From Brachycybe producta (Eukaryota; Arthropoda; Diplopoda; Playtdesmida; Andrognathidae), in assembly GCA_036925085.1 (NCBI GenBank), contig JAUPFP010000124.1:62001-126000 (forward strand): a stretch of DNA of 64,000 bases, given 5' to 3'. Numbering within the stretch: position 1 is the stretch's first letter; each line of letters starts with the position of its first letter. Below are positions 1 through 64,000 of the stretch, piece after piece. Both the position numbers and the translations under genes were made by a program. Under the pieces are notes generated by a model, which was given only the letters and a program-made list of their open reading frames with translations, did no database searches and was not told the DNA's origin.

Positions 1-1471
1 AGATATTCAAAGTTGTTTTTTTATATAATGAAGAAATCGAAAGATAAAGAGAGACGAGAGGACCTTGAGGAGAGTCTATACCATTAAAGTTCACTCACGA
101 TGGGGTTTTTTTTTTCTAACATGGGAGTTGAGTCACCTCTTATTTATATAATTTGGTTTTTACATTGAATATAGTTACTTTAATTATTGTATTGATCTTT
201 TTTTTAACTAAGTTTTCAAAAAAGTTTTCTCTGTCTCTGAATTTTATAACTGGAGCCAAAATGGAGAGAGAGAGACACAGAGAGAGGTACCATGTTAATT
301 ATTAACGGATGTGCACAGCACTGCACACACACATATGGCCCCAAAAGCATTTTAAGAAATTATTTATCAAGAAAGAAGAAGATGAACGAACATTGATTAG
401 AAATTTATATCAGAGCAGCTATCAAATATATTTTTAATGGGCCCTCTCCCTCCCCCTCTCCTCCCCTCTTTTCTCTATATAAATGTGTCTGGCTTGAAAA
501 TCTAATTGCTTTTCTAGCTTTTTTATATATAAATCTTCTAGCAAATTATAATATATAGATATTTTTCTTTGGCTTCAAATGACTTATTGTTTGTCTAACC
601 TTTTTTTTTTTTGAAAGTGGTCAAGTGAAGTAGGCCCCCCCCCCCTACACTGAAGAAGTGTCCACTCTTTGCACCTTTTTTTTCTTCTTCTTTTATGTCT
701 ATTGTTGTGTGAAACTAAAACAGATCGAATATTATGGACACTTTTTTGTTCTAAAAGAATGAATTTTTAGTCTTTTTTTCTTATGGAAAATTACAAATGC
801 AAAACAGTCTCTAAAGTAGATATGATGATAATAATAACGATAATGGTTTTCATTTTGAAATATGTTCCTCATTCCAGACACATCCAGACATTTTCTACCT
901 TTTTAAGCTTGTGGATCTATTTGGATTTGAATTGCTTTTCTTTTTTTTTTGTGTACATTGTGTCTAATAAAATTAACCCATGTATAATATACCAATATAC
1001 ACTGTATTACATTATACATGTAAAATGGATGAAATTTTATTTATCTAGTATAGACTCAAAAATAGTTATAAAAAATGTAATAAAAAGTTAAGATCTTATC
1101 TCAATAATAATAAGAAACAGACAATTTTCTACAAAATTAGAAAAGTTGACTCTCCTACAAAAAAAAAGCGTGTTCTTTCTCAAATTTCTATGTGTAGGTG
1201 TAAGGTGTGTGTTGCCCTCCCACTCTTTAAATTATAAAAGCTTAATCTCATATTAGATATAAAGAAGATGATGGCATTTTCACATATTAAATTGTGTGTA
1301 GGCTCATCATCATCATCATCATCATTATTATCATCATTATCATCGGTGTCAAATTGTTATATCACTGTTTGTTATAATACTGGAAAGGTGATTCTGAGTC
1401 AATTTCAACACCTGAGCTAATTAATTATTACCAGTTACAAATTACCTGCAGATGTGTGTTTGTGATTAGGA

Positions 1472-1480
<9 letters not shown>
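1..1480. other. AT-rich non-coding DNA, no gene seen
   Basis: No exon-like stretch with family resemblance is visible on either strand. The DNA is rich in poly(T), contains a run of 11 C at about 635-645 and an ATC trinucleotide repeat near 1307-1340. It could be the 3' untranslated or flanking DNA of a gene to the left of the window, but nothing here proves that. Confidence 0.5.

Positions 1481-1500
<20 letters not shown>
1481..1500. repeat. Poly(G) tract, 20 bases
   Basis: Twenty consecutive G follow a run of T and stop a few bases before the left end of the first family A element. It is the longest of many G or C homopolymers in the window. Confidence 0.9.
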
Positions 1501-1502
<2 letters not shown>

Positions 1503-1507
1503 GTAGC

Positions 1508-1811
1508 TTAAGGTGGTTTTAAAGTTTAAAGTGTGCGCCTTTCGAACTCTTGGTTAAAAGAGAAACTTGAAAGTGTTTTAAAAACTAGAATGTCAGTTTG
1601 AAAATGACTCAACGTTAAGCAGACGATATATTTTTTTAATTTTTGTCTATAAAACGTTTAGTTTGAAAGTTGAAAATATTCTTTTTAAGTGATTTTAGCT
1701 ACCCTTCTAGTTTCTAAAACACTTTCAAGTTTCTCTTTTATTTTGCAACTAAAAGATAGAATAATGAAGAGTTCGAGAGGCCCCCGTTTACACTGTTTAA
1801 AGTGTTTTTAG
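1508..1811. mobile_element. Family A inverted-repeat element, copy 1
   Basis: The two halves are inverted copies of each other. The left arm has GAAACTTGAAAGTGTTTTA and AAACTAGAA; the right arm has CCCTTCTAGTTTCTAAAAC and CTTTCAAGTTTCTCTT. The ends read TTAAGGTGGTTTT and a degraded complement. There is no open reading frame of note, so this looks like a non-autonomous, MITE-like element. Confidence 0.75.
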
Positions 1812-3610
1812 GAATGTTGGGAATGTTGTGTAATAGCAGCAGCAGCAGCAATGTTGTTTTTCTATCTGAAATTTCTTTTTTTTTCTCAATGATGAATAGT
1901 ATTTGGCTCTTCTGAAGTTTGATGTTTAATTCCAAAATAAGGGAAACATTCTTGGTTTCTTTAAATATAACTAGAATTTCTCACTTTTTTTCCCCTTTTT
2001 GTTTTAAAGTTTATTTCCAAACTTGTCTTCTAATTGGCAACTTTTTTGTTTTAACTACAATATGTAGTGTAGTTTCCATCCAAGGTGTGATTGAGGCTAA
2101 AAGACATCATATTCAATATAATTGGATGAGAAATCTTCTAAAATAAAGGATAAGTTTCAAATATTGTTAACTTTTGAAGGTGATAAATTGATAATGATGA
2201 TGATGACCTTAATGAAGGTTAGTTTAGTTGTTAGGAGGCGATTACGAATACAGAAATATTAATGAATTGAATCATTGATCATTCTTTATTGAAACAAAAG
2301 ATTTTTCAATTAAGACTAGAAAAAAAAAACACCAAAATTTGAGAGGTTGTGGAATGATTATTTATTTTTTTCTACATGTATTTTCTACAAACAAAATATT
2401 GTTGTTTTTTTGTCAGTTAGTTCTTAAACAAATTGTGTACATTATGGTTCTTTTTTGTTGGGAAATTTAAAGTAATTTATAATGAATTTTTTTATGCACT
2501 TTATGTTTAGAGACTTGAGGGGGAAAAACTAATTGTATTTTTCAGTATGTTCTCTTTTTGTATATGTGTGTTTTACCTGTGTATTTTCATTCTGATGTGT
2601 CTCTTAAGTTGCATTTTACCCGTGTTTTCAGTGTCTGAATGTCAGTTACATTATGTGGAGGTGTACATGTATATATTATGTAAGGTGGTGCGGAAGTCCC
2701 TCGCAATATACAAACTAGAAGTGCCATTACACACGCAAGGCGCTTTGTGTTCCCATTTAGACCATGGTAGACTGTTATTAGTACATTCTACTGGAATAAC
2801 CAACAGTGGTCGCCACTCGTGGCTGGACTCGAACACTCGCCGCCACTGTATTGCAAAAATAACGGTAGCGGGTTTTTTGTGTGTGAACACCTCCCTCCCC
2901 CAAAATGTTAATCAACGAACACTTTTTGTGGCGACACAAAGTGTTCCTTGTGGAGCGGATCTAACATTTTTGTGTCAGAGACTTGTAGACCACTCTGTAT
3001 ATTGTCTGTGAGGTTTATTATGCATTTTCTGTGTGCATATGTGTCTTAATTTGATATTCTGTTCAGAATCCCCTATTTGTTGTATGAATTGCTAATAGAC
3101 AACAGATATCTATACACATTTGCCCCACATTTTACTCTTATAACATTAATGTTCAGAGGTCCCCCCCCCAACTTCTATCTCTCTCTCTCTCTCTTATCCA
3201 TATTACACACAGTAAATGGAAGATTTTATGATGCAACCTCAATTTCAGTCACCCAAGGAATTCCAATTTCACTAGTTTTTTTTGTCTAAAGTGGATCACA
3301 TCCAGACACACACACACTTGTCAAACACACGTACACACAGGTGCACAACAGGTACAAACACATAACACCGCAAAAGTATTAGTTTATGACACTGGTTAAT
3401 CACAAACCTTTTTTTTTTTTGGCTTACATGCCATAATTCATTATTTTATGATTGAAGAAATCGCGGCACATCTGTCAAAACTTATGTCACACTAAACAAC
3501 TAATGTGCCATCTAATATGTGTAATGTGTGTACATCTAATAGGAAACTTCTTTTTCTCCAATAAAGTTAAACTTTATTTTAAAATATTAAATTATATTAA
3601 AACAATCAAT
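1812..3610. other. Non-coding DNA, no gene seen
   Basis: AT-rich. A slightly GC-richer patch at about 2680-2990 carries long overlapping frames on both strands, but neither has recognisable motifs or codon structure. On the minus strand near 2822-2835 there is a GTTCGAGTCC block resembling a pol III B-box. I could not fold a tRNA around it, so a decayed SINE-like repeat is the most that can be suggested. A CT microsatellite lies near 3178-3194. Confidence 0.4.
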
Positions 3611-3851
3611 ACCTGGTTCATTATAAAAAGAAGAAGCGTGTGACGTCAGAAGGGTTGATGAAAAATGTACGCTATTGTCATTTGTCTGATTAAAAAGGGT
3701 TAATAACAAAAGAATGCAAGAACCTTTTTTGTTTAAACTGTTATTATCATCCTTTTATCTATCAGACTATGTGATTAAAATGACACAATCCTAAATTTTA
3801 CGTCAACCCCTCTGACGTCACAAGCTTCCTTTTTTTTTCTTATGATGAGGC
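3611..3851. mobile_element. Family C inverted-repeat element, copy 1
   Basis: Terminal inverted repeats read AAGCGTGTGACGTCAGAAGG on the left and, on the opposite strand, GAAGCTTGTGACGTCAGAGG on the right. The outer part of the right end reads GCCTCATCATAAG on the minus strand, matching the copy at 63923. The interior also pairs loosely. Each terminus contains a perfect TGACGTCA octamer. Confidence 0.7.
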
Positions 3852-5373
3852 ATTTATGGCTGACGGCACCACCCACTTTGAGAATCACCACATTTATGAA
3901 TGTTTATTAAATGATTAGTATATTTAATCATTTTTTAAGTTGTAATTTCAAATGGTTACTGGTTCCTTTTGTTCTTTTTTTTTATTATTCCTGTTTAAAG
4001 TAATATTTTATTCTTAACACTTGTTAGTTTATTGTAATAAAAAGGGTTGTTAAGTTGTTGTTAAGAGGAGTGTTCTGAAGCCTAGAAGGTAGTTTGGGGA
4101 GGGAGGGGGAGCTTCCATTTTACATATATATTTATACAAAAGTACAAACACAACAAACAATAAGTTTGAAGGATAAAAGTTCAAAATGAAAATCTTACCT
4201 TTTTGTTTCAGTGACTTTTGTTATTTTTAGTTTGTTTTTTGTAGCACTTTTTACAAAAGCTTTAAATATAGCTGAAAAGTTTCATCACTTTGTTGAGTTT
4301 TAAAAAAATGAATGATTGATTCAGGAGAAAATAGAAGTAGAATCACATTTTTTTTTTGTATTTCTTCTCAAAATAAAAGACCAAAAAAAGCATTTACTTG
4401 TCTGAATTAATTATTTTCTCTCTCTCTTCACATTTCCGTTCACTTTTTTTTATCAATATGAATTCATTTTCAATATAGTCACTTACTGGTGAGATGGATG
4501 AAGTTTTTTTCTGTTGTAAGTTGTTGTACAGTTTGTTGTTGAATAAAAGTGCTGTCAAAGTGGTCAGTGACTGACTGACTGGGTGTTGTTATAATATTAG
4601 ACAGGCCTCTTCCCCCTCCCCCGAAAAAAAGAAGAAGTCAGCTTATAAAATATCTCTTGTCATACTTGTTGTCTGTGAAAAGTGATGATATTGAGTTTTC
4701 AGTCATATTCACTTTGCTTGTTGCTTCTTCTAGTATTTTTCATCTTTCTTGTGTGTATATCTCTCTTGAGAAACACACACACACACACACTCATAGACAC
4801 ACAAATACTATATAGAAAATGAAAGAAAGACACACTTGATTCTACTTTTCTGAAGCAGCCAGAATGATGCTTCAGATAAACTCTTATTTGCTATTGGTGG
4901 CTCTTATATTCACAGCTTCACCTAACTGGCTTTTTTTTTTTACTTGTTGTTTGCCTTTTTCTTCTTCTTCTTCTTTATTAGATATATATACATATGTATT
5001 TCACATGTATATACATATATACAGTAGAAATGTGAGTTCAGTTTGTTAGCCAATGAGAATATTTGAAAATAGAACCCCCTTAATTTTGCACGATTTTTGA
5101 TAGGGATCCAAAATTGTAGAATAAAACTTTTTGTGTGTATTTGGCTCATGGAACGATTTTAAGTCATATGAGAACGAAAATTATATTAAGAAGGATCAGT
5201 GTGGCTTAAGTATTATTGGCTTTAAGCTTCTCAAACTTGAATGACACATTACAACAACAAAAAAATTCTTTTCTACATTTTTTTGATGTAGTTTGGATTT
5301 CTGCTGAAATATTATATACATCAGAGGAATTGAAAAAAAAAATAGGAGGATGAGGTGAGATTCAATGGCTCAA
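3852..5373. other. Non-coding DNA, no gene seen
   Basis: AT-rich with several short CA, TC and TA microsatellites, for example CA repeats near 4770-4790 and a TA-rich block near 4980-5025. No exon or RNA gene is recognised. Confidence 0.4.
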
Positions 5374-5513
5374 ATTCAATAAGGAAACTTCAACTTTAAC
5401 CCTTTTGAAACTGGGTTTTAACACAGAAAAGTCCTGTTTAATTAAGTACCTTTTTAAAGGGATTTTCTATGTTGAAACATAGGTTCAAGTTTCAAGTGTC
5501 CTTCTTCAATGTA
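5374..5513. mobile_element. Family B inverted-repeat element, degraded copy
   Basis: Left arm GGAAACTTCAACTTTAACCC and right arm GGTTCAAGTTTCAAGTGTCC are imperfect inverted complements. The middle has TCCTGTTTAATTAAGTA and TTCTATGTTGAAAC, as in the better copies at 10901 and 16337. This copy is the most diverged of the three. Confidence 0.5.
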
Positions 5514-5552
5514 GCCATTAATTGTTAACAAGTTGAAATTTGTGTTTCTCTG

Positions 5553-5887
5553 TCTCGGGGCCATAACATGGGTTATGCGTGGCCCTGGCCAACATATTTG
5601 TTAGGGCCTTCAGTGCCTTCTTTTATGCTCCAAATTTAACTTAACATGAAAAACCGATTAAAAACTTCAAATTTATGTATTTTGAAATATAAATAGCAAA
5701 TCTTGTGATTACAAAAATGGTTTAGAAAATTAATCTTTGATGTTTACAATGCATTTTACAATAATTTCTAAAATGTTTAAGGAGCTTCATAGATTTTTAT
5801 ATATTGTAAGGTGTTATTTGGGGGCCCCTTGATTAAAGGGCTCTGATCTTTGGAGGACCAGTAAACCCCACTATAGTTACGGCCCTG
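5553..5887. mobile_element. hAT-like non-autonomous element
   Basis: The right end, read on the minus strand, begins CAGGGCCGTAACTATAGTGG and runs through GGGGTTTACTGGTCCTCC. The left end reads CGGGGCCATAACATGGGTTA, a degenerate copy of the same terminus. A terminus beginning CAGGG is typical of hAT-superfamily MITEs. No transposase frame is present. The exact left boundary and target-site duplication are unclear. Confidence 0.5.
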
Positions 5888-6730
5888 CTTGGTCTTGGAG
5901 GCTAATATAAATATGTGTATATTTTTATATGGGATTTTTGCACTTCCCTTTTGCCTTTAATAAACGAATCCAGAAAGGAGACATTTCTGCAGTAATTTCG
6001 TTGACTTTTTGTGTTTTTGTAGTTGTACGAAATTTCTCATTAACCGAAATTTCTGAACATTGCTGGGTTGTTGTTGTTTTTTTTTTTTCGGTTCTTGTTT
6101 CCTTGGTGATTATTCTTCTTCCTTGTATTATTGTATTTGGATTTTTCATTTTTTCTCTAAACAAGGATTTTTTTGACATGAAAAGCCTAATTTCTAATTC
6201 GAGTATTAGATCTTTTAGAATTTGAATGGAATTCGAGTGGGATTTTTTCATCTTATGGTTATTTTTAGATTTAATTAAAAAGAAAGAAGAGATCAATTTA
6301 GTTTTTAATTACAAAAGTAGGAATGTTGTTAATTTCTGGCTTATAAAAACTTTGTGACTATTAACTACAACTTTTCATCTTTTTTGATAAAGAAGAGATA
6401 AAAAGAGAGAAAATGAAATTTTTAAGATGAAAAGGGAATAAGAAGAGGCTTTCAGTGATTGCTTGTTGCCAAGGGGCAGCTGCAAATTATTCATATGGAA
6501 ACATGATGGACCACGTACACAGAAACTATTACAAAGTAGATACGTGATATATATCTGGTAGAAAATGTACATCTTCAGAAAATGCATCTTCATTCGCTCA
6601 AATTTCTAGACAAAATAGCTATAATAGTTTCATAATAGTTTTTGACTCCTTTGCATAATTAATGGGTTAATTATCAACTTCTTCAGGTGGCATTTTTAGG
6701 TACACATAATACTTTTTGGTAGCTGTTGTG
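5888..6730. other. Non-coding DNA, no gene seen
   Basis: AT-rich. Overlapping open frames at 5925-6296 on both strands reflect low-complexity sequence and have no splice or codon support. Confidence 0.35.
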
Positions 6731-6900
6731 AGCCTTGAAACACAGACCACTTTTGTGGTCGGTAAATTACACTTGCAAAGCGCAAAACGAAGTCAGGTTG
6801 TCACCAAAACCGACCACTTCGAGTTTTTCCTTAAGCAATACATTGCAACCACAGCCCAACCACATGCAACTTCATTTTGTAGTCGAAAGTGGTCTGTTTA
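6731..6900. mobile_element. Family D inverted-repeat element, copy 1
   Basis: Left end GACCACTTTTGTGGTCG and right end GTAGTCGAAAGTGGTCTGT are inverted complements. CACAGACCACTTTT starts the left end and GTGGTCTGT closes the right. Internal GACCACTTCGAG and CAACCACATGCAACTTC blocks repeat the theme. Related copies lie at 10565, 62105 and 62648. Confidence 0.65.
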
Positions 6901-9108
6901 ATTCCAACATGAAAAGGTTTCCAGTGATGAAAACTGCAACTATTCCAGCTAGAAATCTGAACTAATCAATGGAGAGCGAGAGCTGTATTTTCTACTGCAT
7001 ACTAGAAAGAGCCACTGGCACTCTTGGCTGCTGATACAATTCAAAATCAAAGTAGAATGTCCATTTAAGTAATGGATAATACATTATTTCTTTTTGTTTG
7101 TTGAACTTTAGATTTCTTTTTTTTTTTGCTCCCTTTATTGGAAATTGATTTTAAATTGCCAATGTGAATGCTGATTTTTTTTGAAAAAAAGAACAATTAT
7201 TGATGATTTGTTTTATTTAGAAGGTCTTCGTCATCCATTTTTTTTAAAAAAAAAGAAAACTTGGTTGCTGTCTTATATTTTATGACAAAAATCACTGAAA
7301 GAGAAAGAGAGAAAACTCATTTTTAATAATGAATGTGATCATCTAAATGTTGTCAATTTATGGTTGAAGGCACCTTTCATTTGAAAACAAATTCATATCA
7401 AAGATTTAAGTTAGATATTTCATCTCTAGGGTATTTTCAGGTTCCTTTTTTAGAATTACGTGAATTTTGCAATTTAAAACATGAAATGATACAAGGGATT
7501 TGTTTAGATGACCACTGGTTTGTTTTTTTATTAGTTCAAGTTTTAACTTAAAACTGGAAGGGCCACACTGGTCACTTTTGACTTTTCCAGATTTGGTTAT
7601 TTTTAAATTTACTTATTATACATAATAAACAAAAAAAGACATTTTAGTATTTTTGTATAATACAGCCTTGGAAAATTTAATTTTACTTTTACTTTAAATT
7701 TACTAGTTATACATAAATGTAGTCTTAATTAATAATTATATGTATTTTTTTATTTCAATTATGAGTAGAATGAAATATTAACATTAAATTGATACCAAAT
7801 CACCCAATCGATAACAAAAAAAGTTTAGAATTATATTATGGTTGCTATAAATTTGTTTTAAATTGCCGTGTTTATATAAAATTAAACTCAATTCGCTATC
7901 TATTTCTTTTGTAAGGATGTTAAGTTTTACGAAATGTCTTCTTGTATTTGGGTTAAAATATTTATTGGACATTCCATTTTCCTTTTTTTCTTTTCTTTCT
8001 AGATTTCTCTTGTGACACACTTGAATTTTATCCCCATTCATTGTTTATTAGACTTGTTCTTTTATTTTTTAAATACAAGTCTTTCTCTAATAAAACAGCC
8101 ATAGAATGAGATTTGTGTGGTGTTTCTTGAATCGATTTTAATTGGTCATTTTTTTCTTCTTCTTCTCTTGTTGCTCTTTTTCACATTCTTTCAAAGAAAA
8201 GTGTCTGTCTATTGTCTTTTGAGAGTAAACTAGAAAAAAAAACTCTCTCTCTCTCTGAAAGTGACAAGACACAAACACGAAATTAACCATTTTACGAGCT
8301 CTTCTTAGGTCGATTCTCTTATCTGTCTTTCAAGAGTATGTGTTTTATATAAAACACTAACAAATTTGTACAGAAAGACACACAAAAAACTCTTGTTTAA
8401 TTAACTAGTAGACACTAAGCATAATTTTCTTGGAAAACCAATCTTCGTGGTTATATTATTTTTTTTTTTGCTTTTTCTTTTGTTTCCTTGAAATGAAAAG
8501 AGAAACAACAAAATTTGGATCCAAGTATCATGTTTAAGAAATATGAAACTAAGGGTTGTTATTATTTTTCTGAGTGGTCATTTTTGTTCGTTTCATGTTT
8601 TGTAGTTGGGTGAGGGGGGGGGGAGGATGGAAAATATTATATTTATCCTCCTTAATTTTTATATATAATACTGTAATAATGCATAAAAATCTCTGGAGAG
8701 AGTGATTTTTCATATGGAGAATTTTGTTTCTTCCTAGAAATCACGTCATTTCTGAGTAATAAATGAGAATGTGTCCTTTACATTCAGAAAAAAACCCAAT
8801 GTGACTTATATTTCAATGTATATAGAGGGCACTCTTTGGTAAGTGTGTGGGGCCTCAAACTCCAATATCAAAATAGATACATCTTATATTCTGTCTGTAC
8901 GAAATGAGACACTCGATAACAACGGTTGTGATTGTAATTTAATATCATAATAATGTAAATTACATATATTGAAATCATATTTTATTATTGAAATAGAATA
9001 CATAAAAACTATACATAGAAATTGCTATTCGTTATGGATAATGATTAAGATCCGCAACTCGTAAACAGTTTGTTCAACTCAGCTGTAATTTACAGTGGAT
9101 TTCATTCA
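6901..9108. other. Non-coding DNA, no gene seen
   Basis: AT-rich, with short TC repeats and a run of nine G near 8613. No exon with family resemblance, tRNA or other RNA gene is recognised. Confidence 0.4.
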
Positions 9109-9450
9109 TTTTAAAGTGTCAACGGAGCCTCTCGAACTCTTGATAATTCTTTCAGGTGCAAAATGAAGAGAAACTTGACTGTGTTTAAGAAACGAGAGGG
9201 GCAGCTTAAACACTTAAGCGATAATTTTCATGTTGATATATTTCAAAATAAACTTTTTATTTGTGAAAATTAAAAAAATACCATCTGCTTGAAGTTGAGT
9301 CATTTTCAAAGTGACATAAAAAGTTTTATTTTGAAAAATATCAACATAAAAATTACCGCTTAAGTGATTGAGCTACAATCCTAGTTTCTAAATCACTTTC
9401 TAGTTTCTCACAGTTCGAAAAGCAGCTGGCTTCTCATAAACCATCTTAGT
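9109..9450. mobile_element. Family A inverted-repeat element, copy 2
   Basis: One of the fullest copies. The left arm contains TCTCGAACTCTTGATAATTC, AATGAAGAGAAACTTGA and TTTTCATGTTGATAT; the right arm contains the complements ATCAACATAAAAAT, CTAGTTTCTAAA and AACCATCTTA. The asymmetric centre reads CATCTGCTTGAAGTTGAGTC. Confidence 0.8.
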
Positions 9451-10443
9451 AGAAAATTCTCCTGTGTTGCTCTTCCCTTTTTTCTTGCACGGGGAACTTC
9501 CAAAATGTCAGGTTCTCACAGTTTTCCTGCAAAAAAAATCAATCAACCAATTTCAATATGAATTCATTTTTTCGAGAGCTAATATTAAGAAATCAATAAG
9601 ACAACTATTTCTTTTCTTTCTCCCTTGAAGCTTCTGACAATCAAATAACAGTTTCCGGCTACCATGGGCGCAGCCATTTTGATTCCGGAAGCTCATTATC
9701 ATGTGACAAATACGAGCCAATCATATTAAGAATATTTTCAACCATTAACATCACTTTAAACATTGAATGACACGATGACATATTCTTGAAGCCGACTACA
9801 AAGCGCGTTTATTACAAGCAAGATGCATACATACAGGTAGGTTAACTAAGAGCCTTGTTATAATTGAGTGTAGCCAAGAGATGGCAGAACGGTTACTTTA
9901 CGCTAAATTCATTCTCTTTTTTATTATTAAAAAAAAGCGAAATCGGCTATAAAATTAAAGTTCACTTTTTTCTAACGTGGAATTGAGTTACCTCTTTTAT
10001 ATTATGGGCAGTGAAACGCCACATTAGTTCACCTGCAGTACTTCAAAATCTTCAGTGCGGTGGAATTAGTCGTGTCTTCGTTTTCTTTCGAAGTCTACAT
10101 GAACAGATGTAAGATGCATCGGTAAGAATTGCAAGTTGTTACGTACCTTAAAGGCTTATTGTCGCATAAGTTGTATGACGTCATCCGCTCACGTACGGAA
10201 CGTATGTATTTGCAAACGTTACAGAGTAATTTGTATAGAGTTACGAGGTGATCATGGTCAGGTGGCGCCACTGTCAAAAGGCGCCGCTTTGCATGTATTA
10301 AGATATGGGCACATTTTTATTATTCCCTTTGCATCTCTTTATATTATTTGATGTCATGGGGCCCTTTATTCTTGTCTGAATTGACGTTCTTTGTGTCCTT
10401 TTATTTCAGGTTTTCTTGTCTTTCTTAATGTGAAAATAAGAAA
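9451..10443 (+). promoter_or_regulatory. Upstream region of HIRA
   Basis: Roughly 1 kb before the HIRA start codon holds no recognisable exon. It contains a perfect TGACGTCA (CRE/ATF-type octamer) at 10176-10183, a GCCATTTT block near 9672 between inverted TTCCGG motifs, and GGCGCC palindromes near 10264 and 10280. A promoter is expected here from position alone; no transcription start can be fixed from sequence. Confidence 0.35.
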
Positions 10444-13400
10444 ATGCGTCTTCTGAAACCTAGTTGGGTCTGTCACGATGGTAATTAGCGATGACCTTTC
10501 AACTTTTATTTAAATATATATATATTTAAAAACAAAAAAAAACAGACGAAATTCGTCTTTAGGGCGGTCAAAGACGAGCGACTTTTAGTGGTCGAGATAG
10601 ACTACAAAAAGTAGTCGGCGTGTACCCTGGTAACCGACCACTCGAGTCGACTGCTAGTTTTTGGAAAGTGGTCATTGTGTAACGGAATGAACCGCAAACA
10701 GTGGTCGTAGAATTTCGACTCGAGTGGTCGGTAAAAGTCGCTAAAACACTTTAATTCAATCCGTTTTTTTTTTTAATCTAAAGGACATTCCATTTTCTCG
10801 TTGGATATTCATCCGGATGGGTCAAGATTTGCAACCGGTGGTCAAGGTCTCATTTTTTACTGAACACTCTTCTATGGCTCTTCCTTCTCCTCTTTATACA
10901 ATTCAAGAAGGCATTTGAACTCTCTAAACAGGGTTCCAACAATAGAAAATCCCCTGTTCTATTGAGTATTCTTTAAAATATTCTATGTTGGAACCCTGTT
11001 TAGAGGTTTCAAGTGTCAAGTCTTCTTGAATTTTGGACACTTGTTTTTCTGTTTTTTTTTAAAAAGGTGACGATTGTGGTCGTATCGTTATCTGGAACAT
11101 GGCTCCAGTTCTTAACGAAGAAGACGAAAAGGACGAAAACATTCCAAAGTTGTTGTGTCAGATGGACAACCATTTAGGTTTTAGAAGTGCTTTTTTTAAT
11201 ATCTCAGTTACGAAATGGCTGACCGTCGTTTTCTTTTTTTCATTTGTCAGCTTGCGTCAACTGCGTTCGTTGGTCGAACGGAGGTCGTTATTTGGCTTCA
11301 GCTGGCGACGACAAAGTCATTATGATCTGGCAAACGGGACGGTAAAAATAATGCAAAATAAATGAGAAGAACTTCAGACATTAAAGATGATCAATTGAGA
11401 GTGTTTTAGAAACTAGAAGAATCATTTTTGACGATGATTTTTAGGTTCAGATTTTTTTACATTGGACCTCTTATTTTTGGAAGTTTGAACTTTAAAAAAA
11501 CATGGGATTTGGAAAAATGAAAAATTGAAAAGAATTCTTTTATAAAGTTTATTTTTAAAGTTAAGACACTTCCAATTTCTTTTTTACTGCGGATATTTTA
11601 GATATATAATAAATGGAGAGGTTTTTTCTTATACTGTGTTTGTTTATTTGTATATTTTACCTTGAAAACTAGATTTTGACTTTTCTATTTGTTTTTCGTA
11701 GTTATTCTGGTTCTTCTGCCGTTTTCGGTGGAAGCGGAGGAAAAGTGAACGTTGAACAGTGGCGTTGCGTCAGTACGCTTCGTGGTCACTCTGGAGGTGA
11801 ATCTCCTCGAATCTTTTCTATTTGTGACTTATTGGATTTCACTTGCTGTTAATCTTGTTTTGTTAAAAAGATATTTTGGACCTTGCGTGGTCGCCTTACG
11901 ACGTTTGGCTTGCGTCTTGTAGCGTAGACAATTCTATCATTGTATGGAATGCTCAGAAGATGCCGGGTTTGTTTCGATTGAGATCAGTCGTTTCGATTGT
12001 ATTATTTATATCGAACTTTCGTTTGTTTTAATTTTTCTACTGCAGAAATGTTGTCTACTCTCAAAGGGCACACGGGTTTGGTGAAAGGAGTTGCCTGGGA
12101 TCCGGTCGGAAAATATCTTGCATCACAGGTTCACATTTGTTGTAATTTCGCGTCTTGGTTTTGGTTTAAACGATTCGTGATATCTTTTAGTCCGATGATA
12201 AATCTTTACGAGTTTGGAGGACGTCGGATTGGCATTTAGAAAAGAACATCACGGAGCCGTTCAACGAGGTTTCGATTCTTTTGATTTCTCGAATGTTTTC
12301 GATTTTTTTAAAAATGATTTTACGTTTCAAGTGTGGTGGAACGACTCACGTTTTGAGGCTAAGTTGGTCTCCCGATGGTCAGTATCTCGTTTCTGCTCAT
12401 GCGATGAATAATTCTGGTCCGACTGCGCAGATCATCGATCGGGACGGTTGGCGAGTCGAGAAGGACTTTGTAGGACATCGTAAGGCGATCACTTGTGTGG
12501 TTTGTACGAGGCCGACGGAAACAATTTCTTGTAGTTTCGGTTCTTCATCGTTTTTCTTGTTGTTGTTTTTTTTTTTTACAGCGTTTCAATCCTAATATTC
12601 TTTCGAAAGCGAGCAAAGTGCCGGGAAAAGTATCATTATTAGCAATTTCTTATTTTGTTTTATGATGTGTTTATAAGGAGTTATTTTTTTTTGAAAGATT
12701 CAACATTATTGTTGTTGTGCCATCGGAAGCAGAGATCGATCTTTATCGGTTTGGGTACGATAAATTCCATTTAGAATGTTTCGATTAGTTTTATTGGAAG
12801 GAAAATGTTCTTTTTCGTTTCTATATTTTGTTTTCAGTTGACTGCTTTAAAGAGGCCTTTGGTTGTGATGCACGATCTCTTTTCCAATTCTATTTTGGAT
12901 GTTTCGTGGCAAGTTTACAGATAAGCTATGGCTTATTTTATTGCATCAGACTAAAACACGGGGATGGAAACACGTGCGAACGCATGGTAACACGTAGAAA
13001 AATGCGGAAGAGGATTTTAAAAAGCCTGAAAAGATGCAAAACTGTGTGTTGTGGGGGTCTTTTTTGTGCCAATTAATTGCTTTTCCGAAGCCAGTTAAGA
13101 TGTTTTTGAACAGCTGTTTTAACGAACTTTGCTGTTACTCTGAGGTTTCAAAAGAGGAACCCTAAGGAGTGATTGACAGTGTGTAAGACACTAGAAGGGT
13201 AGCTGAATCTCTTTCCAGTATTTTCCTGTTGATAGCTTTCAAGATTAACTTGGTTAAAAAGTCTCGTTTGCTTAAAGTAAAAAAGCTTATTTTCAAATAT
13301 ATCAAACAGGAAACTACTCTTCTAGTTTCTAAAATACTTTCAGATTTCTCTTCATTTGCACCTGAAAGACAATAATTAAGAGTTCGTGTGGCGCCGTTTA

Positions 13401-16400
13401 CACCATTAAAACCACCTTAAATGCTTTTCCGTGTTTTAGTTTGATCTTTTGTTTGCCAGATGTTTTACAATTTGAAATGGTTTTATTACGAAAGGAATTG
13501 TCACGGAGATCAACTAATGGCATGTTCCGGAGATGGATCTGTAGTTCATTTAACATTTGAAAACGACGAGATAGGAAAATCACTCAGTGATGAGGAAAAG
13601 GTCTTTTCAGTGTAAATCTTTTCCATCTTTCTTATAATACGAGAGACGTGTTTTGGTTTCTCGCAGAATGCGTTTTATCAAAAAATGTACGGTAAAAGCG
13701 TATCGATGGGAAACCATTTGAACAATGCGCACACAATTATCGAGAATCCGGAAATGCTAAAACTGAAGAAGAACAACGAGAAAGAACAACAAGTTCAACT
13801 CCAACAGCAGCAAGAAAACAACAAAACAACATCTCAAGTAAAAGTGGGTTTTTGATGCGTTCGTCGTCTCTCTTTACGAGATGCGAGATGTTCTTTCTTG
13901 CCGTTTGTTCTTAGGGTCCAGTCAACTGTCAGATCGAAACGAGGACTGCAGACGGGCGGAGGCGCATAACGCCCATGTTTATAGCTCCGGCCCCCGATCT
14001 GGGGTAATGTCGCTGTCAGCGACGTTTTATGACTTGACGTCTTAATTTCAACTCTTTCATCTTTCAGAGATGCTCCGCAGCCGTTCAACAGTCGAGTTCA
14101 TCCGACTTTTAGTTCTTCGACGGAACGTCAGAGTAAGATAATGATCGAGAAGCGGAACGAATCGCTGCGATGTAATTCTGTGGCCTCCAGCAACAGTAAT
14201 CAAGACGTACTTTCGGAAGTCGTCATTTTGCAGTCTTCTCCTGGTGAACCCGGAATTTCTGTTACTGTTCCGAATACTACGGTCAACGGCCTTTCAACAT
14301 CCATTGTTGAAACACCAAAAGTGACTTCATATTCAAAATATTTCATGTTTAAGATTCTCAAACTCTTGATTATTGTTTTTCAGAAGAGCAAAATTAAGAG
14401 AAACTAGAAAACATTTTAGAAAACTAGAAGGGTAGCTCAATGTTTGATATCCTTCAAAGTAAACTTTTTATAAAAAAAAAAATAAAAAATATTGTCTGCT
14501 TAAAGTTATTTTCAAACTTGCATGAAAATTGTATTTTGTGAGGTAATCAGCATAAAAATAGCTCTTAAGTGACTGCACTGCTCTTCTAGTTTCTAAGACG
14601 CTTTCAAGTTTCTCTTCATTTTGCACTTGAAAGATAGAAATAACTGAAGTTCCTAGTATCTTTTTAACTTTTTTTATTGGCATTTTGTAGCTCACGCAAG
14701 TTACGACTCCGGTTTCTGCGGCTTCATTGAATTCTACGATGGAAAGGATCAAAGTGACGCCGACCGACGCAATGTATGTTTGTTAGATCAACGAACTCCG
14801 TTGTCTGTACCCTTAATCAGGATCTTAAAATTCGTTTGCAGGAACAACAAAGATTCTGCAAAGTCAACGGTGAAATGGGCAGAAAGTCGAAAAGACCCCA
14901 TGGGTAAATTATCGAAGAGAGGACCGGGACGACCACCGCTTTCGGAGAAACTGGCGCAACAAGTGACGAAGATATGTTATCATAATAAAGGGCTTTAACG
15001 AATCGAACTGTTTCTCGGTTTAGCAGCTTATGCAAGAGAGAGAAGCTGCCGCCGCTGCTGCAGCCGTCGGGTCCAGAACTATTTCGTCGCACTCCGGACA
15101 GGATCTACATTTGCCCGTGTTAAAAGCAGAGAAAAATCATATAATTCAAGTGAATGTCGGAAAGGGTGAACCTTTAGTACAGTTTGAGCTCGAAAATGGA
15201 ATCCAGGCGTCGTCAAAAGGTCAAATTCATAAGCTAAGGTGTTTGAAGAATAACGGACGGACTTGGGATACTTTGTTGGCAGCGAGAGGTTGTGCCATAG
15301 CCGCCAGCAGGTGTCGATATCGATCATCTCTTTCGTTTTGGCCCGGTTGGGGGTTTGAAGACTTTGTTTTTTTTTTATTTAGATTCATCGTGAGTGTCGT
15401 TTGTGAGGACGGAAGTCTTTCGATCTTCTCTCACACGGGTCGCCGTTTGTTTCCTGCTCTAATACTGTCTTCTTGCGCTTCACGGCTCGTTTGTAACGGT
15501 TACTACGTGATGGCAATCACATCACGGGGTTTCATCACCGTATGGTAAAGAATTAACGATCGATGAGCGATCGGTTTGGTGGAATTAATTGTTTCTTAAA
15601 CCACAGGGATGTAAAAAGTCGTTCGGTTCTGATCAGGAATGAATCTTTGCTTCCCATCATGATGGGTTCGGGTTTTTCATTTCATCCAGATCTCTTGTCA
15701 GTTCGCGATCTCACTAACGACTCGTTTTTATTTGTTTTTTTGTGCAGCAGCAGGTTTCTCGAGCGACTTGACAATTAACGGAACGATTTTGACCGATAAA
15801 GGGTGTCCCATCGTTACTCTCTCGACAGGAAAATCGTTTACGTTCGACGTTCAAATGGGTTGCTGGTTAGAATTTTATCGCATGATCTGTTTTAGTGCAT
15901 CAAAATAGGATCAAACTATTTTGCTTCGTTTTTGCTTCTATTAGGATGTTAATTTACGATGCGGATGACATCGTGCAGCAATGTTCCGATCATCATTCGT
16001 GTCTTCCTTCTCAGACGATACTCAAGGGTAGCAGTAACCTTCCACTTACGGTTGTCCAAGCACAGTCCAAGAAGTAGAAGTTTTTTTTTTGGAAAGTGTT
16101 TGGTGTTTGTCTTAAACGTTCTTGTGGTTACAGATTGACCGATCAGACCAGGAGGTTGTTTCATTTGAATCCGACGTTACAACAATCGGGAACTCTTTCG
16201 CACATCGACAACCAACTGGTGGCTTCACTTTGTCTTCGATCGGCAAAGGAATTCAAGTTCTGGCTTCTAACGCTGGCTCGTTACCTCGTACAAGAAGGTT
16301 TTTGCAACAAACAAAAACGACTCTTTCAATTATTCAGGAAGAAGAAAACTTGGCACTTGAATTTCAATATGAATCCTACAAACAGGGTTCGAATTTGTAA

Positions 16401-17089
16401 AAATCCTGTTAAAGAATATTTAATAAACAAGTTTTTTCATGTTGGAACCCTGTTTAGAGAGTTTATAGTTAATTTCAAGTGTTTTGTTGTTGAATCTTTG
16501 AAAGCCACCTAAGGTGGTCTCGAACTATTGAGGGAGAGCAAAATTAAAGAGAAACTTTGAGGTGTTTCAGAAACTAGAAGGGTAGCTTAATCGCTAAAGA
16601 GCATTTTCATAATATCTTTCAAAATAAACTTTTTTGTGTGTTTTAAGGAGACGGCATTGTTTTGAATTTTTGGCCTGTAAAAAGTTTATTCAGAAAGATA
16701 TCAACATGAAAGTAGCCTTAAGTAATTGAGGTGCCACTCTAGTTTCTAAAACACTTTCTAGTTTTGAAAATCAGCTGTTTATAAACCATTTTAATTTTCT
16801 TTAATAGAGCTGGAAGTGAGACTTAGAGAAATATGCGATTTCCTTTTATGTTCACCTTCTGCAAGAAGATTAACGAACGACGTTACGGAGACAGATCAAC
16901 ACATTCTCGTAAATTTTGCCCCAGTTGTTGCTTTTTCTTGTCTTACTTAGTTTTGTTTTGGTTTTGTATCATCAGGGAATGTCCAAGAACGAGCTTCTTA
17001 GCGAAGTTTTGCCGATCATTGGATCTAAGTTGCAGCTACAACGGCTGTACACCGAATATCAGGAACAGATCGAACTTGCAAAACCTTAA
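10444..17089 (+). CDS. HIRA: HIRA histone H3.3 chaperone, WD40 protein
   Basis: Twenty-six exons give about 984 residues (vertebrate HIRA about 1,017). The first exon encodes [15 protein letters not shown]40 repeats follow, with [40 protein letters not shown] and [10 protein letters not shown]-type blades, then IENPEML. The ASF1-binding B domain is [14 protein letters not shown], encoded near 13945. GPGRPP near 14930 resembles an AT-hook. The C-terminal HIRA domain includes LARYLVQE and [23 protein letters not shown] deposits histone H3.3 independently of replication, with UBN1 and CABIN1 partners. Exon starts include 10444, 10784, 11067, 11251, 11702, 11871, 12046, 12191, 12332, 12582, 12698, 12838, 13495, 13667, 13915, 14068, 14691, 14842, 15024, 15383, 15607, 15754, 15945, 16134, 16808 and 16976. 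Exon 12 may end at a GC donor (12909). Four introns carry family A or B elements. Confidence 0.95.
10565..10740. mobile_element. Family D inverted-repeat element, copy 2, in HIRA intron 1
   Basis: Left part AGCGACTTTTAGTGGTCGAG and right part CTCGAGTGGTCGGTAAAAGT are inverted complements, with further GACCACTCGAGTCGAC in the middle. It lies wholly inside the first HIRA intron. Confidence 0.55.
10901..11031. mobile_element. Family B inverted-repeat element, best copy, in HIRA intron 2
   Basis: The ends ATTCAAGAAGGCATTTGAAC and TCAAGTGTCAAGTCTTCTTG pair, and so do the inner blocks CTCTAAACAGGGTTCCAACA and TGTTGGAACCCTGTTTAGAG. The element is about 131 bp, has no coding capacity and sits in the intron between HIRA exons 2 and 3. 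Confidence 0.75.
11353..11577. mobile_element. Family A element, degraded copy 3, in HIRA intron 4
   Basis: GAGAGTGTTTTAGAAACTAGAAG near 11398 is the family A left arm; AGTTTATTTTTAAAG and CACTTCCAATTTCT near 11545-11580 are remains of the right arm. Much of the centre is replaced. Confidence 0.5.
13143..13420. mobile_element. Family A inverted-repeat element, copy 4, in HIRA intron 12
   Basis: Left arm includes GACACTAGAAGGGTAGCTGA and right arm CTACTCTTCTAGTTTCTAAA, ending in AAACCACCTTAA. It occupies much of the intron whose donor may be GC. Confidence 0.75.
14343..14653. mobile_element. Family A inverted-repeat element, copy 5, in HIRA intron 16
   Basis: Contains CTCAAACTCTTGATTATTG, ACTAGAAGGGTAGCTCAAT, the central TATTGTCTGCTTAAAGTT and the right arm GCTCTTCTAGTTTCTAAGAC with TTTCTCTTCATTTTGCAC. 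Confidence 0.75.
16337..16494. mobile_element. Family B inverted-repeat element, copy 3, in HIRA intron 24
   Basis: CCTACAAACAGGGTTCGAA on the left and ATGTTGGAACCCTGTTTAGA on the right are inverted complements; outer arms CACTTGAATTTCAATAT and AGTTAATTTCAAGTG also pair. It directly precedes a family A copy in the same intron. Confidence 0.65.
16509..16792. mobile_element. Family A inverted-repeat element, copy 6, in HIRA intron 24
   Basis: Begins CTAAGGTGGTCTCGAACTAT and ends with CATCAACATGAAAGTAGCC-type right-arm sequence, ACTCTAGTTTCTAAAACAC and ATAAACCATTTTA. The two elements together make up most of this intron. Confidence 0.75.
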
Positions 17090-17397
17090 AATTAGAAGCC
17101 ATTTTGTTAACTTTTCTCATTAACATGTTTTCATTTGCTCACAAATTCACTCATTAATAATAAGGCGGAAGTAGTTGTGCGTTTTCTAATCAGAGAGACT
17201 GGTTAGAGGCTAGAGTTCGTCTAGAATTAAAATATAGCTGAATTAGTTGTAGGTTCATTTTAGACTTTTCTAACCCATTTCTTTGATAGCAAAAAGCGTA
17301 ATTCTTTTTGCCTTAATTATTAAAGAAGCAAACTGCATTTTGAATATATAAAAGACGGATTAGAGGCTAACGTTCTCCAATATCTAGCCTCTCTTGT
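17090..17397. other. Intergenic, HIRA 3' side
   Basis: Convergent 3' flank of HIRA and MRPL44. It contains inverted GGTTAGAGGCTAGAG (17202) and ATATCTAGCCTCTC (17380) blocks, so part of it may be a further small inverted repeat. AATAAA-like signals suited to HIRA occur near 17621 (AATAAA) and 17790. Confidence 0.35.
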
Positions 17398-17600
17398 CGC
17401 TTCACTGTAACTTGAAGCTTGTGACGTCAGAGAGTTTGACCAAAAAGTTTGGCTTTGTATCATTTTATTGGCAGAAAACGGGGCGATTTAAAAAGTTCTG
17501 AAAGGTTTATAAAGATTTTGTGAAGACCTTTAGTACTGGACAAATGGACACAAGCTGGTGAACCATTTCTGACGTCACAAGCTTCCAGTTACACTGAGGC
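17398..17600. mobile_element. Family C inverted-repeat element, copy 2
   Basis: About 33-bp termini pair. The left end reads TTCACTGTAACTTGAAGCTT then GTGACGTCAGAGAG; on the minus strand the right end reads GCCTCAGTGTAACTGGAAGC then TTGTGACGTCAG. It lies between the convergent HIRA and MRPL44 genes and has no coding sequence. Confidence 0.75.
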
Positions 17601-17815
17601 AACTGTAACCAATTCTTTTAAATAAACACGTAATTGCGGTTATGTTTTATTAATTCACGATCTTTCAAAGATCTTAAAAATTCGTTTTTTTAAATTTTCG
17701 TCCCTTTTTGTTTATTACATGAATTTGTGTATATAAATGATTTACTCATGTTGAAAACACTTTGTACATTAATTTTTTCATACACGCAAATAAAAATGAA
17801 ACAAGTTTGTTGATT

Positions 17816-19394
17816 TTAATTGTTTTTCTGTTTAGTAGCATAGTTCTGTGATGCGAGTTTTGACGTCCATTCTTTTACACTTGGATTCATGCCGTCTAGA
17901 GTAACGTTGAGCGCGCGTCCTCTTTTTCCAAATGGTAAATTCAAAGTTCGTTCGTTCGTTCTAAATAACCTTCTAAGGGCGTCACGAGCGGCCATCTCTT
18001 CTGCAATCACAATGGTTTCTCCAACACCTACAAAACAAATCAAACGACGTTTTAAATCGAACGACAGTAATCGTAATTCGAACGAACCCAATCCGATAAG
18101 TTGCCTGTCACAGTAGAGACCGACGTTAAAGACGGCCATGATTGTATTCTGACCGCTTTGACGGACGAGCCTTTTGGGAGATAAAAATAAGAGATCGATT
18201 TTCTTCTTTCTTATCCGTTTCTTACCTAGATTCGGGAAGAGTTCGCCCTTCGCGACTTAAGATGTCCACCAGTATTCCCATGGGATTCACAATCGTCCAC
18301 ATTTCGCAAACATCTTTACCGATTAGTTGCGTCAAAACAAAGTCCTGCACAAAAATCTGTGCACTTTTCAACCCCTAAATGTAAACAGATAATCAGATAA
18401 CCTTTCATTTGAAGACAGAGATTACCTAGATAATCTCGTATTTTCTGGTGCAGTTTCAATGGCCGTACTGTACTCCTTTCTATAGCTCCAACAATCGCTT
18501 TGAACGTTTTGGCCAAAGTCGACTTAGTTGGTGGAAACTCCTGAAATTGAATCACTTTCGTTAGTTGTCTCTGTTCACTTATTACGAATTATGATAGATA
18601 AATTTCGTTCTGACGTCACAGAGGATCAAATCCGAAGTTCCGATGTTGGACGAAACATAACTCAAAAGTTCGTCGCTCGTAAGATGTTCCTGAACGGCAC
18701 TGACACATAAGAAAAGTGTGATATTTAGAGAGAGAGACGACGGAACTTGTAACAAACGTGGTTTCACTGTACAGAATTCCTTCTTCTGGAAGGTAAGGAT
18801 GAGTGTGTCGTAAGTAAGCCTTAACATAAGCCAACATCAGTTTCTCTCCTGAAATGAAAGATTAATCAATCGTGTTGTGCCATATTCGAGGTTCATGTAT
18901 TTAAAACCATCTTCTGCGAGGCCAGAGTTCTCTCGTATGAGAAGAGACTTGTCCGTAAGGCCCAACTTAATCCGTTTTTGCGCCTCCGAATCCACATACG
19001 ATTTCTGCGTAAATGCAATTTTGAGAAGATCTTCATCGAATTCCTCTTTGAGACGTTTTCCAAATGCGAACAGCTCGGCACCGTAGTTCCTGAAATTCAA
19101 ACAAGTAATGCATTAGTGAGTAGGCGAGGAAGAATGACAGGAAAAAGGGGGGGGGTAACCAGTTGATGGAAGTGGAACGGTGGCTCGGTGGTTCAGGTCC
19201 GATCTTATCTCTCCTCCGTTTCAGTTCTTGTAATGTCGGTGCCACCCATCGGTGTATTTGACGGCAACCTGGCAAATACAACGACCGTTTACTCGTTTAC
19301 TTTAAAACATTACAGCGATAAACGTACCTGCGGCCCGCAAACAAATGTTACGAACAAGTACAGCCATGTGCGCGGGCACGGTGGCGCTCATCAT
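17816..19394 (-). CDS. MRPL44: Mitochondrial large-subunit ribosomal protein L44
   Basis: Nine exons give about 352 residues (human 332). Read on the minus strand they encode RWVAPTLQELKRRRDKIGPE, an RNase III-like segment with FAFGKRLKEEFDEDLLKIAF, the conserved IGKDVCEMWTIVNPMGIL, and a dsRNA-binding domain with NVGLYCDRQLIGLGVGETIV then AEEMAARDALRRLF. The protein is a structural part of the mitochondrial large ribosomal subunit; its RNase III fold is thought not to be catalytic. Exons run about 19328-19394, 19160-19268, 18908-19089, 18758-18848, 18620-18699, 18469-18554, 18226-18374, 18088-18170 and 17816-18027. The exon 5/6 boundary is the least certain: the chosen acceptor keeps frame but adds about three residues relative to human. 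Two ATGs three bases apart, at 19394 and 19391, can start the protein. Confidence 0.92.
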
Positions 19395-20085
19395 TTCTAT
19401 TTACAACACAAGTTATAATTAGGCTGCGGTTTTTTTTTCAAACCTAGTAGACTCCAAAGAGTTAGAACATCTTGCTAAACTCAATGCGACTCTTTGCGTT
19501 CCTTTTTTAAAAAAAAAGACTAACTCGATGCGCCCCAACGTAACCTCAAACGCACGGTCACTACTAACTATGAGGTCATTCACAATAACGATTCAATACG
19601 TATAACAGTACAAGACTGTATCGATCTAAAGACGAAAATAGATGAATTATTTGATGCATGAGGCGTGACCTAATGTATTAAGTGATGTAACAGAGAATTG
19701 ACCTAATATGGCGTCATGAGCAGATGCGTTTTTAACTATAAATGCGACATCTTACTACGCCCGTTTGTAATTTAACTGTCGTTTCGATAAAAATTGAAGT
19801 CAACGTCTTACTTCCGCCCATAATATCGACTTTTTATTTAGTTGTATCGATATATTGTTTATGAATCGCATCGAACTTGGAAGGGGGGGTCATAGTGGGC
19901 GACGAATTTTGTTGTTGTTTTTAAGCAAAATAAGTTGAGTAAGTGTTAACTTGAGGCGGTTTTTATACGAAATAGGGTGCTGATTTACCATAAAAATAGT
20001 TGCCGTTGTGTTTAGATTCTAACTGGCGTAATTAATTGGTTTTTTTTAGGTCGATTACAGTTTCAACCGGTTATCAACTGTGGTA
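19395..20085. promoter_or_regulatory. Divergent intergenic region between MRPL44 and TRAPPC11
   Basis: About 690 bp separate the start codons of two genes transcribed away from each other, so a shared or back-to-back promoter is expected. No repeat copy or strong known motif is evident; a run of seven G lies near 19884. Confidence 0.35.
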
Positions 20086-23000
20086 ATGGCTTCGGTTGCG
20101 TCCGACGAGTTTCCTCCTGAACTGAGTTCGCCTCTTTTGACATTTGTGGCTCTCACTGGACTGGACATCGTCCACAATGCAGTCCACAAGGCAATTTGGA
20201 GCTTACTGACGACTAATCGTCCTGCGGACCGTGTTCCCATTCAATTCCGATTGATGGACGGCGATCACGAGTATCCAAAACCAAAGCCCAAAGTCATTTT
20301 CGCATCGATTTTTATTGGTTTTTCGTGTTTCACTCGTTCTCAAATTGATTAAAATATGTTTTTAGCGCCAGTCTTACGAATGGTACGTTCCGAAAGGTCT
20401 CCTGAGAGTCAATTGGATGTCGAAACATTTGTTTCAAATTCCGTCTTTGGTTGTCGTTTTCTTTGATCTCGATTGGAACGAAGCAGCTTGGAATGAAAAA
20501 CTGATGGAATTGTGTGCCAAAGTTCAAGTCGCAAGGTTCAGGTCTTATAATTTCAACTAAATGAGGCCGAAATAATTGCTCTTTTTTTGTTTCTAGAACG
20601 GCATTAGATGGAAGGAACACGAAAGTGGCGATTGTTTTGATTCAGCAGTCTTCTCCGTTGCCTCCGGGTACCATCTTACTTCATCAAGGATTTCAATTTG
20701 GTTGTATTTTAACGCTTGATTTGATATCGCAGGAGAAGATGTAGTTGCGTCCGAAAGAGCGGCGGCACTTTGTTCCGCTTGCGATTTACCAGTTAAGCTT
20801 CTTTTCGTCTTTCCACACACGGATCACCAGTTTGGTTATGCGATAAGGTTTTTTTTTATTGGAGTGTTATTTCGTCTTTTGTTTCATTTCGAAAACGCCA
20901 ATGATCTACGAATGTCGTTTCAGATTGGAGAACGCTTTCTATGACTTGGCTCAGACGTATTACCAACAGCAAGCGAAACAGGTCAAAGGTCATCGTGAGT
21001 TTCTCAACAAGACGACTCATCAACTTCTTTTTGTTCGACATCAGTTCAAAATGGGTTTCTACAATGAATTACGTCACGACGTTCCTTTAGCGCTCAAGTG
21101 ATAACCTCTTATTTTACGATCTTTGTCTTCTTAACATTATTTCATGGATTTTCTTTTTGTTTCTTCTTGCAGACATTACAAACAAGCGTATTCCAACTTG
21201 ATGGACGTTAGAACGACAGAAACGAACAACAACGAGGTTAAAGTGGTCGCCGGTTTCATCAGTTATAAAGTGATTACCGAGTTTTGTCTTCAAGAGTTAT
21301 CATTTGACGCTTGAATTAGCATTGTTGTGTTGGTTTTCTTTTAGATTTGTAAACTTTCGTTTTATCGGAACATTCCATTGGAAGCGATTGCACAGTTTCG
21401 TAAACATGTCGATATTTTCAAGACTAGAATCGGACATCCAGAATTAAGTTTCGAACACAGTGCTTGGATGTCGAAACAGTTCAGTTGTGAAGTTATGAAG
21501 CGAAGAGGAAATGTTCATAATCCGTTTTTTTCTCTGCCGCGCTCAGGTTTTCTGCGTTTGGAGATCTGTTTGAAGAAGCGATCAAAGCTGGACTTTCTGC
21601 GATACAAACGCAACATCCAGGGTTTTATTATCAACAGGCTGCTGTTCATGCAACAGCACGAAAAAATCTTTGTGCAGAACTCTGTCGAGTGTGTGTTATC
21701 GAATGGTGGGAGGGCAATATTCTTTCGATTAGGAGCCGCTAGTTTCCAACAAAGGCTAAGGAGTTGTTATATGGCGAAAAAAGCTGTATAATCTCCCGCG
21801 TAGAGGCTAAGTTGCTCCTAATCGTAAGAATTTCAGTTTTAAGTGTTGATATATCTTTTTTTTTTTTTTCGTATTCAGGATTCTCGTTATGCAAGGCGAG
21901 ATCCTTTGATCGACGTCGAGAAGCTCGAATATTACGGACAACGTCCTTGGCGACCTGGTGTTCAAAGTCTGTTTGTGTTTAGTTGTTGAGTTACGTTTAA
22001 TTTTGCTAATTAAAACTGTTTAACAAAAAAACAAGGTCTGGAGCTTCCAGATCATCAGTTGGAACAAAATGGAATTCTTGCGTTGCAAGCGAAAGAAGCG
22101 AACGACGTCAACCATTCGGTTCGTTGTTTTTCTCGTTCAGTTTTGCGACGTTTTTACGAATCTGGTTGCCGTCTTCTTTTTATCAGATGCTGATCATTCC
22201 ATTACTGAGTAATGCGATTGCACAGTTTAAAAAGTATCGTTGCCCTCGTATGAAAAGATATCTCGGTATTTGAAATATATTTATTCGACTTTCGTTTTAT
22301 TGGTGATGTTCGTTAAACTGCTTACAACAATATTTTATTTCAGCTGTTCAGATGGGCGAAGAATATTATAATGCAAAGGATTACAGTAAATCCCTGACGT
22401 ACGGTGATCTGTTAACCATTCATTGCGTTATTCACCGATTTATCCAGCAATTTCTAGTAGTCTGATAACGTCACTCTGCTGGATTAATTGATGAATAACA
22501 GAATGTGCTGCACATCGTCGAAATGACAACGTAATTGGCCGATTTTTTTTGTGATTTTCAGACTTCTGAGTCATGTGATCTGGGATTATCGGTCGGAACG
22601 TTGGTGGTTCCTTCTGACGAGCATAGTAAAAATGGCCGTCAAATGCGCTTATGCGATCGGAAGCGTTCAAGAATACGTTACGCTGTGTCTGGAAATGACT
22701 TCAAAACGTATCCTCCTTGTTGTTGTTGTTGTTTCGTCTTGCATCACATTCATAAAGACTGAAAAGACTTAACTGTTTTTTTTCTCGTAGACATCGAAGT
22801 GACGCGTAACGAAAAAGAGAGGGTTCAGCGGAATCTCATTGCGGTTACGTCTGTGCGTAATACGTGTTACATTTTTCTTTTTGTTGTCAGTTTTCGATTA
22901 AGATGTTTTACGAACAACTGATTTTTAGACATTTGTTTATTTTTAGAAAAGCAACAATAAAGAGAGATTGAAAGTGTTTTAGAAACTAGAAGGGTAGCTC

Positions 23001-26000
23001 AATCATTTAGGGGTTTTTTCATGTTGACATTTAAAAAAAAAAAAATGTTGAGACACAAATTAAAAAATAGTGTCTGCTTAAAGTTGGGTCATTTTCAAAA
23101 CAGGCATAAAAAGGTTATTTTGATAAGATATCAACGGGGAAATACACTTTCAAGGGATTGAACCTACCCCTTCGAGTTTTTAAGAACACTTTCAAGTTTC
23201 GCTGTATTTTGCTGCCGAAAAACAGAATTAACAGATTTCGAGATGAGTTTATACTTTTAAACCAGCGTTGATTTTTGTTGTTTAGAATCTGACTCCATTT
23301 CCCGAACCGGACATGGACGCGGTCGATGTGGAGAGAGCCGAAGAGATTTGGCAAACCGGATCGATTTCTAATTCGGAGCCACTCGTCTTCACGGTGGAGA
23401 TGAACCACCTTACTGGCTTTCGTTAGGAGTTTTTGTTTATATTTTAACATCCGTTCGTTTTTTGTTTTAATTTGTTTTTGTGTTTCGTTTCAGTGACTTG
23501 TTGTGCGTCGTTTTCGAGCGCCTCCTGTTCCGTCGACTCTTCTATTTCGCTCACTGTTTCGATTCATGTTTTTTGTCCACTTCCGATACGTTTCACGAAA
23601 CTCAGCGTCATGTTTTCAAACCAGGTTTTTTTTTTCTCGTTTTTTGTTGTCGATAATTACTAATTGATCTTTAATTTTGAATTATCTTTTCTCAGGTGTA
23701 CAACGAATGTTGCATTATAACAGACACGGAAGCTTCCATTTCGAGTGGAAACTGTCGCGTCGAGGATCTTTTATTCGTTCCCGATGTCGCGAGAGAATTT
23801 CACTTTAACCTTGTTGCTTTTCCGGCGGATGTGAACCAGATCGTTAACGTAGCCTCGCCCCGTAGTCGTAGATTTTTTTCAAATTGATTCATTCTATGTT
23901 TTTATTTTCTGTTTAGATTACTTCGATTTTGCTGCAACTTGGAAGTGAAGACGAACGTTGCGCTGTTTTACAATGGAAAGATGTGGCCGAAGATTGTCCG
24001 AGCGTCTCGACTTTGACTCAGTACGAAGACGACGGAGAATTTAAGGGATCGAAGTATCTTGGAATAAAGTACGAAATTCGCGATTGGGTTCGATGGTGGT
24101 AATTAAACAAACGCGTTTGTTTTTTTTGCAAAAAGGATTCTTCCTCGTCATTGTCAATTGACGATTCGTGTCGATCACGACGCACCCGCTTTACTAAACG
24201 AAATCTATCCTTTGCGTATTGTGTTTGAGAATCGAGAGAACAGAGACATCGAACAGGTTTTTCTAGACGTCGTTCTTCCGAATTCATCTTCAAACGGTTA
24301 GAAAATCGTTGATTATGAATTTATGATATTAATCTCTTAAATTGTAAGGTAACGGTCTCTGTGTTTTAGAAACTAGAAGGGTAGCCACTTAAGAGGGCAT
24401 TTTTTACATTGATATCTTTCAAAATAAACTTTTTAGTGTCAGTTTGGAAATAAAACTAGAGTTTTTGAATTTTTTTTCTGTAAAATGTTTATTTTGAAAG
24501 ATATCGACAAGAAACTAAGATGGAGTGATTCAGCTACCCATTCTAGTTTCTAACACGTTCAATTCTTCCTTAGTGTTCTTTTTGAAATGTAGAATGATCA
24601 AAGTTTGAAAATTGTAAGTTGTTTCTGTTTTTTTTTTGCAGCGTGTTTATTTGTTGACAATCTAACCGAGAAACGTTCTAGTGTCAATAGGTTGAGTCTG
24701 GGACAGATATCGAGAGGACAAACGGTAACAACTTCTTTTTGTTTGCTTTCGACGTTTTTTTAAAGACTTTGCTTCATTTTTTTTGCAGCTCGAGAAAGAA
24801 GTTTTTGTTCGAGTTTCTAACGAAGGAAGTTGTATTGTTAACATCAAGGTTTATTTATCTCGTAATTGATTTGAATTTTAGCAATAAAATACGATATTTA
24901 ATGTTCATCTTCAGGTCGAGTATAATTTATCGTTAGAGGTGAACGGCAAGGATCTGTGTTTCGTTTGCAGTGCCGAAGAAGAAGTAACGATTCCAGTCAT
25001 TCAACCGTTTAACGTGACAACAAGAACTTTTTCTTCAAAGGTTGTTTTTCTTTTACGACATATGTTTTTTTTATAAATGTTTATCGTTTTTTTGTTACGT
25101 ACAGATGAAAACGTTGGACGAAGTTTGGATGCAAGAGTCTGTCTTATTGTTCGTGGAAATCGAGTCCACTTCACCTTGGCCTCTCGTTCTAAAATCGTCC
25201 AGATTTCAATTGGTACCAGTTTTTCTTGTTGTTGTTTTACTCTTTTTTAAATGCTAATGTATTTGATTTTATAGAATTCAGGTGTTTCCGAAGAATTTGC
25301 TTCACAAGTCGAAGGAGGTCTGTGAATTCCGAGTTGACGTTTTCTTCAAACTTCGGCTATTCTGCGTTTCAGAAAACCAATATTATGAAGAAATTGAAAG
25401 TGTTTTAGAGACTAGAACAGTAACTGAAACACTAAAAAAAAGCCTTTGAAAAGAGCAAAATGAAGAGAAGGGGGTAGGCTTAATCACTTAAAAGCATATT
25501 TTCACGTTGATATCTTTCAAAATAAACTAATGTCTGTTTGAAAACTGCCTAATTTTAAGCAGATAATAATTTTTAATTTTTGACTATAAAATTTTGAAAG
25601 ATTTCTAAAACGCTTTCTTATTTCTTTTAATTTTGCTCCCAAACAGCAGAATAATCATGAGTTTGAACCATCTTAAGTAACTAATTTACTCTTCTAGTTT
25701 CTGAAACGCAGATTATCCAGTTTTGTAGCAATTCGTTGCTGAAAACTGATCTCAAGTTTATTTTTCAGTTGTTTTGAATTGTGGCGATTCTGCGAGTGAA
25801 TGTTATTCGGTTGAGGTTCCTGTCGTGGACGATGCAACGTTGAATTTCGGCGTCTATTTTGTCGCTTGGAAGAGGTCAGACACGATCCACCGGCTCTTTT
25901 TTTTTGGTTGTATCTTGGTGGGTAATTCTATAGTGGTCCGTATAGATGTTCTGCTCGAGAGGTGATTCCGGTGGTCGAAACGGCCGTTACGCTACCGACA

Positions 26001-26537
26001 GTGAATGCCGTGAAACAACCCGTGCGACTCACTCTCGATCTTCCTGCTCACGGGTGGGTCAGGACACCTCTGACCGTCGTCTACCACGTCCTCAATAGGC
26101 TGTCTCAAGTGCAGGAGTTCGATTTCTGTATGGAATCCAGCGATTCCTTCATGTTTGCAGGGCACAAACAGGTTTTTAAACTGCGGTTCGCGGGCGAGTT
26201 TGTTTCCGGACATTAATCATATATATCTGTTTATTTTACGAAAGGCCCATTTTAAGATTCTTCCACTGAGTAAGTTAACCCTGAGCTATAATCTTTACCC
26301 TCTGGTGTCCGGCTACGTTTGTTTGCCCAAACTGAAGATGGTGACCCACGACGAGTCTTACGATTCGCACGTGGATTCGCTCGTACAAGCGATGCTTCCA
26401 TCTCACATTTTTATTATGGTAACACGTTAAATCAACTTTCGATTTTTAAACGAGTTATTACATTTTATATTTTTCCGTAATTTGAATTGAATTTTTAATT
26501 TCAGCCTCAAGCAAAACAATTTTGGATGGATTCGTAA
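20086..26537 (+). CDS. TRAPPC11: TRAPPC11 (foie gras homologue), TRAPP III subunit
   Basis: Twenty-eight exons give about 1,104 residues (human 1,133). The start [13 protein letters not shown] leads into [20 protein letters not shown] and ADRVPIQF. The foie gras domain includes [56 protein letters not shown] and [20 protein letters not shown]. The gryzun-like C-terminal beta-rich part includes [48 protein letters not shown] and a short last exon ending [16 protein letters not shown]11 scaffolds the TRAPP complex that activates Rab GTPases in ER-to-Golgi traffic and autophagy. Introns 14, 19 and 24 carry family A elements; most others are 55-80 bp. The ATG at 20086 was chosen because an in-frame GTG just upstream is not a normal animal start. 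Confidence 0.95.
22945..23264. mobile_element. Family A inverted-repeat element, copy 7, in TRAPPC11 intron 14
   Basis: AGAAACTAGAAGGGTAGCTC on the left and CGAGTTTTTAAGAACACTTT then TTTGCTGCCGAAAAACAG on the right mark the arms. The central block reads GTGTCTGCTTAAAGTTGGGT. Confidence 0.7.
24356..24605. mobile_element. Family A inverted-repeat element, copy 8, in TRAPPC11 intron 19
   Basis: GTGTTTTAGAAACTAGAAGG then GATATCTTTCAAAATAAACT on the left; GTTTATTTTGAAAGATATCG and CATTCTAGTTTCTAACACG on the right. Outer ends are eroded. Confidence 0.7.
25389..25710. mobile_element. Family A element, copy 9, rearranged, in TRAPPC11 intron 24
   Basis: AATTGAAAGTGTTTTAGAGA starts the left arm, followed by a second partial left arm with AAAATGAAGAGAAG. 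The right arm appears twice, as TTTCTAAAACGCTTTC and CTCTTCTAGTTTCTGAAACG. The structure suggests one copy inserted into or recombined with another. Confidence 0.6.
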
Positions 26538-28253
26538 TTTGCGACCCCTCACTTTGCATTTATTATAAATAGTTTCTATACATTTTAATTAAATTGGGAA
26601 TACGTTTCTTTATTGTTTTGTATATAATAATAGTAAAACTAAAAATACTGAAATCTTCAGTGAAGAAATATTAAACACTAAAAAATTATATTTTGTCGAA
26701 TTGCACACCCTAGGTTCCGCTTGTTTCCTAGGCGACCGCCTAGGTTCGCACACGGGCAGGCCCCATGTAAATGTGCATGCATGCGGTTGCCTATCACATA
26801 CGTATGCGTATGCGTACAAATTTCCTAAGCAGCCATTTAAGAAATAAATGACTTAAAGCAATGGAATAAAACCGCAGGGTGTTTGATATATCAAAGAAAG
26901 AATAAAATCGTTTTAAAAACTAGAATAGTAAACGAATGACTTCGGGGAATTTTTATGTTAGATTTGTTTTAAATTTTTTATTAAAAATCTTTCTTCAAAT
27001 TGGATGCATTATTATCAAAGCAATATTAAAGGAGGATAACGTCAATAGGATTCTCGGAATTCCTTGTTTCTCTAGTTGAGACTTTTTTTTAGCTTTCTGT
27101 TTTGCTCTATAGGTGGCGGCACAGTCGTCGTTAGTTGGTTTGTTTCTATTATTGCGTCATTAGTCTGAGCACATGGCCAATAGGCTCAATGGTAACTTGT
27201 CATTGGAGTACATCTTTTATTTTAAGAATTGTATTTCTATCTCTTAGTATTGTTTTCGTTCATGTTTCTACTTTTCAGTTAATTGTACGGCATGGAATTT
27301 CATAAAATGATAAGATTGCTTTCTTAAAACAACTTTAAGGTTTCACTTAGTTTATTTAACGGGAGGAAGATGTGGGTCGTACCGGGAGGGGGGTGGGGGG
27401 CGGTGCTGTGCGGACCATTTCTCATTCATTCTATTGTAAATGGTTTTTATAATCACATAAGTCGAAGATCACCTGAGGCTCAACTTATGTCAATTTTTTT
27501 AACTTTATTCTCTTGGTTTAACATTCAGATAGAATCATGCTGTTATTATTTGAATCTATTTAATTCTACAGTATTTGTGTTTTATGATTTCTTCCTTTCA
27601 GAATGATGTTCTTTCAAAATAAGAAAAGGCCGCCTATTGTAAGGTTTCTCCCCGCGGAGGTTAAATGTAGTCACGTACTTTTCTTTAAAGGGAATTCGTT
27701 CGTCGAATCAGGCTAAACTAATAGCCGAGATCACGAGCAGTTCTTTATTCACTTGTCTAAGGGTTTAGAAAAAAAAGTTGTCTGGACAACTTTTTGTTCT
27801 TTTTTTTAACAGAGAATAAGAGAGAGAAAGAGGGACGGAAAAAGAGAGAGAGAAAGAATGAGGGACGAAAGAGAAGACTAGAGAGAAAGAGAGATGTTGC
27901 AAGTAACCAATGATAGCCTATTGTATTTTTTTCTATGAAGCACCTGTTGGTGTTCACCTGAATTTGTTCACTAAACTAAGTTCACTTTGGTGAAATCAGT
28001 TGTTGTAACCACAGGTGAAAGAAACGCTTTGAGAGACAATTGAGCCGCAGATTTGGTGGCGGACAGAAGAGAGTTAAATTTCGAAAAGTAACTTTGATAT
28101 AAGTGGAGTCGGATTTTCATATTTATTTATTTAATTACGAGTTTCTTGTTCCTATAATATATTATTGGAATTTATTTAAATCTAAATACAGAAGTGACAA
28201 TCATCATAATCATTGTTATTGTGTAATATATTTTGTGTCTTTTGTTTCTTGTG
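26538..28253. other. Intergenic region with a partial family A copy
   Basis: After the TRAPPC11 stop there are AATAAA signals near 26842 and 26865. Three CCTAGG palindromes lie within about 50 bp at 26710-26760. A single-arm family A remnant, with GTTTTAAAAACTAGAATAG, lies at about 26886-26966. GA-rich tracts occupy 27815-27895. No exon is recognised until 28254. Confidence 0.4.
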
Positions 28254-31200
28254 ATGGAAGCCGAAGAAAGGGATGATCTTAATGAATTCAGGTAACAAGA
28301 AATTAATTAAAAGCGTCAAGAAATAAGTGAAAATGTATTCGAAATTTTTATTTGATGTGGTTTTTTAAAGTTATTTTGTCTTTTCAAGATGCATAAATGA
28401 AGAGAAACTTGAATGTCTTTTAGAAACTAGAAAGGGGCAGTTAGAGCTCATAATATGCAAAAAGTAAAAAACAAATATCGGTGGTTGTCTGCTTAAAGGT
28501 GGGTCATTTTTCACGAACTGGTAATGTAAAACTTAATTTTGAAAGAGTTACCAAACAAGAAAATACTCTTTTGACTGATTGAGCTACCCTTCTAGTTTCC
28601 AAAACATTTTCGACTTTCTTACTTTAGAGGTTTTAGGAGGTTGTTGTTGTTGTGGGGGGAGGGACTGATGGAGGAAGGCTGAGTTGTCCTTCACTCAATA
28701 ACAATTTCGAGTGCTTTTTTTTCTACACTTTTTTTTTATAAAAAATGCATCTTTTTTTAAAGAAATCCTAAAGAAAAAGTAAAAACGACATTCTTGCATT
28801 TGAGTTTAAAAACACGAAAAACTAAAACTTGTTTGCTGTCAAAAAACGTCGACTTTTCAAATAAAAAAAAGTTAATGCATTTTAAAACATTTCTAAAGTA
28901 AGTTCTTTTTTTTGTAATAAATCACCAAGTTAGATAAAAAAACTAACAACTAAAGTAAAAGTTTAAACAATTTTAAGAAAGGCAAAAAAAAAGAGAAGAT
29001 GAATTAGGATAATAATAATAATAATAAATAACCTGTCTTTTATTGTGGTTTTAAAAAAAACTAATTGTAATTTAATCGAATTTGTTTGTTGTTTTAAGGG
29101 TTCATCTTCAGAATCAGAAGAAGTCTCATCGAAGGAAATGTTCTCAAGATACAAAACACAAGAATCCAGACTCTTTGCAGGTTAGAAAAAAAGGACCTCA
29201 AGAAAAGGGGGTCCAATAAGTAACATTGTGGTTTGGGGCCTTGAAAGTGAAGGGGGGGGGAGAGTAGAAGATGTTGGTAATGGTTATGGACCCATGGTTA
29301 AGGGGGGGGGGAGATCAAAGGCATGGAGAAAAGATCCAGGTAAAATAAAAACAGGTGCTTTACTGGAGACTGGTTTTTGGTTGCAAAAACAGGTTCAGAG
29401 GTCGTATGAGAAAAGGTCAAATTCATGACCTCTCTCATCTTTATGCTACCACATTCTTTCTAGTATTTATTTTCTTTCTAGTTTCTTTCTTCAGAACTTT
29501 TATACTTTGACGTCTTTTTTTTTTTTTCTCTCCCTTTTTCATTTTGAAATTTTTTTTTTTGGTATAAAAAAGTGACTCAACGGGTAATTTTTAAGTTGTA
29601 CGAAAGAAACTTAATATTTGGAGAATTTCTAGACTAGAAGCAACAGGAAGGAATAAATTTAAAGTCTGTTAAAAACTGGAAAAATAGCCATATGACAAAA
29701 TGACATAATTTGAGGTGTTTTTTTTAAACTTTTGTTTTATTTTGAAAGATAATGAACATAAAAATGAGTTAATTGAGCTACGTTGTACCCTTCTACTTTT
29801 TAAAATGCTCTCTAGTTTCTCGTAAGTTTGCTTCTTCTTAATAAATGAAGAATTCGAAAATCGAATAATTCGAATAATCGAAATTCGAATAATGAAGAAT
29901 TCAAAAATCAGAGCTATATTTATAAATGAATTCATTTCTGGTAAATTGATGCCTGATTTTTTTTTTGTTTAAATATTGCCTGATTTTTGTGAAAAATGTG
30001 GTCAATGTATTTTAATGTTCCGTTCGTCCCAGTTATTATTTTGTGGTGTGATTTTATTTCTATTGAAAAAAAAAAAGAATTTCCAAGCAAAATTAGCATT
30101 TTGCAAATTGTTTTCTAAGTTGGAATCTCCTTAATAGCTGTGTGTTTGCATCTAATATATGTATATTCGTATTGTTCTTCTCAAGTATTTTTTATTTTGA
30201 AATTTTTTTTTTGTGTTGCATATTCTCAGTATTAAATATTACATTACACGGTACAAAATGGAGGGGAGTTTTTTGTGTTATTGTTAGCGTCGGTTATTAA
30301 TGGGGTTAGTTAGATTTTTAGGGGTTGTTCTAGAAGAAATGATGATGATGATGATGGTTGCCTAACACGATACTTTCCGCATTATTATTCTAATCTGAGC
30401 TTGCTTTTTTGGGGGGGTTTCTCTCTCTCTCTCTCCTCTCATGCAATGGTGTTGTTGGTGCCTTCAGGTGTTTTCCCATGCTCTTTCCACCTGACAAAGG
30501 TTAAATCCCCAGATCTCTCTCTCTCTCTTTTCTAGCCGTGGCTTCGAGCAAACATCACTTATGATAGACTTAAGACAACCTCCTCCTCCCCCCCCCCCCA
30601 ATCCCTCCACAAAACAAATTGCAAATTTCTCTTTTTTATTTTCTGCCCCACACAGAGGAGGAGAAGAAAAAAATCGTGATTTTTGTTGCATTTTGTGCAA
30701 TATTTAAAATAAAACTTAATGCCAAGATCCCACATGCAGAAAAAAACAACAACTAAAACTGTGACTGAAGATAAAAAAATTAAATAGGATTTGAATTCGA
30801 TTTATTTGGTAGAAAAAGAAGAAAAAAAAAGCTGAATTTCTTCCAATTTTTTTTAAGATGGTTTTTATTGCACAGCTACAGCACTTCTGATTATTTTTTG
30901 TCTTTCAGAAGAACAAAATTGAAAAAAACTAGAAAGTGTTAATAGAAAAAAGAGGGGGGGGGGGGGGGGGGTTAACTTAGGGTGATTTCATATTGGGATC
31001 TTTCAAAATGAAACTTTTTATGGACAAAATATTAAAAATATTATCTGCTTAAAAGTTGAGGACTTTTCAAACTCGTTTAAAATGTTTATTTTGAAAGATA
31101 TCGAAGTAAAAAAAAAGAAGATCCATGGTTGAGAAGCGACCCTTCTAGTTTCTCGTTCATTTTGCACCTTAAAAATAGTTTCAGACTGGCGTGTGATATA

Positions 31201-34200
31201 CACTTGAAATTAGATAAATTCTATTTTTCAGCCTGTGTTTTCTGCATGTGGGATCTTATCCGAAGTCCGAAGATTATCCTTGCTGTTGATATTATTATTG
31301 CGCCAGTTTTTTCATATTTATCACATGTAAATTGTATTGAAGCTGCCTTACTCCAGATAAATTACAAGGAATCTAGATTTAAGTTTTCGGTTTTTCGAAA
31401 AAAAATACTTATTTCTTCTTGGTTGGGCCAATAATGTTGGATGGGGACTTTTTTATTCCATTTCTTGTTTTGTAAATTACAGGGTTTTTGTCTTCTTTTT
31501 TTTTTGTTTCTTTTTCAACAGAAAATAAAGAAAAGAGGGGGAGTTGTGGGGTCGGCCGATAAGGGTGGACTGGGATTTGGCTGAAAATACCTTTGAAAAT
31601 TACAATGTGTTGTTTGAAACATTTACTTTAGAAATGAAAAGAGAAATTATATTCTTAATAAAAATAATATTGCTAACAAAAGAAAGAAATCAACCTCTGA
31701 ATATTGTAACAAGTAATTGTTTTTGAATCAAAAGGAAATTTCTGACTTTATTAATTTTTTCTTATAGGTGAAAAATATAGCTGAAATTTAAACAAAATTT
31801 TGCAAGAAAAAATGGAAATGTAATCCATAGACATTAGGGAGAAGGGGGGGGGGGGGGGTCATAATTTTAGACGATTTGCAAAAAAAAAATAGTAAGACGG
31901 GAAATTCTTTTTATTATTGTAAAGTTTTGTGGTTTTTCAAGTTATGTCAAAAAGAACAAAGAAAAGATGGTTATTTTATTATTATTACTGGTTAAAAAGA
32001 GGTTTTTTTTCTTAAGAATGTTTCAGAAATGGGGGAGTTTTTTTTTTTTACATTTTTATGTTTAAAAAGAACATTTTTCTACAGGTTTTTAGGATTTTCA
32101 CAAGTAAAAAGAAGAACTTAATCTAATAATAATCTATTGTCACTTTTCTTCTTTTGTGGAAATTTATTTCTTTTCTTCTTTTAAAACAAACTCATTTGTA
32201 CTTTTTAAAGGTGTTTGCTTTTTTTTTGGAGTTTGTGAATTGTAAAAGTTGTTGTTTTATTATCTCTTAAGGTGGTTTTAAAAGTGGAAACGGCGGGCCG
32301 CTTCTCAAACTCTTCATTATCATTTGTCATTCACGTGTAAAATAAAAGAGAAACCTCAATGTTTTTAGAAACTAGAAGGGTCAAGTCACGTAAGAGGGTA
32401 TTTTCATGTGGATATTTTTAAAAACTAAGCTTTTTATGTAAATTTGAAAATCACCCAACTTTAAGCTGAGTCGATATTTTTCAATTGTTGAAAATACTTA
32501 GTTACCCTTCTAGTCTCTAAAACATTTTCTATAGTTTCTCTTAATGTTACTTTTCAGGAGAATTTGAAAATCAGCTATTTTTACAATGGAGGAGGTGTGT
32601 TAAAAAAATTGCAAATTATAATTTTTTTTTTGAAACTCGATCCTTGAAAAAAGTGATCACAAGGGAGTCAAAATGTGGGTGGCGGCGGCGGCGGAGAATT
32701 AATATTTTGTTTTAAAGAAATTGAGGTCAATTAGATTCATAGAATTATGAATTCAATGAAAATGACTGAAGTTAGAGATATTATGTTCCTAACTATTGTG
32801 TGGGTTTTATGTTTCGAAATATTAAATACCTTAATTACTTCATTAAGAAAAGAAAAATAGTTGCACACTTAATTAGGACTCCTTTTTGAATATTTCTCAT
32901 TTGATTATTTTTTTACTTCAGTAATTATATTTTATTTCGGGTTTTTCTTTTCAAAATTGGTTCTTATGAAACATGTTTTTCTGCTATTTTTTTCTACATG
33001 AAATTTGCGAAAAAACGCACTTCATTACAAATATAGCTTGATTGGGGGGGGGGGCATAATTGACTTTAAATTGTTTTTCCAAATAACTTCAAGAAAAGAA
33101 ATGTCTGAGACTAGAATTAAGTTTTAATTTACTGTATACACTTAAGGTGGTTTTATTTTTTCTTTCAGGAACAAAATTTATAACAACTTGAAAGTATTTT
33201 TAATAGAAACTAGAAGGGGTAGCTCAATTTCAATTTAATATTTTTTAAAGCAGACGACGATATTTAATTAATGAAAATACAATTGAGAATTTCAGCTAGC
33301 CATTCTAGTTTTTAACACATTTTTTTTCAATTTGTTCTTATTAGTGTTGCTCTTCTGAAACTGCAGATTAATAAATAGCATCAAAATCCGCTGTAATGTT
33401 AATGCAGTGTAAAAATTGACTGTTGGAATTATCAATAAATTCACTTTGAACAAATAATGAAATACTACTTATTTCAAGATTATTGAAAAACTGGTTTTTA
33501 TTCATTTGTCAAATTCCCCCCCCCCCCCCCCCTCCTTTTATTTATTCATTGACTAAATTTATATTTGTTTTATTGCCTGTTTTTGTCAGCTGAACATAAA
33601 AATGAGTTTCTTTTTTTTGAGTTTGTCAATGAATTGAGGAAACTCAAATCAGACAGTTGATTGAGAAATTATTTATTATCTATATTTAGAAATGGAGATA
33701 AAAAAAATGTTATGATTTATTAACGAGCAGATGAGCAGTTGTTGTGGCGGTCAGTTGACCACTCACTGGTCGGTCATTCATTCTCCAAATGCGAACTAAT
33801 TACCTTTTTACCCTTATATACTGTATATATTTTTTTGAATAATATTTTTTTTGTTAATAGATTTCGAGTGGTCCACATCAGCACCAATCGGTCCATCACG
33901 GAATGGGCACACAGGTCCTTAAACCTCGTATTTCTAAACTGGAACACTTGGAAGCTAAGGTGAAAATTAAAACATTCATTTTGGGTAATAAGAACATTTT
34001 GCCTTTTTGACCTTTTTTTTTAATCTTATCTGAATCTGATGTGGACTTGCTTGACTAACTTAACTAGTTGTTGATTTTATTAATAATTAGAACAGTAAAT
34101 TGAGTGTTTAATTATCATTATTAATTGTTGATTTTTTTGTTGCAACAGTTGGATTTTTCAGATAGATAGAGAGAGAGAGAGAGAAATATTAACAATTTTT

Positions 34201-37200
34201 TGTTTCTATTCAAGTTGTGTTCATTGAATTAATTTGGAACTTCATAATTGCATGGGTCTATGATTTTCCAATGAGGGTTTTTTTTTGTTTGGTGTTGTGT
34301 AATTATGTCCACGGCTCGTTGGTTCGGTTGTTTGTTAGGTCAACCAAAACGGAATTTCCTCATTCTCTTACTTCGTTTTGTTTTGTTTTTCCAAATAAAT
34401 TGTTTTCTAAAGTGTGTGGCCACAAATTCAAAATATTAAACCTTCATTTGGCTGAAATTAAATTTTGGGCACGGTGGCACATACACACACACTCAATTTG
34501 TGGCCCACTAATTGTATAGCCTCCTCAGTCCGCGTCCGTCGAGTATATATTTCTAATTACAAGTTCATCCATGGGTATCAGCCCGTGTAAAATGCGCGAT
34601 GACGTTTTCTCGCTTTATTACAATATGAAACATGTTTTTAATTTACTCTTAGTAAGTATTATAATAAATGTAATTAATACTAATTATGTTTTTTTATTTC
34701 AACGCAGATGGCCAGCATCGAAGTGTCACTGAGCAATGGGATGGAACAAGGAGGAGGATTAGGGTGCAAGAGTGGATCAGGTGGCGGTGGTGTGGTCGCC
34801 ACTTCGTCCAGGACGAACAAGAGTGGAGCAGCCGCGACAAGTGTCGAACATCAACGGCTGCATCATACTAATTGCACCGCGGCCGAATCGACAGAAAAGA
34901 GGCACGAAGTCGTACTCAGTCGTAACCTGAATGTGGCTAACGAGAGGTTGCGTAAGGTTCGTAATAATAATTAGAATCTGGAAAGTTCATTATGTATAAT
35001 TGTTGTTTCTATTTTGAGCTGTTTTGAAATGTGTTTATACGATTTATTTAGTTTGCTGATGAAATCGACAAGTTGCGCGATTGTCTTTGCGAGAAAGATG
35101 CCATCATCGGTGCCCTTCGAGAACACACCAATCAGCTCCTCGGGCTCAACAATCGAGTAAGAATTCCGACGTAAACTTTTCATCAGAGGAACTCCAAAGT
35201 TTGTTAGAAACTAGAATAGTTTTTGAATGTGGCAAATTTTAGAATTTCTGTTTGATTTACTGGAAGATTTGGTGCAAATGTAAAATTGTAAATTTGTTAA
35301 ATTTGTAAATTTGTAAATTTGTTAGGAACTGGAATAAAAGGTCAATTTTATGGCACTATTTTTTCATGAAGATATTTCTAAAAATAAACGTTTTGTTTGT
35401 TGGTTTCAAAAGTTGGTTTGCACAAAAAACGCAAAACAGTTTATTTTAAAGCATAACTTGATAAAAAAAATAAGCTTTTGAGACTTTGGCACATTCACCT
35501 ACAATTCTAGTTTCTAAAAAAAACGTTAATTTTCTTCTTAAACTCGTTAATGAAAAAAGTTTTAACTTTGTCCATATTTTAAAATAATTGTTTTGTCATC
35601 TACAATATTCTATTGTTCTTTTTCAGACGAATAATTCAATTAGCGTTTGTTCGAACGGTGGTGGTAGTGGTCATCACACGTCCAGTGTGTCCAACGTCCA
35701 AAGCGAGGAGAAATCGTCGAACATTTCGAAAGGTAAAGTGGGTGAAAAAAAAAAAAAAAACAACTTCATCCTAGAGAGAGAGAGAGAGAGAGAGAGAAAA
35801 AAAAGTATCATCATCGTAGTTATGAGTTTATGACTTATTATTATTAAACCTCGGGCTATAAAGAAATTAAAAAAAAAACCTTCCCCCAAAAAATACATAT
35901 TGCGAAGTTCACCGAGGGTCATTCGAGATCATCATGTCCTCAGGTGGGGAAGGGAGGAAGGGGGTTCGAAACGAGTGGCACAGAAATGGCTTTCGCTCGA
36001 GGCGAATTCACCTACCCTACTGGTTTAATCAACCGTCAGTAATAAAAAGAAGACAAATTTTATGTTTCAGATAAATCTTGTAAAGAAATGCAACAACAGG
36101 CGAAAGAGAACAAACTGAAGCAGCTTCAAGAAATGATCGACAATAAGATTTGTTCAGTCAAAGACATCAGATTAAAATTGAATAGTCTCCAAGTCAACGA
36201 GTAAGATCATATCGGAAATTTGAAATAACATTCGAAGACGGTTTTCTGTTTTCTCTTAAAGTTTGGACAGTCGCATTCATCAGGCAGAGTTGGAATTTCT
36301 TCTTGAAAAGGAAGAGATGAACATCTTGAACTTGCAACAGGAACAAGTGAATACGAAGACGACACTCGGAGAGAATCACGAAGAGAATCGCTTCCAAGTC
36401 CGAAGATTAGTTTTCCCCAGTCTCGGTTTCGATTCTAACACATCTGATTTTGTTCAGAAGCAGGCGGTGGACACTTCGGAAGCGGCGGTGACCGTCTATT
36501 CGATCGTAAGTTGTAGTCAGTGCACTAGTCTCGTAGCGGTCGACATCTCGTACGATGTCCGGTCGCCGTGTTTCTACGTAACTGCCCATCACAGTGGAAG
36601 AGGGTTGTTCGTACAATGGGCCAAGGACACTACGAAGATGAAGAAGGGTGATAGGTACCCCCAAAAAATAACGAGCCGCCGTTTCTGATCTGTTTGGACG
36701 CGGAACTTAAATTTCGTGTTGTTTGTTCAGGTTGTTGGAAGTGAACGGACGGATCGTGGCTGGATGTACGAAAGAGGAGTTTCTGGATCTCCTTTGGCAG
36801 TCGTCGAACAACGGGAACATCTTGAAGGTCGTGGTTTTGCGCAACACTCCGATGTTGCCCATACGAAAGGGGATTAACAAAGAAGTGGACAACCTCAAAG
36901 AGGAAATGTCGTCCATCGTCAACAAACTGGACACCAAGATTAAAGAGAACAAGGAATTGCATTTGGGTCTTCTCAAGTGTGTATTTCAAACCAACTTTTA
37001 AGATGAGTTTAGGAACAGCTGGCTTTCGAACTCTTGATTATTCTTGTCTTTCAGACGAGCAAAATTAAGAGAAACATGAATGTGTATTTTCATGTTGATA
37101 TCTTTTGAAATAAGCATTTTATAGACAAAAATTAACAAAATATCGTCTGCTTAAAGTTGAGTCATTTTCAAACTGACAAAAAAGCTTCATTTTGAAAGAT

Positions 37201-38185
37201 GTCAACATAAAAAACACTATTTAAGGGATTAAGCTACCCTTCTAGTTTCTAAAACACTTTCTATTATCTCTTCATCTTGTTCCGGAAAGAGTTCGAAACC
37301 ACTAATTGAAAGTGTCTTTTAAGATGTGAATTATTTTCTTTTGGTTTTAGACTTCAAAAAGATAACGCTCAATACAAAGAAGAATGTCAAAGGTTGAACC
37401 ATCGTGCATTTTTCTTAGAGGACCAAGTGTCCGAACTGTTGCGGCTTCAGAGACAGAAGTCGAGCGAAGTCTATGCCGCGTTGCCACCGTCCTCATCTCC
37501 TTCGACCATCAACAGTTCGGTCGTGAAGTCACTGAGCGTCAGCCACTTGGATTCGTTCCACGTTCAGACGACGATGGACCATCACGTTTTACAGGTCCAG
37601 ATTCCGTTTGGATCGGACGAACGATCCGGAGCTAGAGTTCCGTCGACACAGTCTAGTGCGACCGCTGCGGCCGCCTCTAAAGAACTGAGCCGTCCGGCCA
37701 ATGTGTATACGAATGTGCCATTTCCGGTGATTGTGAACAAGGGCCAATTAGTTAGTCAGGTGTCTGTCCGTGGCCGCCGTTGTCGTGGGAGCGCGGACAG
37801 CGACAGCGGAAACTACAGTGGGGACAGTATGGACGATGCTTTTACAGAAATCGCTCAAAATATGAAGCAGAGACTCGGTTCGGTCAATAATTTTGATCAC
37901 GGATACGTGAATCTGATCGAGAGCCACCAGATGAGGGAAGCTGTCACTTTCGGAACTGTTCTGACGTCGAAATCGGTTATAGATCGTAAGAGAAACGGTA
38001 GCTGGCCTTCGACGAGGGATTCTTCTTCTTCTGGCGGGGGTGGTGTTGGTTGTAGCCTTCATTCGAAGCAGATTCCTCTGTCTCGTTCTCAGACGTTTGC
38101 TTCGAAGTCGTGCGACGGACAATCGCAAGCGGCTGTTATTCAACTCAAAGTGAATCAAGTTGACAAAAACGAAGAGTGGTGTTAA
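28254..38185 (+). CDS. Coiled-coil and PDZ-like domain protein, family not identified
   Basis: I do not recognise this protein. Eleven exons join in one frame to about 740 residues: 28254-28291, 29099-29180, 33861-33959, 34708-34956, 35052-35156, 35627-35732, 36071-36200, 36262-36397, 36458-36654, 36731-36976 and 37351-38185. It starts MEAEERDDLNEFR. Coiled-coil segments include PRISKLEHLEAKMASIEVSL, NLNVANERLRKFADEIDKLR and IHQAELEFLLEKEEMNILNL. A PDZ-like fold then follows, with GLFVQWAKDTTKMKKGDRLL, EVNGRIVAGCTKEEFLDLLW and ILKVVVLRN, and then another coiled coil, EVDNLKEEMSSIVNKLDTKI. The last 270 residues are Ser-rich and probably disordered. A cytoplasmic scaffold role is an inference from domains. 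Exons 1-2 are short and joined only by frame and splice sites, so they are less certain than exons 3-11. Exon 9 contains an internal GTAAGT that could be a cryptic donor. Confidence 0.75.
28368..28640. mobile_element. Family A inverted-repeat element, copy 11, in intron 1 of the PDZ gene
   Basis: AATGAAGAGAAACTTGAATG, TTAGAAACTAGAAAGGGGCA, centre GTCTGCTTAAAGGTGGGTC, right arm GAGCTACCCTTCTAGTTTCC. Confidence 0.7.
29625..29835. mobile_element. Family A element, degraded copy 12
   Basis: Right arm TTTTGAAAGATAATGAACAT and ACCCTTCTACTTTTTAAAAT is clear; the left arm is weak (TTTCTAGACTAGAAGCAAC). It is followed by a short AATTCGAATAATCGAA-type repeat near 29855-29900. Intronic in the PDZ gene model. 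Confidence 0.45.
30725..31256. repeat. Perfect 19-bp inverted repeat flanking a family A copy
   Basis: AGATCCCACATGCAGAAAA at 30725-30743 recurs as its exact complement at 31238-31256. Between them lie a family A copy (30899-31184) and AT-rich sequence. This could be a separate element with short terminal repeats into which family A inserted, or a second-order inverted duplication. It is not part of the family A consensus. Confidence 0.6.
30899..31184. mobile_element. Family A element, copy 13, with an 18-base poly(G) insert
   Basis: The usual AGAAGGGTAGCT block of the left arm is replaced by 18 G (30954-30971), as if the GGG had expanded. The rest is typical: centre TTATCTGCTTAAAAGTTGAG, right arm GATATCGAAG, ACCCTTCTAGTTTCTC and TTTTGCACC. 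Confidence 0.7.
31257..32265. other. Intronic AT-rich DNA of the PDZ gene
   Basis: No exon recognised. It includes 15 consecutive G at 31844-31858 and poly(T) runs. Confidence 0.4.
32266..32588. mobile_element. Family A inverted-repeat element, copy 14
   Basis: Begins TCTTAAGGTGGTTTTAAA; AGAAACTAGAAGGGTCAAG on the left, TACCCTTCTAGTCTCTAAAA on the right. Intronic in the PDZ gene model. Confidence 0.75.
33141..33370. mobile_element. Family A element, short copy 15
   Basis: Begins CTTAAGGTGGTTTTATTTTT; AGAAACTAGAAGGGGTAGCT on the left and GCCATTCTAGTTTTTAACAC on the right with a deleted centre. A run of 17 C lies downstream at 33516-33532. Confidence 0.65.
35183..35552. mobile_element. Family A element, copy 16, in the PDZ gene
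   Basis: GTTAGAAACTAGAATAG on the left and CCTACAATTCTAGTTTCTAA on the right, with AAATTTGTAAATTTGTAAAT short tandem repeats inserted near 35285-35320. It fills the intron between exons 5 and 6. Confidence 0.6.
37000..37300. mobile_element. Family A inverted-repeat element, copy 17, in the PDZ gene
   Basis: CGAACTCTTGATTATTCTTG, TTTTCATGTTGATATCTTTT, centre ATCGTCTGCTTAAAGTTGAG, right arm AAGCTACCCTTCTAGTTTCT. It fills the last intron, between exons 10 and 11. Confidence 0.75.
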
Positions 38186-38316
38186 ATTTTAACATGTTTT
38201 TTTTTTATTTTTCCTTTAAATGTGTTTGTTTTGTCTGTACTAAGAGATTCTAAAAAATAATAATTGCAATTGTGGTTACTTTTGATGTTTCAGCATAATG
38301 TTTTTTATCTCCAATT

Positions 38317-39959
38317 TCAGTTTCCCACAATCGTTTCTTCTTCTTCCTTCCGAGTTTCCGACATAATCTGCAAAAGCTGTTTTAAATATATCGAGAATCC
38401 GGTTCTTAGAGATTCACCGTCGTCTTCGAGGTTTGTCGGAATAATCTGAACGTTTGACATCGAAGGAGCTTTAATTTAATCGAGAGACGGAGAAACGAAT
38501 TAAAAAATGACGAGGGGCCGCGTCCCATGGCTCCGTTCCCGCGATCGGGAACGATTATAGGCTTACGTGGTTTTGAAACGGGTCTTCTCGAGCCTCCGAG
38601 TTTATTGTGCGAGAAGATTAAACACTGGCTGTCCTTCAGTCCTTTTTGTCGAACGAAATACGAGTAACTTGAACAAACCCGCGAAACAAAATTAATTAAT
38701 TGGGTCATCATATAGGATTTATATGTTATATCTCACTATTTCTCTAGTTCGTTTGCCTGGTCCACACGTTCCGGATTGTAGACGAATATGATGCCGTTGG
38801 AATCGTTCGCTATAGCTGACCAACAGCTCTCGAACCTATGAAGATAAAAAAAGAATTACGCGAATATATACGAATGGAATTAGATGAACTCTTTAAAAGG
38901 GTTTACTTTTGATCTCCGCTCGAGTCCCATAGTTCGATGTCGACTTTGGTTGTCCTGCGCGCCACGTTGAGATTACCGCTCTCAAATTCCACTATCCTGA
39001 AAATGAAACAAATGATTACGAGATAAATACGTATTTTAATGTCCCAAATTCTGGAACCTATTTTATATTAGAAAGCCGTCCACCTGATTACATAAATGTA
39101 AGCAAGAAGTGAGTACTTTCACCACGAGCTAATATATATTTAGTTGAATTATGTTTCATTTTGAGATGTAGCAATGCATACGTGCGTAACGGCTAAACCA
39201 CGCAACTTTCAGGGGCAGCAACGAACTTATTTTGAAAAGAAAATTTTGAAAGCAGTCCCTAAGTAGTTTCTTACTGAAATGCAATAAATAACGAACTACA
39301 ATTAAATATAGTCAATAATCACATTCTGATTTAATAATTAAGTTAATGAAATAGATTCAAAGATCAACTAAATTTAAGCGACGTTATTGTTGCCCCTTGC
39401 ATGTAAGTAAGTGATATTTTGCAATGCACACATGCTATGCTCAAAAACCCGTATAGAAAATGTCAACGTGTATACCGTGGCACCCGGTGAAACGTTCGTC
39501 ACATCACCCCCTTGGACATTTATGTAATGGTCAAAAGGATTTCTTTTAAAATGAAAAAAAAAGAGGATCCAAAAATTGGGACACCAAAATATACGATTTT
39601 TACCCATTTTGGTTCTAGACTCGACGGTTGAGACCACCGCCATCGAGACACATGTAATTATACTAATAATAGAAATGATTTTCACCTGACTCCCTGAGTG
39701 GGTTGATATTCGCCGCTTGACGATTCTGTTGCATCGGCCAAGAAATTACAAAGAACCGTCTTCCCGCTCTTTAGTTTGGAAAGTGAAAAACAAATAATAC
39801 AGGGTGGTTAAAATGTGTTGTAGATATTTCCAGGCACCCTGTATGACTGTTGCCATAGCAACGAACTAAACAAAGAGATAATTTAAGTTACACTTGCAAT
39901 ATTATCAAACAAATAAATACCCTTGTAGGACCTACGACAACTATTTTAACTTTGAACAT
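38317..39959 (-). CDS. IFT22: IFT22/RABL5, intraflagellar transport small GTPase
   Basis: Six exons (39921-39959, 39686-39768, 38907-38996, 38737-38835, 38567-38667, 38317-38468) give 187 residues; human IFT22 has 185. The first exon encodes MFKVKIVVVGPTR, and the P-loop GPTRSGKT is completed across the first splice. Switch II is DSSGDQKFESCW rather than the usual DTAG, as is typical of IFT22, and the guanine-specifying motif is degenerate (SHNK). The C terminus IIPTNLEDDGESLRTGFSIY matches the family. IFT22 is part of the IFT-B complex that carries cargo along cilia. It ends 131 bp from the convergent PDZ gene. The large second intron of this gene holds an inverted-repeat element. Confidence 0.93.
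39039..39584. mobile_element. Inverted-repeat element in IFT22 intron 2
   Basis: TGTCCCAAATTCTGGAACCT at the left matches, inverted, TGTCCCAATTTTTGGATCCT at the right; an inner ATTACATAAATG block occurs in both arms at about 39088 and, inverted, 39520. Flanks further inside also pair loosely (GCAATGCATAC and GCAATGCACAC). Length is about 545 bp. No coding sequence. Confidence 0.6.
39799..39842. repeat. Short palindromic ACAGGGTG repeat
   Basis: ACAGGGTG at 39799 and CACCCTGT at 39835 are perfect inverted complements with 28 bases between. It sits in IFT22 intron 1 next to an X-box. Confidence 0.5.
39849..39862. promoter_or_regulatory. RFX X-box motif in IFT22 intron 1
   Basis: GTTGCCATAGCAAC is a complete two-armed X-box of the form GTNRCC-N-RGYAAC, the binding site of RFX factors that drive ciliary genes in animals. 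It lies about 60 bp after exon 1 of the ciliary gene IFT22 on the minus strand. Confidence 0.6.
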
Positions 39960-40041
39960 CTTCACTAGCTGGAAACGTATTTTACTTCTTGATCAAAACC
40001 ACTTCAAATTGGAAAAACAATGTAAAACAGTAACTAGCAGG

Positions 40042-40055
40042 GTTGCCATTGTTAT
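40042..40055. promoter_or_regulatory. X-box-like half site upstream of IFT22
   Basis: GTTGCCATTGTTAT has one perfect X-box arm and one degenerate arm, about 85 bp upstream of the IFT22 start codon. Its position fits known RFX sites better than the intronic site, but the match is weaker. Confidence 0.35.
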
Positions 40056-40186
40056 TGATGCATTGTGGGTAATAGGGTTTTCAAGGTCAATGAGAAGTTC
40101 AAATGGTAATTTGTACTTTCTTTATTATCGTTTCAAGCAAAGATACAAACAAAATAGGCAAAAATACGAATGTAAGATAAAGTCTC

Positions 40187-43100
40187 TTAAGTTCCTTTCC
40201 GCTTTGGTCGTTTTTTCAACCTGCTCGCAGTTGCTAATTTCTTTTTCATTCGCTTGATTTTAGATTTGGGCGTTTTCGACTTCTTGCTCATCTTCTCCAA
40301 ATCCTTCCTCTTTCTGTCGTCCTTCTTCTGCCTGGGATCGACCACTCTGAAACGGCCCTTGACACCCGGTGGACGTCGAACTCTTTTGCCGACCAGACCC
40401 TTCTTGGACACCACGTAAGCCAGCTCCTTCTTCGGCGTATCTCCAACGCCGGCCTTTTTGTAAATCCTTTTTTTAAACAAAAAGAAACGTTAATTTAAGG
40501 TCGGCTACTGATCGGTGGGGGAAAAAAAAGTTGATCTCAAAGACGGAGAATTACGCTTTAATCTGGTGAGCCTTCTCGTTGTCAGTCATGTCTATCGAGT
40601 CCACGACGGATTTCGCTTTCTTACGAGCCCTTTCCATCTTCTTCATAGACTTGTGCTTCTTTCGAGCTTTTGCTTCAACCACCTTCTTGATGGGTCGAGC
40701 ATTTATTGCTCGCAGTCGCAAACGGTATTCTTCAACCATTTCCTATATGGTGGAACAATGGAAAAACGCAATCGTAATTCAGTTTTTTTTTTTGTATTAT
40801 TTTCCCCCTTTGATCTTTTTCGTTTCTAACCTTCGTAATGGGAAGGTTCAGTTTATTGTGAATCCTCTCTTCTTTAATGAACCAATCCGGAAGGTTGTCG
40901 TCGTTGTTCGTGTTCCTTACATTGAAGAAAGACAAGATTAAACAGAGAAAGGGAGAAGCCAATCTTTCTCATACCTGTTCCAAGCGAGATCCATGATATC
41001 TCTCTTGGTCTTCCCAGTTTTGATCATGAGTCCTCCGAGAGCAAGTCCTTCGGGATCGAGGCTGTACATTTTGCGTTTCTTTGCTGTTTTCCCGATAGAA
41101 AAACAACTGGTGAGATTACGTTTCGAGATATATATTTGGATACATGAAGTGACAACTCGACTGACTGACCGGACATCGTGGCCGGAACGATTTCGAATCC
41201 GTCTTTCTTTGCGTCGTGGATCTCCCGTTTGGTCGGTTTCGACCGTCGTTCGGTACCTCTTTTGTGAAAAACTTCGTTCACATCATAATCACTACCATCT
41301 GAAACATCTGCAACAGTTGCGTTCTTGAGTTGTCGTTTGCGACACAGGACCACAACGAATACGAACCACTGTCGCTGTCAGACTCCTCGTCGCTAGAGTC
41401 CTCCTCTTTTGCATTCTTGTCGTCCATTGTTGTGTCGTCAAGGGCGTTCGACTCTCCGTTGCTCGTTTCTTCAGCATTGATATTTGCTAATTTACTCTTC
41501 TTCTGCAGTAATCTTTTAGCCAGAAGATCGACCTGAAAATCTTCTTCGTCGTCGTTCTCTAATCCTGCAAATGAATCCTGAGGAGAAAAGAAAATCGCAA
41601 ATATGAGGTTATGTCAGTTGATTGGTTAGTTTCGGTAATGGTCGTACTTTCGAGAACCACATGTCCACTTTTTTTTGTGTTTTTTCAGTTGCCGACAGAT
41701 TCTCCAAGTCCATCACTAAGGGGTTCTCTTCACCTGGCATTCCAACAAGTTCGCATCCGCCTCCATTCAATTCGTCGTCATCTTTCAGCTCCATCAAACT
41801 TGAGTGTGGATTAAAGGTAATGTTAACACACGTTCAACCTTAACGTCACATGATAATGACAAACGTTTCAAGGCCTTTAACGTCTTCATCATCCAAATCA
41901 CTGTCGCTCGTTTCATCTTTGTGGCGTAAATCGTCGTCCCAGTCGTCGGGAGCGTGATTCTCTCGATCGAACTTGACGATCTTAAACTTCGGCGCCTTGA
42001 ATCGACGATCTTCGAAATCGGCCATTACGTCATCTATGGAGCTCACAACGTTCTCCTCGACAGTCTCTAGTTGTTTCTTGTCGTGAATCGTTCGCAATCC
42101 AAACAATAAAACGTCTTGCTCGATAACGGGCTCATCGTTCGGAAGAACCATCTTCAGGTTCATCTTGTCACGAAGCTTTCTGCGGTCTTTCAACACTTTC
42201 TTCTTCTTGCTACAATCGATAATAAATTTTGTTGTTTTAAATTCCGGTCTTAAAACGTAAATAATGACTAAAATTAAGAGTTTAACTTTACAGTTTCACT
42301 TTTTTTGCTTCCTCCAGTTTCATATCTATTATTTCCTTCTCGATCTTTGCATCTTCGTCTTCCATTTCACTTTCGGCTTCTTTGATTATTTCGGCTCTGA
42401 ATTAAAATGCAAAACGACACGATAAATAGCCTCGAAATAGCGCAAAAAGCCCTTGCGGACGTCACGAAAGGGACAAACTCACTCCTTCACGTTTAAATTT
42501 AAACTATCGCGTAATCGTTTGCGCCAAGCTAACAGAAGTTTCAACTCTTTTCTTCCCAGAACTTTGATATCTTTGCAGCATTCTTTAACTTCTGCAGTCG
42601 TTAACAAGTGATTTGCAATCTCGTCGTCGTCAAAAACCAACTAGAAACGAAACGTATTCTCTTCCATTAAACATCTGCCGTAAAAAAAAGTAACTTTCCA
42701 TCACACTAGCCTCGTTGCAATCGTTCAGAAGTTCGATGTGAGTCCCTTTCCTCACAAATTCAGAGACGTTGACCGGATGAAAGAGTGTGTAATCACCCGT
42801 TCGATAACCAAGGGCCTTTTGTTTTTTCTTCTTCTCCGGATGAGCGAGGTCCAGTTTCGCCGTTGGATCCTCCGTTTCGAAATCGGCGAACGCATACTTT
42901 GGATCCAGGAACTTGGAATCGATCCTGTCCGGAGCCAAATAATTCTGGCATACCACGAATATTTCGGCCGATTCTGCCCTCGATGCCTGTGGCTTAGTCG
43001 CAAAAACCTAAGCAAAATATAACAAAGAAGTCAATCTCCACCTTTCTCTCGTTCTGCTTTTACGGTTACCTTTTTGAACAGCTGCTTGAACACCCAGAGC

Positions 43101-43878
43101 AGAGAATTGTAGTCCTTCGATCGGAAAATCTTTGTAATGAACCATCCTCCCTTATTCAGAAATTCGGTAGCCAACTTAAGAGCGCTCAGCGTCAGTTGAG
43201 CTACAAACAAACAAAAACAAAAATTATGTTAAGAAATACAGGGGGATGACTAAAGAGGAGTTACGATGCCTTGAAGGAAAGCGTCCTGGGTCCAGTTCTG
43301 GCCGACATTTGGAGCTCCGTCATTTAACATCACATCCACTTTCCATGTCTGAAGTTCCTTCTTCAAAAGCTGCATAAGAGAGAGATTGTTACAAAAATAG
43401 ACGTCCGAAACAAAGAATTACCATCGACTCACCTGTCGGCATCTGTCCGATGTGATATCCTCTTGGATCGTAATGACATTGTGAATCGGTCTGATCGGAA
43501 CCAAGTCGACACCTGTAAGAAATAGAACAGGTAAGCGAGCGACAGGAAAACGAAAATGACGGTGTGACCACAACCGTCGTCACTGGTTTTTACCGATGAT
43601 TACACTGGACACGGGCATGTGTTTCACTGCGACCTGAAGCCATCCTCCTGGAGCAGCACAAAGATCAACACACACCCTCGATTTCTGCAGGAATTCGTGT
43701 TTCCTGTTCAGCTGGAGTAACTTGAAGGCGGCACGTGAACGGTAACCTTTTAGAAAGAGAGATCGATAAGAGTGAGCCTTGCGTAGATTAATTATAAGGT
43801 TAATTATTTACCTGTCTCTTTGGCCAAGTGATAGAACCTGTCCTTCCGCTGTTTTCCAATTTTAGTCTTCTTTCCCAT
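40187..43878 (-). CDS. FTSJ3: FTSJ3/SPB1, pre-rRNA 2'-O-methyltransferase
   Basis: Sixteen exons give about 872 residues (human 847). The N-terminal FtsJ/RrmJ domain starts [20 protein letters not shown]. It carries the SAM-binding [15 protein letters not shown] and the K-D-K-E catalytic residues: the Lys of [11 protein letters not shown], the Asp of LNDGAPNVG, the Lys of [11 protein letters not shown] and the Glu of SAEIFVV. A middle region with [20 protein letters not shown] and acidic stretches follows, then the Spb1 C-terminal domain with [35 protein letters not shown] and [20 protein letters not shown]. The enzyme acts in nucleolar 60S assembly. Exons 1-6 are 43812-43878, 43594-43746, 43433-43512, 43270-43369, 43070-43200 and 42705-43007. 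The intron after exon 4 appears to use a GC donor. Confidence 0.95.
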
Positions 43879-43962
43879 CTTCTTAACGAATCATTATCGG
43901 CAGAAAAATATACAGAGAGTGAGAAGCGTGCCAACTACCGAACACGTGTCGTGGATCGGACC

Positions 43963-44633
43963 CAGTGTTGCCGAGTACTAATAAAAAACATAGACTATAA
44001 TCAACTTTGCTATAATCAAGGGAGACTGGTGAATCTCGATGAATCTTGATGAATTTTTATGAATCTGTTAATCTGAGTGAATTTTTGTAAATTTCAATGA
44101 GTCTTGGGGGGTTAGTGAATCTCGGAAAATCTTAGTGAATCTATGAATCTCGTACATGATTTGTTTTTATGTCGTCTCCCTTGGCAATAATAAACGAGTA
44201 TTCACTGTATTTTATCTTACGTATCTTACGTTTTTATTTACTGCCAATTCGAAATGGAGCTTTTTGAGAAAATTAAGTAAAATCGCGTTTAATTTCGTAA
44301 CAAAATTTATAAATTCAATAATTATTAAATCACAGCGGCGCCGTGTTTAAATAGGCCGCCGCCGTTTAGTTCTACCTTAGACTGAAAGTTCAACGGCGCA
44401 AGAAAAATTCAACTTTCTTTTTTCCAGCCGTGATTTGATTACGAGTTTAGTGGAACCAATATATTTGACATAAGTTTAGTTTCAATCTAAAAATTTATTA
44501 TTACTGTTCAAAATGTGTGTGCAGGTAAATCAAACAATAATAAAAGGATATAGTCGGCGGTTGTTAGTCGCCGATGTTCAAAAAAAAAAAAAAAAGGCTG
44601 CCGCCGTTTTAAAAATGTTGCTCGGCAACACTG
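43963..44633. mobile_element. Inverted-repeat element between FTSJ3 and EIF3C
   Basis: The ends CAGTGTTGCCGAGTA (43963) and, on the minus strand, CAGTGTTGCCGAGCA (44633) match at 14 of 15 bases. A CAGTGTTGCC start resembles non-autonomous hAT-like elements. Inside lie a degenerate GTGAATCT-type tandem repeat (about 44030-44150) and two GCCGCCGCCGTTTA-like blocks (near 44353 and 44600). It occupies most of the divergent promoter interval. No flanking target duplication was evident. Confidence 0.65.
44030..44150. repeat. Degenerate GTGAATCTTGAT minisatellite
   Basis: About ten imperfect units such as GGTGAATCTCGAT, GAATCTTGATG, GAATCTGTTAATC and GTGAATCTATGAATC follow each other. It lies within the inverted-repeat element. 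Confidence 0.6.
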
Positions 44634-44857
44634 TCTTGGTACTTCCGCATTGATTTCCTGTTTGCGGTTGGCGTGATTTATTTTTTGACCATATTGCGAT
44701 CAATTTCTTGAAGATTATTTTCTTTTTTACTCGATTGTGTTGGTAATTTGACAATTATTTTGTTTCTGTTTCTTTATTGAGTATGATTCCTATGTAAACA
44801 ACGTGAATTTATGACTTAGTTGTTTATTTTGTTTTGTTTTTGCCGGGAGGTTCAAGA

Positions 44858-47800
44858 ATGAGTCGTTTCTTTGCAACTGTTTCCGATTCGGAAAGTGATT
44901 CCGAGTCGAGCGAGGAGGAGTTGCTACAACCCAGGCCAGGAATTGGAACAGGGTTAATATCTAAGCCAACAACCTTTCGTTTTATTCGTGGCTTTTAATG
45001 TATTTGATAATTTTTTCGCGTTTTTCAGTGCGTTTCAGTTCAGTGACGATGAAGAAGAAACGAAACGCGTCGTTCGCAGCTCGAAAGAAAAGAGGTTTCG
45101 TTTTCTTTCTATCCTTTTTTTTTTTTAAGAAAAGACTGTATATTGTGTTTCGTTCGTTTTCAGATATGAAGAGCTTACAAATTTGATTAAGCAGATACGA
45201 AATCACAAGAAGAACAAAGACATGAGCAAAATGCTTTCTTGTTGGTTCTTTTTTCTTCTTTTCCGTTTTCTTGTTGTCGTTTTTGAAAACTGTTTCTTTT
45301 TCCTCTGTTGTAGGTTTCGAAGATTTGGGGAGAGCATTCTCTAAGGCAAAATTGGTCATTGATAATCAGGACGGTGGAGTTATTCCCACCTTTTACATTC
45401 GTTGTTTGGTCGAAATGGACGATTTTATCGTCGAGGTTTGTCTTTTTTTCGATTATCGGACGATTGAAACAGTGGTTTTGAGATTATTTTGTTTGCTTTT
45501 AGCTTTGGGAAGATCGTGTTGGTCGTAAGAGCATGTCCAAGAATAACTCCAGAGCACTGTCTACTTTCAGACAGAAATTGAGAAAGTATAACAGTGATTT
45601 CTTAGACGAGATTCAGGCTTATCGTGATGTAATCACCTACTTTTTGCCGTTTTATTTCTTTCGTTTAAGTCTCATTTTTACGCGTTTCTAGAACCCTCAA
45701 GTTGAAGATCCACAGGACGAAGATGATCGCAGTTAGTTTTATTAAACTCTTGACTGGAAAGATCGGCGTTTTTTTTATCGATGAATCTTTCTTTTTGTCA
45801 GGTTCCGATTCGAGTGACGACGACGATGAAAATGAAAATGATTTCAAGGCCGCGAGTTTCAAAAAGGTTTCGATTTCCGAACCAAAAACTAAATTTGCGA
45901 AGCAAGATGTGGTGAGACTTTCTACTCGACACATTTGTTTGCTATTTAAGAATCTTCTAAGACCGTCCCCTGTTTTTGAACTAAGGATTCCGATGACTCG
46001 TACTGGGGTTCTAGTTCCGACGAAGGAAGTAGTTCGAGTGACGACGAGAAATATGGCGGAAATTTAGCTGCAAAATTTTTGAAGAAGTGAGGCTTCGGAT
46101 ACGATTTTTTGGTTGTCTTGTGAAGTTTTTCTTTTCTGACAATTAAATATCGTTTAGATCTTCGGAGAAAGATTCCGAGAAACCCGGAGAAAAGAAGAAG
46201 AAGGAAAAGAAAGAGAAACGAGAGAGGAGAAAGGATGACGACGACGGTGAATGGACCGAAGTTAGAGACGGTTTCAGGCTGTTAGTGGTAAGAAAGTTTT
46301 TCTTTTTGGAACGATTCAGTGTTGGGACAAATCACTTCACTTAATTAGATTAGTGAAAATTAGTTACAATTAACTTAGTAAACTTCTTCCCAACACTGGA
46401 TTTTTTTACATTTGTAATAAAAATAACTTTAGAAAAATGAATCTTAACCGAGCAGAAACCGAAGATGTTTGCAAAGGACGCCGAGATCAATCACGTGCTC
46501 GTCGTCAAGAAGTTGAACGAGATTTTGGCCGCTCGAGGCAAGAAGGGAACGGATCGTAGCGAACAGATTGCAATGCTTCAGGAGTTGTATAACATTGCCG
46601 ATTCGCACAATCTGGGACCCGCGATCAGCGTCAAAATCATGTTCGCCATCGTGGCTGCCATTTACGATTATAATCCGAACATTGCAACTTGCATGAGGAA
46701 CGAGATGTGGACCATGTGTCTAGAAAATATTCTCAGTTTGCTCAAAAAACTGACTGCGAATCCGGACTTGATGATCGGAGAACAAATTCAAGAGGATTCG
46801 GAGAGTTTGGCCGAGTCTCCTTACCGTGTTCGTGGATGCATGTTGACCGTTGCGGAAAGACTGGACGAGGAGTTTACAAAGATGCTTCAAGGTTGCGATG
46901 CCCACAGTCCAGAATACGTGGAGAGGTCTGCAGCAAAACTAACTCGAGAGCCTAGAAACACTCCCGAAAGTTGCACGTGCGATGAGGCGTGGCAAACTTA
47001 CTTGAAAACACATTACATAATGAAAAAAGGATCCTTTAATGTGTGTTGAGTAAATTAGCATAATTAAAAATGGTATAAAACGAAGAAAACCTTTAAATAT
47101 TGCAACTAAAAAACCTTAAAGATTGGCCAGGACATTCAAGAAGCGATTGCAATTTCAAATATATTTCAAACGAAGTTTGAAGACAAGATTTGCTGTTATA
47201 ATCGAGACCAGATTTTTGGAAATGTCGAATTTCATTTTATTGTGCCTATGGTGCCGTTCTGCTTGTGCACGTGCTCGAGAGTGTCTAGACTCTTAATCGA
47301 GTCGCATCGAGAAAGATATTGCATTTTTAAAATTTACATATTTTAGATTGAAGGATGAGACGACAGTCTTCTCGATAATCGAACAGCTTCAAGATTATCT
47401 CTCGACCCGTGGTAACTCTGGAGAACTTTGTCGCATTTATCTACGTCGTATCGAACATGTTTACTATAAGGCAACTGTCGTCTATCTCGTTTTTTATTTT
47501 GTTTTGTACAATTCTTAATTGTTGTTGTTGTTGTTCTTTCAGTTCGATGCCACTATTTTCGAGCCAAAGGATGAAACGAAGAAGAAGGAAGAAGGAGAAA
47601 ACAGCATCGAGTTGATGGACCGACTTTGCAAGTTCATCTACTCGAAGGACAACACGGACCGCATTCGAACGCGTGCGATGCTATGCCATATCTATCACCA
47701 CGCGCTCCACAACAACTGGTACCAGGCGCGCGATCTGATGCTAATGTCTCATCTACAGGACACGATTCATCATTCGGACGTCCCTACACAGGTTTCCATG

Positions 47801-49607
47801 ACTCACATTTCGTCAACCGGGTCGTGCGTCACTTTAATCTTTCTCTCTTTCTTAGATTTTGTACAACAGAACGATGGTTCAGGTGGGTCTTTGCGCATTC
47901 AGACACGGAAACATCAAAGACGCTCACAATGCTCTTCTCGACATTCAATCCGGAGGACGGGCGAAAGAACTCTTGGCTCAGGTTTAACGGAGGCGATGAT
48001 AACGGAATCGGTCCGCTTTCTTTATTTCTTATGTGTGTTTTCCAATTGTTTTTTAGGGTCTTCTGTTGCAACGTCAACACGAACGTAGTTCCGAACAGGA
48101 GAAGATTGAAAAGAGACGTCAGATGCCTTTTCACATGCACATCAATCTGGAACTTCTAGAGTGTGTTTATCTCGTCTCGGCGATGCTGATGGAGATACCG
48201 TACATGGCAGGTGCGTCCTATCGAAACAAATCAAACGATAAGAAGCGCATTTTTTCCCTTCCTTTCTTTCCCCCTTTGTAGCGCACGAATTCGATACTCG
48301 TCGTCGTATCATCAGCAAAAACTTCAATCATCAGTTGAAAATCAGTGATCGCCAGCCTCTTGTTGGTCTGTCTTGAAGTTAACATGATTAGTTAGTTAAG
48401 TTAATGGTGTTTAATTCGGTGATTTAAGGTCCGCCCGAGAGTATGAGAGAGCACGTGGTTGCGGCTGCGAAAGCGATGAGGAATGGCAATTGGGACGCTT
48501 GTCAGAATTTCATCGTCAATGATAAGATGAATGCAAAGGTTTTCAGTTGTTTGAGTTTTGTGTGTTTATGGAGTTCAACGTTAAATTGTATGGTGGTTGT
48601 TGGTTAGGTCTGGGATCTGTTTCATCAAGCGGACAAAGTGAGAGCCATGTTGACTAGAAAGATCCAAGAAGAAACCCTTCGAACGTATCTTTTCACGTAC
48701 AGCAGCGTCTATGACTCGATCAGTATGGAGACGTTGTCCGAAATGTTTAAACTTGATAGACCGATCGTCTATGGAATTATAAGCAAGATGATCATCAACG
48801 AAGAACTGATGGTGAATCTCAGCAGTTTGACTTCCTAAGTTGTATTATTAATTTTCGATCTCTTGAATATTCTGTATTTGAGAAAAAACAGTATAGAGAA
48901 ATTGAAAGTGTGCTAAAAACTAGAAGAGTAGCTGGATCACTAAATCATATTTTTTTATGTTGATATCTTTCAAAATAAACTTTTTAAGAACAAAAAATTA
49001 AAAAAATATCGTCCGCTTTAAAATTGGGCTGTTTTTTTAGTTGACATGAAAAGTTCTTTTTAAAAGATATCCAACACGAAAGTAGCCGTCTAATTTTCAT
49101 AATATGCAGGCTTTTCTTCATTTTAGACCCCAAAACCCCTTAAAAGAATGATAAATTTTGACAAGTTCTTTTTTTTCAAAGGTCTCGCTGGACGAACCGA
49201 CACAAACTGTCGTGATGCATCGAACGGAACCGACCCGCCTCCAATCTCTTGCTCTTCAGCTTGCAGATAAACTGGGAACGCTTGTCGAGAACAACGAACG
49301 TGTGTTTGAGATGAAGCAAGGTTCCTTCTTCAATCGCGGTCAGCAACACAAAACATCTTCTCGTTTAATTCAAAACGTGAACGTTTCATAGTTTAAAACG
49401 GAAATTATTTTGATCGCATTACAGGACAAGGTTATCAGCGACAAGGTGGTTACAATCGTAACCAAGGAGGAGGTCAAGATTGGTCCAATAAGTGGGGTGA
49501 GTACGATAGACGACTACCACCTTTCATGTTCGTTCATTCAACGTCGGCATCCATTTTTTGTTTTATCTGTAGGTCGCAGGGGGCAACAGCGTCAATATAA
49601 CAACTAA
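44858..49607 (+). CDS. EIF3C: Translation initiation factor eIF3 subunit c
   Basis: Twenty exons give about 883 residues (human about 913). The start [20 protein letters not shown], the acidic/lysine linker and [20 protein letters not shown] are typical. The core includes [38 protein letters not shown] and [20 protein letters not shown]. The PCI domain follows with [20 protein letters not shown] and MIINEELM, then the RGG-like tail [15 protein letters not shown] and [11 protein letters not shown]. eIF3c is a scaffold of eIF3 and binds eIF1 and eIF5. Exons 44858-44952, 45029-45094, 45164-45240, 45314-45435, 45503-45628, 45692-45731, 45802-45911, 45986-46086, 46158-46287, 46456-46925, 47347-47470, 47543-47791, 47856-47981, 48057-48210, 48282-48365, 48429-48538, 48608-48811, 49182-49338, 49425-49496, 49573-49607. 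The intron after 47470 may have a GC donor. Confidence 0.95.
46317..46398. mobile_element. 82-bp mini inverted-repeat element in EIF3C intron 9
   Basis: CAGTGTTGGGA at 46317 and TCCCAACACTG at 46388 are perfect inverted complements. The interior ACTTCACTTAATTAGATTAG pairs partly with CAATTAACTTAGTAAACTTC. The CAGTGTTG start recalls the larger element at 43963, which may be a relative. Confidence 0.65.
46926..47346 (+). other. EIF3C intron 10
   Basis: A 421-bp intron, larger than its neighbours. An open frame continues about 120 bases past the donor into non-homologous sequence. No family A copy is visible; the extra length may be an unrecognised insert. Confidence 0.5.
48870..49125. mobile_element. 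Family A element, copy 18, in EIF3C intron 17
   Basis: GAAATTGAAAGTGTGCTAAA and ACTAGAAGAGTAGCTGGATC on the left; centre ATCGTCCGCTTTAAAATTGG; right arm AAAGATATCCAACACGAAAG. The outer right arm is eroded. Confidence 0.6.
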
Positions 49608-49795
49608 TCGTAGACGGGTAACAGGTTGATCATCAAAAAATCGTAACGAAGTTGAAACCCGTTTCGTCTTTTTACATTTCAATTGGTTGCTCGATTGAAT
49701 AATATGATATAATAAATATGAGACGTGTTCAATGTATAATCATTTTTATTGTTCCAAAAGTCGAGTTAATTCGTTCCTACTCAAAGGAATATAAA

Positions 49796-50286
49796 TCAAA
49801 GAATGTCGTGGAATGTCGTTCCGGAATATCCGATGTTCGCTTTGTCCGAATCGTTAAAGAAGATGTACAGCCTAAAAAGAGAAACACTTCAGGCTCATTT
49901 TTGTGTTTCACTGGTTTACGAATAACTCACTTGTCCGATGGGATTCCGAGGTTCTTCTGAAGGTGAGTCGAGATGACAGCCGAATGTTTCTTATTCTCGG
50001 CTACTCCAAGACGCCCGATGCAATACAGGTGGACGACAGCACAAGGAGACTGCTGGTCACCACCCCATGCCAGGATCTGATCAGGCTGAACGTGGGTCAC
50101 CACGTACTAGTATTTATACCCCCCAAAAAAGGCCCACGATTAAGGTAACGTAACAAGAGGTGTAAATAGGGGGCTTACGGATTCTGGTTTTCCGAGTGTT
50201 TTCGCCACCAAACTGCTCGTCTCTTTGACAAAATTGGCGGGGATTTTGTCCTTAGACACATTTGTCACAATGGAAATTAAAGGCAT
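49796..50286 (-). CDS. MIF: Macrophage migration inhibitory factor homologue
   Basis: Three exons (50179-50286, 49931-50106, 49796-49871) give 119 residues; human MIF has 115. The N terminus MPLISIVTNVSKDKIPANFV retains Pro2, the base of the tautomerase reaction. KPESYVVTHVQPDQILAWGG corresponds to the Lys32-Ile64 region of the active site. The end is KLYIFFNDSDKANIGYSGTT. The CALC motif of human MIF is replaced by CAVV, so the CxxC oxidoreductase motif is absent. MIF is a cytokine-like tautomerase found across animals. It is convergent with EIF3C, with 188 bp between stop codons. The three-exon structure matches vertebrate MIF. Confidence 0.93.
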
Positions 50287-51192
50287 CTTTCAATAATAAA
50301 AGGCAACGTACTGCGTCGGTGAATCCTAAACAGTAAAAGACTTGTAAAGGTCATTAGGTCAAATACGTTGTCGAAAACCAATAAATAGATCATAATAGCC
50401 TCTTACCGTGGCCTTACAAAGAAGAGGAGCCCTGCTCATTTGAACAATCTCTCATAGAAATATTGAAGCAACACTGTTGCACATGTAAGTCACTGACGGC
50501 GATACATTTTATGGTAGGTGTAAGCAGCGACACTATGACAATAACGAAAAGTTTGTGGATGACACTGTAGGCGTTTTACTCAAGGAGGTTAGAATCCTTC
50601 CTACCTAGTTTTACTTCACTCTTATTTCTAAATGAGCATACCTGCAAAGCAGAGAAAGCAATGATCCAGCTATCTAGGAAACTCTGCAGTAATTAGCCTC
50701 TTTCACCTCTAATAGCCTCTACTTCCGAGGCCAAAATTTCCGATTTTTAAACGTAATCGATATGCATTGTAATCGATGCATGAACAGTTATACCGATTAA
50801 AAAGTCTGAAGTTCTGACAAGACTTTAGTATCTTGATGCCGGAAGTAGTTCTCAATAAATGTATAAAATATACATGAATTCGCCATATTAGATAATCCCT
50901 CTCTCGTAGTTTTTTTTACTTTCAGTCAATTTCCATCAGTACTTCAAGTGTACAGTTAGCAACTATAAGGTTGTGACTTCAATTTTTTAATTACGCTGAC
51001 GTTTTTTTTTTATCGCCGTCTTCGGTCGGTGGCCGCCTGCTGATCATTGGATTGATTCCCCCCTCTCAGACTCCCTTTCGTCAAGTGATTCATTTTGCGT
51101 TGATTACTTCTGCGAATTTGTTTCCTTGTTTTTCTTCTGTGGTTTTTCTCTCAATTGGATTCGTTTATCGCTTCTTCTTTAGTGGGTTTATT
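50287..51192. promoter_or_regulatory. Divergent region between MIF and GGNBP2
   Basis: About 0.9 kb. It contains GCCTCT repeats (TAATAGCCTCT near 50394 and 50707, GAAGTAG near 50841) and no recognised exon or family A-D element. A two-way promoter is expected from gene orientation only. Confidence 0.35.
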
Positions 51193-54100
51193 ATGGCTAC
51201 TTCTTGGTGTACGAGTAGTAGACATAACAATAATAATAATAATAATAATAATCGTAGTTGTGGCGATTCCTCTTTTCCAATGGCCAAATTGGTGTCTCTT
51301 TATCGTCCGGACGAATCACCGCCGCTCTCACGGTGCCAATTGCCGCTTCCGATTGACGACTCCTTCACCGTACGTCGCCTACTTATGAACCCTCGTCGTT
51401 TGTCTACTGTGTTTCTAAGGGGATTTTTCTGGGGAGGCGGGGGAAGAATGATTCGATGGACGGAGGGAAGAGAAGGGTTAAGGGCGGCGGGTGGGTGGGT
51501 CAGCTGTTACGCCGCATTCGGACCACCGCCCCCCATAATCCACCCTCTCTAAACCACCTTCCTTAAAATAATTAAAAACTAGAATGGTAGGTTAAAAGTA
51601 TTTTCATGACGATATCTTTCAAAATAAACTTTATATTGCAATTTGAAATTTATGAAATGATGCCAAACGAAAAAGCTCTAATAAAAACTTGCCATAAAAA
51701 GTTTATTGTTAACGATGCCGTCATGAAAATACTTTTAGTACATTCACCTGCTATTCTAGTTTCTATCGAAGTTTGAATTTCTTCATAAAGTGAAAGTTAA
51801 TTTTGAAGCAGCTTCACTCGAATTAGTTTCAGGGGGGGGGGGTCGTTAAGGGGGAGGGGGAGACAAGAATAAAAGATCATCGGACGTTGAAGAAGATGGA
51901 ACCTTAGACCATTTGTACTCTCTCTCTCTCTCCTAATTGACGAAGATGGAAAAAGAGAGAACGAGAACGGTGGGTTCTAACTTGTGATCCATTATTCTTT
52001 TTATCCTAGATGGTAGCCGAATTCGGCCCGTTGACGGTTCCGTCCAACAAAACGGTCCCAACGATCAAAGAACTTTCGGGATTTCTTAGTAAATACAACT
52101 TATTCGTGTCGAACGAATTGTCGTCCGCTTTAACGGCCGACGAAATGGAGTTTTACAGTTTGATGTCTAGATACATTTCTTGTGTGGGCTGTCGAAGGAG
52201 GTTACTAACTTGTTTGTGACCGAAATCACCTATTTCGAATAATCCGTTCGAATCTCTTTTTGTGAAATAGTATCGAGAGGTTGTATGGACAGTTGATCGA
52301 ACTCGGAACTCCGGCTCTGGATCCGTTCGTCGTCGATCGAGATGGATTCATCTCGTTATCACCTCGTTACATACGACAGCCGGAACTTCTTTACGCTCTT
52401 TTCACGAACTATGGGTTAGTTCGTGAGCAACTGCGTTACGTTTGCGTTCGTGACCCATTTTGTTCGGTTTCAGATCTAAGCTAAACTCGTTCGTGGATTC
52501 GATTCCAAAAGCAAAGAAATCGAGACGTTGCCTTTTACATTCGTTAGATGGACAGAAAGTTCGGATGGGTGGAGGGTTAGTTTGTAGTCGCCGTTTGTCT
52601 CCCGTATTTTTCTGATTTCTGTTTTACGTTTGTGCAGGAATTGGCTCGAAGTTTGGGATTCGATGGAACGCGAATGTAGACAGGAAACAGTCGTCATAGA
52701 ACAAGACGTTCTACAAGAAACAGTCGAAGTTCATCTAAAAAAGAACAGGTTTCGAGAAGTCGAACAGTTTATAAACTGTTTCGTGTGTTTAACGTTCGTG
52801 TAAATTAAAAGGTTTTGCCCCGAGTGCAAGACGAAGGTTTGGCGAGCGTACGATCTTCTCGTTCAGAACGTAGACGTAAATAAAGAGACAGGATTCGTCC
52901 CGAGTTTGTACGAGGGGATTCGTTACTGTTCCAAGGAGAGGCACATCCACACAGCGTACGACACGGATTATGTCGCGCGATTGATAAGACGAGCGGAACC
53001 GGAAATGAGGGGAAGGTAAATATCCGATCGTTCTTATTTGACGCTACGATTGGATGACACGAACATTGTCGTTTCGTTAGTGGTCGAGAGAAACATGCAA
53101 AGACGATCGATGTGGCTCAGGAGGAGATTCTAGTTTGTATCGGGATTTGTTTGAACGAACAACTTCATCGGATCAGTCAGAGGTTACGAGAGGAAGCGCA
53201 GACTTGGCTTTGCATGTTCCATCTTTGTGTTGAATGTCTCAAGACTAATTTCGAGGTATCGATCGAGATGATTTATCGGAAGCTGATTAAGAGGGGACTA
53301 GAAAGTGTTTTAAAAACAAGAAGTTAGCTCAATCACATAAGGGTATCTTTCAAAGGAAACATTTTATAGGCAAAACTTGGGTGATAAAAAGCTTGTTTTG
53401 AAGTTATCAACCCTTGAGTTATTTAACTACCTTTCTAGTTTCTAAAAATCTTTTTATTTTCTCTTCATTTTGCACGTGAAAGACAGAATAACCAACTTAA
53501 CCGGTTCGTTTGTTTGTTTTCATGGGGTAGGTTTTTGTTGAAGAGAAACAGGGTTTTTCTCAGTTGGAACTGGTTTGTGAACAAATTCAGAACGCTGAAA
53601 TGGTGAAGCAGCAGAAGAGAAAACACAAGCGACAGAAGCGGAAGTTGAGAAAGAACAAACTGCGATCGAACGAAAAAGAAATCGACTGCGATGTCGTGGT
53701 ATCAGACGATATTTCGACATTTGTTACGTTTATATTGTATTATTTACTTTTTCTTTTACAGTCTTCGGAGAACGAGGTCGAAGAAAGGCACGAGGTAGCC
53801 GTTCACGATCGATCTTTATCGTATTCTCCTTGTCCTCCGGCCGACGAGATGGACGTGCTCCCTTTCACCAAGTCTATCTTTTCGGTTTCAAACTCCGTAA
53901 CCACTCCTCGGATGTCTCCTTGTTCCTCCTGTTATTCGAGTGAGAACTCTTTAACTGGAGTCGTTTCCATTTTTCAGTTCATTTGTCACCGATTCCATAT
54001 TTGTTCCTTTGTACAGACGAAGGTCTCGGCTCTTGTATCGAGAGCGGCTATTCTTCTTGTTGTGGTAACGATTCGCCTTGGAGTTTAACGAGCTCTTGCA

Positions 54101-55167
54101 GTTGTTCCGAAATGGCGTCGTCCGAAAGCTGCAGTATTCACGAGGGTCTGTTTTTTTTGATAGGCCTATTGGACTTGATGATTTGTTTCGAGTGGAAGTT
54201 ATCGATCTCTAGTTATTTCTACTCGTTCGAGATGCAACATCAGGATAGAAATTTTAAGCGTTTTAGAAACTAGAACCGAATAAATTAAGGTTGATTTATC
54301 TTGAAATTGACCAAGTTTTTAAGTTTTTTGAAGCTGCCGGATAATTTAAATTCTCAGTTTTTGTTTCCGCAAAAGTTTATTTTTAAAAATAACAACATTA
54401 AACAGTATGCTTGTGTTTCGTTGACTAGTTAAGTTTCGAAAACGTTTTGAAATCCTTCTCCATAACATGTTGCTTCTAAAACATAACATAATAACGAGGG
54501 TTCGAGTAATCTACCAATGGAAACACATCTTAAGGATCACACGTCGAATGAAGGAAATAATTTGAGTTTGGTTCTTTAGAAGAAAGTCAGGAGTACGTGG
54601 GGGGGAAGAAGTCGAACGAGTCGTCGTTGCAGGGCGACAACAGAACAGAGACTAAGTTCGACGAGAGGGTACGGCTGCAGAACGATCCCTCTTTTCGATC
54701 GGCTTCTCCAACTCGGAGTGATCCTCCTGCAATTTGGTCGTCAATGTTCGTTCCTAGTTTGGAGGATCTCTTGAAGGTTTCTGTTCTGAAACCTGTTTTC
54801 CTTTGTTCTGTTCTCAATCCACATTTCGTGTGTTTGGTTTTTTTTTTTTTTTTTCAAGGCTTCCCGTCCGTCAGAAGCGGAATCTTACATTCCACCCGAG
54901 GAGTTGAAAGAGATGAGGGCCAAAGTGAGACAATATTCGAAGGAACGTCTCGAGTTGAGAGAGAATTTGAAGTTGCGTTTTGCAGACCTCCAGCAGAGGA
55001 ATAAATTCAGGTTTAGGCCGTTTGCATTTCGTAAGGTAATGTTACTTTTTGAGTTTTGATCACGAAATTGGTTATTGATCGAGTTGTAATATTTCTCGAT
55101 CTCTCGTTTTTAATTCTAGAATGTCTTCAATTTATGCAACCAACTCGTTATAAGTAATTCCTGTTAA
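51193..55167 (+). CDS. GGNBP2: Gametogenetin-binding protein 2 homologue
   Basis: Thirteen exons give about 637 residues from the ATG at 51280, or 666 from 51193 (human 697). MAKLVSLYRPDES at 51280 aligns with the human start; the longer form adds a poly-Asn run encoded by an AAT repeat. Conserved blocks are ISCVGCRRSIERLYGQLIEL, SFVDSIPKAKKSRRCLLHSL, FCPECKTKVWRAYDLLVQNV, ERHIHTAYDTDYVA, RAEPEM and EKHAKTIDVAQEEILVCIGI, followed by a basic KRKHKRQKRKLRKNK stretch and a Cys/Ser-rich region. In mammals the protein is needed in spermatogenesis and placental development, and has been linked to gametogenetin; its biochemical role is unsettled. The last exon is uncertain: splicing at 55035 to 55120 gives a stop at 55165-55167, while reading through ends at 55059. 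Confidence 0.92.
51228..51252 (+). repeat. AAT trinucleotide repeat coding poly-Asn
   Basis: About nine AAT/AAC units encode HNNNNNNNNN in the possible N-terminal extension of GGNBP2. Such a run is likely to vary in length between individuals. Confidence 0.8.
51552..51806. mobile_element. Family A element, copy 19, in GGNBP2 intron 1
   Basis: AACCACCTTCCTTAAAATAA then AAAACTAGAATGGTAGGTTA on the left; TTCACCTGCTATTCTAGTTT on the right. A run of about ten G follows at about 51833. Confidence 0.6.
53297..53500. mobile_element. Family A element, short copy 20, in GGNBP2 intron 7
   Basis: GACTAGAAAGTGTTTTAAAA on the left, ACCTTTCTAGTTTCTAAAAA and TCTCTTCATTTTGCACGTGA on the right; the centre is reduced. 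Confidence 0.65.
54252..54535. mobile_element. Family A element, degraded copy 21, in GGNBP2 intron 10
   Basis: AGCGTTTTAGAAACTAGAAC on the left; AAGTTTATTTTTAAAAATAA and eroded right arm with AAACGTTTTGAAATC. Confidence 0.45.
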
Positions 55168-55477
55168 AAAGTATACGTTTCCAAACAAGTTAAAGAAAGA
55201 AGCTCGTGTTTTATTTTCTTTCTCTTGTTAATTAATTGTACGAAACTAAATTATGTTATTAATTTTTGACTAATAATTGTGAAGGAATTATATTTGGAGA
55301 GAAGGAAATGGAGGCTCGAATTAGTCGGTGGTTTTTGTTGCCTGTTTTCTTTTTGTTATCAAAAAAGTGAGATTATCGTTAATTATTACAGAAATATTTA
55401 GTTAAAAGTAACAATAATAAAAAATTAAACAGGTTTATGGTTCATTTTATTTGATTTGATTTTTTTTTTTTCATTAA

Positions 55478-55768
55478 AGTGGTTTGTAAACAGCTAATAT
55501 TCGAACTTTGATTATTCTGTGTTTCACCAGCAAAATTAAGAAAAACGTGAAAGTGTTTTAGAAACTAGAAGGGTTATGTTGATATTTTTAAATATCGTCT
55601 GCTTAAAGTTGTCATTTTTAAACTAAAAAAAAGTGTATTTTGAAAGATGTTAACAGGAAGATGCATTTAATTAATTGATTAAACTTCTCTTTTAGTTTCT
55701 AAAATGCTTTCTAGTTTTATCTTTCATTTTATCGGTGAAAAACAGAATTAATCAAAGTTCGAAATCGC
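55478..55768. mobile_element. Family A inverted-repeat element, copy 22, between GGNBP2 and YWHAE
   Basis: ATTCGAACTTTGATTATTCT, GAAAGTGTTTTAGAAACTAG, centre ATCGTCTGCTTAAAGTTGTC, right arm CTCTTTTAGTTTCTAAAATG and AATCAAAGTTCGAA. Lies about 45 bp before the CRE cluster. Confidence 0.7.
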
Positions 55769-55812
55769 GTTATAATAATCGGGAGGGATCGATTGGCGCT
55801 TTATCGAAACGT

Positions 55813-55950
55813 TGACGTCATCGGATCGATTGCAATGATATCGATAAGATGACGTCATCGGATCGATATGTTAATCTATCAATGCGATGACGTCATTGAT
55901 CATAACGAGACAGGAGATCAGAATCCGATGTATCGATCCGGATGACGTCA
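55813..55950. promoter_or_regulatory. Cluster of four CRE octamers upstream of 14-3-3 epsilon
   Basis: Perfect palindromic TGACGTCA sites lie at 55813, 55850, 55888 and 55943, each in a GATGACGTCAT or close context and mixed with GGATCGAT and TATCGAT repeats. TGACGTCA is the classical binding site of CREB/ATF bZIP factors. The spacing of 37, 38 and 55 bp and the location about 230-370 bp before the YWHAE start codon suggest a promoter element. A half site GATGACGC follows at about 55953. Confidence 0.65.
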
Positions 55951-56182
55951 TTGATGACGCACGTAGGCGGTGATTCGTCTACTAGACGAGAGTGAGAGCG
56001 AAAGAAAGTAGTTCGAACGAGAAAAGGAAGATGACAAGTGTGTATCCTTGAGCTGTGTGTCTCGTACCGGAACTATTTTGATCGTAGTCGTTTTTTCGCA
56101 GCCATTTTGGTTGTAATTTTGTCGTTTTGTTCGTTGCTTTTCGTATCTGGTTTCAATCCGATCGTTGTATTTGTCATCGAAT

Positions 56183-59100
56183 ATGGCTGAGAGAGAGGAT
56201 AACGTCTACAAAGCCAAATTGGCTGAACAGGCAGAACGATACGATGGTAAGTGGCTTCGATATTCCCTTATTTTTATGTCACTTTCTCTCTTCATTCCGT
56301 TCTCGAGATTCGACGACTTAAATCGCCGGTAGAAGATTTCCAAATCACCGCCGTAATCCGTATTTTCCTACCCTTCCCCTCTTTCCGTACGTACGTCTGG
56401 CTACCTCTCTACGATTCCCCTCGCCCATATATCCTTTCGTAATAATAACAAACGTCTTTTTATTCAATGGGAGTTTCATCATCATTACAATGAAATGAAA
56501 ATCGAACCGTAAGATGATGATGATGATGATGATGAATGGGGGATAAGGAGGAGGTTAGGGAAGGGGGTCGGTTGGAGAGTATCTTCATAATTTTACGGTT
56601 GGAGGTTCCGTCTTCTCCTTCCACCCTCTTTTTAACGGGTTCTTTGACGTCTCGTGTCTCTCTCTCTATCTTTTACGTATACCTTTGTTAATATTACAAA
56701 TGGACGATTATTCTAGTCTACAACAACAACAACAACAATTATAATAAATTCAATAGAAAAACGAAAGATGGAAAAAAAAATATTCCAATTTTTTTTCTTA
56801 GGATGTTTCCATTTATAGAAATGTGGGGAGTGGAAGCTGGTGGGTGGAGTTTAAACTATTTGACCACGCCCCTTTATTTTAATTGCAATTTCTATGTTAT
56901 TTTATTATGAGGAGGAAGAGGGAGGAGAAACGGAACAGGGATTTTCCGACCGCCATTGAGTTTAAAAAGAGGGACGAGGGGGGGGGGGAAAGAGGAAGGA
57001 ATGGACTCGACCATTCTCCCCCTCCTACTCCCTTCCTTCCTTTTCGCTGTTTTTCTCTTTCGCTCGGGTTTTCTTTTTTGAAATTCCTCTTCATTTCCAC
57101 TAATTAACATAGAAAAGAGTAGAAATTTCTATTATAAAATTCGTTTTTACTTCCGAAAGTGTCAATCATTGTCATTGTCGCTTTTTCATTGGTTGTTTTG
57201 ACAAGTGGGTGACAGACATTAAGTGGGTGGATGGGCGTGGTCACTTTTGATTTCCGATGACGTCATCGCTGATGAATTTTAATTCATTGGTGGGCGGAGT
57301 CTACGTGGAGAGGGACACGCCCCTTTTCATAGGTCATTTTTCTTAGATGCCTGACGTCATATTTGTCTTTTCCCGCCAAATTTACTTTAATCTTGACCTT
57401 GTGTGTTTGACATGAATGAACGGACAATTAGATTGGAAATATTTCTTATCGTTTATTGAAACAGTTTCGAGTTTTTATAGGAGACTAGACGAGTAAACGA
57501 AGGTTTCTAATGGAATTTCACATTTATCTTCGAAAATGAACCTTTTATGACCAACAAAAAACGCAGAAACGCAGTTTAAAACTGCCATGAAAAGTTTATT
57601 TTAGACGATATCGTCGTAAAATGCGTTAGAAAACCACGCTTACGCTTCTAGTTTTGTATGAAACATAGAAATAGCCTCGCAAGTTGCATAGAAAAAGTTG
57701 GTTGATGTGAGAAAAGAAGACTTGAAATTTTATTTTCATAGAAATGGCGGAGGCGATGAAACAGGTGGCGAGTATGGACGTGGAACTGACGGTGGAAGAG
57801 CGGAATCTGCTGTCGGTCGCCTACAAGAACGTGATAGGAGCGAGGCGAGCCTCGTGGAGGATAATCAGTAACATCGAACAGAAGGAGGGAAGCAAAGGAG
57901 GAGAAGAGAAACTAGAGATGATCAGACAATACAGGCTACAAGTACTTCTTTTCTATTTATTATTAATATATACAGTACGTATTTATGTTTCAATTGCTTT
58001 TCAGGTGGAAGGTGAACTCAGGGACATCTGCCAGGACATTTTGGACGTTTTAGACAAACATCTCATTCCCGCAGCCTCCACTGGAGAATCCAAAGTCTTC
58101 TACTACAAAATGTGCGTTTCAGTCTCTTTCTCGTTGCCTAGGTGTTTTTTTTCCCCCTTTTGATTCGTCTTCTTTCGCCGTCGCTTTAATCATTTATTTT
58201 TTCTTTTTTCATTTGAACGACTTTCAATGGTGGGGGAGGGTTTTGTTTTTGGGTGGAGCTCTTAAAACGGGAGCTTAAGTTGCAGGGATTCGGTTAGGGA
58301 AGATGTTATAACGAAAGGCGATTCCTCATTTTTAGCTTAATTTTTACAGCCTTTAACGTTATATTTCTCATCTGAAGTGTTTTTTAGAAAGAAATCTAGA
58401 ATTCATTGAAAACTGAACTGAGTAAAGGAATGTTGGACCAAAAGACAAAGAACAAACTGTGAAAAGTTTATTAAAAAAAAAAAAAATTAACACGAAAATG
58501 TGTATCTTGATTCAGTTACTCTTCTAATTTCTAGAAGATCACGGAGGTTTTTTTTGCATAATATTCCAAAAGAACAGCGAATAATGTTTTTTTTATTTCT
58601 GATTTGTTTCAAACTTATTTTTTAGAAACTGGAAGAGTAAAGTTGAGAAGTGAATGATTGATTAAATTGGTAATTGGTGTTCTTTTTTCTTCATTCAGGA
58701 AGGGCGATTACCACCGATACTTGGCCGAATTTGCCACGGGTAACGACAGGAAAGAGGCGGCCGAGAACAGTCTGGTGGCGTACAAGGCGGCGAGCGACAT
58801 AGCGATGACGGAGTTGCCACCGACGCATCCGATTCGGCTCGGACTGGCCCTCAACTTCTCAGTATTCTATTACGAAATCCTGAATTCTCCAGACAGGGCG
58901 TGTCGCCTGGCGAAAGCCGCTTTCGACGACGCCATCGCAGAACTGGACACGTTGAGCGAAGAGAGCTACAAAGACTCCACGCTCATCATGCAACTGCTGA
59001 GAGACAACCTCGCCCTCTGGACGTCCGACATGGAGGGTGACGGTCAGTGTCTTGTGTCCGTGGTCGACAAAGGCGATCCAAGCACCTTCCTTCCTCTCTC

Positions 59101-59591
59101 CATTTTAATGGTCCTCCTACTTTTGAAAGATATCGAACATGAAAATAGCCTTAAAACGCATTCTCTTCCATTTCGCACCTCCTCCCCTAAAATACTAATC
59201 AAGAGTTCAAGAGCCCCCCCCCCCTCTTTCCCCTGGGTAACGCTTTAAAAGCGGAAAATATTCGGGTTTTTTTGCCACAACTGAGTGTGGCCAACAGGTG
59301 GCGCAAACTGTACTTAGTGCTTCAGTTGACATCCTAAAAAAATATGGATGACATTTGAAGCAAGATGTCTGTCTCCCTTCTAGCTTCAAAAAGCAGATGA
59401 GTGATGGAGTTTGCTTTTACCTTTATAAATTTATCCTATTGGATTACCCTAACTTGTATAACCCCCTTCCCCTGTTTCCCCTCCCCTGGTGGCACTTCAT
59501 GGCGGCTCATGTTACTATTGTTTTTTCTTACTTAGGTGAGACGGAACAGAAGGAGCAGCTTCAGGACGTTGAGGATCAAGACGTTTCATAA
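56183..59591 (+). CDS. YWHAE: 14-3-3 epsilon phosphoserine-binding adaptor
   Basis: Five exons (56183-56246, 57742-57941, 58005-58111, 58699-59042, 59536-59591) give 256 residues, against 255 in human epsilon. It starts [20 protein letters not shown]. Signature blocks are [20 protein letters not shown] and RRASWRII, which hold the basic groove lysine and arginine, then [20 protein letters not shown] with the phosphate-binding Arg-Tyr, [19 protein letters not shown]-like helix residues and [20 protein letters not shown]. The closing [10 protein letters not shown] is epsilon-type. The protein is cytosolic, dimeric and binds phosphoserine motifs in signalling and cell-cycle proteins. Near identity to vertebrates contrasts with repeat-filled introns: copies of family A sit in introns 1, 3 and 4. 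Confidence 0.97.
56460..57460 (+). other. YWHAE intron 1, simple-sequence and CRE-bearing part
   Basis: GATGAT microsatellite at about 56514-56536, CAA repeat near 56720, and low-complexity purine tracts including about nine G near 56970. Two more TGACGTCA octamers lie at about 57258 and 57353. GGTGGGCGGAGTC and CACGCCCCTTT blocks are Sp/KLF-like GC boxes. Regulatory function is possible but unproven. Confidence 0.35.
57464..57700. mobile_element. Family A element, diverged copy 23, in YWHAE intron 1
   Basis: TTATAGGAGACTAGACGAG on the left, GAAAATGAACCTTTTATGAC and AAAAGTTTATTTTAGACGAT as inner arms, CTTACGCTTCTAGTTTTGTA on the right. Confidence 0.5.
58376..58645. mobile_element. Family A element, degraded copy 24, in YWHAE intron 3
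   Basis: TGAAAAGTTTATTAAAAAAA, AACACGAAAATGTGTATCTT and ACTCTTCTAATTTCTAGAAG mark the right arm; the left arm is weak. TTTTTAGAAACTGGAAGAGT at 58620 may start a further fragment. Confidence 0.45.
59118..59210. mobile_element. Family A right-arm fragment, copy 25, in YWHAE intron 4
   Basis: TTTTGAAAGATATCGAACAT then GAAAATAGCCTTAAA and CTAATCAAGAGTTCAAGAG are the right arm only; no left partner is visible. Nine C follow at about 59215. Confidence 0.55.
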
Positions 59592-61990
59592 ACAATCGCT
59601 CGCTCGCTCGCTCTCTCTTTTCTCTCTCTTGATTATTAATTATCTTTTTTTTTTTTTTTTCTTATCTCCTCCTCCTCCTTCTCTTTCCTTCCTCCACTCT
59701 TTTCTTTTGAATTCAGCGCCTTCCTTCTTCCCTCCTAAGATTCACTCTTTCTCGCGTTCTCCTTTCGAACATGTAAGATTCCCTTCCGACTCGTTTGTTC
59801 GTTTAACGTCTTGTCGTATTTTTCGTTACGTTGTTTACCGCGACCACACTTTTATCACCGCAACCATCGCCACCAACACCGCCGCCAACCATTTTTTGTC
59901 ACTTTTCTTATAGTCTTTCTTTTCTTTCTACTTTGTGTTTCTCTCTCTCGCTCTAGTTGTGTTTTACGTTAAGTTACTTGTGTCTGTCAGTGTGTGTGTC
60001 TCTCTCTCTCTGTATATGTTTGTATACAAAAAACCAACCTTCTTTTTTTACTACTCAAGTTGCGATAAAATCAGGGGGGAATGTCTTTTTCGAACAAACG
60101 TTTTTTTTTGTTCGATTCTGAGGGAGGGTGGAGAAAAAACGAACGGAGGGAGAAAACCCGAACTAGTACCGATCGGTACATTTTCGTTCAGTTTCGTTTT
60201 GGTTTTGTGAGACGGTTTTGACGATTTCAAGTCGTTGAAGGAGCTTTTTTTAAATAATAATTTTGTTTTATTTGTAATATTTTCTAATTTTTTCGGGAGG
60301 TTCCCTGGGGGAGGGAGGGGAATGGTTCGGGTGCGTTTATTTTTTCATTTCGCGCCTTCAAAGAAACGGTTTACTTGTGTTTTAAGTTTATTTTTTAGGC
60401 GAGTTGTCGTTTACGATGTAATTTTTTTTTATTTTTGCCGATTTTGAGGTAACAACGATTTTCTCCTCCTGTCTCTACGATTCGAGCTCTCGGGACTCGT
60501 GATCTCGAGCTCTTCGTTAGCTTTCGAGAAATCCTCGTGACCGAGAGAGGTAGGGAGGTTCACTCTCGAGACTTCCTCCTCTCCCGTAATGACATTTTTT
60601 TGTAATTTCAGACAGTTACTTTTGTGTTTGGTGTTGGTTGTTGCAACGCGAGCTAATTTAGGAAACAGGGTCGACACCACTTTTTTTTTAACTTATCCTA
60701 TGTCTGTCTCGAGTGGGAGGGAGCCGAGGGGTGCAGGGAGACCCATTACGAAGGGAGAACCACATTTATTTCACAGTTCGTTAGCTTTTGTTTTGTTCGG
60801 GTAAATTCGTTCTTTTGGTACTTGGGGTGATTGGTTTTAAAAAGTATGTCGTTATCGTTTACGACGCACCACGAAGACAATGAGTATGATTGGGGGGGGG
60901 GGTCGATTCCCAGTGTTTTCGAAGCGGTTTAACTCCCCATCTCTGGTCAAAAGTTGCAAATGTGTGCGGCTCGACGTTTACGTCCACTCGTGACCACTTT
61001 TTGGTCATCTTGGAGAGACAGAAGAGGGGATGTGGAAGTGTTCTTTTAGAACTACAAAGAATTCGCTAACATTGGATCGAGGTGACTTTTCTCCTCTTTT
61101 GTTATGGCTTTTGCGTTCCCAAACGAAATTCCGTGTGTAGGGAAAGTGAATCGTTGAACACGGTATGGTACGGCAGCCAAATCGGGAGACACATTTAAAT
61201 ACTTTTTTATTTTTGGCTTTTTTAGGAGGGAGGTTTTTTTTGGTTGAGATTTTTCTTCTATAATTGTCTCTCTTTTAATTCTATTTATCCGCGCACACAA
61301 AAATACACATAATTAACACAAAGAAGAAGAAAAAATCACGAAAAATTAAAAAAAAAAAAGAGAAAGGAGAAAAGAAAAATCACTTTCTTTTTTTTTTTGT
61401 CTATTTGTAAATTCGTTGCCAATTTTATGTAAGACTTTTTCTAAAAAGCGATTTGTTCGTTTTGTAGCAATTCGTCTCTATTAATTAATGCAAAGATTTG
61501 AGCACCCCTCATTGTTGATTGATTGATGCTCAGCTTTCGGTCTTTATCATCTTTATTATTATTATTATTATTATAATTAGTCTAATTAATGATTGTAGCC
61601 TGCTTTGACGTAAAAAAATAACCTCCTCTCTCTCTCTCGTGTGAATGTTGTAAACTTACCAAAATTAGTAAAAAAAAAAGTCTTCACTTAATAATTAATC
61701 CTTTGTCCTGTTTGCCCCTCCCCCTCTTCCTCCTCCTCCTCCTCCTGCTGCTCTTCATCCAGCCACATCAATATATTATATAATATATATATATAGAAAG
61801 AGAGAAAGATAGAGAAAAAGTGTGTGAGAAAAGAAAGATTTCCGTATTCTTCTTTTGAGCAATGATGATCGTGAACTTCCTTTTCTATCCCGCTTTTTCG
61901 ATTTTTACTATTGTTTTTTTTTATTTAATATCGAATCCCATTTTTTGAAATATTTGTAAGTTCCGTCGTGTCGTTTCTTTATTAGTGTGT
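59592..61990 (+). other. Probable 3' untranslated and flanking DNA of YWHAE
   Basis: Starts with GCTCGCTCGCTC repeats and long CT-rich tracts, followed by T-rich sequence. No exon with family resemblance is present. A polyadenylation site cannot be fixed. TA-rich repeat TATATTATATAATATATATA lies near 61771. Confidence 0.4.
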
Positions 61991-62104
61991 TTTTTCACTG
62001 GCAATAATGTGAATCCTCCCCCACCCCTCCTTTCTTTCTTCGTCTATTTTTGTTTCATCTGGACACTCGTCACCAATTTCTGATTTTTGAATCCCTTTTA
62101 GAGT

Positions 62105-62275
62105 TTTTACAGGAACCACTTTTGGAGGTCGAGTTCGGCTGTAAATCAGAGTCGACTGTGGTGGTTGAAAAGTGTATGAACTGAGAATTAAAGTCGCCTG
62201 GAGTGGTCGGTTTTGGACGACAAGTAGACTATTTTTTTCAATGGAACTCGACCACCAAAAGTGGTTCTTGTGAAA
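62105..62275. mobile_element. Family D inverted-repeat element, copy 3
   Basis: AGGAACCACTTTTGGAGGTC on the left and CTCGACCACCAAAAGTGGTT on the right are inverted complements, with internal GACTGTGGTGGTTG and AGTGGTCGG repeats. Confidence 0.7.
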
Positions 62276-62647
62276 AGGCTCATAATTCTGAATCATCTGT
62301 GTCTCAACTTGATCCAAGAAAACCAAACGAATTGTAGAAACGTTTTTGGTAAATAATTATTATTCCATAGTTTCTAATGGACGACGATAAATTGGTGACA
62401 CTTTATTTCTGTTTTTCGGACATTCCGTGGCCGAGGGTTTTCTTTTTATTTCCTTGACATTTATTTATTTCTTTAATTCGTTTTCGTTTTTTTTTTTGTA
62501 GATCATTTTTACATAACGAAGATTTTTTTAAAAAAATACCCAACTTTAAATGATTTTTTTTTAAATTAAGATTTTAAACTTTTGATTTTGTACTTTAGGT
62601 TTCAAATATATCTTATTTTTGCTTCCCATCACTCAAAGTATCTAATG

Positions 62648-62742
62648 GCCTTGACACACAGACCACTTTTGGTGGTTGATTTCGACTGCAAAATGAAGTC
62701 GCAGGTGGTTGGGCTCGACCACCAAAAGTGGTCTGTCTGTGT
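62648..62742. mobile_element. Family D inverted-repeat element, copy 4, shortest and cleanest
   Basis: CACAGACCACTTTTGGTGGT on the left pairs with ACCACCAAAAGTGGTCTGTC on the right. The internal TTTCGACTGCAAAATGAAGT is shared with the copy at 6731 on the opposite strand. About 95 bp in total. Confidence 0.75.
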
Positions 62743-63480
62743 TTTGTCTTAAGTTTTAATTTTATTTTGCATCCACGCTTGTCCGTCATTGTTTTTTCTT
62801 CTTTTTTCATCTAAATTAGAATTCAGTTCGCGTATTTTGTTTTTCTCTTCCTATTCTTAGCCACCCACACCTCGGTCAAAATATCAATTGTGTTGTGCTA
62901 ATGATGAATTTATTAATTAATTAAACAAAAAAAGTAGTTGCAATTTCTTTTTAACAAAGAGGAGATTAAAAAAATTGAATGTGTTTTGACAATTTAGGTT
63001 GTTTGTGTCTAAAGCAAAAAAAAGTATGTACTGTGGCTTAAATATGGTTCTTTTTATGGAAATTATACCGTCGTCGTCGTCGAATTCTGTAAAACTTGAC
63101 GCATTAAACTGTAACGTGTGTAATTTCTTACTTCTTAAGTTTTTATTTTTTAGAAATTGGTTTCAAATTTTCGGCGTTCGTTTCGTATTTTTGCAGGGAA
63201 TTCATGTAACATTTTAAAAGGTAGAAAACTAGAATTATAGAAAATCAATTTTTTATTAAAAGTACAGAACTTCCCATTGAAAAGATTTTTTTAAAGTATC
63301 TGCTTTTCTAATATAATTTGCTAAGGGCTGGCTGTCTGTCGTTCACTCACTCCATTTGTGAACGAATGTTCTTGGAAACTACGCACTAGAAACGTGAAAA
63401 TGAACCAGAATACACATCTTTAGATGGGCTTCTTTGTAGGCTACCTTAGAATTTTCGATTTTCCTTGTTGACCTCATTTT
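62743..63480. other. Non-coding DNA, no gene seen
   Basis: AT-rich. A possible family A left-arm scrap, AAAACTAGAATTATAG, lies at 63223. A GTCGTC microsatellite is near 63069-63082. Confidence 0.35.
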
Positions 63481-63790
63481 TGTGAAAAATCATCAAATTT
63501 CTCCAGAACCCTTGAACATATAAAGTTGGCAGCCAGGAAAGCTTGCTTGACTGCATCGCGCTTTTTTTAAAAAAAATATAAATGAACCCACGTGGGTTAT
63601 AGTAAAGGGCCCCTTTGGTATCAAAAAATTGGTTATGTCTTTGGCAGAGAAGTGAGAGGTCCTTGGTTCAAGTGCTGGCTGGATTTCTTGTGTATTAATT
63701 TCTTCAACGCAAGGCAGGCTTATACTGGGACCAACCATGGTGTTTACATGAAATGTATATCGCGAATATAAGGCTATCGCACCCATCGAA
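63481..63790 (+). repeat. Possible SINE-like repeat
   Basis: TTGGCAGAGAAGTG (63640) followed 20-odd bases later by TTGGTTCAAGTGCTGGC resembles the A-box and B-box order of tRNA-derived SINEs. The minus-strand frame QPALEPRTS is the kind of peptide read out of an antisense B-box. No full tRNA folds, and boundaries are guesses. Confidence 0.3.
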
Positions 63791-63922
63791 GACAGGCTTT
63801 CGTTTTAGTATTTTAATATTTTCTAAGTGGACAATTGTCAGTCAATGTACAGGCAGTACTTGGAGCTCAAACGAGGCGTGAATTACGAATTTACGAAGTC
63901 TGTAAGTATTATTTTGATAGCT

Positions 63923-64000
63923 GCCTAACCATAAGAGGAAACGTGTGACGTCAGAGGAGTTGACTCAAAATTTAGTATTGTCGTTTTGTCTAATAAAAAA
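63923..64000. mobile_element. Family C element, copy 3, cut by the window edge
   Basis: GCCTAACCATAAGAGGAAAC then GTGTGACGTCAGAGGAGTTG match the terminal inverted repeat of the copies at 3611 and 17398. Only the left end is in the window. Confidence 0.65.

Follow-up and report, generated by a model that had tools for sequence, protein, structure and literature searches.

Repeats of the PALTTAA type are, as their name indicates, palindromic and associated with TTAA. In Caenorhabditis, PALTTAA2 is annotated together with piggyBac (PMC1431705); PALTTAA is not mentioned in the main text of PMC5395297. Kolobok transposons are described as having TTAA duplications and 5'-RR and YY-3' termini, which sets them apart from piggyBac (PMC9587614, PMC6004289). 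Their transposase is of the DDD/E type and carries a C/DxxH signature. The T2-MITE of Xenopus belongs to the Kolobok superfamily and reads AGGRR after the TTAA, and all ten full-length Kolobok copies that the same paper tabulates for Xenopus begin with AG (PMC6004289). The word stem "palindrom" is absent from the main text of that paper. For insects, iMITEdb uses classes that include Kolobok, PiggyBac and Sola3, and its Kolobok-class MITEs average ~386 bp (PMC5199201).

The family described here occupies 25 loci in a 64-kb window, by which we mean the whole stretch of DNA that was analysed. Like T2-MITE, it appears to be short, non-autonomous and long-lived, with inverted ends, a TTAA target and purine-rich termini. 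The two differ in the motif that follows TTAA, which is GRTGG (GGTGG or GATGG) here and not the AGGRR of T2-MITE, and the GG or GA starts fit only the looser RR rule, not the AG starts of Xenopus Kolobok. The likeness to the PALTTAA repeats of Caenorhabditis lies in palindromy and TTAA, and is judged by name and annotation, not by sequence. In length, the consensus (382 bp) is close to the average of the insect Kolobok-class MITEs. iMITEdb bases its classes on TSD and TIR features over entire genomes; the present comparison is based on one 64-kb window.

Genomic setting

The window is AT-rich, with a G+C content of 37% by base counts. It is animal nuclear DNA; a prokaryotic or viral origin is ruled out because the exons are split and of animal type. 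A Pfam search covered 30 of the 407 ORFs of at least 55 aa, and ten of the 30 match exons of the HIRA, Spb1, eIF3c, 14-3-3 and TRAPPC11-type gene families (Table 1). The assignment of the WD40 exon to HIRA is our own reading. No transposase match was found among the 30 ORFs. One further, weak Pfam match, to a ribosomal-protein dsRNA domain, lies at 17819-18256, and the remaining ORFs gave none. The second 14-3-3 exon is almost identical to the solved 14-3-3 epsilon; within 59050-59245, its ORF continues through the partial copy at 59121-59211. Caenorhabditis is not known to have an epsilon-type 14-3-3, so the host is probably not a Caenorhabditis. ARAGORN predicts no tRNA in the window, which says little about origin.

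Bracketing exons are known for 6 of the 25 loci. These six copies (13143, 14343, 22945, 24356, 25389 and 58376) lie between exons assigned to one gene on the same strand. The 14-3-3 bracket around copy 58376 is firm. The HIRA bracket, which leans on a generic WD40 exon, is probable, as is the TRAPPC11 bracket, which leans on a Gryzun-like match just under the cut-off. The stretch from 37290 to 48855, which holds the Spb1 and eIF3c exons, contains no family match at E<1e-3.

Table 1. Exons and family copies in the 64-kb window (A and B, spacer types; z, fold score; E, profile E value)
Feature	Position	Strand	Remarks
Hira-domain exon	15024-15545		Pfam
WD40 exon	12191-12592		Pfam, 27.2 bits (cut-off 27)
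Spb1 exons	42633-43007, 40190-40489	-	Pfam
eIF3c exons	46441-47046, 47519-48085		Pfam
14-3-3 exons	57726-58160, 58658-59245		Pfam
TRAPPC11-type exon, Foie-gras_1	21345-21788		Pfam
TRAPPC11-type exon, Gryzun-like	26074-26427		Pfam, 20.6 bits, below cut-off of 21.3
Copy	1508..1815	-	E 9e-39; both spacers A-type; TTAAGGTGGTTT at left end; minus-strand core
Copy	9105..9450	+	E 5.5e-56; strongest surviving hairpin (z -14.8); seen from the core, A on left and B on right (core inverted with respect to ends)
Weak partial copy	11353..11560	-	E 7.5e-5
Copy	13091..13420	+	TTAA at either end; spacers B (left) and A (right); probably flanked by HIRA exons
Copy	14340..14672	+	Probably between HIRA exons
Copy	16507..16797	-	Both ends (CTAA, TTAA); B-type end on right in window coordinates
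Copy	22896..23262	+	B left; probably inside TRAPPC11
Copy	24330..24650	-	Probably inside TRAPPC11
Nested locus	25320..25760	.	Copy within older copy
Partial copy (one arm)	26860..26990	+	E 2.1e-6; divergent group (tentative)
Copy	28350..28660	+	Folding no better than shuffles (z 1.3)
Copy	29620..29900	-	Profile, leave-one-out
Copy	30853..31210	+	End TTAAGATGGTTT; B left; G run inside
Copy	32267..32600	-	Spacers B (left) and A (right) when read along core
Copy	33142..33430	-	End TTAAGGTGGTTT; opposite end with B-type spacer
Copy	35170..35580	+	Divergent group (tentative); left arm repeated
Copy	36998..37330	+	E 2.9e-57; core motif matched exactly
Copy	48830..49160	+	Profile, leave-one-out
Copy	51552..51830	-	Divergent group (tentative); strong hairpin (z -5.7)
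Copy	53240..53520	+	Profile, leave-one-out
Copy	54180..54545	-	Divergent group (tentative)
Copy	55474..55790	+	Strong hairpin (z -7.8)
Copy	57450..57720	+	Divergent group (tentative); both arms sisters in arm tree
Weak copy	58370..58660	+	E 4.8e-5; between the two 14-3-3 exons
Weak partial copy	59110..59260	-	E 2.4e-5; just past second 14-3-3 exon

Detection of the family

An iterated nhmmer profile returned 47 rows from the window at E up to 10, 28 of them with E<1e-3. These 28 matches together cover 5,782 bp (9.0% of the window) and collapse into 25 loci, because copy 25389 is split in three and copy 35183 in two. The first-pass annotation had claimed about 25 copies, and all 25 coordinates that it gave, by which copies are named in this text, lie within a family copy or on its border. 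To avoid circularity, the profile was rebuilt without each of 27 pieces in turn, with piece borders set by hand and orientation taken from the full model. Every piece (27 of 27) still scores, with E from 2.9e-57 (37000) to 1.6e-4 (one outer arm at 25389). By these scores, loci 11353, 26886, 58376 and 59118 are weak or partial. Twenty dinucleotide shuffles of the window yield no match at E<1e-3, the best having E 0.0062. Within the window, the arm motif GAAAGTGTTTTAGAAACTAGAAG (up to 3 mismatches) has 17 matches and the core motif five, with 0.00 expected in both cases, and a search with an arm profile finds 49 arms. The motif counts, leave-one-out scores and shuffle control rule out that the copies share merely low-complexity sequence. 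The comparisons show the 25 loci to be one family with a single common ancestor.

Rfam has no match at gathering score in the window, and a known RNA family was rejected on that ground. Exact arm motifs, searched one at a time, have no match in viral contigs. The literature, searched by short family motifs and by topic, offers no closer family among the papers listed, judged by their titles and the opening of their abstracts; a motif match in PMC3792888 concerns a Tol2 insertion flank in Xenopus and was set aside as a chance match. From the Rfam and literature searches, the family may be new by name, not by kind.

Architecture of the element

To build the consensus that the first-pass annotation had asked for, 16 main-type copies were aligned to a template drafted by hand. 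The consensus measures 382 bp, the copy intervals span 131-441 bp, and these lengths are too short for a transposase gene. From outside to inside, the element consists of a 12-bp end (TTAAGRTGGTTT), a spacer, an arm of ~135 bp and an asymmetric core, followed by the mirrored arm, spacer and end. The arm begins with CGAACTCTTGATTATT and contains AGAAACTAGAAGGGTAGCT, CACTTAAGAG and TTTCATGTTGATATCTTTCAAAATAAAC. The asymmetry of the core had been recognised from the start, and the consensus core is indeed one-sided (TCGTCTGCTTAAAGTTGAGTCATTTTCAAACTGACA). Runs of ~18-20 G adjoin one copy (about 1480-1500) and occur inside the copy at 30853-31210.

There are two kinds of spacer, A (TAAAGTGTAAACGGCGGCCTC) and B (ATGAACAGCTGATTT), and the type of an end was called at a score difference of at least 6. 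In core orientation, the left end is B in seven copies (13143, 16509, 22945, 29625, 30899, 32266 and 33141) and A in three (1508, 9109 and 25389), the scores for 29625 and 25389 being at or below the background 95% level. The arrangement B-core-A is seen in 13143 and 32266, A-core-B in 9109 and A-core-A in 1508; most other ends are undecided. From the spacer types scored at copy ends, the ancestral layout was most likely B-arm-core-arm-A. The single copy 9109 looks as though its inside had been inverted by recombination between the arms, and 1508, also a single case, looks like a copy with two A arms.

The locus at 25320-25760 is organised differently. An inner copy (~25443-25676, minus strand) sits inside an older one, whose outer arms span ~25320-25442 and ~25677-25760. 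Both outer arms stop at an arm-internal CACTTAA motif, which reads CACTAA in the left arm and CTTAA in the right; the arm-internal motif CACTTAAGAG loosely resembles the outer end. The element could thus be read as a palindrome within a palindrome, the family having grown by nesting into its own central TTAA; an older palindrome would have received an inner TTAA-bounded unit at its centre, or lost one from there by clean excision. Split queries found neither the inner nor the outer palindrome alone in the window, and their only matches outside known copies have E>1. Their junction-spanning matches with E below 1 lie inside copies 28368, 53297 and 55478. Against such nesting, neither palindrome was found alone, the evidence for it comes from one locus, and further arm matches also stop near model position 97 (28371, 35183, 54199), where the stops may reflect a variable stretch in which local alignments end. 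We consider this origin very doubtful.

Termini and target site

The query for the ends was the consensus that had been read off the copies by eye. With up to 2 mismatches, TTAAGRTGGTTT has 42 matches in the window. Twenty-five of these lie elsewhere in the sequence, and the other 17 lie 0-75 bp outside an arm and in the correct direction, where ~1.2 would be expected from a zone that makes up 2.9% of strand positions. This excess of outward-facing end motifs shows that terminal inverted repeats are present. The outer end proposed in the first-pass annotation was also recovered, since TTAAGGTGGTTT occurs exactly at 1508, 13409-13420 (minus), 32267 and 33142, and with one mismatch at 30853 and 55474.

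An exact TTAA starts 14 of the 17 arm-flanking ends. It is intact at both ends in one of the 25 loci (13091-13420), and the copy at 16507-16797 has CTAA at one end and TTAA at the other. The bases beyond TTAA vary among copies, and TTAA is the outermost block that they have in common. The TTAA-ended copies fit a TTAA target, the tetranucleotide then being a presumed target-site duplication; alternatively, the element's own end could include TTAA. The nested locus at 25320-25760, whose outer arms stop at a CACTTAA motif, offers a hint of the target. Target sites are TA for Tc1/mariner and TWA for PIF/Harbinger, and a MITE from a superfamily with a shorter site of this sort might carry TTAA mainly as part of its inverted end; a TTAA duplication and an end-borne TTAA look the same unless an empty site is available. 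Its position as the outermost common block argues against this, as do the two copies with both ends, where no further duplicated bases are seen by eye beyond TTAA, and we judge a shorter target quite unlikely.

After TTAA, the consensus ends read GG or GA (GGTGG or GATGG), mirrored by CC or TC. Purines occupy the two bases after TTAA in 15 of the 17 ends, a count that is partly circular because the ends were selected by likeness to the motif. With the same circularity, the termini obey the Kolobok rule (5'-RR, YY-3'). They do not obey that of piggyBac, which is not of the 5'-RR type and whose ends are mostly 5'-CC. The TTAA ends and the 5'-RR/YY-3' termini suggest Kolobok as the superfamily, at roughly even odds within the MITE reading, and piggyBac is the next candidate. 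Mobilisation of the same kind of MITE by a piggyBac-type transposase would agree with the TTAA at 14 of 17 ends, and PMC1431705 gives the annotation PALTTAA2/PiggyBac to a repeat domain common to C. elegans and C. briggsae. The 5'-GG or 5'-GA termini make such mobilisation unlikely, in that the Kolobok paper sets piggyBac apart from 5'-RR (PMC9587614).

Folding and divergence of the arms

The first-pass annotation had described nearly the whole length as two inverted arms. This is true of the consensus, in which 85% of positions are paired in a fold predicted with DNA parameters, and of 13 of the 25 loci, which fold at z <= -3 (30 shuffles per locus); it does not hold for the other 12, with z above -3. 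Forty background pieces average z -0.63, the lowest reaching -7.5.

Identity to the consensus is 64-86% for the 16 main-type copies, and identity to the arm consensus 58-93% for the 49 single arms. The two arms of one copy share 70% of positions on average (21 pairs); for arms taken from different copies, the figure is 65-67% (LL 281, RR 248 and LR 513 pairs). Once corrected for the divergence of each arm, the residual identity is 0.064 within copies and 0.034 after re-pairing (p 0.0014), an excess driven by four divergent copies (57464, 35183, 54252 and 51552). The other 16 within-copy pairs have a mean residual of ~0.02, under the between-copy value of 0.035. Their shared arm changes number 30 versus 16.1 expected under equal change, a ratio similar to that between copies (2.39 versus 1.21). 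In a tree of 48 of the 49 arms (one with <55 aligned bases was left out), the sole sister pair from one copy consists of the two arms of 57464. Ongoing arm-to-arm homogenisation was considered and rejected, given that the within-copy excess is confined to divergent copies and the tree sisters to 57464. The main-group copies are old, and their arms are decaying freely without upkeep.

The divergent subgroup comprises six copies picked by eye. When one copy at a time was left out, 6 of its 11 arms favoured their own consensus and 4 the main consensus, with 1 tie; since this separation is weak, the subgroup is treated as tentative.

These data also bear on whether the hairpins have been kept for a function, for example as sources of dsRNA or as intronic splicing signals. 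The consensus would make a very long hairpin, about half of the loci still fold, and arm likeness within copies exceeds the re-pairing control, though through the four divergent copies. The 12 loci with z above -3, the low residual identity and between-copy-like ratio of shared changes in the 16 other pairs, and the lack of an Rfam match at gathering score all argue against it, and such a function appears extremely unlikely.

Classification of the family

MITEs are short elements without a transposase gene. The present family is short and without a transposase gene, has terminal inverted repeats and is dispersed over 25 loci in 64 kb; no autonomous relative and no empty site was found in the window. 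With low-complexity sharing excluded, the MITE-like character proposed in the first-pass annotation is the best account. We put a probability of about 0.8 on a family of non-autonomous cut-and-paste MITEs in an animal nuclear genome, derived from a near-palindromic ancestor of ~380 bp that inserted into TTAA. In this ancestor, a one-sided core of ~40-60 bp would have been enclosed by long inverted arms, these by spacers B and A, and the spacers by short inverted ends (GRTGGTTT) at a TTAA target. By recognising these ends, a transposase encoded elsewhere in the genome would have brought the element to its TTAA sites. As for the long arms, they would be an accident of origin or an aid to mobilisation, with no kept role in the present copies.

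Other palindromic repeats and significance

Further palindromic repeat families occur in the window. A second, whose arms carry GTGACGTCAGA, lies at 3601-3860, 17401-17600 and 63918-63998. A third, with CAGGGTTC in its arms (AACAGGGTTCCAACA at 10900), is found at 5402-5501, 10901-11031 and 16340-16500. The fourth is present at 6726-6899, 10541-10708, 62090-62290 and 62640-62754, and the arms of its copies at 62090 and 62640 contain ACCACTTTTGG. Repeats of this palindromic, MITE-like kind may be a general feature of the genome. The palindromy and density of the main family had been called unusual, which is overstated because TTAA-ended MITEs are in print, PALTTAA families exist and the window holds at least three other palindromic families.

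Palindromes of such length resist cloning, sequencing and assembly, and long double-stranded RNA could arise from any that lie in transcribed introns. The density of the family is ~1 copy per 2.5 kb, or 9% of the window. If this held genome-wide, the family would be among the chief determinants of how long the introns of this animal are. Otherwise, it is one more TTAA-type MITE family, well supported, locally dense and of an ordinary class, with a presumptive superfamily.
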